Source: Candidatus Gastranaerophilales bacterium
GTDB taxonomy: Bacteria; Cyanobacteriota; Vampirovibrionia; Gastranaerophilales; Gastranaerophilaceae
Direction of reading: 5' to 3'
Assembly (NCBI GenBank): GCA_944324835.1
Contig: CALUXV010000011.1
Coordinates: 1 to 40,077 of the forward strand
Length of the DNA: 40,077 bases
The notes beneath the pieces are model-generated. The model worked only from the letters and a program-made list of their open reading frames with translations, did no database searches and was not told where the DNA came from. Shown in pieces: positions 1 to 40,077 of the stretch. A program made the position numbers and the translations under genes. Numbering within the stretch: position 1 is the first letter of the stretch; every line of letters starts with the position of its first letter.

Positions 1-58
1 GGAGTTTTTTTATTGCGAATTTATTTTATAAAGATTTTGTTTTATACATTATTTTTGC

Positions 59-64
59 TATTAT
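59..64 (+). promoter_or_regulatory. Extended -10 box, probable near-leaderless start
   Basis: TATTAT preceded by TGC (extended -10). A transcription start about 7 bases downstream would fall at or next to the ATG at 74, and no ribosome binding site is visible. Confidence 0.4.
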
Positions 65-73
65 TTATACTTG

Positions 74-817
74 ATGGTTACAAATGACGATTTAGCAATA
101 TTAAATATTGGTGAAATTAATCACATCAAGGATTGTGTTACAAGACAATTGTTTGAAAATAAAAAAGTTCTTGAAGTCGGCGGTGTTACTCCTGTAGATA
201 TAACAAGAAAATTGGGTGTTAAATCTTGGGCATGTGTAGATCCTGAAAGAGCAGATGAGAATAATAAAACTGATTTTTACAAACAATTCAAATCCTGTAT
301 AACAGATTTTTCTGCAGATGAAGGTTTTGATTTTATTTATTCAACAAATTGTTTTGAACATATAAGCAATTTAGAAGAATCTATTGCTCAAATGTATGAT
401 TTGCTTAAAACCGGCGGACGTTTGAGTGCTTTGATGGGGCCGATTTATTCTTCACATAAAGGACATCATACTTATTTAAGAACAGAAAAATATGGTTTAA
501 TTGATTTTAATAATATCAAACTAGAAAAATGGGGACATTTAATATATTCAGAATCTGAATTATATGAAAAGTTAGCAGAGAATTATGATGAAGAAACTTG
601 TAAATTACTAGTTAATCAAATAATGTATCGAAAAACCATAAACCGATTATTTTTTGACGATTATATTGATATTATTAATAAAAGTAAATTTAAAATAATT
701 GAATTGCGTGATTGGCATGAGTCACAATATCCGGATGCTAAAACATTAGACAAATTAAAAAAGTATAATAAAAAGAATTTTTCAACAGTTAGTATAAAAA
801 TAATTCTTGAAAAATAA
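74..817 (+). CDS. Class I SAM-dependent methyltransferase
   Basis: Predicted soluble methyltransferase of about 247 aa that transfers a methyl group from S-adenosylmethionine to an unknown acceptor. Seen: the SAM-binding motif I-like segment VLEVGG near residue 33, an acidic motif II region (CVDPERAD), and a C-terminal post-motif of the Methyltransf_11/23 kind (FEHISNLEE followed by LLKTGGRL), which is usual in small-molecule or sugar methyltransferases. I chose the ATG at 74 over the TTG at 71. There is no Shine-Dalgarno (SD) sequence, but a TGC-TATTAT extended -10 box ends 9 bases upstream. The gene faces a minus-strand gene across a hairpin terminator. The substrate cannot be told from the context, and the fold assignment is much firmer than any specific role. 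Confidence 0.8.
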   Translation: MVTNDDLAILNIGEINHIKDCVTRQLFENKKVLEVGGVTPVDITRKLGVKSWACVDPERADENNKTDFYKQFKSCITDFSADEGFDFIYSTNCFEHISNLEESIAQMYDLLKTGGRLSALMGPIYSSHKGHHTYLRTEKYGLIDFNNIKLEKWGHLIYSESELYEKLAENYDEETCKLLVNQIMYRKTINRLFFDDYIDIINKSKFKIIELRDWHESQYPDAKTLDKLKKYNKKNFSTVSIKIILEK

Positions 818-828
818 AAAACTAAAAA

Positions 829-850
829 GCCGCAGATTTTATTCTGCGGC
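829..850. terminator. Bidirectional intrinsic terminator
   Basis: Perfect 8-bp stem GCCGCAGA/TCTGCGGC (829-836 and 843-850) with a 6-base loop. It is flanked by an A-rich tract on the left and a T-rich tract on the right, so it can end transcription from both the methyltransferase (+) and the convergent repeat protein (-). Confidence 0.85.
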
Positions 851-871
851 TTATATTTTTTGTAAATGAAA

Positions 872-2473
872 TTATCTAGCCATAATATATTCGCCTTCTT
901 TTAATTTTACATTTGTTAATTCATTGTTCATATCTGGAACTACTGAATAGTATAAAGGTTGTGAAGTAGTCGGGTTGCCAACTTTTTGAACATCTAATGA
1001 ATAGAATTTAACATTATTTTGAAGAGTTTCCGGGTTATATGTTTCTACTCTTGCAACTCTATGTTCTTTGCCTTGATCATCAACCACTGTTACTTGATAA
1101 TATTGTGGATATGCTGCAACAACATCACCGTTCTTATCTCTTAGTTCTTGAGATGCTATTTTGTCTGTCCAGTATTCTGCGCCTTCAATATCATCTACGT
1201 ATACTTGATATCTTTGATATTTTTCTTGTTCTGCTTTAATTTGTTCTAATCTTTCTCTGTTTTGTGCTAATTCTTCTGGGGTTAAATCTCTTTCAACTTC
1301 TTTTTTACCTAATCCTAAGAATCTTGGTTTAGTTTCAGTAACTTTAGTTTTTTCTAATTCACGTGCTTCTTTATATAGAGCGAAATCATGACCTCTTAGA
1401 ATTTTAAGTTTTTCTTCAGTTGATTTTCCTGCAAGTAATGGATCATTTGCAATTTCTGCGGCTAATCTTTCTTCTGCTGTTAAATTTTCATCAACCACTG
1501 GTGTTTCATCTTTAACTTCAGCTGCTGTCGGAGTTTCTTTCTTTTCTTCAACTGGTGCTACCGGAGTTTTATCTTTAACTTCTGCAGTTGGAACTTCTTT
1601 CTTTTCTTCAGGAGCAGCTACCGGTGCTTCAACTGTTGTTTTTGTAAGTGCGCCAAGAGCAGGAACTTGAGCTGCTGGAGTATCATTTTTAGCTTGAGGT
1701 GTTACTGCATCTGGTTCCAGAGCTTCTTTTTTCTTTTGAGGTGCAGAATCAGTATCTCCAATTACAACTTCTTCTTTTGGTGTTGTAGTATCTGTAACAA
1801 CCGGAGTTTCTTCTTTCTTTTCTACTGCAGCTGTATCAGTTGGGTTAATAGCTTCATTTACAGTAGTTTCTTTCCCGTTTACAGTATATGATCCTGTTCT
1901 TACTTTTGATCCATCAGGGTATTCTGTTTCTGTAATGTCCCAAGTTACAACATCTTTAGGACCTTGTGGTTGTATTGGTTTTAATTTTAATTCTGGAAAT
2001 TTAGTTTCCGGAATTTTAAATGGAACCGGTTTTAGTTCTGGCATTTTCTTTTCTACAGGAGCAGGAGCCGGTTTTTCTTGTTTTTCTTCTTCTTTAAGAA
2101 CATAGCCTGCAGCATCTGCTAATCTTACGTAATCATCATAAGTAATAGCATATTGTTCACCGGCTTTCATTCTTGTAAATCTTGTTGAATAACCGTGTTC
2201 AGAAAATACATCAGTAAATTCGTTTCCTAAATTTCTTTTATCGTAATTTGAAAATTTATTTTTTTGACCATCTTTATTGTTATCTTCGAATATACCAGCT
2301 TCGATATCTTTGTTTAATCTATCCATATAGTCATAAGATACACCTGAATTTTTACCTGGTCTTGCTGTTAAAATGATTTCATGGCCTTCTTCTTTAATTT
2401 TATTGAAAGCTTCACGTCTTGCTTTGATTTCTTCAGGTGTTAAACCATTACCATTTCCATTAACTCTTGTCAT
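872..2473 (-). CDS. Pro/Glu/Lys-rich repeat protein, function unknown
   Basis: Not recognised. 533 aa from the ATG at 2473, which has a strong GGGGG ribosome site at 2482-2486; the longer open frame up to 2635 adds a weak non-conserved extension and is not used. The N-terminal ~130 residues are charged and look folded (LTPEEIKARREAF, SNYDKRNLGNEF). A central low-complexity region follows, rich in Pro, Glu, Lys, Thr and Val, with imperfect repeats of the type EEKKExPTAxEVKDxTPV. The C-terminal ~150 residues look globular again (YQVYVDDIEGAEYWTDKI). No signal peptide or membrane segment is seen. The region between the folded ends resembles a disordered linker or stalk. It converges with the methyltransferase and is divergent from the 46-aa gene at 2635. 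Confidence 0.75.
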   Translation of the reverse strand: MTRVNGNGNGLTPEEIKARREAFNKIKEEGHEIILTARPGKNSGVSYDYMDRLNKDIEAGIFEDNNKDGQKNKFSNYDKRNLGNEFTDVFSEHGYSTRFTRMKAGEQYAITYDDYVRLADAAGYVLKEEEKQEKPAPAPVEKKMPELKPVPFKIPETKFPELKLKPIQPQGPKDVVTWDITETEYPDGSKVRTGSYTVNGKETTVNEAINPTDTAAVEKKEETPVVTDTTTPKEEVVIGDTDSAPQKKKEALEPDAVTPQAKNDTPAAQVPALGALTKTTVEAPVAAPEEKKEVPTAEVKDKTPVAPVEEKKETPTAAEVKDETPVVDENLTAEERLAAEIANDPLLAGKSTEEKLKILRGHDFALYKEARELEKTKVTETKPRFLGLGKKEVERDLTPEELAQNRERLEQIKAEQEKYQRYQVYVDDIEGAEYWTDKIASQELRDKNGDVVAAYPQYYQVTVVDDQGKEHRVARVETYNPETLQNNVKFYSLDVQKVGNPTTSQPLYYSVVPDMNNELTNVKLKEGEYIMAR

Positions 2474-2634
2474 ATTAATATCCCCCAATTTAATATCCCG
2501 CTTACTTCTATATAAAGTTTTTTTCTTTTTCAAAATTGCCTTTTGTGTTAAGAAATGTAACAAAGCATTAACAAAAACTAAAGAAATAAACAAGCATGGC
2601 CGTTTATGGATTATGTGGATAGGGAGGTGTATCA

Positions 2635-2775
2635 ATGTTCAACAAATTAAAGAATGAAAAAGTTATTATCGATTTAGAAATACTAGTAAAAAATACGGAA
2701 AATTTAGATGAGGATATAAATTCTTATGCCGAATTTATGAAAGAAAGAATTCTTAGTGTTTCGGGGGTTAACTAA
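2635..2775 (+). CDS. Small 46-aa acidic protein
   Basis: Short gene starting with ATG at 2635 directly after a strong AGGGAGGTG ribosome binding site (2621-2629) and ending with TAA. The peptide begins MFNKLKNEKVIIDLEIL, is charged and probably helical, and has no membrane segment. I recognise no family. The near-perfect Shine-Dalgarno and its position opposite a minus-strand gene support real translation. It is followed closely by the lipoprotein gene, which has its own -10 box. Confidence 0.6.
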   Translation: MFNKLKNEKVIIDLEILVKNTENLDEDINSYAEFMKERILSVSGVN

Positions 2776-2789
2776 ATTCAAAAAAATGT

Positions 2790-2795
2790 TATAAT
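2790..2795 (+). promoter_or_regulatory. Consensus extended -10 box for the lipoprotein gene
   Basis: TGT-TATAAT, a perfect extended -10. The expected start site, 7 bases on, coincides with the ATG at 2802, which predicts a leaderless mRNA. No Shine-Dalgarno sequence is present. Confidence 0.55.
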
Positions 2796-2801
2796 ATTTA
2801 T

Positions 2802-3068
2802 ATGAAGAATAGATATTTAAGTATTATTTTAATTATCTGTTTAAGTATAGGTGCAATATCAGTTTGTACAGCTTGTAATGCAAAGAAAACATCAAATAAA
2901 ATTATAATTAGACATGAATCAACATATTCTAAATTAATGAAAAAGAAAGAGCCGCCATCTAATATTATTGATTTAGGAGATGATACACAGGTAAGTTTTG
3001 ACTATCATATAGGCCCAAAGGATATTATAGAGCCTAGTTTTAACCTTATAAAAATTGATTCCCCTTAA
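2802..3068 (+). CDS. Small predicted lipoprotein
   Basis: 88-aa protein with a basic start (MKNRY), a hydrophobic stretch at residues 6-21 and a Cys at about 25 in a CTAC context that could be a lipobox, although the -3 residue is Cys rather than the usual Leu. This suggests export and lipid anchoring. The mature part is short and polar (PPSNIIDLGDDTQVSF), with no recognised domain. The start ATG sits at the expected transcription start of a perfect TATAAT box. It lies 33 bases before the next gene. Function unknown. Confidence 0.65.
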   Translation: MKNRYLSIILIICLSIGAISVCTACNAKKTSNKIIIRHESTYSKLMKKKEPPSNIIDLGDDTQVSFDYHIGPKDIIEPSFNLIKIDSP

Positions 3069-3096
3069 TCGTTTTTTGTACTAAAATTATGTCATT

Positions 3097-3453
3097 ATGA
3101 ATGACAGACAGCTTGTATCCAGATTAATAATTCTTGTTATAACTGGTCAGATTCCTGTTCGACAGGCTCTGTTAAGTTTTCCGCAGGATACAAAAGATAA
3201 AAGTATTATAACTGCATATCATGCTCTTATTCATTATGAAGCAGATGAAGATTTGCGGGCGCAAGATTTTATGTACAAAGAAGAACAGGATGAATATTTG
3301 CAATTTTTGGCAGATACTTTATCAAAAAATAGAACTTTGCCTCAAAATATTATTAAAAGTTATAAAAACTATTATTCCGATGTCGCACTTCCTAAAGACA
3401 AAAGTATGCGGAATCTAATAAAAAAGCTGTGTAAATTTCTAAATATTAAATAG
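3097..3453 (+). CDS. Conserved-looking hypothetical protein, 118 aa
   Basis: Predicted soluble, mostly helical protein starting MNDRQLVSRLIILVITG; no motif allows a family call. The start ATG at 3097 lacks a Shine-Dalgarno, but TAAAAT at 3082-3087 is placed for a very short leader. The second frame open at 3221-3418 is a shadow. The 3' end overlaps the 3' end of the minus-strand rsmG by 8 bases, so no terminator separates the two convergent genes. The N-terminal segment is hydrophobic enough to be buried helix, but a membrane anchor is not convincing. Confidence 0.65.
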   Translation: MNDRQLVSRLIILVITGQIPVRQALLSFPQDTKDKSIITAYHALIHYEADEDLRAQDFMYKEEQDEYLQFLADTLSKNRTLPQNIIKSYKNYYSDVALPKDKSMRNLIKKLCKFLNIK

Positions 3454-4075
3454 CCTTGAATATAAGTAGTTTTCTTTCATATACTTCATCCAAAGGTAAT
3501 GTATAATCAAGAGTTTCGATAAATTGTAAACGATTCTTCTTTAATATATCTTTTGCATCTTCAATTTCGTCCATAGCACGTTTTGATTTGTAGGCTACAA
3601 AATATCCTTCTTTTTTTAGCAATGGAGCTGCATATTGTACAATTACACTCACTGTAGCAACTGCACGAGATGTTATTATATCAAATGTTTTATCATTAAT
3701 ATTTTCAGCTCTATTACATATTGTGTTTAAGTTGTTGATATTAAGTTCATTTTTTATTGATTCAATTGCAAATATTTTTTTTCTAATGCTATCTAAAGCT
3801 GTTACTTCAATATTTGGAAATTCAAGAGCTATTGGAATTGCCGGAAAACCTCCACCTGTCCCGATGTCTAACAGTGTATCGGGGATAATGTTGTACTTGT
3901 CAAAAAACAATTTTATTGCCAGAGAATCGTATATGTGTTTCTCGAATAAAAATTTTTCTTCATTTTTTGATATGAGATTAAGTTTTGCATTTTGATTTAA
4001 AAATGCATCTGAAAATTTTGAAAAATCATATTTAATATTCATTACTGCAGATTTCATTGAATTTTTCGGCTCCAA
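3446..4075 (-). CDS. rsmG: 16S rRNA (guanine-527-N7)-methyltransferase RsmG/GidB
   Basis: Class I methyltransferase that makes m7G527 in 16S rRNA in the small ribosomal subunit. Seen: the family core LLDIGTGGGFPAIPIAL (SAM motif I), VTALDS (motif II acid), and TSRAVATV followed by the KKEGYFVAYK segment typical of RsmG. Length (209 aa) matches the family. Three starts are possible (4075, 4057, 4042). The one at 4057 (MKSAV) has GGAG 12 bases upstream, and the one at 4042 gives a more typical short overlap with the upstream NTPase gene. The gene overlaps that NTPase/TPR gene by 11-44 bases depending on the start, so the two are very likely translationally coupled. Confidence 0.93.
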   Translation of the reverse strand: MEPKNSMKSAVMNIKYDFSKFSDAFLNQNAKLNLISKNEEKFLFEKHIYDSLAIKLFFDKYNIIPDTLLDIGTGGGFPAIPIALEFPNIEVTALDSIRKKIFAIESIKNELNINNLNTICNRAENINDKTFDIITSRAVATVSVIVQYAAPLLKKEGYFVAYKSKRAMDEIEDAKDILKKNRLQFIETLDYTLPLDEVYERKLLIFKAI

Positions 4076-6233
4076 TCAGTTTTTTTATGTTTTCTATTCG
4101 TTTGCCTATTTTACTTTTGTTATTTTGATTAAATTTATCTTTAACCAGTTTGTAAACATATATATATTCTTTTAATGCCTCTTCGAGTTTATCAGTATTT
4201 GAGAAAAAATCGCCAAGATGTAAGCTTGCATTCGCAATTGCAAAAATATCGTTAGATTTTTCTGCAGCTTGCTTTGACTTTAATAAGTATGAATGTGCTT
4301 CGATTAAATTTGTTTTTACAATAATTTTAGCAATATTTGATGCTGTATAGTACATGCCGTAACTATTTGAGTTTTTTTCATCATATTTATATGCTTCCCT
4401 AAAATTAGTTAATGCTTGATCTTTATCATTAATATCAAGATAGTAATCTCCCAGGTTAGAATATGATAAAGACTTATACCTGCAATTATCAGCAGATACA
4501 TCTATGCATTTTCTGTAATATCTAACAGCGGTTTCAGCGTCATCGTTTTCATCTGAAAGAATTGCGAATTTGAAATACAATTCTGCTAAGTTCTCAATAT
4601 TTGGCTCACGTTCTGATAAAATTACGGCTTTGTTATATAATTCATAAGCTTTATTTTTAGCTGCTAAAGATATGTAAATATTTGCAAGCAGCGTATATGC
4701 ATTAATTGTAATTTTTGTTTCAGTAGCTTCAGAAATGATTTCTGACAAAATATTTATTGCATCATTTGTTTTATAAGATTGATAATATATTTTGGCAATG
4801 CGTAATTTGATAAGATTTGCATTATAATTATCATTTTTTTCAAGGTAATATTTTACTAAATAATTTGCATAATGAAGGGCATATTTCCAATTTCCTAGAA
4901 TTTCATAGATTTTTAATAATTCCCGATAAATTGTGTATTTATCTATATCTTCATGCTCAAGTAATGTATTATAGATTTTTAATGCATCATTGTAGTTGTA
5001 AGCAGCAACAAAATTATCTGCAGCTATTAACAAGTCATTTACTGATTTATATTGGCAATCAGTTTTTTCAGTGTTAGTTTGACATTCTGTATTATGCGGA
5101 GAGATTATGCTTGTATGATATTCTATTTCTGAACGCATTGTTTGCCGAGAAATTTGTATCAATCTTTCTCCTGGATTTAATGGAAGTTGAGAATTATAGA
5201 ATTTAACAATATTTTGTCTTATAGTAAATTCCGTATTTTGGTCAAGTTCATTTAATAGTGCTTCTCGGAAATAATTGTTTATGATAAATAAATTTCCTAC
5301 TGCTTTTATATATAAGTTAATTTTTAAATAATCGATGGAATGAATATCATATGCTTCAAAATAATCTAAGACTTGTGAATCTATAGGATGGCGAATGAGG
5401 GAAATTATTGATAAAAGCTTGAAACAATCATCTGGCAGCATACTTATATATGCTTTAGCAAGAAATTTATCAAAGGACATTGCCGAGTTTGTATAGGCAA
5501 CTAAAAAGTCACTGACTGATAAAGCTTTAATGTTGAGGATTTTAGTTGTAATTTCTGTATAAAAATAGTATCCTCGTGTAATTTTATAAAGTTCATCTAA
5601 AATTCTTGAAGTAGCTTTAATATCTTTATCGTGTAAATATTTTTCAAAAATTGGACGTGAAAAGGCTCTTAAAATAACTTTAGTATACTGAATATTCTCA
5701 GGAATAGTAGATGTATCAAATGTTTTAGACGTTATTACTATTTTAATTTTTTCATCAATTGATAAATTCCATAAAAAATTTAATATATCCGGTGCATTTT
5801 CAACATTTACTAAATCAAAATTATATAGTGAAATAACAATATTTGAAGTCGTTTCAGAGAAACAATTTGATATTTTTTCTTGGAAAGATTTAGTTTGTGA
5901 AAATTTATAAATTAGTGTATCATCAGAGTTGATTTCTAAGAATTGTTTCCATAATACTAATAAAATATCATCAAGAGTAGATGAAGGGGAGCATTCAAAT
6001 TTTAAAGAAAGAACATCTTTATCAATATAATTCATTACATGGTTGGTAATTTGGTATTTACCAGTTCCGAAAAATCCCGTGATTAATAGTAGATTTTCTG
6101 TCTTTTGAAAGAATCCGTAAACTTTACTTAACACCCCTTCATGGTTTTCTAAAATGTATTTATCCACTTCTGAGGATTGTAAAGAAACAAAATCATTGTA
6201 ACTTGAATTAATAGATAAAAAATTCTTTGCCAT
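4032..6233 (-). CDS. STAND-like AAA NTPase with C-terminal TPR repeats
   Basis: 733-aa protein. Residues ~1-330 look like a P-loop NTPase of the AAA/STAND kind: the loop GFFGTGKYQ near residue 55, a Walker-B-like strand ending in Asp (NIVISLYNFD), and a winged-helix-like region. Residues ~390-720 hold repeated TPR-type helices (for example YNKAVILSEREPN and LGDYYLDINDKDQALTNF). STAND proteins commonly act as signalling switches or scaffolds, with TPRs as the partner-sensing part. The P-loop has Tyr where Ser/Thr follows the Lys, so nucleotide hydrolysis may be weakened. No membrane segment is seen. It lies directly upstream of and overlaps rsmG; nothing in the sequence shows a shared role. 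The start at 6233 has no clear ribosome site. Confidence 0.75.
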   Translation of the reverse strand: MAKNFLSINSSYNDFVSLQSSEVDKYILENHEGVLSKVYGFFQKTENLLLITGFFGTGKYQITNHVMNYIDKDVLSLKFECSPSSTLDDILLVLWKQFLEINSDDTLIYKFSQTKSFQEKISNCFSETTSNIVISLYNFDLVNVENAPDILNFLWNLSIDEKIKIVITSKTFDTSTIPENIQYTKVILRAFSRPIFEKYLHDKDIKATSRILDELYKITRGYYFYTEITTKILNIKALSVSDFLVAYTNSAMSFDKFLAKAYISMLPDDCFKLLSIISLIRHPIDSQVLDYFEAYDIHSIDYLKINLYIKAVGNLFIINNYFREALLNELDQNTEFTIRQNIVKFYNSQLPLNPGERLIQISRQTMRSEIEYHTSIISPHNTECQTNTEKTDCQYKSVNDLLIAADNFVAAYNYNDALKIYNTLLEHEDIDKYTIYRELLKIYEILGNWKYALHYANYLVKYYLEKNDNYNANLIKLRIAKIYYQSYKTNDAINILSEIISEATETKITINAYTLLANIYISLAAKNKAYELYNKAVILSEREPNIENLAELYFKFAILSDENDDAETAVRYYRKCIDVSADNCRYKSLSYSNLGDYYLDINDKDQALTNFREAYKYDEKNSNSYGMYYTASNIAKIIVKTNLIEAHSYLLKSKQAAEKSNDIFAIANASLHLGDFFSNTDKLEEALKEYIYVYKLVKDKFNQNNKSKIGKRIENIKKLIGAEKFNEICSNEY

Positions 6234-6348
6234 ACTTAGTCCATATTAAAATATTTTGTTACTTTTTGCAAATAATAAGTATATTTGATGATTGCAATAT
6301 CTTCTTTTTAATAGTAAAATAAGTTAAAAGTGGGAGATAGGGTTAATA

Positions 6349-6453
6349 ATGGAATTTTTTAGAAAACATCAACGTGCTATAGTTTTATTAATTGCAATTA
6401 CTTTTATTGCTTGGACTTTCGGTTTGATGTTGCTGCCATTATTGGCAAAATAG
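6349..6453 (+). CDS. 34-aa single-pass membrane peptide
   Basis: Short gene with ATG at 6349 and a GGGAGATAGGG ribosome site just upstream. The peptide starts MEFFRKHQRAIVLLIAITF: a basic head followed by one membrane helix (about residues 10-32), ending PLLAK. This resembles the cytoplasmic head plus anchor of SurA/PpiD-like foldases, but there is no chaperone domain behind it. It ends 12 bases before the murein hydrolase gene. Inference: a free-standing membrane microprotein acting in envelope assembly with its neighbours. Confidence 0.6.
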   Translation: MEFFRKHQRAIVLLIAITFIAWTFGLMLLPLLAK

Positions 6454-6459
6454 TATAAA
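6454..6459 (+). promoter_or_regulatory. -10 box abutting the murein hydrolase start
   Basis: TATAAA(AT) begins right after the TAG of the 34-aa gene. Its expected start site is the ATG at 6466, so the hydrolase may have its own leaderless transcript in addition to read-through from upstream. Confidence 0.4.
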
Positions 6460-6465
6460 ATAAGT

Positions 6466-7611
6466 ATGAATTTAAGAAAGATTTTAGTATTAATAACATG
6501 CATTTTGTTCTCATGCGGAGGGCATAATTTTTGCTATGCAAATAACAGTTCCTACTCAACCAACGTTAAAAAAATTCAAACTATCAGACGCCAACAAGCA
6601 CAAGCAAGAGAAAAGGCCCGTCATTACAGGATTTTAGAAAATCTTGAAACTAATAAATTATATAAAAACCAAAGAAAGCTTGTTAATACTCAAAATTCAT
6701 TAAAAGCATCCCAGGATGCTTATACCCGGAAACAACAAGAACTTACTTCGATGGAAGCTAGTTTAAGACAGGCAAATATCGAATTTATGGAACTTGATAA
6801 CGATTTAAAAAATCGTATAAGACAAATTTTTAAAAGCCAGAGAACTGGCTTTTTCCAATTACTTTTAACTTCGTCTGATATTAATATGTTAATTGATAGA
6901 TTGCATTTTGAAAGTATAGTTGTCAAAGAAGATTATAAACGTCTTCAAAAAGCACGGGAAAAAGCAGCGCAAATCCTTGCACTAAGGGCACAAATTGAAG
7001 CCCAAAAACGTAGTCTTGCTAAAACTATTAATGACATAAATTGTCAACAAAAAATTATTCAAAATAATATTGCACAAAATCAGGAAATGATTCATAAGTT
7101 AAAAACTAACAGAAGTTATTATGAACGTTCGGAAAGAGAACTGGCAAGACAATCGGCAAGTATTGAAGCAATGATTTCAAATATTAAGCCGAATTCTGGT
7201 TCGAAAGTCGCAGTTACGACCGGTTTTATTAAACCTATTTCAGGACCTATTACGTCACCTTTTGGATATAGAATACACCCTATATTCAAAAGTAGAATAT
7301 TCCATTCAGGTATTGATATAGGCGGGCCAAATGGAGGTGCAATAAGAGCATCAAATACGGGCCGTGTAATATATGCCGGATGGTATGGCGGATATGGGCA
7401 AGTTGTAATTCTGGATCATGGTATAGTACGTGGACAGCCAATTACAACGTTGTATGCGCATATGAGTTCTATATCTGTCCGAAAAGGACAAGTTGTTCAA
7501 AAAGGGCAACAAGTAGGAAGAGAAGGTTCTACTGGTTATAGCACAGGACCACATTGCCACTTTGAGGTTCGTGTTAACGGGCAGCCGCGAAATCCTCTAA
7601 ACTATATTTAA
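6466..7611 (+). CDS. Murein hydrolase activator/M23 endopeptidase, EnvC/NlpD type
   Basis: 381-aa exported protein. Signal peptide at residues 1-25 (cleavage likely after CYA), then a long coiled coil (about 30-235, rich in Gln, Lys, Arg and Glu), then an M23 LytM domain (about 255-380). Zinc-site residues are present: H280 and D284 (HSGID), H332 (YAHMS), H363 and H365 (HCHFEV). An intact site suggests a real peptidoglycan endopeptidase rather than an inactive EnvC-type activator. Coiled coil plus LytM is the layout of division-site hydrolase regulators. It is followed after 15 bases by the OstA/LptD-like gene, forming an envelope-building cluster. Confidence 0.9.
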   Translation: MNLRKILVLITCILFSCGGHNFCYANNSSYSTNVKKIQTIRRQQAQAREKARHYRILENLETNKLYKNQRKLVNTQNSLKASQDAYTRKQQELTSMEASLRQANIEFMELDNDLKNRIRQIFKSQRTGFFQLLLTSSDINMLIDRLHFESIVVKEDYKRLQKAREKAAQILALRAQIEAQKRSLAKTINDINCQQKIIQNNIAQNQEMIHKLKTNRSYYERSERELARQSASIEAMISNIKPNSGSKVAVTTGFIKPISGPITSPFGYRIHPIFKSRIFHSGIDIGGPNGGAIRASNTGRVIYAGWYGGYGQVVILDHGIVRGQPITTLYAHMSSISVRKGQVVQKGQQVGREGSTGYSTGPHCHFEVRVNGQPRNPLNYI

Positions 7612-7626
7612 TATAAGGGAAAAAAG

Positions 7627-9771
7627 TTGGATAAACAAAAAATCAACAGAATAATAATATTAGTATTAACATTATTTATGTTAATAATTAACCCTGCATT
7701 TGCACTTGGAGAAAATCCTGCAGATTTTGTCGGAGATAGTTTCTTTGGTGATCCTATTATAGATGGAAGAGGTCAGTTTATCCCACATGATGATTACGAT
7801 ACAAAAGAAAAAGAAAAAAATAATAATCCGAATAGAACAATCCCACCAGTAAAACTAATACGTTTAAAAATAAAAGCATATCATTACGCTAAAGAGGAAG
7901 AAAAACAAAAAAAACTTAACCCTCCGGAAGAAGAAATAAATACTGATACTCAACCGGAAGAACAATTCTTTGAAACGGATGATTATAAAAAAGCAAAAGC
8001 TAAACGTGCTAAAAAAGCTAAAAATGCAGAGCAAACTCAAATTACAATTGATTGTAAACATATGGACTATTTAACTGAAACAGGTTTAATGACTGCAACC
8101 GGGAATGTACTTGTCACGTTTCCTCATCAAGGAACAACTCTTACTGCTGATGTTTTAACATATGATAGAAACTCTAATAAAATGCATGCGGACGGTAATG
8201 TTGTTATTACAAAAGCCGGTCAAAAAACTACAGGTGAGTCAATTGATATCGATTTAAATGAAGAAAGTATTTTTATGGTGAAACCTGTAACAGAAAATCC
8301 AGATATAAAAATTCGTTCAGAAGAAGGGTATGTACAAAGAAATATAATAACTCAAGTAAAAGGTACTATTGATGTAGAAAAAAGTTCTCCTCTAATGTTT
8401 AGAACTAGCGGTGGCCCTGATGCCAGACAGTACATGCGTTCTATGATTATACCGGAAGAAGAACAAAGATTTATTACTGATGGAAAATCTAAAATATTTA
8501 AACTGAAATCAAAAGAAATTATTATTAATACTGGTGAAAATTTAGATACATTACAATTAAAAAAAGCTGAAGTTATAAGCGGTGGAAAAACAATATTAAA
8601 AATTCCAAGCATGAAAATATACTCTAACAAGGGTCATGAGTTTGTCGAAGGTAACTATCCAGAACTTGGTTCAAGAAGATATCTAGGTATGTATATTGGT
8701 CCCGGGTTTGTTGTTCAATTACCAAGAGGTTGTTTATTAAAACTCATTCCGGCCTTAACCTATCGAAATAAAATAGGATTTGGTGGTGTTGCAAGGTTTT
8801 GGAGTGCAACAAATGAAACACAAGTTAGCTATGGTACATCAAGAAGCAAAGTTGTTGTTCGAGGGGAACAAAAGCTTGATGATAATTTGAAATTACTATA
8901 TGCATCATACGACTATACAGATGATTGGTTTTTAGGCCGCAGAATGCCTAAGTATGGTGCAGACTTAATATACAGAAAAGCTTACAATACGAATAATTTA
9001 TTCGGTCCAAAATTTCCAACCCGATTTGAAAATCGAGTTAGTGCCGGTTATTTCCAAGACATGTATGAAGACAGATATTTCAATAAATTAGCCAGTCATG
9101 GAATTGGAACAACAAGATTTCGATATATGGCACAATTACATCAAAGTTTATTTAGTTATAAAAATGAAGCAAAACAATTTTATACCAGTTTTGGATTAAA
9201 CTTTGAAGGTGCTGCTACATTATACGGTACTGGTAATACTCAGATGATTGGACGTGCAGGTCCGAGCTGGCACTTACAATATAAACGATGGATGCAAGAT
9301 ATTAATTATTTACAATCAGCATATAATGATGATACTCCTATGCCTGTATTTGATGCATACAGATATGGACGTTCAAATGTGTATATCCGAGAATATTTAA
9401 GGGTATGTCCTTATCTTGTACTTGCTTGGCAAGGTTCTGTCTGTTTGTCAGATGACAGTCCTACAGATAGATTATTCCAGGAATGTTCTTTTTACGCCAG
9501 TGTTGGCCCGCAAGATGTTAAATTGAATTTCGGATATGATTTTGTAAGACAAAACGCATTTATAAATATGGTGCTTGCTGTTGACCCTAAAGGTACAACT
9601 GTTGATTATGATAAGTTAGTTGTTAAAAATCCTGATAATATAAATAAACAAAAAGCAAAAAATGAAGCATTATATAAAGCTGCACATGAGACAAGTGAAA
9701 AACCAAATAATAAAAACATTTTAACAAAAGCGGTAGTAGTAGATATAAAGGAAGATATTGATGACATCTAA
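7627..9771 (+). CDS. OstA/LptD-like outer-membrane protein
   Basis: 714 aa. Starts with TTG at 7627, chosen because AAGGGA lies just upstream and the frame then opens with a clean signal peptide (cleavage after about A26). After a charged linker, residues ~135-260 form an OstA/LptA-type repeat domain (MTATGNVLVTFPHQGTTL, KMHADGNVVITKAGQ), the beta-jellyroll that carries lipid in lipopolysaccharide transport. Residues ~340-665 are rich in alternating aromatic/polar strands, as expected for an outer-membrane barrel. A polar tail of about 45 residues follows, so the protein does not end in the usual aromatic residue. Role: probably delivery of LPS or another glycolipid to the outer membrane; true LptD orthology is not certain. 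Confidence 0.75.
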   Translation: MDKQKINRIIILVLTLFMLIINPAFALGENPADFVGDSFFGDPIIDGRGQFIPHDDYDTKEKEKNNNPNRTIPPVKLIRLKIKAYHYAKEEEKQKKLNPPEEEINTDTQPEEQFFETDDYKKAKAKRAKKAKNAEQTQITIDCKHMDYLTETGLMTATGNVLVTFPHQGTTLTADVLTYDRNSNKMHADGNVVITKAGQKTTGESIDIDLNEESIFMVKPVTENPDIKIRSEEGYVQRNIITQVKGTIDVEKSSPLMFRTSGGPDARQYMRSMIIPEEEQRFITDGKSKIFKLKSKEIIINTGENLDTLQLKKAEVISGGKTILKIPSMKIYSNKGHEFVEGNYPELGSRRYLGMYIGPGFVVQLPRGCLLKLIPALTYRNKIGFGGVARFWSATNETQVSYGTSRSKVVVRGEQKLDDNLKLLYASYDYTDDWFLGRRMPKYGADLIYRKAYNTNNLFGPKFPTRFENRVSAGYFQDMYEDRYFNKLASHGIGTTRFRYMAQLHQSLFSYKNEAKQFYTSFGLNFEGAATLYGTGNTQMIGRAGPSWHLQYKRWMQDINYLQSAYNDDTPMPVFDAYRYGRSNVYIREYLRVCPYLVLAWQGSVCLSDDSPTDRLFQECSFYASVGPQDVKLNFGYDFVRQNAFINMVLAVDPKGTTVDYDKLVVKNPDNINKQKAKNEALYKAAHETSEKPNNKNILTKAVVVDIKEDIDDI

Positions 9772-10393
9772 TTTAAGCGTTGAAGAAATCACACAACAAA
9801 TTATTAAAATCGGCAAAGTAATGGGGGATAAAGATTATACTCCAGGATATTCTGGTAATATTTCTGCAAGAATTGGCGATAAAATTTTAATTACTGTTGC
9901 TGGTTCTGCAAATGCACATTTAAAAGAAAGCGATTTTGTATTAATGGACTTTAATGGAAATTCATTAACTCCAAATAAACGTCCCTCAAGTGAAAAAAAA
10001 TTACATATTGAATTCTATCAACAAAGAGCGGATGTAAATTTTATTATACATACTCACTCCCCTTACTTAAGCAGTTTTGCTTCTGCAGGTAAAGATTTAT
10101 TATCACCGGTTATGGCTGAAAATATTTATTATTTTAAAGGAATTCCGTTAGCAGAATATGGATTGCCTTCATCACAAGAATTAGTAACAAATACTGCGAA
10201 GTATTTTAAAGATTATGATGCAATATTAATGGCAAATCATGGTTTTATAGTCGGTAGCAGAACGTTAAAAGATGCTTATTTAAAGCTTGAACTTGCGGAA
10301 CAGTATGCTCAGGTTGTATTAAATACATACATTCTTGGCGGACCAAAACCTTTAACATATAAACAGGCTCAAGAAATTTTGGATTTGCGATAA
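9761..10393 (+). CDS. Class II aldolase/adducin family protein (FucA-type)
   Basis: 210-aa zinc enzyme of the fuculose/ribulose-phosphate aldolase family. Seen: GYSGNISAR (phosphate-binding region), the catalytic Glu E78, and zinc ligands H97, H99 (IHTHSPY) and H160 (NHGFIVG). The spacing equals that of E. coli FucA (E73, H92, H94, H155). The ATG at 9761 is preferred over the TTG at 9758 because AAAGGAAG sits about 6 bases upstream. It overlaps the 3' end of the OstA/LptD-like gene by 11 bases, so it is coupled to an envelope gene. The sugar-phosphate substrate cannot be read from sequence; methylthioribulose-phosphate dehydratase is an alternative within the family. Confidence 0.88.
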   Translation: MTSNLSVEEITQQIIKIGKVMGDKDYTPGYSGNISARIGDKILITVAGSANAHLKESDFVLMDFNGNSLTPNKRPSSEKKLHIEFYQQRADVNFIIHTHSPYLSSFASAGKDLLSPVMAENIYYFKGIPLAEYGLPSSQELVTNTAKYFKDYDAILMANHGFIVGSRTLKDAYLKLELAEQYAQVVLNTYILGGPKPLTYKQAQEILDLR

Positions 10394-10441
10394 CAAACTA
10401 AAAATTGTCTTATCAAATTATAACAAAATACTTTAAAATGG

Positions 10442-10447
10442 TATTAA
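10442..10447 (+). promoter_or_regulatory. Possible extended -10 box before the 363-aa gene
   Basis: TGG-TATTAA lies so that its start site falls on the ATG at 10454. A second candidate, TAAAAT at 10434-10439, would give an 8-base leader. No ribosome site is visible. Confidence 0.35.
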
Positions 10448-10453
10448 TGTATT

Positions 10454-11545
10454 ATGTTAGTATCCTGTATTAGAAATAATATTTCATTTAGTCAAAACTT
10501 AAATCATAAAATGCATGATTTAAGTGAGTTTTCTGCAGACAAGGCTGTTATGATTCATATGACAGATTATTTACCGGTAAATGGTGAAATATTATCTACT
10601 AAAAATGTTTCAAAGGATAAGAAAGGGCTTCGTAAACCAAGAAACACTGTTCATTTCGCATTCAACCATGTTGTTACTCCAAATAGTATTGGTTTCAACT
10701 GGAACAATAAACCTATAGGTATAATTATTCCGTTTAATAAAGCTTTAGAAGTTAACCCTAAAGAAAACATAATTGGCGGCGAACCTAGTGATTTCTATAT
10801 AAAAAATAAAGTAAAACTCCCTCAAGGAACGGTAATTGTTCGAAAATCTAAAAAACTGCCATCCGGAAAATTGAGAGTTATAAATGCAGAAACAATTAAT
10901 GCAATGAAAAATACTAAAGGGATAAAAGTTGTTGAAACATCTGATAATGTAAGAGATATTACTAATAAATGTATTGAAAAAATGGGATATACAAGACTTG
11001 ATAACCTTTATAGCGAAGCAACCGGACGTAACGAGGATTTAAAATACATTTCCGGAAAAATAATTAATAGAACAATTAATGCAAATCAAAAAATTAGTGT
11101 CGCCTGGAGTAAAATGGCAGATAATATTGGTTTTTCTATTTATAAAAATCACCAAACATCTCCATTTGGGCGTTCAGAATTTTTAATTGATAGTGTTGAT
11201 ATCCTAGCTCGTAATACTAATAAATGGAATTCTACAATTAGTGTTTATAATATATTCAGCAAAAAAGATGAATATATTGACATTGATTATAAACAGGCAT
11301 TTTTAGGTGTTATAGATAGTATAAATAAATCATTACCTCCAAATACAGAACTTAGCTATGATATTAACAGGTTTAAAAATAATATTAAAGAATCTGTAAC
11401 GCCAAAAGATGCTCTAGATAAACTTGCTAAAGAACAAAAAATTAAGCCTATGGGAGAAGATATAGGCCATGTTCGTAAGAATACATCACCCAATAAAGTT
11501 CTCCAAATAATTAATGATATTGTTGATTTATATAGTATAAATTAG
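10454..11545 (+). CDS. Unrecognised 363-aa protein
   Basis: No family recognised. The N-terminus (MLVSCIRNNISFSQN) is short and not a signal peptide. Residues ~30-140 form a compact region with notable segments: VMIHMTDYLPVNGEIL, RNTVHFAFNHVV and IGIIIPFNKALEV, which looks like an alternating beta/alpha enzyme fold with invariant-looking His/Asn residues. The C-terminal half is more helical and ends DIVDLYSIN. No membrane segments. The start at 10454 has no ribosome site but is spaced for a leaderless mRNA. Its 3' end overlaps the convergent AsmA-like gene by 4 bases. It may be transcribed apart from the aldolase gene 60 bases upstream. Confidence 0.65.
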   Translation: MLVSCIRNNISFSQNLNHKMHDLSEFSADKAVMIHMTDYLPVNGEILSTKNVSKDKKGLRKPRNTVHFAFNHVVTPNSIGFNWNNKPIGIIIPFNKALEVNPKENIIGGEPSDFYIKNKVKLPQGTVIVRKSKKLPSGKLRVINAETINAMKNTKGIKVVETSDNVRDITNKCIEKMGYTRLDNLYSEATGRNEDLKYISGKIINRTINANQKISVAWSKMADNIGFSIYKNHQTSPFGRSEFLIDSVDILARNTNKWNSTISVYNIFSKKDEYIDIDYKQAFLGVIDSINKSLPPNTELSYDINRFKNNIKESVTPKDALDKLAKEQKIKPMGEDIGHVRKNTSPNKVLQIINDIVDLYSIN

Positions 11546-14500
11546 TATGGTAAATTTTCTATAAATTTGGGAATAGAAATATTTGATTGTGGTATTTCAC
11601 GTGTTTTATATTCTTTTTCTGTTTCTGATATCCACATAAATGTTCTGACAGAAGAATTTGCTTCTGCAGGTCCTGAAATTACGGCTTTAAATTCTTTTGT
11701 ATTTTTTTGAGGTAGCGGCGGTATTTTTTCTATTCCGTCTTGAAGAATTCGATACTCTTCAGTTTCTTCACCTTTTAAAGCAATTCTAAATTTATCCATC
11801 GTCATTGTTCCAAAGCTACCTAGTGATGAAACCATCGTGTTAGACAAACGTCCAAGAACGGTTACATTTGCAATATTTGACATTAATCCATAATGGCCTG
11901 ATATATACATACTCATATTCGGGCCTACCATTTTTATGTTTTTGATATTGATAACATCATTATTAATTGTTAATGCACCATATAATGATTTAAATAATCC
12001 TGTATCTTTTGATGATATCGCACGTGTAAATACTGCAAGAGATGTTTTTGCCATATTATCAGCAATAATATTTTGTGCATATAATAAATGCTCAACTTTA
12101 CCAAGTATGCTCATTTGGCCATCTCTTATCATAAATTTTAAAAAGCCTTTATCAATTAATTTTGATTTGATTGAGCTATTAATTTCAAAATCAAAATCAA
12201 GTTTCCCACAGATATTTTCCTTTAAATTAGTTAGTGACTTCATAACTGGTCCAGCACTAATATTGCGTCCTTGAATAAATGCGGAGTATCTACCTGATAA
12301 CAAATTCATGTTAATTTTGCCGGCAATTTTGCCATTATACATATTCGCAGTTAGAGAATGTACGTCAAGAAAATTCTCCTTTAATTTAAAAGAAGAGTTT
12401 AAATCGGAAAGGATTAATTGCTCAATAGGTGTTTCTATGAAAACGTTTTCGGAGAACATTGTTCCATTCTCAACTGTAATATTTATTCCTGATTCTTTTA
12501 ACATTGCAAGTGATAATGATAAATTGTCAAGATTAAGTTCTTTTGATTTTAAGTTTAATGATTTTACTTTAATATTTTTAGATAATTTTGCTTCTGCAGT
12601 TCCGACAATTCCCATAGAACTATCAAATACTCGTACATTTGTACAATCAAAATTTATAATATTTTTAGTTAAAGCTGCTGATATATTTTTGGCGGTTAAA
12701 CATCCGTATTTGTCAGATAATATTGGAAGTCTTAAGTTCCCAATTATTTCAGGAGAAGATAATTCTCCGTTTATAACCAAATTCCCTGTGATTTTTGCTA
12801 AATAATGATATATATTTACTGGACAAGTTTTTAGGATATTAACTTTTATATTTTTTAGTATCGGCCGTTTTATATTTTCTAATTCTCCGGTTATTATGCA
12901 TATTTTTTGAGAATTTGTGAGGTTTTTCTTTAGGTTTTGTGTAAATACTCCTTTATAAGAATTTACACTGCAATCATTAATTTTAAAAATGTTATCTGAA
13001 TATTTTGCTGATAAATTTAAAATCACGGGTTGTGCAAATGAAAATTTAGCACAAGATTTTTGTTGTAGGATTTGTAAATTAATGTTTTGAATAGCTTTAT
13101 CACCGTTTAGTTCTATAAATATAGGGTAAACGGCATCAAGTTCTGCAATGTTAAATACTCCATTAGGATTAGCAAAACCGGAACCTTTAAAAGAAAATGT
13201 TGATGTATTGTTATAATCAAGAACCTTACCCCACATATCTATCTTAGTATTTCCTGAATAAATTCTAAATGTATCAATATTGATATTTGAATCTGTTAAA
13301 TTTGCCCTTATTGAAGGGATTGTAATTGGCTGCATTTTGGGCTGGTTTGCTATAAAATATGTAATAACCATCTCACCGGCATGTTTACTTAGCGATTTAA
13401 AAGATAAATTTGAAAAACGGAATCGTGTTTTATCATATATACCTGATACATCTGAAAGCTGTGCTTCAACTTTTGGTACAAAATCTTTATATGAACCGGA
13501 TATATTCGCAATTACAGATATTATACCGTTATTTATCTTACAATTTTTATACATTAAGTTATGGAGTTTAAAATTATTTACAATAAAATTGAGATTCAAT
13601 TTATTTGAAACAATATCACCGGTAATAGTAACGGGTGCATTATTAATAAAAGCACTGGCGGTTTTTATTGCAATTTTGTTTCCTGAAAAATCAATATCTG
13701 AATTTAAACGATTTATTGCGAATTTATCTGTTATGATATTTGCATTTTTTAGTTTTAAAATACCATTGGATTTAATATGTTTCATATTCCCTTTTAAGAC
13801 AAAATCAGAATAAAACGTTCCGTCAATATCACGAATTAATGCTAAATTAGAAATATCAGAGAAAATTCTTGCAAGATATAATATATCCTTTAAGTTAATT
13901 TCATCCGATTTGACATTTAAATTAAAAGATGGGTTATCTGAATTAGTAAAAAATCCGTTTACTGCTATTTTATTAATTTTATTTGTATAAATAACAGAAG
14001 AAACAGAGGTTTTATTCCCCAAAAGAGTAAAATCAGCGTAACTGTATGGAAGTTTTACACCATTCATGAAAAATGTAAGTTTATCAATACTAAGTGTTCC
14101 ATCAGTTTTAATTTCTTTATCATGTTTTTTTATTTTTAAATCTGCAACAATATCTGCAGTTGCTTGTTTTTCTTTTATTTTTTGAAGGAAGTCAATTAAG
14201 TCAATTTTTTTATTTGTAAATTCTAGCCCGTCACAAGAACACGATATATCATAATTAATGTGTTTTATATTATTAATTAATAGTTTACCTCTAGTTATTA
14301 GTTTTATATGTTTGTTAGGTCTAAAATCAGAAATAATAAGTTCTTTACCTGTAAAAATATAATCCTGATTTGTATAATCTGTAATAACAAAATTATATTT
14401 CTTTAAGCGAATTTTAGAGATTACGTTTAATTTATTCAAGGGTTTAATATGATTTTGAACAACTAAATTTCCGGATTTATCAACAACTAATTTAAAATCG

Positions 14501-14811
14501 GCGTTATCTATTCGTATATCTTTTATCTTAAACTCTTTTCTTAACATTGGAATGAGTGCAAGTTTAATTTTTATACCTGACAGTTTGGCTAATTGTTTAT
14601 TATTGTCATAGTAAATATCAAAATTAGGAGATTTGATAATTATCGTAGGTGCAATTTTTAATGTTAATTTTTCGGTATTTACTGTCAGACCGTATTGTGT
14701 TTTCATTTGTTGTTTTAATAGTGGAATAAATTTATTTGCATTAAAAGGTATAAAGCAAAAAATTATACCAATAATAACTAATACTAATATAGATACCAAT
14801 ATTTTTTTCAT
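11542..14811 (-). CDS. AsmA-like inner-membrane-anchored envelope protein
   Basis: 1089 aa with one N-terminal membrane helix (residues 4-22) and a long periplasmic part made of repeated beta-rich segments. The N-terminal block NFDIYYDNNKQLAKLSGIKI followed by IKDIRIDNADFKLVVDKSGN is characteristic of AsmA family proteins, and the C-terminal part (NNDVINIKNIKMVGPNMSMY, then GHYGLMSNIANVTVLGRL) matches AsmA-like C-terminal regions. AsmA, TamB and YhdP relatives are thought to bridge inner and outer membranes and move phospholipids. This fits a diderm envelope and the OstA/LptD-like gene nearby. The start has AAGGG about 10 bases upstream. Confidence 0.82.
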   Translation of the reverse strand: MKKILVSILVLVIIGIIFCFIPFNANKFIPLLKQQMKTQYGLTVNTEKLTLKIAPTIIIKSPNFDIYYDNNKQLAKLSGIKIKLALIPMLRKEFKIKDIRIDNADFKLVVDKSGNLVVQNHIKPLNKLNVISKIRLKKYNFVITDYTNQDYIFTGKELIISDFRPNKHIKLITRGKLLINNIKHINYDISCSCDGLEFTNKKIDLIDFLQKIKEKQATADIVADLKIKKHDKEIKTDGTLSIDKLTFFMNGVKLPYSYADFTLLGNKTSVSSVIYTNKINKIAVNGFFTNSDNPSFNLNVKSDEINLKDILYLARIFSDISNLALIRDIDGTFYSDFVLKGNMKHIKSNGILKLKNANIITDKFAINRLNSDIDFSGNKIAIKTASAFINNAPVTITGDIVSNKLNLNFIVNNFKLHNLMYKNCKINNGIISVIANISGSYKDFVPKVEAQLSDVSGIYDKTRFRFSNLSFKSLSKHAGEMVITYFIANQPKMQPITIPSIRANLTDSNINIDTFRIYSGNTKIDMWGKVLDYNNTSTFSFKGSGFANPNGVFNIAELDAVYPIFIELNGDKAIQNINLQILQQKSCAKFSFAQPVILNLSAKYSDNIFKINDCSVNSYKGVFTQNLKKNLTNSQKICIITGELENIKRPILKNIKVNILKTCPVNIYHYLAKITGNLVINGELSSPEIIGNLRLPILSDKYGCLTAKNISAALTKNIINFDCTNVRVFDSSMGIVGTAEAKLSKNIKVKSLNLKSKELNLDNLSLSLAMLKESGINITVENGTMFSENVFIETPIEQLILSDLNSSFKLKENFLDVHSLTANMYNGKIAGKINMNLLSGRYSAFIQGRNISAGPVMKSLTNLKENICGKLDFDFEINSSIKSKLIDKGFLKFMIRDGQMSILGKVEHLLYAQNIIADNMAKTSLAVFTRAISSKDTGLFKSLYGALTINNDVINIKNIKMVGPNMSMYISGHYGLMSNIANVTVLGRLSNTMVSSLGSFGTMTMDKFRIALKGEETEEYRILQDGIEKIPPLPQKNTKEFKAVISGPAEANSSVRTFMWISETEKEYKTREIPQSNISIPKFIENLPY

Positions 14812-14884
14812 ATACCAAATACCCTTAAAAGCCTAGCTACTCTCCCTACATATTTTATAATTAAAATAATTAAGAAACAAGAGA

Positions 14885-15679
14885 TTAATTAAGTTTCCAC
14901 TTTCTTTTTAAAGAGGTTAGTGTACCATCATTAACCATATTAGTAACATTCATATTAACAATTTTCAAAAGAGAACGGGATTCTGGTTCTTTTCTAATAC
15001 CAATTGCATATAATTCTCTTGTATAGCGTTTAGGCAAAAGTTTAACAGAATGATCAGTTAGAGCATAATGCCTTAGAATTGTGTCGTCAGATGTGATTGC
15101 CGCAATTCTGCCGGCTTTTAAAGCATTATATGCGTCATGGTAGGTCTTATATCCAAGAACATTTACGGAAGGGAGAAGCATTCTTATATTTTTTTCTGCG
15201 GTTGAACCATATAATACTCCAACATTCTTTTCATCTAAATCTGCAAGTGTTTGAATTGAACTCCCAGCCCGAGTTAGAACAGCTTGCCCTGCAACAAAAT
15301 AAGGTTTAGAAAAACTAATGATAGCCATTCTTTCAGGCGTTCGTGTCATTGTTGCGATAACCATATCTACTTTTTCAACGTTTAATAGATATAATCTATT
15401 AGATGGTGTTACCTGTACAAATTTTATTTTATTAGGGTCATGTAAAATATCTTTTGCAATATATTTGGCGATATCTATATCAAAACCGATATTTTTTCCA
15501 TTTTCAATATAACCAAATGGACGTGTATCTGTTTTTACTCCAACAATTATATAGCCTCTTTCTTTTATAATTTTAAGTAAATCTTCTTCAACAGAATTTG
15601 CTTTATCAAGCTTATAGTCAACAGCATAAACTATACCAAGAACAATTGTTATTACAATAATCCAAAATTTATCACTCAT
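14885..15679 (-). CDS. Family 3 extracellular solute-binding protein
   Basis: 264 aa from MSDKFW; the frame reads up to 15781, but that extension is Tyr/His-rich and not family-like. An N-terminal membrane helix (about 5-22) lacks a clear cleavage site, so the protein may stay anchored. The rest is a periplasmic binding protein type 2 fold of the amino-acid-binding family: IIVGVKTDTRPFGY, GFDIDIAKYIAKDIL, VDMVIATMTRTPERM and a C-terminal NDGTLTSLKRKWKL. The MTRTPER segment is the ligand-binding Arg loop of this family. No permease or ATPase gene is adjacent, so it is an orphan receptor here. The ligand is probably an amino acid, but this is inferred from the family only. Confidence 0.85.
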   Translation of the reverse strand: MSDKFWIIVITIVLGIVYAVDYKLDKANSVEEDLLKIIKERGYIIVGVKTDTRPFGYIENGKNIGFDIDIAKYIAKDILHDPNKIKFVQVTPSNRLYLLNVEKVDMVIATMTRTPERMAIISFSKPYFVAGQAVLTRAGSSIQTLADLDEKNVGVLYGSTAEKNIRMLLPSVNVLGYKTYHDAYNALKAGRIAAITSDDTILRHYALTDHSVKLLPKRYTRELYAIGIRKEPESRSLLKIVNMNVTNMVNDGTLTSLKRKWKLN

Positions 15680-15771
15680 AAAGTATATTAAATAATGAAT
15701 ATGACCTTTTGTAAATACATTATAAAAATGGTTATTATTGTGATATTCTATATATAAATGAGGGTAATAAA

Positions 15772-16170
15772 ATGGATGCAATTAAACATTTTGAACAAGG
15801 TTTTTCTTGTGCAGAAAGTCTTGTATGTGAAGGAATTGATTTAGGAATATGTGAAAAATCTCTATTATCTGCGGCTACAGCTTTTTCTGGAGGATTAAGT
15901 TCAGGTTGCTTATGTGGTGCTATTTCTGGATCATTAATGGTATTAAGTTCTCTTTACGGAAAGAATAATAAATTTGGAAATGAAGTAAAGGCAAAAAAAA
16001 TTGCTTCAGAATTTGTTAAAAGGTTTAAAGAAAAATTCCCCGCAACTTGTTGTCGTGTCTTATCTCGGAATTTTGAATTTCATTCTCCGGAAAGACGTGA
16101 ACATTGTAAACAGATTGTAGAATTCTGTTCACAAATAATGAAAGAGCTGGCATCTTATGAAAGAGTATAA
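15772..16170 (+). CDS. C_GCAxxG_C_C family redox protein
   Basis: 132-aa small soluble protein. Seen: an early FSCAES Cys, the signature SGCLCGAISG (residues ~43-52, the C-GCAxxG part), then CC in ATCCRVL and a later EHCKQIVEFC, giving the Cys pattern of this family. Members are thought to be redox-active or metal-binding and are common in anaerobes; no defined reaction is known. GAGGG lies 8 bases before the ATG. The 3' end overlaps the next gene by 14 bases, so it is co-translated with the formyltransferase. Confidence 0.88.
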   Translation: MDAIKHFEQGFSCAESLVCEGIDLGICEKSLLSAATAFSGGLSSGCLCGAISGSLMVLSSLYGKNNKFGNEVKAKKIASEFVKRFKEKFPATCCRVLSRNFEFHSPERREHCKQIVEFCSQIMKELASYERV

Positions 16171-17089
16171 AAAACGTATTTTATTTGTAGGAATGCCTGA
16201 TATGGCATTTGTATGTCTTGAAGCATGTTATCAAGAAGGAATTAATATAGTTGGTGTAATGGGGCCGAAACCAACGCACCATATGTTTAAACCATTTAAA
16301 CAGTTTGTTGAGAATAAGAAATTAAACTTTATATATTATGATGATTTAAAATCTCCGGAATTAATTGATACGATAAAAAAACTTAATATTGATATGGCTG
16401 TTGTTTGTTCATTTAATTATAAGATTCCGGAAGTTCTTTTAAATGCGGTAAAAGATGGATTTATTAACCTGCATCCTTCACTTTTGCCGGAGTATCGCGG
16501 CTCTAATCCTTATTCTAGAGTAATTATGAACAATGAAAAAGTCACAGGTGTAACTCTTCACCACATGAGTAAAGAATTTGATAAAGGGGATATAATTCTA
16601 CAGTTAAAGTGTCCGATAGAAACAAATGAAACAATGGGAACGTTGTTTAATAAAACTAATGATATATGTATACAGTTACTATTGTCTGCGTTAAATGAAT
16701 ATGAAAAAAGACCCCTTCCATCTATACCTCAGATAGATGGAGATTATCCTGTTGCAGATGCAATTACTGATAAGGAAATGTTTCTTGACTACAATAAGTC
16801 GGCAGTTGAGCTTGAACGTTTGGTCAGAGCCTTAAATCCATTTATTCTTGCATCAACATTCTTCAGAAGGGTACTTGTAAAAGTAATGAAGTGTTCTGTT
16901 GTAAAAAAACATTATTCTTCAGATATTCCCAACGGTTCAATTGTGGATATCAGTAATAATCAAATTGTTATAAAAACTGCTAAAGACTGCTTATCACTCG
17001 ATGTAATGCAGTTCGGAAGTTACTTTGTAGGTGATAGCAAAGATTTTATAAAATACGTAAATCCCCAAAAAGGAGAAAGGTTTTATTAA
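16157..17089 (+). CDS. Formyltransferase-family protein (Fmt/ArnA type)
   Basis: 310 aa. Uses 10-formyl-tetrahydrofolate in known relatives. Seen: the catalytic triad N104, H106 and D142 in INLHPSLLPEYRG and FDKGD, the hallmark SLLPxxRG loop, and a TGVTLHHM strand that is closer to sugar formyltransferases such as ArnA than to methionyl-tRNA formyltransferase. A C-terminal domain (LERLVRALNPF onwards, about residues 210-300) resembles the OB-like Fmt C-domain. It sits between a C_GCAxxG protein and an endonuclease-IV-like TIM barrel, each overlapping by 14 or 1 bases, and not beside def/priA as typical fmt. An amino-sugar or other amine acceptor is plausible; tRNA formylation is not excluded. 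Confidence 0.8.
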   Translation: MKEYKKRILFVGMPDMAFVCLEACYQEGINIVGVMGPKPTHHMFKPFKQFVENKKLNFIYYDDLKSPELIDTIKKLNIDMAVVCSFNYKIPEVLLNAVKDGFINLHPSLLPEYRGSNPYSRVIMNNEKVTGVTLHHMSKEFDKGDIILQLKCPIETNETMGTLFNKTNDICIQLLLSALNEYEKRPLPSIPQIDGDYPVADAITDKEMFLDYNKSAVELERLVRALNPFILASTFFRRVLVKVMKCSVVKKHYSSDIPNGSIVDISNNQIVIKTAKDCLSLDVMQFGSYFVGDSKDFIKYVNPQKGERFY

Positions 17090-17913
17090 TGGATAAACTA
17101 AATTTTTTAACAGCTGGAATGCCTTTAAGTACAGGAAATAAAGGGTACCAACGAGCTTTTGAAATTCTAGATGACATGAATTTAGACGGACTCGAATTAG
17201 AGTTTGTAAGGGGGGTAAGAATTAGTGATAAAAGCCGTGAAGTAGTTAAAAATACTCCTATGATTAAAACAATTCATGCTCCGTTTTATATTAACTTAAA
17301 TGCCAGAGAAACAGAAAAAGTTGAAGCAAGTGTTCAAAGAATAGTAGAAACTGCAGAAGTTGCACATGATGTAGGAGCATTTTCAATAACTTATCATGCC
17401 GGCTATTATCTAAATATGGATAAAGATAAAGTTTATAATTCTATAAAAAAACAAACTAAAATTATTACTGATATACTATCAAAATCCGGTATTAAAGTAT
17501 GGATTCGCCCTGAAACAACAGGGAAAGGAACACAATGGGGGGATTTAGAAGAAATTATTAACCTATCAAAAGAATTTGAGTATGTGCTCCCATGTGTTGA
17601 TTTCTCACATTTACATGCAAGGTATAACGGTATTGTGAATACATATGATGAATTTGCACAAATATTTGAAAAAATTGGAAGAGAACTGGAAGAAAAAAAA
17701 CCTCTAGAAAATTTTCATGCTCATATGGCTGGTATAGAATATACTTCTAAGGGAGAAAGACAACATTTAAACTTTGAAGAATCAGATTTTAATTATAAAG
17801 ATTTGCTAAAAGCCTTTAAAGATTTCGAAGTAAAAGGTGCAATAGTTTGTGAAAGCCCTAATATTGAAACTGATGCTAAACTAATTAGTGATTATTATCA
17901 TTCTATAATCTAA
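17089..17913 (+). CDS. Endonuclease IV-like / xylose isomerase-like TIM barrel
   Basis: 274-aa metal-dependent TIM barrel of the AP endonuclease 2 superfamily, which includes deoxyribonuclease IV and sugar isomerases/epimerases. Candidate metal ligands occur in order: His in TIHAPFY, His in TYHAGYY, Glu in RPETT, Asp and His in CVDFSHLHAR, His in FHAHMAG and Glu in VCESPN. The DRH step found in classical Nfo is replaced by GERQHLNF, so the third metal site may differ. The ATG overlaps the stop codon of the formyltransferase (TAATG). DNA repair or sugar-phosphate isomerisation are both possible; the gene pairing with a formyltransferase mildly favours a metabolic role. Confidence 0.75.
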   Translation: MDKLNFLTAGMPLSTGNKGYQRAFEILDDMNLDGLELEFVRGVRISDKSREVVKNTPMIKTIHAPFYINLNARETEKVEASVQRIVETAEVAHDVGAFSITYHAGYYLNMDKDKVYNSIKKQTKIITDILSKSGIKVWIRPETTGKGTQWGDLEEIINLSKEFEYVLPCVDFSHLHARYNGIVNTYDEFAQIFEKIGRELEEKKPLENFHAHMAGIEYTSKGERQHLNFEESDFNYKDLLKAFKDFEVKGAIVCESPNIETDAKLISDYYHSII

Positions 17914-17954
17914 AGCATTACTCTAAAGTCTAATTGTTTTTAATATATTTTAAG

Positions 17955-17960
17955 TATAAT
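17955..17960 (+). promoter_or_regulatory. TATAAT -10 box before the HAD-like gene
   Basis: Perfect TATAAT. The predicted start is about 17967, leaving roughly a 5-base leader before the ATG at 17972, with no ribosome site. Confidence 0.5.
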
Positions 17961-17971
17961 ATTAACATGTT

Positions 17972-18307
17972 ATGTTAAAAAAACTTATAAGTATAGATTT
18001 AGATGGCGTTTTAAATAACTATGATGGTTTGTACAATCATTGTAAAATTCCACCTTTACGAGATGGTGCATTTGAATTTATAAAAAAACTTTCTGAAGAA
18101 TATAATGTAGAACTTTTTACTGTTCGTAATAAGAAACTCGTAATTAAATGGTTAAAAGAAAACAATTTAAGTGAATATATTTCTAATATTACAAATATAA
18201 AGAATCCAATGTCTTCTGTTTTTCTTGATGACAGAGCAATTAATTTCAATGGTGATTTCGCAGCTGCTTACCAAAGTATAAAAGATTTTAAACCGCACTG
18301 GAAATAA
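17972..18307 (+). CDS. Small HAD-fold phosphatase-like protein
   Basis: 111 aa. The catalytic motif I of haloacid dehalogenase enzymes is intact (D9 and D11 in IDLDGVL), motif II Thr is likely in FTVRN, and a late acidic motif (FLDDRAINF) matches motif IV. No large cap domain fits in this length, so the substrate is probably bulky (nucleic acid or protein) or the protein needs a partner. This is the compact type seen in phage and bacterial HAD-like hydrolases. It abuts the convergent exonuclease gene with no spacer. Confidence 0.75.
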   Translation: MLKKLISIDLDGVLNNYDGLYNHCKIPPLRDGAFEFIKKLSEEYNVELFTVRNKKLVIKWLKENNLSEYISNITNIKNPMSSVFLDDRAINFNGDFAAAYQSIKDFKPHWK

Positions 18308-18850
18308 TTATAATAGAGTTTGCTGCACATATTGTGGCTGAATTTTCCCTGTAAGGTTATTATATACTTCAAATGTTATATAACAGTCTTTAAGCCCTCT
18401 ATGATTATTTTTTGTATCAATATTATATTTATCAGCAATTGTTGATAATTTGTAGTTTTTTAGATTTAGTACCTTTCTTGCAATAAAAAGAGTATCTAAG
18501 CTATCATTTGTGAGTTCTTGGTTAAAATATTTCATGAGTTTGTTTTGGATAAATCCGATATCAAAACGTACATTATGCCCCAGAATAATGTCATCTGCAA
18601 TAAAATTGACAAGTTTGGGTAATACGTTTTTTATATCAGGGGCATTATATAGCATATTATTTGTAATGCCTGTTAGATTTGTTATGAATTCGCTTACGTT
18701 TCTTTTAGGATTAACAAGTGTGGAAAATTCATCTACAACTTTGTTGTTTCTGATTTTTAGTCCAGATAATTCAATAATATCATCATAGTGTGGACTTATT
18801 CCTGTTGTTTCAATATCGATAACTGTATAATTATCAGGCATTTCTGACAT
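18308..18850 (-). CDS. DEDDh 3'-5' exonuclease (DnaQ/PolC epsilon-like)
   Basis: 180-aa single-domain exonuclease. The DEDDh signature is complete: D12 and E14 (IDIETTG), D97 in HNVRFDIGF, H150 and D155 in HRGLKDC. Known relatives proofread or trim DNA or RNA 3' ends. No polymerase domain is attached. Its ATG overlaps the last base of the miaB stop (TAATG) with GGAGAG upstream, so it is coupled to miaB and likely co-expressed. Acting as a free-standing epsilon subunit or as an RNase are both possible. Confidence 0.88.
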   Translation of the reverse strand: MSEMPDNYTVIDIETTGISPHYDDIIELSGLKIRNNKVVDEFSTLVNPKRNVSEFITNLTGITNNMLYNAPDIKNVLPKLVNFIADDIILGHNVRFDIGFIQNKLMKYFNQELTNDSLDTLFIARKVLNLKNYKLSTIADKYNIDTKNNHRGLKDCYITFEVYNNLTGKIQPQYVQQTLL

Positions 18851-20169
18851 TATATTAACTCTCCTTTAAGATACCAGGTCTTGGCTCCTGTTATTTTTAC
18901 ATTGACAAATTCTCCAATTCTGTTTTTGTCGCATGGTACGTGAACCATTTTATTGTTTCTTGTTCTGCCAGATATTACGCATACCCCTTTATTATTTGGT
19001 CCGAATCTTTCAACAAGAATTTCCATTTCACGTCCTATATATTTATTGTTAGATTTTAGGCAAGCTTCTCTTACTGTTTCATTCAGTCTTGCCAGACGTT
19101 CTTCTTTAACTTCTTTTGGTAAATATTTATCAATCCATTTTGCTGCAAGAGTTCCTTCTCTTGGGGAATATGCTGCGGTATTTGCATAATCAAGTTCCAG
19201 TTTTAAAATTTCATCACAGGTATGCTGGAACTGTTCTTCTGTTTCTCCCGGAAATCCGGCAATAAAATCGCTTGTAATAGTAACATCTTTTACTTTTTCT
19301 CTAATATGGCTGCATATTTTAGTGTATGTTTTAACATCATAGCGGCGATTCATTTTCTTTAAAACTTCATCATCACCGGATTGCATTGGAATATGGAAAT
19401 ATTCGCAGACTTTATCAAGTTCTACGACTGTATCAATAAGTTCTTCCGTGATATCTGTCGGATAAGATGTAACAAATCGAATTCTAAATTTCCCATCAAG
19501 AGCATTTATAGCTCTCAATAAGCCGGCTAGATTTACATCTTCACCTTTTTCATTTACTCCGTGGTAGCTGTCAACATTTTGTCCTAAAAGGGTTATTTCT
19601 TTAAATCCTTCTGATAGAGCTTGTTTGATTTCGTTCATAATTTGTTCAAATTTTCTTGAGCGTTCTCGTCCTCTTGTATAAGGTACGATGCAGTATGAGC
19701 AGAAGTTGTTGCAGCCTTCCATGATTGGAACCCAGGCATTAACACTTTTTTTACGTATGATACTTAAATTATCTTCAGGATAAGGTATTTCTTCTGTCGA
19801 ACAGATTCGTTCTCCGTTTTCTATTTTCTTAATAAGTTCTGGAAGCTCATAGAGCCTATGTGTACCCAGTACTAAGTCGACATATGGAGCACGTTTGAAT
19901 AACTCTTCTTTCTTTTGTTGAGCGACACAGCCGGCAAAAACAATTTTGAGGTCAGGGCGTGTTTTTTTCCATTTGCCCCAGGTTCCAATTGCACTAAAAG
20001 CTTTATCTTCAGAAAGTTGTCTTATTGAACATGTATTAATTATAAGTAAATCAGCATCTTTTGGCTCTTGAGTTTGTTCATAATTCAGCCATTGAAGCAT
20101 TCCGAGCATTCTTTCCTCGTCGGATTTATTCATCTGGCAGCCTAGAGTTTCAATATAAACTTTTTTCAT
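18850..20169 (-). CDS. miaB: tRNA-2-methylthio-N6-dimethylallyladenosine synthase
   Basis: 439-aa radical SAM methylthiotransferase that adds the 2-methylthio group to i6A37 of tRNAs reading UNN codons. Seen: the N-terminal UPF0004 domain with cluster Cys C11, C47 and C81 (TLGCQMN, NTCSIR, GCVAQ), the radical SAM motif C153xxxC157xxC160 (GCNNFCSYC), and a C-terminal TRAM-like RNA-binding region (VNVKITGAKTWYLKGEL). Length and order match MiaB rather than MtaB or RimO. AAAGGA precedes the ATG. tRNA-Arg lies 24 bases upstream on the same strand. Confidence 0.95.
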   Translation of the reverse strand: MKKVYIETLGCQMNKSDEERMLGMLQWLNYEQTQEPKDADLLIINTCSIRQLSEDKAFSAIGTWGKWKKTRPDLKIVFAGCVAQQKKEELFKRAPYVDLVLGTHRLYELPELIKKIENGERICSTEEIPYPEDNLSIIRKKSVNAWVPIMEGCNNFCSYCIVPYTRGRERSRKFEQIMNEIKQALSEGFKEITLLGQNVDSYHGVNEKGEDVNLAGLLRAINALDGKFRIRFVTSYPTDITEELIDTVVELDKVCEYFHIPMQSGDDEVLKKMNRRYDVKTYTKICSHIREKVKDVTITSDFIAGFPGETEEQFQHTCDEILKLELDYANTAAYSPREGTLAAKWIDKYLPKEVKEERLARLNETVREACLKSNNKYIGREMEILVERFGPNNKGVCVISGRTRNNKMVHVPCDKNRIGEFVNVKITGAKTWYLKGELI

Positions 20170-20193
20170 TTTGAATCCTTTCCAAAGATAATA

Positions 20194-20267
20194 TATGCCC
20201 GATGGGAATTGAACCCATGACCTCAGGTTTCGGAAACCTGCGCTCTATCCAACTGAGCTACGGGCAC
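20194..20267 (-). tRNA. tRNA-Arg (anticodon CCG)
   Basis: Complete 74-nt cloverleaf on the minus strand: acceptor GTGCCCG pairing with CGGGCAT (first pair G-U), D-arm GCTC/GAGC, anticodon stem CAGGT/ACCTG with loop TTCCGAA (anticodon CCG, reads CGG), and T-arm ATGGG TTCAATT CCCAT. CCA is not encoded. It may be cotranscribed with miaB. Confidence 0.95.
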
Positions 20268-20375
20268 TTTTTAATTTTAAGCCCTTTTCAAAAATTCCCG
20301 TATATCATTTATGGGAATATAATTATTATACTTCAAAAATTATCTCCCAATAACTTATATAATATGAAATGATTA

Positions 20376-20457
20376 ATTTACTTGTTAAAAAAGCGATTAA
20401 CTATAAAAAGTTAACCGCTTTTTTCTTATTCATAATTTAATTGCTTAACAAGTAAAT
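20376..20457. repeat. 13-bp inverted repeat enclosing a terminator
   Basis: ATTTACTTGTTAA at 20376-20388 matches the reverse complement at 20445-20457 exactly. The right arm overlaps the stop codon and last four codons of the minus-strand small gene. The two arms could pair around the terminator hairpin. Confidence 0.7.
20393..20418 (-). terminator. Intrinsic terminator of the Gly/Ser-rich gene
   Basis: 9-bp stem (20393-20401 and 20410-20418, one G-U) with an 8-base loop, followed in minus sense by T6; an A6/T6 arrangement on both sides makes it usable in both directions. It lies inside a larger 13-bp inverted repeat (20376-20388 and 20445-20457). Confidence 0.75.
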
Positions 20458-20837
20458 GATGCACAACTCATTCCGCCGCCTCCACCGCCGGAGAATGAAG
20501 CTCCGCCTCCTGAGAATGAGGCAGTACTGCCTGTTGTGGATATTCCGCTAGAAAAATCGCCTCCGGAAAATGCAATAGAACCGGCAGTTTCAACGGTCGT
20601 TCCACTGCTATCAACAATAGTGGCATATTGTGAATAATCAATAATTACTGATGATGAAAATTCACAACTATCATAATTTATACTATTATTCAATAATGAA
20701 GAGTCTTGTCCAATTATAATACTTGGCATATTTGCTATTGTTCCGGACGATTCAGTTTCTCCTGTATATGCCATCTGTGTTAAAGCTCCAAATGCCTGTT
20801 CACCAGGTTTATAATGCGAAGTAAATCCAAGTGCCAT
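20445..20837 (-). CDS. Gly/Ser/Thr-rich small protein with Cys-containing tail
   Basis: 130 aa, no family recognised. The N-terminal part is mixed (MALGFTSHYKPGEQAFG). From about residue 27 there are loose repeats of Ser/Thr/Gly/Ala/Ile (ESSGTIA, ETAGSIA, STTGSTA), then FSGGG units, a run of six Gly, and the end MSCASFTC. No signal peptide or membrane helix. GAGGA lies about 11 bases before the ATG and a clear terminator follows, so it is a single-gene transcript. The Gly run before a Cys/Ser/Thr tail looks like a modified-peptide precursor, but no modifying enzyme is adjacent. A structural or adhesive protein is the alternative. Confidence 0.6.
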   Translation of the reverse strand: MALGFTSHYKPGEQAFGALTQMAYTGETESSGTIANMPSIIIGQDSSLLNNSINYDSCEFSSSVIIDYSQYATIVDSSGTTVETAGSIAFSGGDFSSGISTTGSTASFSGGGASFSGGGGGGMSCASFTC

Positions 20838-20923
20838 ATTATTTACATCCTCTCACTCTTTACATATTAATAAAGTTTTTTAGAAATTATTAATTTCAAG
20901 CTTAAAAGGATATGTTACATAAC

Positions 20924-21199
20924 TTAATACTTATGTTCATCATTACGATGAAGCCAAGCATAAAATCTAGTATTTTCATACCAGTAACAGTACTTATCAA
21001 AAATAGGCTCTATAATAACACAAAAAGCTGCAAGAATTTTTAGAGAGATTCCCCCTAAATGGATTATTCCCATAGCTACTACATAAACCATCAATATATA
21101 AGATAGCTTATGGCCAAGAATTAGAGCAATAGTGCTCCAATATTTGCAGATATAAACAGAAATTAAACACCCAAGAATTAATGCAATAATTTTTCTCAT
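20924..21199 (-). CDS. Small multi-pass membrane protein, unknown
   Basis: 91 aa with hydrophobic segments at roughly residues 4-19, 22-46 and 48-66 and a Tyr-rich C-terminal tail (CYWYENTRFYAWLH). The ATG at 21199 has AAGGGA 8 bases upstream. It lies between the SRP RNA and the Gly/Ser-rich gene on the same strand. I recognise no family. Confidence 0.6.
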   Translation of the reverse strand: MRKIIALILGCLISVYICKYWSTIALILGHKLSYILMVYVVAMGIIHLGGISLKILAAFCVIIEPIFDKYCYWYENTRFYAWLHRNDEHKY

Positions 21200-21221
21200 A
21201 AAATAGGTCCCTTATAATAAA

Positions 21222-21481
21222 AACCGTGCCACTACCTATCGGCATGCAAAAATACTTCTTTGAAATTTGTTATCTCCTTCTTAATAATATAACACCCGTA
21301 AAGGTTGCCTTAGTGCTGCTGTGTTTCCACCCTGACACGGTTCGACATTTTACGCCATCATATATTAAATTATCAACAATAACAAATCCCTTGGATAGCA
21401 CTCCTACAAGCCTCACAGTAGGCCCTGCACCCCGCTAAGCGTTCGGGTCGAGAGGTCCGCTATGTCCCCGTGGAGCACGGT
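21222..21481 (-). ncRNA. ffs: Signal recognition particle RNA (large bacterial type)
   Basis: About 260 nt on the minus strand. The SRP domain IV core is present: GTCAGG then GGAA tetraloop then ACAGCAGCACTAAGG (around 21300-21345), including the asymmetric AGCAG side that binds Ffh. The 5' end ACCGTGCTCCAC pairs with the 3' end GTGGCACGGT, and a GC-rich 5' block looks like an Alu-domain fold, so this is the large rather than the 4.5S type. A T-rich tract follows the 3' end. Ends are estimated from the pairing and the promoter. Confidence 0.88.
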
Positions 21482-21488
21482 CAAATAC

Positions 21489-21517
21489 ATTCTAGCATAA
21501 ATTACTTTAAGAGCAAA
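21489..21517 (-). promoter_or_regulatory. Promoter of SRP RNA
   Basis: Extended -10 TGC-TAGAAT (21489-21494), with a TTTGCT/TTGCTC-like -35 about 17 bases further upstream. It predicts a start at about 21482, matching the base-paired 5' end. It overlaps the 3' end of the upstream TPR gene. Confidence 0.6.
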
Positions 21518-22089
21518 GCTTCTTTAATTTTTATTGCGGGGTAGTATTCTGGAAGTATTTTTAAACAATTTTCAATTGCTAATAAAGCTTTTTCAAAATC
21601 TTTATTATGGATAAAAAATTGACAGAACATGAAATGTAATTCAGGATCATTATAAGTATTGTTTTTAGCTTTATCAAGGTATGTTTTTGCAGTTTCAAAG
21701 TATCCGTTATTCATCATAACTCTAGCAATATATTTATAAGATTCACAGTTAACAGAATAAAATAAATCTGCTCCGCCTAAAATATATGCAACTGCATCTG
21801 TTTGCCTTGCCATTAATAAGAGATTTATATCTATTTCAAGAAAATTTCTTATTTGAAAATAGGTAGGTAATATTTCTACATAACCTTGCATGAATGGAAT
21901 CAATTTTACAGCCCAATCTGCTCTTATAGAATCAACTTGGCGCAATACTATTTCTGCATTTGACAAATTCCCGTCAAGCAGCAGACAATAGCCATATTCT
22001 AAATTATAGCCGTTAGATTTAAAAAAATCTTCACAATCCTTTGTTTTACCGGCTTCCAATTCCTTTTTTGCTAAATCATAATTTATCAT
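21502..22089 (-). CDS. TPR-like protein of the fliW-csrA cluster
   Basis: 195 aa from the ATG at 22089 (MINYDLAKKEL); the frame continues to a TTG at 22107. Soluble helical repeats of TPR type: NGYFETAKTYLDKAKN, FFIHNKDFEKALLAIENC, LKILPEYYPAIK. The start lies inside the end of csrA (14-base overlap), so it is translated with it. Function unknown; a partner or target of the FliW-CsrA module is possible by position only. Confidence 0.75.
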   Translation of the reverse strand: MINYDLAKKELEAGKTKDCEDFFKSNGYNLEYGYCLLLDGNLSNAEIVLRQVDSIRADWAVKLIPFMQGYVEILPTYFQIRNFLEIDINLLLMARQTDAVAYILGGADLFYSVNCESYKYIARVMMNNGYFETAKTYLDKAKNNTYNDPELHFMFCQFFIHNKDFEKALLAIENCLKILPEYYPAIKIKEALLLK

Positions 22090-22429
22090 TATTATGTTTC
22101 TTAACAAATACTCTTGTTTTATTTTCTTTTTTAGGTGAATCTTTTACAATGATTTCTTCATCACTGTCTCCTGATTTTAACTGAGTATTAAGCTTAACAT
22201 CTTTTTTCGCAAATAAAGCTGAAGCTTGATCCAGTAATGCAGGCGAAGATTCTTGCCCCATAAGGTTTGCAAGTTTTATTTGTACATATATTTCTTCACG
22301 ATAAATTTTGAAACTTTTAGGTGCTTGAATAGCAACTTTGCATGAGCCATTTCTTGACTCTACAATTGTTATTTCTATGTCATCATTTATCATGATTTTT
22401 TGACCATTTTTTCTTGTAATTATTAACAT
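22076..22429 (-). CDS. csrA: CsrA, carbon storage/translational regulator, extended
   Basis: 117 aa. Residues 1-~55 are CsrA: MLIITRKNGQKIMINDDIEI followed by APKSFKIYREEIY, with the RNA-contacting Arg of the xREEI motif. CsrA binds GGA sites in leaders and blocks translation. A tail of about 60 residues follows (LLDQASALFAKKDVKL, then a Lys/Asp/Glu-rich end), roughly doubling the usual length of about 60-75 aa. AAGGA precedes the ATG. fliW lies 16 bases upstream and a TPR gene overlaps downstream, so FliW control of this CsrA is expected. Confidence 0.92.
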   Translation of the reverse strand: MLIITRKNGQKIMINDDIEITIVESRNGSCKVAIQAPKSFKIYREEIYVQIKLANLMGQESSPALLDQASALFAKKDVKLNTQLKSGDSDEEIIVKDSPKKENKTRVFVKKHNNDKL

Positions 22430-22445
22430 CTGAAAATCCTTAATT

Positions 22446-22874
22446 TTAATCCTTAAATAGTGGGAAGTTAACGTCGTATCCAGAACCGGATAATATAATT
22501 TGACCTCCGGTTTTTTGTGCAGTATTTAAAATGACCGGTGCCAAAAGGTTGACTCTTGTTCCTCTAGGGTTACTGTTTGGAATTGCTGCAACATTTAATA
22601 CTAAAATATCATCTGTGGATTCTATTTTTAGTTTTTCTACTGCAGAATCAGGGATGTCAATTACATAATCGAATTCGAAATATATAGCAGATGTCATAAC
22701 AAATGCTAATTCCGGACTCTTAACGGATTGCATCCATTTAAACGGAGAATTTTCGCCATGGTCAATTATGACGTATTTATCTTCTTCTTCATAGCCAATC
22801 ATTGGCATTACGAAGGTGAAAATTGCGTTATCATTAACCTCAATTTCTCCAAATCGTGTTGTACTAATTTTCAT
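22446..22874 (-). CDS. fliW: FliW, flagellar assembly factor/CsrA antagonist
   Basis: 142 aa. Recognised by STTRFGEIEVNDNAIFTF, then GYEEEDKYVIID, SPELAFVMTS and a C-terminal PVILNTAQKTGGQIIL segment. FliW binds CsrA or flagellin and links flagellin level to CsrA-controlled translation. It is preceded by AAAGGA and followed by csrA after 16 bases, the classic pair. No flagellar gene lies in the window, so the pair may control something else here or serve a distant flagellar locus. Confidence 0.93.
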   Translation of the reverse strand: MKISTTRFGEIEVNDNAIFTFVMPMIGYEEEDKYVIIDHGENSPFKWMQSVKSPELAFVMTSAIYFEFDYVIDIPDSAVEKLKIESTDDILVLNVAAIPNSNPRGTRVNLLAPVILNTAQKTGGQIILSGSGYDVNFPLFKD

Positions 22875-22917
22875 GTGTTTTCCTTTTTTATTCCTATATA
22901 TTTAATTTTAATTTAAG

Positions 22918-23763
22918 TTATTTGTCATCAGAAGATGAAAAATCAAGATTTGGCATCATCTGAGACATCATCATTGTTTGAATAAACTGTTGATTCATTG
23001 CAGGATTAGATTTCCCGTCTTGTGATGACATCATAAATGGCAGCATGTTCATCATGTTCATACCACCCATGCCACCATTATTATTTCCATTCATTCCCAT
23101 CATCAGGTATGCAGGATTATTCATTTGCTGAGTCATTTGCTGCATGTACATTTTAGCCATCATTTCCTGCTGTTTTTTTGTTTCATCCTGTGATGTTTGG
23201 GCTGTTTGTGGTGTTGCTAAATTATTACCATTCCAAAGCCCTGCTTTTTTTAATGTCATTATAGCTGCACCTATATCTGCATTGGTTGGTGCTTTATCTT
23301 GTTTTTTTTGAACCTGTTGTTTTTTAGGTGTTTGGACAAGTTTTTCTTGTTTTGGTTCTTCTTTTTTTATTTCCGGAACTAAAAATCTTTCTGCTTGAGA
23401 ATTGTTGCTTATAGATAACTGTGCATCTAAGCCGGTAAAACCTGATGTGCCTAAACAATCTTTTGCTGCACGAGCCATAGATTTTAAAGATTTATCTGCA
23501 TTCATTGATATTACTTTATCGTAATTTTTAATTGCTAAATCTTTTTTATTAGTTTTTGCATATGAAAGCCCTAAATAATAATAAGCAACAGGATATGAAG
23601 GGTCTTGAGAAATAATTGTATTAAGGTTTTTTATGCACTCTCCATATTCTCCGGTTTTGTATAAAGAGATTGCATCAGAAATTTTTTCCTCCGTCTGTGT
23701 TAGTGCAAAACTGGAGGATGATAATAATGCAATTGTAATTAATGTTAGTAAAACCCTCTTCAT
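22918..23763 (-). CDS. Secreted TPR protein with Met/Asn/Gln-rich tail
   Basis: 281 aa. Signal peptide 1-20 (cleavage after SSSFA). Two to three TPR-like helix pairs follow (KISDAISLYKTGEYGECI, YPVAYYYLGLSYAKTNKKD). From about residue 125 the sequence is a Lys/Gln/Pro linker, then a low-complexity tail rich in Met, Asn, Gln and Gly. It heads the fliW-csrA cluster 43 bases upstream of fliW. A periplasmic scaffold is plausible; no enzyme motif. No ribosome site is obvious, and TATTAA lies close to the ATG. Confidence 0.75.
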   Translation of the reverse strand: MKRVLLTLITIALLSSSSFALTQTEEKISDAISLYKTGEYGECIKNLNTIISQDPSYPVAYYYLGLSYAKTNKKDLAIKNYDKVISMNADKSLKSMARAAKDCLGTSGFTGLDAQLSISNNSQAERFLVPEIKKEEPKQEKLVQTPKKQQVQKKQDKAPTNADIGAAIMTLKKAGLWNGNNLATPQTAQTSQDETKKQQEMMAKMYMQQMTQQMNNPAYLMMGMNGNNNGGMGGMNMMNMLPFMMSSQDGKSNPAMNQQFIQTMMMSQMMPNLDFSSSDDK

Positions 23764-23955
23764 ATTTATTTTATTAATAATTTTTTTTACTAAATCAACA
23801 AAATAATTATACGGGATTTTTGAGAATCATTCCTACTTTAAACGAATGAAATTAAATTATTAAGAAATATAAATTAAGTCTGAAAAATAGTCAATTTAAT
23901 AAATTTTAACGTTTTATTTATTACATAGGGGAATACGTTAAGGATTAAGGTTCGC

Positions 23956-26568
23956 ATGGTTGATTTTAACGGGAATTTTTCAACTTTTGATAAATTTAAA
24001 CATAATGAAAACAAGACAGAATTAACTCCAAAACCAATTTTGCAAACACCAGTTAATTCTGAAGTTGTATCAGATACTTTTATGAATGAAAGACGTAAAA
24101 ATACAGGTCTGATAGAGCGTTTATACAATAAAATCAAAAATGTAACCGGATTCGGTATTGGAACTAAAAAGGTTGAAAAAGCAATTACCGATTACAATGA
24201 AGGAAAACTGTCACAAGAACAAGTAGAAAAAACAATTCATGGTTATTCTACTTCTCAAGAAACCTCTGCTCAAATTTTAGGCGATGGTGTATCTGTAGCA
24301 GCCGGTGCAGGAGTATTCTTTGGACTCGGTAAAAAAATAAAAATGATTAGTTCTATTGTCAAAATTAATGATACAGAAAAATTATTAAAAGAACTTCCTG
24401 AACAAGTAAAAAGATTTGCGAAGCCAATAGAATCAATTCTTAAGTCTAAAACTAAAACAGGTGCTTTAGTTTTGGGATTATCTGCATTAAGTGCCGGATT
24501 TGCAAAATACTGGACATTAAAACTCAATAGAATCGGTTCCGAAGAATATAAGCTTGATAAAAAACTATATGGCAATAAAAAGGATAGAACACCTGAACAA
24601 AAAATTGAAGCAAAAAAAGCTAAAAAAGCGTTAAAAAAAGAACGACGAAAAACTAATTTCAAAAACTTTGTATCCGGCATGATTAATGGGGCAATGCTTC
24701 CTATTATGTCTGCCGGTGGATTTATAGGTGCTCCGCTTTATGTAGTTGGTAATAGTTTAAACAGGTATTTTATCGGAAATAAAACAGATAAGAAAAAATC
24801 CGTAAACGGATATATTGATAATTTGAAAAATGATGCTGTTACAACAGGTATTGCAGCAGCAACAATTGCTGTTCCGTTAGCAATAAAGGGAAATTATACT
24901 AAGGTCTTTAATAAGAATTTAGAAAAAGCTACTGAAAAATTAATGAAATCAGAATTGAAGGCTCCGGATTATGCCGGTAATTCTGCTTTCAAGGAACTTC
25001 AGGACACATTATTAAAATCAAAAGAAGTATCTTCAATAATAGGTAATTATAATTTGTCACCCGAAGAACAAATTAAAAAACTTACCGAAGAAAATATTTT
25101 TGCTGTTAAATTTAAACAAATATCTTCTGACGGCTCTACCTTAACAAGAGCATTGCGTGAAAGCTGTCCGCCAACAAGAACAATTGAAGAAACTCAAGAA
25201 CTTGTAAATTCTACACTTGGTAATGGTTTTACCATCAAAAAACTTCTTGGTGTCGGTACTGTAGCCGAAACATATCTTGCAAGAACTGCTGATGGCAAAG
25301 ATGTTTGTATCAAAATGTTGAAAAAAGGTATAACAGAAGAAAAAATACAAAAAGATAAACAAAAATTCATTGAACTTGTAAAAAATATGGAAGGAAAAAC
25401 TCAAGAAGAAAAAGATTATTTATTGAGAAATATTGATGATTTAGCTGATGGAATTTCTAAAGAAATCGACTTAAAGAACGAAATGGAAGCAGCAAAAAAA
25501 CTTGTTCCGCATACAAAAGTTGCTAATGTTGTTAAACCTATAGAAGTTAAAAACGGCATGTATATAATGGAAAAAGCAGATGGTATAAGTTTAGCATCTT
25601 TAGTTGATTTAAATGAAGCCAAATTATATAAAGAAATGCTCGAAAAAGATTCAATGTTTGCGGAAATACTGAGCCCAAGATATGGTTCTAAGCTATATAG
25701 GGCATTAGATGGAAAACAGACTAATGCAGAAAAAATAAAAGCAATACAAGATTATATTAAAAAGATAGAAGCTCAAACTCCGGAATTCGGGGATATATCA
25801 CTTACTGATGCTGATGCAAAATATTTAATAAATGAGTATATGAAAGTGCTTACAGAACAATTCTATAAAGTTGATAAAAATGGAAAAGTTCTTCATGCAG
25901 ACATTCACCCTGGTAATATATTCATTGATATAAATGCAGTAAAGGCAAGAAAAGGTAAAGTCTTTACGTTAATCGATACAGGAAATACAGTAAACCAAAC
26001 TATTGAACAGTCTATAAATGCAATTAATCTAACATCGTATGTAAAAAATGCGAATGTTCATGATATTGCTGAATATGTTCTTGACGGGGCATCTTTACCA
26101 AAAGGAATGACTAAAGAAGATGCACTGCAAAAACTAACTGAAGAACTGGAAAAATGTTTCTTTGATACGGAAACGAGCCTTGATAAAATGACGAATGAAA
26201 AAGTTTTAGCATTAACTTCAAATATTATGCAAAAATATCGGATTATTCCAAATGATACACAGCTAAACTTTAACAAAGCAAGACAATCTGCGGAAAATTC
26301 AAGAATGGATTTAGTTGAAACTTTGTTAAAAATGAAAGTAAAAGATTTAAGCAAGAATCCGCTTGCAATTGCAACTTTTACGACATCTATCGGCAAAGAT
26401 ATGTTAAACTTGAACCGTAAATATAACCGTATGCAAGCTGCACAAGAAAAACTTAATTTACGTCAAATGTCATTGCCGCAAAGATTGAAACAAAGAAATA
26501 ATCCTAATATGAAACCGTCAAATAGTGAAGATTATTTAACATATAAGTTAAAACAATGGAAGTTATAA
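23956..26568 (+). CDS. ABC1/UbiB-like atypical kinase with long N-terminal extension
   Basis: 870 aa. The C-terminal ~450 residues form an ABC1-type kinase: a glycine-rich entry (LLGVGTVAETYLAR), nucleotide Lys K453 (VCIKML), the catalytic HADIHPGN block at 647-654 and the metal-binding DTG at D674. In UbiB the entry is Ala-rich and an upstream KxGQ motif is strict; here the loop looks more like an ordinary kinase and the KxGQ position reads KFKQ. Residues 1-~380 are extra, with hydrophobic stretches at ~107-125, 168-184, 240-265 and 293-311 and a very Lys-rich patch near 200-235. UbiB relatives act in quinone lipid metabolism, but no such gene is nearby. Confidence 0.8.
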   Translation: MVDFNGNFSTFDKFKHNENKTELTPKPILQTPVNSEVVSDTFMNERRKNTGLIERLYNKIKNVTGFGIGTKKVEKAITDYNEGKLSQEQVEKTIHGYSTSQETSAQILGDGVSVAAGAGVFFGLGKKIKMISSIVKINDTEKLLKELPEQVKRFAKPIESILKSKTKTGALVLGLSALSAGFAKYWTLKLNRIGSEEYKLDKKLYGNKKDRTPEQKIEAKKAKKALKKERRKTNFKNFVSGMINGAMLPIMSAGGFIGAPLYVVGNSLNRYFIGNKTDKKKSVNGYIDNLKNDAVTTGIAAATIAVPLAIKGNYTKVFNKNLEKATEKLMKSELKAPDYAGNSAFKELQDTLLKSKEVSSIIGNYNLSPEEQIKKLTEENIFAVKFKQISSDGSTLTRALRESCPPTRTIEETQELVNSTLGNGFTIKKLLGVGTVAETYLARTADGKDVCIKMLKKGITEEKIQKDKQKFIELVKNMEGKTQEEKDYLLRNIDDLADGISKEIDLKNEMEAAKKLVPHTKVANVVKPIEVKNGMYIMEKADGISLASLVDLNEAKLYKEMLEKDSMFAEILSPRYGSKLYRALDGKQTNAEKIKAIQDYIKKIEAQTPEFGDISLTDADAKYLINEYMKVLTEQFYKVDKNGKVLHADIHPGNIFIDINAVKARKGKVFTLIDTGNTVNQTIEQSINAINLTSYVKNANVHDIAEYVLDGASLPKGMTKEDALQKLTEELEKCFFDTETSLDKMTNEKVLALTSNIMQKYRIIPNDTQLNFNKARQSAENSRMDLVETLLKMKVKDLSKNPLAIATFTTSIGKDMLNLNRKYNRMQAAQEKLNLRQMSLPQRLKQRNNPNMKPSNSEDYLTYKLKQWKL

Positions 26569-26626
26569 TACCTAACTTAATTGATTTAAACTTAAGCTGA
26601 TATAATTAATCAAAATTATAAATAAA

Positions 26627-26656
26627 ATAATGGGTTGAAATTATTCAACCCATTAT
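26627..26656. terminator. Convergent hairpin, likely terminator
   Basis: 13-bp perfect stem (26627-26639 and 26644-26656) with a 4-base loop between the kinase (+) and gpmI (-). A T-rich tract lies on the minus-strand exit side, so it mainly terminates gpmI transcription and may serve both genes. Confidence 0.7.
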
Positions 26657-26675
26657 CTATAAATAATTAATATAG

Positions 26676-28205
26676 TTATTTAATTAAGCTATCACAGTCC
26701 ATTTCTTCCGGTTTCGGAATGTTTAAAAGCTGAAGAACTGTTGGCGCAACATTACATAACGCTCCATCAGTTTTTAATTCTATTTTATGTTCAGGATTTA
26801 TTACTACAAACGGAACCATATTAGTTGTATGGGCGGTTTGCGGTTTACCTGTTTCTTCGTCAATCATCATTTCGGCATTGCCGTGATCAGCTGTTAAAAG
26901 CATTGTAACCCCTTTTTCTTTACATTTAGAGGCAATTTTACCAACACATTCATCGACAACTTTACAAGCTTTTGTTGCTGCTTCAATAACTCCTGTATGT
27001 CCTACCATATCCGGATTGGCGAAGTTTACTAGAATAAATCCATATTCTTCATTATCCAATGCATTCAAGACATTTTCACAAACTTCTCTTGCACTCATTT
27101 CAGGCTGCATATCATATGTCGGAACCTTTGGTGATGCAACAAGTTTTCTTGTTTCGTGAGGCTGCGGCTGTTCAATACCACCGTTAAAGAAGAATGTAAC
27201 GTGGGCATATTTTTCTGTTTCTGCTGTTCTAAATTGTTTTATACCGTTTGCTTCCAAAACATCACCTAAAATATTTACCATTTTAGTTTTTTCAAACGCA
27301 ACAGGGAACGTAAATGTTGCATCATAACTTGTCATTGTGACATAGTAAATATTTTTAAGAACTTCTTTACGTTTAAAGCCGTCGAAGTCAGCAAAATTGA
27401 TAGCCTTAGAAATTTCTCTTGCTCTATCAGGACGATAGTTAAAGAATATAATTGCATCATCACTTTTAATTCTTGAGTCATCGCCATCAATTACAGTCGG
27501 CAGTACAAATTCATCCGTTTCACCTTTTTCATAAGATTGTTTTACGGCTTCAACTGCAGAATTTGCATGAATACCTTCACCTAAAACTAAGCAATTATAG
27601 GCTTTTTCAACTCTGTCCCATCTGTTATCTCTATCCATTACATAATAACGGCCGATAACTGATGCAATCTTTGGAAGTCCATACTTTTTAAGTTCATCTT
27701 CAATTGGCTGCAAGTATTCGCTAGCACTGGCTGGAGGTGTATCTCTGCCGTCTAAGAATGCGTGAACATATACTTTTTTTAATCCATTTTCTGCAGCCAT
27801 TTTTATCAAAGCTTCAAGGTGTTCTAATGAAGAATGAACACCGCCTGTTGAAACAAGTCCATATATATGGAGTGCAGAATTATGTGTTTTAGCGTGGTTA
27901 ATAGCTGCCAAAAACTTTTCATTCTTGAAGAATGAGCCATCTTTAATACTTCTGTTAATCTTTGATAAATCTTGATATACGATTCTGCCTGCACCAAGAT
28001 TTAAGTGACCGACTTCTGAATTACCCATTTGTCCTGCAGGTAAGCCTACATATTCTCCATCAGCATGAATTTTGGTAGATGCTTCATTTTTAATTAATTC
28101 CGGAACGTTAACTGGATGTGCAAGCATTGTTGCATCATGTTCAGGGTGCCCGGCATTACTAATCCCCCAACCATCCATAATACATAATAATACTCTTTTT
28201 GCCAT
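26676..28205 (-). CDS. gpmI: 2,3-bisphosphoglycerate-independent phosphoglycerate mutase
   Basis: 509 aa from MAKRVLL (GGAAGAG upstream; the frame reads on to 28262 but the extra part is not family-like). It interconverts 3- and 2-phosphoglycerate in glycolysis using two Mn ions. Seen: the metal Asp in IMDGWG, the catalytic Ser S63 in MGNSEVGHLNLG, DGRDTPP, RYYVMDRDNRWDR and the C-terminal metal site TADHGNAE. Length matches the family. It follows the giant protein gene by 83 bases in the same direction and may share its transcript. Confidence 0.97.
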   Translation of the reverse strand: MAKRVLLCIMDGWGISNAGHPEHDATMLAHPVNVPELIKNEASTKIHADGEYVGLPAGQMGNSEVGHLNLGAGRIVYQDLSKINRSIKDGSFFKNEKFLAAINHAKTHNSALHIYGLVSTGGVHSSLEHLEALIKMAAENGLKKVYVHAFLDGRDTPPASASEYLQPIEDELKKYGLPKIASVIGRYYVMDRDNRWDRVEKAYNCLVLGEGIHANSAVEAVKQSYEKGETDEFVLPTVIDGDDSRIKSDDAIIFFNYRPDRAREISKAINFADFDGFKRKEVLKNIYYVTMTSYDATFTFPVAFEKTKMVNILGDVLEANGIKQFRTAETEKYAHVTFFFNGGIEQPQPHETRKLVASPKVPTYDMQPEMSAREVCENVLNALDNEEYGFILVNFANPDMVGHTGVIEAATKACKVVDECVGKIASKCKEKGVTMLLTADHGNAEMMIDEETGKPQTAHTTNMVPFVVINPEHKIELKTDGALCNVAPTVLQLLNIPKPEEMDCDSLIK

Positions 28206-28288
28206 AATAATCTCTTCCTTTTCTTTTGCCACAATTTTATCAAGAAAGAATTCTGTTAGCAAGTTAACGATGCCAGGATAGTTATTTA

Positions 28289-31200
28289 TTATTCATCAAC
28301 ATATGTTACTTGCATAGCGTCATAGTTATTTTTTAGTGCCGTACTTAGGCGGGCATTGTTATATTCTTGGAAAACTTTGAATTTGTTTTTATAAATTTCA
28401 AGTTCTTTATATGTTTCTGAGTATTCTGGAATATCTAATTTGCTAATCATATTGTATATAAGTGGAATTACATTAAGTTTGGTTTGTATGTCAGCTATAT
28501 CCTCATTTGCATTTTCTCCGACCTCAAAAAGGGCTTTGTTCATGTATTGTGCAATAATTGTTGATTTAGGTAAATCAGGACTTATGCTAAGAATTGTTTT
28601 CGCCGAATCTAAGGCTTCAAGATAAACCTTTATATCATTCTTTCTGTCCATTTTTTTTGTTCTTTGTATGATATTTGTTTTTGCTTCATCAATTTTTTGA
28701 TTGAAATTTTCATTTTGGTCGAAAGACTCATCAATTAATGGTTTAATTTCTTCATTGACAATCTTAGCTTCTTTATTTGTGGTTCCTAAGATTGAAACAA
28801 GTGTATCTATATCTTTTTTGGCATCGTCAGGCTTAAAGAATTCATTTTGTACTTTTAAGAATTTATCAGCCAGTCCCAGTTGGTTAATGAACATAACTGC
28901 AGTTTCATCGTTTTCTCCAATAACAAGTTTTTTTACGATATAGTCAATTGCAATTGCATCATCCATTGATAATAAATCTTTTGATTTACTGTTTGTTGCC
29001 AGTAAAGGAACATCAAAATCTGCGAATTTTTCGGCTACTGTAGCAGCATTCCCTGTAGAGATTGCGTCCATTAGAATATCTTGCATTTCGACAAGACTTG
29101 CAACTTCCATTGCAGATATTAAAGATGATTCTTTAAGGTTAAATTCTCGTTTGGCATTTGATACAACTTTTGTATCTTTAGAGTTTAATTCTCCATCTTT
29201 TGCAGATAATAGCAGATATTCATTAAGAAGTTCTACCGGATAATTTAACATGTGATATTTTTTGTAATCGTTAAAGAATTTATCTTGGGCTTCTACTGCT
29301 TTTTCTTCGTTATATTTATTTGTATATTTTACGGAATATTTAATTGTATTTTTTACGCTTTCTTGAATTGATTGTTGGTATTCAGGTTTAATATTGCCAT
29401 TTATGAATATATTTGTAGATTTATCAATTTTTTTAAGTCTGTCATACATACTAATTTTCAATTTATTTTCTAAAATGTTGCTTTTGTTTAGTTCTTGAAT
29501 TGATTTAGATAATGATTTTGACTGTTTACTATTTGTATCTATATATTGAGATAATATATTATTAATATCGTTCTTTTTTAATGTCGTATTTGCGTGAATT
29601 AGATTTTCAACAGCATTAATTAATTCTTCTTTATTATTATTTTGTAATAAAGGCAGAATTTGTTTTAAACTTTCGTTATATATTTGGGTGTATTGTTGAT
29701 TTAGGAATCTATTATTATCTGCTGCTACTTTAATTTGTTTTATTGTCATAATATTAGTACTTAAATCATTAAGATATTCTTGTTTTGTAATACTAAAATT
29801 TTTTTTCGTTATTGAGTATTTATCTATGTTGGACGAAAGTATTTGCATTCGCTGAGTTGTATCATGTCGCATATCATTTGATTTTAATTCTTCTCTCATC
29901 CAATTATTAATATCTTCTCTAACGGTATTTTGGTAATGTTTAGGTATACTTCCCAAGATACTGTTATGTAACATTTTTAATGATGAAATATCTGATTTAA
30001 TGCTTTTATTGAGATCGTCTGTTGAATTAAGTATTTTTAATCCATTCATTTGTTTATCTAGATTAGTAAAAGCTTTTTTATAATCATTTCCTGTTTGTTT
30101 ATTATTAATATCAAGAAGTTTCATTGCTGAATCTGTTAATTGTTTACTTGATTCGTCTCCGTATGTTAATGTAACGAATTGCCCTGCTAGGTTGTTAATA
30201 TTTTGAATTTGTTTTTTAGACACTTTGCTGTTATCCGGCAAATTATTTATTGTCATGCTTAATTCATCGTGTAAATTATATAGTCTAATTGTATTTTTCT
30301 TTATGTTAACATCTTCTAATATTTTAAGTGATGCAGTTGATATTGAATTACATTGTTCATCAATTTTCTTTTTATCGATAACATCAATTTTAGGGTATGA
30401 TGGAGTTGCTGCATATGTCTTTAAATTTTTATCTTTATATTTATTGAACATTTTTTCATATTCAAGTGTTTGTAGAGCGAAATAGTAATCTCTATACAAA
30501 TCATCAAATGTTCTTGGACCTTTATAAGTTACTCCTTGTTTTTGTTTATAGAGTTTATGATATTTATATTTTGATTTTGTATTTGATAGCGTAATATCTT
30601 GTAAAAGTTCTTTTTGGAACATTATATTTCTTACTGTTGATTCAGTTTTTTCATCTGATGCTTTGAAACGTTTAAGCATTTCATAACCGGTATAATCTTT
30701 GATTGCAAGATCCTCATGCTTTACATCTGAAGTTTCTTTCATAAATTCATCAATAGTCATATCTTGCAAGCGTTTATACTCATTAGCGAAATCTGCATTT
30801 GTTTCTGGATTATATTTTCTGTCAATATATTTTGTGATTGCTTTGAATTTTGTTGAAGTATTATTTATATCTGATTCATTGAAGTACAATGCATCAGATA
30901 GAGATTTTGTAAGATTTTCACGTATATCTTCTTTTGCCAATTTTGAGTTTTCTGATTCAGGGAGAACATTGTCAAAACTCTTTAATGTTTTATTAACTGC
31001 AAAATCTATTGTATGTTTTAAGCTGCCGTCAAATTGTTCCTTGTCATTTTTGTCATAAATAATTGTTTTTTTCAATATTTTGTCTTTATCGTTATTATCA
31101 ATTTCAATATGATATTTGTCTAATGCACCTGAAATTATTTCATCAAGTTTATTTACATTTTTATCCATTATATACGCATTCAAAATTTCAGGTTCTTTGG

Positions 31201-34200
31201 CAAAAGCATAATTAAAATAACTTCTTGCTTTATCATCACGCTTTTTTTCAAATTCTTTCACTTGAGATACAGTTTCAGCCTTCGCTAACTCCTTCCAATC
31301 TGCACCGTCAGGGAAGGAACGTACAAGAGCAGCTTTTTCAAAATTAACCTTTATTGAATCATTGTCTGCTAAAGAATTATAATCTTCTTCAGATTCAATT
31401 CCTTTATTGAAAGGTGTTGTATCAAGATGTTCTATCATTTTATTGTATTTCTGTGAATACGAAGAACCGGCTTGTTTGCATCGCATAATTGATGATTTAA
31501 TTTCGTCTTGAGTCATTTTGCTTGCCAAATTGGTAAAATCATCAAGATAACTAGAAGGAGGTATAAATATATTGTCTTTAATTGCAGCGGCGGTTCGTTT
31601 TGTGCTTCCGTCGGTTCCAGGAATAATCATATCAAATACTGTTGAAAATTTATAACCATCGGTTTCTCCCGTTAGTTTTCTTAACTGTTTATTTTCAACT
31701 TTTCTTGGCGGTACATATCCTGTTTTATATTTTAAATCCTCAACATAATTTCCGTTTCGATATTTATTATTAGTTATATAACCTGTTTCACCGCCTCTTG
31801 TATCACTGTAATCTGTATGTAGTATTCCATCGGAATCTGCCCAAGTGTTTTCAAGTTCAGATGCTCCCCAGGTATTATCATGGTAAAGTACATCTTTACC
31901 ATTCACCGGAGATATTTCTGCTACATACTGAGCATGTCCCCCAATACGGTTATGAAAAACAGACGTTCCTGATATTCCGGAATGCGGAGTATTTTTGATT
32001 TTATCTATTGCTTTATCTAAATCCAAGGTTGATTGGTATTTTTTATCAGTCATTTGTTGCAGAATTTTTACTTCTTGTTCGGTGTGCATTCCTCCTGTTT
32101 TTTGCAGGACCCAATAACTTCCCATTGATAATCCTGTTTTTCTGGTACTTTCTTCCAGAGGACCTCTGATTTCTCCGAGTACAAAGGCTGTTTCTTTGTT
32201 TACATCAGAGTACATTTGGTTTATTGATTTACTAATTTTATGTAAGGTTTCTTTTTCTTGTTTTGAAAATTTGTATAATGAAGGGTCTGAAATTTTACCT
32301 TGTCGGCTTGAAAATTCATCTTGAGAACGAAGCTTATCAATTTTATCAAATCTATTTCTTAGTGGAATTAAGTCTTTAACCGGTATAACTTCATTGTTAT
32401 TTTCCATTTTTGACATAACTGCAGACTTTGGAGATGCATCATTTAAAATATTGCCATATTTATCCTGTATATTCATAATTTGTCTTACAAAAGCTATATT
32501 TGCTGCCATATTATTAAATGCGCGTCCAATGCCAAGAAGTTTTTCTTTTGATTCTTCAATAGGTGTTACATCAGATAGTCCATTTGCAATATTAAAATTA
32601 TTAATAATTTCAGTATTCAGTTCATTTGTATTATTAAGAAATGCATTAAATATTACATTGTATAAATTTGCGCAGGTTTGTAATTGGTTTTTGTTCCCGA
32701 TTTTATTGTATATTTCTATGTATTCTTTATTATCGGCACCCTGATTAAGAATATCTTCAAATTTATTATACTCTTTTAGTACTTTGTTTTTGTCAGGCTT
32801 ATTTAATCCAAGAGTAAATGCGGCATCTTTAAGGCTTTCTTTATCCCCGCTATTTATGGCCAGTTTTAAACTTGAAATATCATTCAACAAAAAGTCTTTG
32901 CGGCTTTCAAATCCTAATGATTTATATATATAATCTAAGCCATCTGTTAAAATTGAATCTACTTCAGTATCAAGTTCTGTTAGTGTATCTACAACTTCTT
33001 TTTTATCCGGTTTTATCCCAAGTACATTTGAAAAATGATTAATATATTCTTCATCACCGGTTTTATCAATATATTTGATAACTTTTTTCATATTGTTTGA
33101 TAACAGAGTGTCTTGGTCCGGAATGTTGTATTTTATCATTTTATCTGTTAAGTAATCAGAATCTTCAAGTGATGCTCTAACTTGATTCCTGTATGCCGCT
33201 GCTGCTTCAAATAGTTTTCGATTTTTTACTACATTAGCAGATTGCGAAACGTTTGGCTTTAATTTTTGCTCTGTATCAATTATTGATTCTGTTAATTCTC
33301 TAATTTGTGGAACATTTTTCTCAAGTTGTTCAGTAACAATTTGATTGCCATATGTATCTTGTAGAAAAGCTTTTACTTTTCTGTCTTTCATTTCTGATTC
33401 TTCATTAGGGATGAATCTGTATTTATTTTTTCCATCTTTAATTTTTTCAATATCAAGTGAAATATCTTGTCTTAACGATAAAACTTGATTTGTCACAAGC
33501 CTTATATTGTTATCACTCATTTCTGGAAGAACTTGTTTAATGTTTGATTTTAATAATTGGTTCATTTTTTGCAGATAAGCAATATCTTTGTCTCTATCTT
33601 GATGTAATTGTACATTGTTAATTTTTTTAGTTAGCTGCATCTTTTTGGCTGCACCAATAGCTTCTTTAGATTTTAATAAGGCTTGATAATATGCCTGTTT
33701 TGTTGCAATACTATTATCTGTTGGTATAATATATCTTTCATCAGTATTTGTCCCAAAATTTTCTCTATCAAAAGGAACATAGTACGATTTGGATACGTTT
33801 GTCGAGTTATACATTCCTCCAATATTCATCCATTGAGTAGTTGAAGCATCTACAATCCTGTACCCTTTTTTCTCTGCATCATTAAAATCAACAAAAGTTT
33901 TCCTGACAGGGACTTTAACACCCTTGCCAATTTGAGTTTTATCATAAACCATTATGTTGGGCGAATCATCAAGTTCTGATAAGATACTGTCGACATACTT
34001 TGATTTATATTCGTATGAAGTTAATTTCCTTGCAATAGATATAGCTGCGCACATTCCGTGCTGCTTTTGATTTATTGCCTTTGTATTTGGAGTTTTTGAA
34101 TCTGGTGTGTTTACAACCAAATCATTAATCATTTCTGCAAATACTTTTGTTTTTTTATCGGTTAGCTGTGGATTGATTTTGTATTCAGGACTAAGAAAAT

Positions 34201-34744
34201 AATCCAAACGGTTTAGTATATATTTTTTTTGTTTTGTTGATGTATCTGTTGAAGCAATAAAGTAATCCAGATTACTTTCAACCCGCTTAATATTTGGATT
34301 CTTTTCATCATTAAGCTGCGATAAATCCAATTTTGATAGTATATTTTTTCTTGAATTTAAAATATCTTTTTCGTCGTCATTGAGTTTTTTAGATACTTTA
34401 AAAGTTTTATCTATTTCCGAAGCATATTTTTGTTGTGTAATAGGATCCGAAATCGATAACGATTTTATAGCAGCATTATGAAGTTTTGATTTCCAATTGT
34501 TTGCCGGCTCTTTTCCTAAGTCAATATTTGTACCGTATTGTAAATTGTCAGCAATATCAAGTAAAAACTTAACATTGTTTTCTCCAGGTTCATCAGCAAG
34601 ATTGTTGATTGCATTATTAATCTTTATTTTATTGTTTTCTGTTAAAGAATAATCATTATTTTGCTTTAATTGTTGTATCGTATTTCTATCTTCACGGCGC
34701 CCTTTGAAATTTAAAATAGGCGTGTTATTTATACTTAACTTCAT
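28289..34744 (-). CDS. Giant 2151-aa protein with a split papain-like Cys-His-Asn site
   Basis: One uninterrupted frame; AAAGGGAA upstream of ATG 34744. No signal peptide or membrane helix. Residues 224-236 read INQKQHGMCAAIS and align with the papain active-site NQxxxxxCxAxS pattern: oxyanion Gln Q226, nucleophile candidate C232. Residues 935-960 carry GGHAQYV and YHDNTWG, matching the papain GHA and NSWG blocks: H937 and N957. Between them lie about 700 residues, mostly charged helices, including a near-repeat of about 60 aa around residues 575-670 (LGIKPDKKEVVDTL and LGLNKPDKNKVLKE). Residues ~1000-2151 are again mostly helical and lysine/aspartate-rich. A cytosolic protease, transglutaminase-like enzyme or exported effector are all possible. 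The papain-fold call is from motif matching only. Confidence 0.6.
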   Translation of the reverse strand: MKLSINNTPILNFKGRREDRNTIQQLKQNNDYSLTENNKIKINNAINNLADEPGENNVKFLLDIADNLQYGTNIDLGKEPANNWKSKLHNAAIKSLSISDPITQQKYASEIDKTFKVSKKLNDDEKDILNSRKNILSKLDLSQLNDEKNPNIKRVESNLDYFIASTDTSTKQKKYILNRLDYFLSPEYKINPQLTDKKTKVFAEMINDLVVNTPDSKTPNTKAINQKQHGMCAAISIARKLTSYEYKSKYVDSILSELDDSPNIMVYDKTQIGKGVKVPVRKTFVDFNDAEKKGYRIVDASTTQWMNIGGMYNSTNVSKSYYVPFDRENFGTNTDERYIIPTDNSIATKQAYYQALLKSKEAIGAAKKMQLTKKINNVQLHQDRDKDIAYLQKMNQLLKSNIKQVLPEMSDNNIRLVTNQVLSLRQDISLDIEKIKDGKNKYRFIPNEESEMKDRKVKAFLQDTYGNQIVTEQLEKNVPQIRELTESIIDTEQKLKPNVSQSANVVKNRKLFEAAAAYRNQVRASLEDSDYLTDKMIKYNIPDQDTLLSNNMKKVIKYIDKTGDEEYINHFSNVLGIKPDKKEVVDTLTELDTEVDSILTDGLDYIYKSLGFESRKDFLLNDISSLKLAINSGDKESLKDAAFTLGLNKPDKNKVLKEYNKFEDILNQGADNKEYIEIYNKIGNKNQLQTCANLYNVIFNAFLNNTNELNTEIINNFNIANGLSDVTPIEESKEKLLGIGRAFNNMAANIAFVRQIMNIQDKYGNILNDASPKSAVMSKMENNNEVIPVKDLIPLRNRFDKIDKLRSQDEFSSRQGKISDPSLYKFSKQEKETLHKISKSINQMYSDVNKETAFVLGEIRGPLEESTRKTGLSMGSYWVLQKTGGMHTEQEVKILQQMTDKKYQSTLDLDKAIDKIKNTPHSGISGTSVFHNRIGGHAQYVAEISPVNGKDVLYHDNTWGASELENTWADSDGILHTDYSDTRGGETGYITNNKYRNGNYVEDLKYKTGYVPPRKVENKQLRKLTGETDGYKFSTVFDMIIPGTDGSTKRTAAAIKDNIFIPPSSYLDDFTNLASKMTQDEIKSSIMRCKQAGSSYSQKYNKMIEHLDTTPFNKGIESEEDYNSLADNDSIKVNFEKAALVRSFPDGADWKELAKAETVSQVKEFEKKRDDKARSYFNYAFAKEPEILNAYIMDKNVNKLDEIISGALDKYHIEIDNNDKDKILKKTIIYDKNDKEQFDGSLKHTIDFAVNKTLKSFDNVLPESENSKLAKEDIRENLTKSLSDALYFNESDINNTSTKFKAITKYIDRKYNPETNADFANEYKRLQDMTIDEFMKETSDVKHEDLAIKDYTGYEMLKRFKASDEKTESTVRNIMFQKELLQDITLSNTKSKYKYHKLYKQKQGVTYKGPRTFDDLYRDYYFALQTLEYEKMFNKYKDKNLKTYAATPSYPKIDVIDKKKIDEQCNSISTASLKILEDVNIKKNTIRLYNLHDELSMTINNLPDNSKVSKKQIQNINNLAGQFVTLTYGDESSKQLTDSAMKLLDINNKQTGNDYKKAFTNLDKQMNGLKILNSTDDLNKSIKSDISSLKMLHNSILGSIPKHYQNTVREDINNWMREELKSNDMRHDTTQRMQILSSNIDKYSITKKNFSITKQEYLNDLSTNIMTIKQIKVAADNNRFLNQQYTQIYNESLKQILPLLQNNNKEELINAVENLIHANTTLKKNDINNILSQYIDTNSKQSKSLSKSIQELNKSNILENKLKISMYDRLKKIDKSTNIFINGNIKPEYQQSIQESVKNTIKYSVKYTNKYNEEKAVEAQDKFFNDYKKYHMLNYPVELLNEYLLLSAKDGELNSKDTKVVSNAKREFNLKESSLISAMEVASLVEMQDILMDAISTGNAATVAEKFADFDVPLLATNSKSKDLLSMDDAIAIDYIVKKLVIGENDETAVMFINQLGLADKFLKVQNEFFKPDDAKKDIDTLVSILGTTNKEAKIVNEEIKPLIDESFDQNENFNQKIDEAKTNIIQRTKKMDRKNDIKVYLEALDSAKTILSISPDLPKSTIIAQYMNKALFEVGENANEDIADIQTKLNVIPLIYNMISKLDIPEYSETYKELEIYKNKFKVFQEYNNARLSTALKNNYDAMQVTYVDE

Positions 34745-34861
34745 ATATTCCCTTTATACACAACTAGTATTTTTTATAGTAAAAACCTGTTTTAAGATTT
34801 TTTTGCTATTTTATTACAATTTTTTAAGAAAATTGTATAAAAGACACTTAATTAATCCTTA

Positions 34862-34889
34862 TAGACAAATAATTTTTATGTTATACAAT
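34862..34889 (+). promoter_or_regulatory. Sigma-70-type promoter of the rpoZ-ligA operon
   Basis: TAGACA (34862-34867), a 16-base spacer, and TACAAT (34884-34889); each box matches consensus in five of six positions. It lies about 30 bases before the rpoZ-like start. Confidence 0.6.
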
Positions 34890-34920
34890 AGAATTGTTAG
34901 GTTAAGAGGACTTATAAAAT

Positions 34921-35163
34921 ATGATGGATCAAATTGTTAAAGTAGTTTGGGATTTAAATGATAACTCAGAAAACCGTTATCAACTGGTATATGAAATTGC
35001 GGAACTCGCAAAAAAATTAGTAGATGAAACTCAAATGAAAAAAAATCGTGAAGATTTTGGTTTTGAAGAATATACTGATTCTTCTTATAAAAAAGAAAAT
35101 CCGGTTGAACACGCTATCATGGTTAAAGCTGCTGAAGCTGACGATGATAGGCTTGTTGGTTAA
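34921..35163 (+). CDS. rpoZ: RNA polymerase omega subunit-like protein
   Basis: 80 aa. The omega pattern is visible: NRYQLVYEIAELAKKLVDE (conserved helix near residues 18-36), a variable linker, then NPVEHAIMVKAAEAD (the KPVxxAxxE segment). Omega aids assembly and ppGpp response of RNA polymerase. Starts at ATG 34921 or 34924; AGAGGA lies about 10 bases upstream. It is the first gene of a run ending with ligA and has a recognisable promoter. The Arg/Lys-rich N-terminus of classical omega is replaced by an acidic one, so the assignment is probable rather than certain. Confidence 0.7.
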   Translation: MMDQIVKVVWDLNDNSENRYQLVYEIAELAKKLVDETQMKKNREDFGFEEYTDSSYKKENPVEHAIMVKAAEADDDRLVG

Positions 35164-35232
35164 AAGTTTTTGAAAATGGGGTAGAATATTTCTGCCCTAT
35201 TTTTATGTGTTTTGTCTTTGAGGGGTGGTATT

Positions 35233-36033
35233 ATGCAAAAAACTATTGATTTTATTAACAAACAAATCAAAGATTTTAAACCGGAAATAGGGATTGTTTT
35301 AGGTTCCGGATTGGGTGATTTAGCAGATGAGTTTTGCGAGATATCTATTCCATATTCCAAAATCCCGGGTTTCCCAACATCTACTGTTAAAGGTCATAAG
35401 GGACAATTAGTTTTTGCAGAAATAAACGGGAAAAAAGTAATGATGATGCAGGGACGTTTTCATTATTATGAAGGTCATCCTATGGATGTTGTTACATACC
35501 CGATTAAAATTATGAAAAAACTCGGGATAAAAACAGTTATTCTTACAAATGCTGCAGGCGGAGTAAATGTTTATTTTAAACCTTCTGATTTAATGCTTAT
35601 AACTGACCATATCAACTTTATGGGAAATAATCCTTTAATTGGACCAAATGATGACAGTTTAGGAACAAGATTCCCTGATATGAGTGAAATTTATACAAAA
35701 TCGCTAAGAGAGAAAGCAAGAAATTGTGCCAAAAAACTTGGTATTGATTTGCAGGAAGGTGTTTATATGGCACTGACCGGCCCTACATATGAGACCCCTG
35801 CAGAAGTTAAAATGGTTAGACTTTTAGGTGCAGATGCTGTCGGGATGTCGACAGTTCCTGAAGCGATTGTTGCAAGTTATTGTAAAATGAATGTCTTAGG
35901 TTTAAGTTGTATTTGTAATTCTGCGGCCGGAATTTCTACGGTTGGATTATCTCATGAAGAAGTCTTACAAGCTGCTGAAGCTGCAAAATCTAAGTTTAAG
36001 AGTTTAGTATTGGAAGTTATTAAAGAAATATAG
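35233..36033 (+). CDS. punA: Purine nucleoside phosphorylase (PNP-I trimeric type)
   Basis: 266 aa from MQKTID (GAGGGGTGG upstream; the frame starts earlier at 35212 but the ribosome site decides). It cleaves inosine or guanosine with phosphate to base and ribose-1-phosphate in purine salvage. Seen: GSGLG phosphate loop, GRFHYYEGHP, NAAGG, ALTGPTYETPAE and GMSTVPEAIVA with the catalytic region. Adenosine-type DeoD is excluded by these blocks. It is in line with rpoZ and speB with short gaps. Confidence 0.94.
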   Translation: MQKTIDFINKQIKDFKPEIGIVLGSGLGDLADEFCEISIPYSKIPGFPTSTVKGHKGQLVFAEINGKKVMMMQGRFHYYEGHPMDVVTYPIKIMKKLGIKTVILTNAAGGVNVYFKPSDLMLITDHINFMGNNPLIGPNDDSLGTRFPDMSEIYTKSLREKARNCAKKLGIDLQEGVYMALTGPTYETPAEVKMVRLLGADAVGMSTVPEAIVASYCKMNVLGLSCICNSAAGISTVGLSHEEVLQAAEAAKSKFKSLVLEVIKEI

Positions 36034-36044
36034 AGGAGAGTATT

Positions 36045-36881
36045 ATGTTAAAAGGACCTTTTTTAGATAGAAATTGGATGGGACAAAATCCTGATTATGA
36101 AGGTTCTGATATAGTAATGCTCGGAATGCCGTTTGATGGTACAGTTTCTTATCGTTCCGGTTCAAGGTTTGCCCCTGAGCAAATCAGACTAGCAAGCTGG
36201 GGGTTGGAAGAATATTCTCCGATTTTTGACAAACACTTAGAAGATTGTAATTTTCATGATGCCGGAGATTTGGAGTTTCCTCTGGGTAATACACAAAAAA
36301 CACTTGATGTGATAGAAGAAAATGTAAGACAAATATATAAAGATGGTAAAAGAGTTTTCGGTATCGGCGGGGAACATCTTGTAACTTATCCTGAAATTTG
36401 TGCAGTATCTGAATTTTATGATGATTTGGCAATTATTCATTTTGATGCTCATACAGATTTAAGAGAGGAATATATGGGAGAGGCACTTTCTCATTCTGCA
36501 GTTATAAGACTTTCAACTAAAAAAGTTAAACCAGAAAATATTAAACAAATCGGTATCCGTTCAGGAATGAAAGAAGAATTTGAGTTTATGAAAAAACATA
36601 ATACTCTTGCTAAAAATTATTCCGATTTGGACTCTTTAAAAAATAAGCCTGTATTTGTAACTGTTGATTTAGATGTGCTTGATACATCTATCATGCCGGG
36701 AACGGGAACTCCGGAAGTCGGAGGGCTTGAATTTAATGAACTTATCGGTTGGTTTAAGTATTTAAAAGATTTTAATATTGTAGGAGCTGATGTTGTTGAA
36801 CTTGCACCTGACTATGATACATCAGGAGCTTCCACTGCCGTTGCAACAAAAGTTATTCGTGAATTATTAATGATAATGTAA
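36045..36881 (+). CDS. speB: Agmatinase/ureohydrolase family protein
   Basis: 278-aa binuclear Mn enzyme of the arginase/agmatinase family; agmatinase makes putrescine plus urea. Metal ligands seen: H111 (GGEH), D134, H136 and D138 (FDAHTD), D208 and D210 (VDLDVLD). N-terminal MLGMPFDGTVSYRSGSRFAP is typical of bacterial SpeB and length fits. GGAGAG precedes the ATG 11 bases after punA. No arginine decarboxylase or spermidine synthase is nearby, so the guanidino substrate remains unconfirmed. Confidence 0.9.
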   Translation: MLKGPFLDRNWMGQNPDYEGSDIVMLGMPFDGTVSYRSGSRFAPEQIRLASWGLEEYSPIFDKHLEDCNFHDAGDLEFPLGNTQKTLDVIEENVRQIYKDGKRVFGIGGEHLVTYPEICAVSEFYDDLAIIHFDAHTDLREEYMGEALSHSAVIRLSTKKVKPENIKQIGIRSGMKEEFEFMKKHNTLAKNYSDLDSLKNKPVFVTVDLDVLDTSIMPGTGTPEVGGLEFNELIGWFKYLKDFNIVGADVVELAPDYDTSGASTAVATKVIRELLMIM

Positions 36882-38873
<1,992 letters not shown>

Positions 38874-38881
38874 GGAACGAT

Positions 38882-39328
38882 ATGAGAAAGAATTTTAGAG
38901 TAATACAAATTAATGGTTTTAGAGGGATACTTGTTGCTCTCGCAATTTTAGCATGCTTAATTGCCGGTTTTGTAATTTTCCCTGGTTATGTTGCAATGGA
39001 ACTATGGAATTTCATATCATCAAAAACAATGCTTATTCCACAGCTTGCTCTGATGCAAGGAGTTTTACTGTGGGGGATAATGGTTGTTTCTTATATGATT
39101 ATTAAAAAACGCAGTGTAATAGTTTCTTTTAAACAGCCGACAGAGTTGTCTGAAGCTGAACTTGATGAAGTCATGGAACGTATTAAAATGGAAACAACTG
39201 CTCGTATGATGTCTGATGTGATTGCTAAATCAAGAATGGAAAAGAAGTCTACAATATTAGATGTTCATTCATCTGACATTGAACCAAAAGACGAAGTAAG
39301 TACATCAAACAAAGATATTGACAATTAA
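38882..39328 (+). CDS. Two-TM membrane protein with cytoplasmic tail
   Basis: 148 aa, no family recognised. Hydrophobic segments at residues ~14-35 and ~52-74 are followed by a charged helical tail (SEAELDEVMERIKMETTARM) ending in an acidic stretch. AAGGAACG precedes the ATG, 8 bases after ligA, so it is the last gene of the rpoZ-punA-speB-ligA run. The tail could bind a cytoplasmic partner. The antisense frame covering its end and the downstream tRNAs is spurious. Confidence 0.7.
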   Translation: MRKNFRVIQINGFRGILVALAILACLIAGFVIFPGYVAMELWNFISSKTMLIPQLALMQGVLLWGIMVVSYMIIKKRSVIVSFKQPTELSEAELDEVMERIKMETTARMMSDVIAKSRMEKKSTILDVHSSDIEPKDEVSTSNKDIDN

Positions 39329-39355
39329 TTATGTCCTTAATACAATAGTTTTGTT

Positions 39356-39427
39356 GCCGGTATAGCTCAACGGTAGAGCAACGGTTTTGTAAACCGTAGG
39401 TTGTAGGTTCGATTCCTATTACCGGCT
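39356..39427 (+). tRNA. tRNA-Thr (anticodon TGT)
   Basis: 72-nt cloverleaf: acceptor GCCGGTA/TACCGGC, D-stem GCTC/GAGC, anticodon stem ACGGT/ACCGT with loop TTTGTAA (TGT, reads ACA), T-arm GTAGG TTCGATT CCTAT. Discriminator T; CCA is not encoded. Confidence 0.96.
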
Positions 39428-39463
39428 TTTTTAACACTTTGACAGTTGAAATAATATCCATAA

Positions 39464-39535
<72 letters not shown>

Positions 39536-39574
39536 TTTTTGAATTCGAAGGGCGAATGGAATTGTTAGAGTAGA

Positions 39575-39604
39575 TGATAATTAAATAAGGGTAGGTGCCC
39601 GAGT
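39575..39604 (+). repeat. Direct repeat including a truncated tRNA-Tyr 5' end
   Basis: 30 bases identical to 39735-39764. The last 16 (39589-39604) equal the first 16 of tRNA-Tyr and then diverge, so this is a tRNA 5' fragment with its leader, 160 bases upstream of the intact gene. Confidence 0.85.
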
Positions 39605-39627
39605 AAGCCCGAAGGCCTGGGTCCTGA

Positions 39628-39720
39628 AAAAAATGATTAAGTATCATTTTTTGAAGTTAAGTAGGTAGTTAGTCCTGCCACTCGGAGCACATACATGACA
39701 ATATCAAGCTATGCTTGATA
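39628..39720. other. Structured non-coding spacer with two hairpins
   Basis: Between the tRNA fragment and tRNA-Tyr lie a 10-bp stem AAAAAATGAT/ATCATTTTTT (39628-39652) and an 8-bp stem TATCAAGC/GCTTGATA (39702-39720). GCCACTCGGAGCAC at about 39677-39690 is nearly the reverse complement of the tRNA-Tyr 5' region (one extra base). No gene is seen. Confidence 0.5.
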
Positions 39721-39748
39721 ATTAAAAATATAATTGATAATTAAATAA

Positions 39749-39831
39749 GGGTAGGTGCCCGAGTGGCTAAAGGGAGCAGACTGTAAATCTGCCGTCGCGA
39801 GACTACGGTGGTTCGAATCCACCCCTGCCCA
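39749..39831 (+). tRNA. tRNA-Tyr (anticodon GTA)
   Basis: 83-nt class II tRNA: acceptor GGGTAGG/CCTGCCC, long variable arm (around CGTCGCGAGACTACG), anticodon stem GCAGA/TCTGC with loop CTGTAAA (GTA), T-arm GGTGG TTCGAAT CCACC, discriminator A. Its last 11 bases are repeated 180 bases downstream. Confidence 0.96.
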
Positions 39832-39897
39832 GTACTATTTAAGAAGAACTCCGTGAGGGGTTCTTTTTTTATGGCAGAGGTGTTTCTCACCACCGTG
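39821..39897 (+). repeat. 77-bp direct repeat, copy 1
   Basis: Identical over exactly 77 bases to 40001-40077. Contains the last 11 bases of tRNA-Tyr, the terminator and about 27 following bases. Confidence 0.95.
39844..39870 (+). terminator. Intrinsic terminator after tRNA-Tyr
   Basis: 9-bp stem AAGAACTCC/GGGGTTCTT (one G-U) with GTGA loop, followed by a T run. The whole hairpin is repeated at 40024-40050. Confidence 0.85.
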
Positions 39898-39955
39898 GTG
39901 GTTCTTCCTCCATTGCCTTTTGTATTTATTTCAAATTTTAATTACAATATTCCAC

Positions 39956-39980
39956 GCAAAACGATACTTAATCGTTTTGC
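39956..39980. other. 10-bp hairpin between the repeat copies
   Basis: GCAAAACGAT/ATCGTTTTGC with a 5-base loop and no T run after it. The rest of 39898-40000 shows no gene. Confidence 0.6.
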
Positions 39981-40000
39981 TGAACGGCAACGGAGTCCTT

Positions 40001-40077
40001 ACCCCTGCCCAGTACTATTTAAGAAGAACTCCGTGAGGGGTTCTTTTTTTATGGCAGAGGTGTTTCTCACCACCGTG
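40001..40077 (+). repeat. 77-bp direct repeat, copy 2 (window end)
   Basis: Exact copy of 39821-39897, ending at the last base of the window. It starts with the tRNA-Tyr 3' end, but the preceding bases do not form a tRNA. Confidence 0.95.

Follow-up and report, generated by a model that had tools for sequence, protein, structure and literature searches.

Leaderless genes have been reported in 207 of 953 bacterial genomes, in which they were recognized by a TANNNT signal ~12 bp upstream of the start (Zheng et al. 2011, PMC3160421). In the parts of that survey available to us, Cyanobacteria are not among the groups listed as having leaderless genes, many cyanobacterial genomes are described as using neither Shine-Dalgarno (SD)-led nor leaderless genes, and a strong TG ahead of the box is noted in Lactococcus (Zheng et al. 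2011, PMC3160421). The accessible text of the StartLink paper describes initiation signals in Cyanobacteria as weak or unknown (PMC9581028). In Mycobacterium, transcripts without a leader are known from RNA sequencing, as far as the available sections of those reports go (PMC3898074, PMC4633059).

The genome considered here belongs to a lineage that we treat as a gut melainabacterium, a non-photosynthetic member of the Cyanobacteriota. The RadA protein encoded in it shares 95% identity over the best segment with that of a Candidatus Gastranaerophilales bacterium (L021), and the two pair on a RadA tree (support 96/76). The candidate genes of the genome resemble the TA-led genes of the survey, as these are described in the text available to us (PMC3160421), in that the first T of the box lies at −12 (a spacer of 6 bases), the SD site is absent, and a minority of genes is involved. 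They differ in their host phylum, Cyanobacteriota, which the same text does not list. In detail, the candidates combine a box at −12 beyond chance, no SD site, an ATG start, and first position in the transcription unit. As in the available accounts of Mycobacterium (PMC3898074, PMC4633059), the transcripts would lack a leader; here, however, they are predicted from sequence rather than read by RNA sequencing, and the box is an AT-rich TGnTATAAT. Although the genome shares its phylum with the Cyanobacteria of PMC9581028 (as characterized in the portion available), it has an SD-like string at 130 of 211 non-operon starts together with a leaderless peak. The kind of gene is therefore known, but we found no report of it for this lineage: In the library searched, which takes in a minority of subscription journals and no bioRxiv preprints, no paper mentions Melainabacteria together with leaderless genes, and none of the titles listed by further searches deals with such genes in the lineage.

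We consider it very likely that in a minority of the transcription units of this Gastranaerophilales genome the promoter is fused to the start codon, yielding a leaderless mRNA. A sigma-70-type −10 box, often TGn-extended, would end 6 (sometimes 7) bases before the ATG. From this placement we infer the transcript end and the route of translation: RNA polymerase would begin transcription at, or no more than one base from, the A of the ATG. Translation of such a leaderless mRNA would then set out from its 5′-terminal AUG and need no SD site; the 70S or IF2-assisted route is the most likely one. Both 70S and IF2-assisted initiation on leaderless mRNA have been described in other bacteria.

A peak of −10 boxes six bases before ATG starts

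The window, that is, the whole 40,077-nucleotide stretch of DNA that was analyzed, is one contig (C11) of a 1.98-Mb genome in 97 contigs. Our genome-wide sample comprises 440 kb (20 stretches totaling 400 kb, plus the window), which is 22% of the genome and has a GC content of 32%. Genes were called with a home-made coding-potential finder, and ATG starts were picked blind to SD sites and −10 boxes. This gave 352 ATG-initiated genes, 211 of them non-operon and 141 operon-internal. We define the strict box as TA[TA]NAT, the loose box as TANNNT, and the spacer as the number of bases between the end of the box and the ATG. As controls we used the 14,663 ATGs in the sample that are not starts, including 2205 intergenic ones. 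The E. coli sample used as a negative control was small (50 kb, 28 non-operon genes).

The strict box occurs at spacer 6 before 23 of the 211 non-operon starts, whereas spacers 0–5 and 8–29 have 3.68 on average and never more than eight (P = 1e-11, Poisson, with spacings treated as independent). The sequence-only reading had proposed leaderless mRNAs at six sites of the window, with boxes 6–15 bases before the ATG, and had named as a check a genome-wide count of boxes at this distance among genes lacking an SD site; in our sample, the box is enriched at a spacing of 6. The excess over background suggests that ~9% of non-operon genes may be leaderless. No such peak is seen before the non-start ATGs, at which counts of the strict box are flat (83 to 142 over spacers 0–15, with 123 at 6), or before the intergenic subset (eight to 35 per spacer, with 23 at 6). 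Under five settings of start choice, the number of genes with a spacer-6 box is between 19 and 23 (19/180 to 23/229 throughout), and the peak is therefore unaffected by the threshold. The signal is also specific to ATG: The spacer-6 box precedes 30 of 565 candidate ATG starts, and there is no peak among the GTG (two of 80) and TTG (two of 266) candidates tested in the window genome.

A peak of this kind has to be set against the possibility that AT-rich intergenic DNA simply produces TATAAT-like strings near any ATG. For a loose window of 6–15 bases this explanation holds: TANNNT is found at this distance from 678 of the 2205 intergenic non-start ATGs (31%) and from 79 of the 211 non-operon starts, and the corresponding figures for TA[TA]NAT are 191 and 41. 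Since so many non-start ATGs pass with TANNNT, we dropped the 6–15-base criterion as a test for leaderless genes; and because loose boxes are so common there, the six window sites alone are weak evidence. Chance does not, however, account for a peak at exactly 6 bases that is missing before non-start ATGs, nor for conservation of the box across the family, and two AT-rich genomes of the same order, G046 and G035, have no peak (these are small samples, of 63 and 45 genes). We regard chance as highly improbable, and refuted as a general account, although it may still apply to the individual sites at 17972 or 74.

SD sites, operon position, and promoter elements

The SD sites were called by a rough criterion, a 4-mer match anywhere in the 20 bases upstream, which produces some false positives (for example, in the orthologues L134–L136 of the gene at 10454). 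By this measure the SD site is absent from 24 of the 28 genes whose box lies at 6 or 7 but from only 57 of the 183 genes without one (P = 5e-8, Fisher's test); the other four box genes have an SD-like string alongside the box. The SD motifs form a separate peak, about 5–11 bases before the ATG, and therefore both modes of initiation coexist in the window genome. Boxes lying 15–29 bases upstream are mostly accompanied by an SD site (37 with, 18 without), a pattern as expected for ordinary leadered promoters.

Boxes at 6 or 7 are found at 28 of 211 non-operon genes and at only five of 141 operon genes. The two groups hardly differ in SD content. SD-like sites are indeed visible at all five operon genes to which the sequence-only reading had assigned AGGA/GGAG sites (22429, 22874, 36045, 36891, and 38882), but operon genes are not in general richer in SD sites than the others (66% of 141, vs. 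62% of 211 non-operon genes).

Several features mark the box as a putative promoter element. The base at −1 is T in 22 of the 23 spacer-6 genes of the window genome (G000), compared with 94 of the 183 box-less genes, and in 56 of 67 cases when the boxes of four genomes (G000, G016, G013, and G039) are pooled. A T before the start site is favored by RNA polymerase in start selection. Upstream of the box, TGn is present in 31 of the same 67 cases. At promoter distance, a match of at least five out of six bases to the −35 sequence TTGACA accompanies 13% of the pooled boxes compared with 3% in shuffles, and a match of at least four out of six accompanies 52% compared with 26%. The position of the box and its promoter nature are thus supported by statistics as well as by the conservation described below.

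One intergenic spacer of 39 bases (L017:9290–9328) separates a NUDIX-type gene from a divergently oriented gene of the sigma-70 family, and each ATG has a box at 6.

Closeness to the ATG and absence of an SD site could also be accounted for if transcription started further upstream and the TATAAT-like element worked at the RNA level, serving ribosome binding or enhancement as an AT-rich, non-SD signal like that of Bacteroidetes and the FCB group; a genome of 32% GC would favor such a signal. In our wording, a signal of the FCB type is independent of promoter elements and of operon position, and the box is independent of neither: TGn and −35 elements lie above it at promoter distances, and it is scarce in operon genes. 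The preference for T at −1, which is that of polymerase start selection, also argues against a signal in the mRNA, as do the divergent pair with a box at 6 on both sides and the tendency of radA to bear the box where it has no gene end close upstream (see below). We therefore find this alternative improbable, and prefer a promoter that ends at the start codon. Overall, the mechanism proposed in the sequence-only reading is supported by a sharp peak at 6 bases that is specific to ATG, anticorrelated with SD sites, and seen across the family.

The six sites of the window

Both features described earlier for the six ATGs, a string resembling a −10 box and the lack of an evident SD site, are seen at all six, and the TGn extension claimed at 74, 2802, and 10454 is present at all three; the spacings, however, vary (Table 1). 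As leaderless genes the six fare unequally: Conservation upholds 2802 and 10454, the proposal fails at 6466, it applies to the congeners only at 3097, and 74 and 17972 are left undecided.

Table 1. Boxes and associated genes at the six candidate sites, with the small ORF preceding the site at 6466
Feature	Interval	Strand	Sequence and box	Spacer to ATG (bases)	Associated gene
74	56..76	+	TGCTATTAT; TGC-TATTAT (box 59–64)	9 (6 before in-frame TTG 71)	Methyltransferase-like gene
2802	2787..2804	+	TGTTATAAT; TG 2787–2788, TATAAT 2790–2795	6	88-aa protein
3097	3082..3099	+	TAAAAT 3082–3087, without TGn	9	118-aa protein
Small ORF (MEFFRKHQ...LLAK)	6349..6453	+			34 aa; precedes M23 peptidase gene
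6466	6454..6468	+	TATAAA, overlapping TAAAAT	6 (TATAAA), 4 (TAAAAT)	M23 peptidase gene
10454	10439..10456	+	TGGTATTAA; TGG-TATTAA (box 10442–10447)	6	363-aa protein, family unknown
17972	17955..17974	+	TATAAT 17955–17960	11	HAD-like gene

At 2802, the arrangement TGnTATAAT-N6-ATG is found in all eight loci of the genus, the window included, and it was also matched by the whole-genome pattern search. The box at 10454 ends in A, lacking the usual final T, and so falls outside the 23 strict matches. Nevertheless, TGnTATTAA or TGnTATTTA lies 6–7 bases before the ATG in all seven of the orthologues L131–L137 (window included), the others being 53%–73% identical to that of the window; the box is not present in seven further, more distant matched loci. 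Both 2802 and 10454 are well supported as putative leaderless genes.

In the seven other loci of the genus, the gene at 3097 is preceded by a box of the TA[GA]AAT type with a spacer of 7, and 12 loci from other genera give a mixed picture. This gene is probably leaderless in the genus; in the window strain, in which the box lies 2 bases further away, the transcript may carry about 3 bases ahead of the ATG. For the gene at 74, a spacer-6 box is absent from all five congeners, four of which have an SD-like site before a TTG; two other genera (L287 and L288) do have a box with this spacing, before an ATG. The box upstream of 17972 is also 6 bases before an out-of-frame ATG at 17967, which opens a frame of three codons (M-L-C-stop). 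A transcript starting at 17967 would leave 17972 with a 5-base leader. The arrangement is not kept in homologues of the HAD-like gene, several of which show SD-like sites.

The site at 6466 has a different context. A 34-aa ORF, whose product is probably a membrane protein, stands upstream of the M23 gene in all 30 of the M23 loci fetched. In five of the six other loci of the genus, the first ATG after the stop of this ORF follows at a distance of 1 base; the distance is 10 bases in the sixth (L102), which has TATAAA 4 bases before the M23 ATG, and 12 in the window. We rejected 6466 as a leaderless promoter, since the 1-base gap in five of six genus loci leaves no room for a box. In all probability the M23 gene instead forms a small operon with the 34-aa frame ahead of it, and ribosomes reach its ATG from the stop of that frame, through translational coupling or reinitiation. 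The constant presence of the small ORF and the closeness of the two frames in the genus both favor the operon, whereas the TATAAA at 6 bases in the window strain is a point against it, and an additional internal promoter is possible there.

Conservation of the box upstream of radA

The start of RadA is fixed, with the TIGR00416 match running from residue 1. Among the best 80 of 295 loci, which were those fetched, TA[TA]NAT has a spacer of exactly 6 to the homologous ATG in 26 (27 of 81 when the window genome's own copy is added), and any other spacing occurs in at most four of the 80. An SD-like string is found in six of the 80 fetched loci.

For loci with enough flanking sequence, we compared the presence of the box with that of an upstream frame on the same strand, at least 80 codons long and with its end no more than 15 bases from radA. 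Such a frame occurs in only one of 25 box-bearing loci but in 41 of 53 loci without a box; the box therefore marks radA as the first gene of its unit and is nearly always missing behind a close upstream gene end. In 37 of the 41 box-less loci with a gene end just upstream, an SD-like string is absent.

On a tree of the 81 RadA proteins, with 27 box-bearing rows, the state of the box requires five changes, compared with about 23 in shuffles. This test shows only that the box state is clustered on the tree and nothing beyond that.

Distribution in the family, the order, and the phylum

We counted the pattern TGNTATAAT-N6-ATG and its counterpart with N10 in 58 genomes, with the reversed pattern as a control. 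The 35 genomes of family f1, apparently the main family of Gastranaerophilales, contain 663 N6 matches (46 reversed) and 175 N10 matches (92 reversed). N6 exceeds N10 in 34 of these genomes, and the two are equal in one. Counts in the other families of the order vary: N6 and N10 matches number 36 versus 11 in f6 (four genomes), 16 versus five in f7 (three genomes), seven versus two in f5 (one genome), 61 versus 49 in f3 (10 genomes), three versus six in f2 (two genomes), and five versus 10 in f4 (two genomes). G057, from another family of the class, has no match of either kind.

A sample of 292 genomes gives a similar division by group. All 130 f1 genomes have seven to 52 matches each, above the reversed control (zero to five), while the 156 genomes of the same phylum from outside the class, presumably mostly photosynthetic, show no clear excess (zero to nine matches, with controls of up to eight). 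Five genomes of the same class, from f9, have 18 matches in total versus 11 reversed.

The peak can also be recovered from gene calls. Spacer-6 boxes precede 11 of 118 starts in G013 (f1) against 1.96 at other spacings, and 10 of 91 in G039 (f6) against 1.29; the peak is weak in another f1 genome, G016 (five of 109, against 1.68; P = 0.03). With 45 to 117 non-operon genes in each, no spacer-6 peak is seen in G045 (f7), G046 (f3), G035 (f2), G280 (f9), or G142 (outside the class).

Taken across these scales, the data make it probable that leaderless initiation was gained within the Cyanobacteriota by gut Gastranaerophilales, in the window's family and at least one sister family. It would be a stable genome-wide trait of ~1/10 of non-operon genes, with a fixed 6-base spacing that individual genes retain across deep divergence, is lost on a move into an operon (radA), and is absent in the rest of the phylum. 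Because the spacing is kept per gene, lost in operons, and not seen in the sister families sampled, a natural series for studying how a promoter fuses to, or detaches from, a start codon is available within the order. If this reading is true, a clade of uncultured gut bacteria joins the users of leaderless mRNA, and with it a phylum that is unlisted in the available text of the earlier survey (PMC3160421). Gene finders that seek SD sites may misplace starts in Gastranaerophilales.

The genome from outside the class, G142, also differs in SD use, with an SD-like string at 30 of its 117 non-operon starts versus the 130 of 211 in the window genome.

radA loci without a -10 box

Among the 80 radA loci kept (L021-L100), 53 with enough flank lack the -10 box. 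In 37 of these 53, a long co-directional frame ends ≤15 bases upstream of radA and no Shine-Dalgarno-like string is present, which suggests that radA in these loci is translated by coupling or reinitiation.

Additional features

Two -10 boxes lie inside the divergent spacer at L017, a sampled stretch, each 6 bases from its respective ATG; the two promoters, presumably leaderless, form a very compact pair. All 30 of 30 M23 peptidase loci, which span several families of the order, carry the small-protein frame (MEFFRKHQ...LLAK) ahead of the peptidase gene; the frame's product matches no Pfam or NCBIfam family at or above cut-off. Several congeners have second, more distant copies among the within-genus matches of the 363-aa protein, and the 38 genomes searched gave no matches outside the genus.

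Coordinates of the features
Feature	Location	Strand	Remarks
34-aa small-protein ORF	window 6349-6453	+	upstream of M23 peptidase gene; predicted membrane protein
363-aa protein gene	window 10454-11545	+	no recognised family
Large bacterial SRP RNA	window 21224-21480	-	Rfam RF01854, 82 bits
Divergent spacer, 39 bases	L017:9290-9328		between NUDIX-type gene and sigma-70-family (SigF/FliA-like) gene
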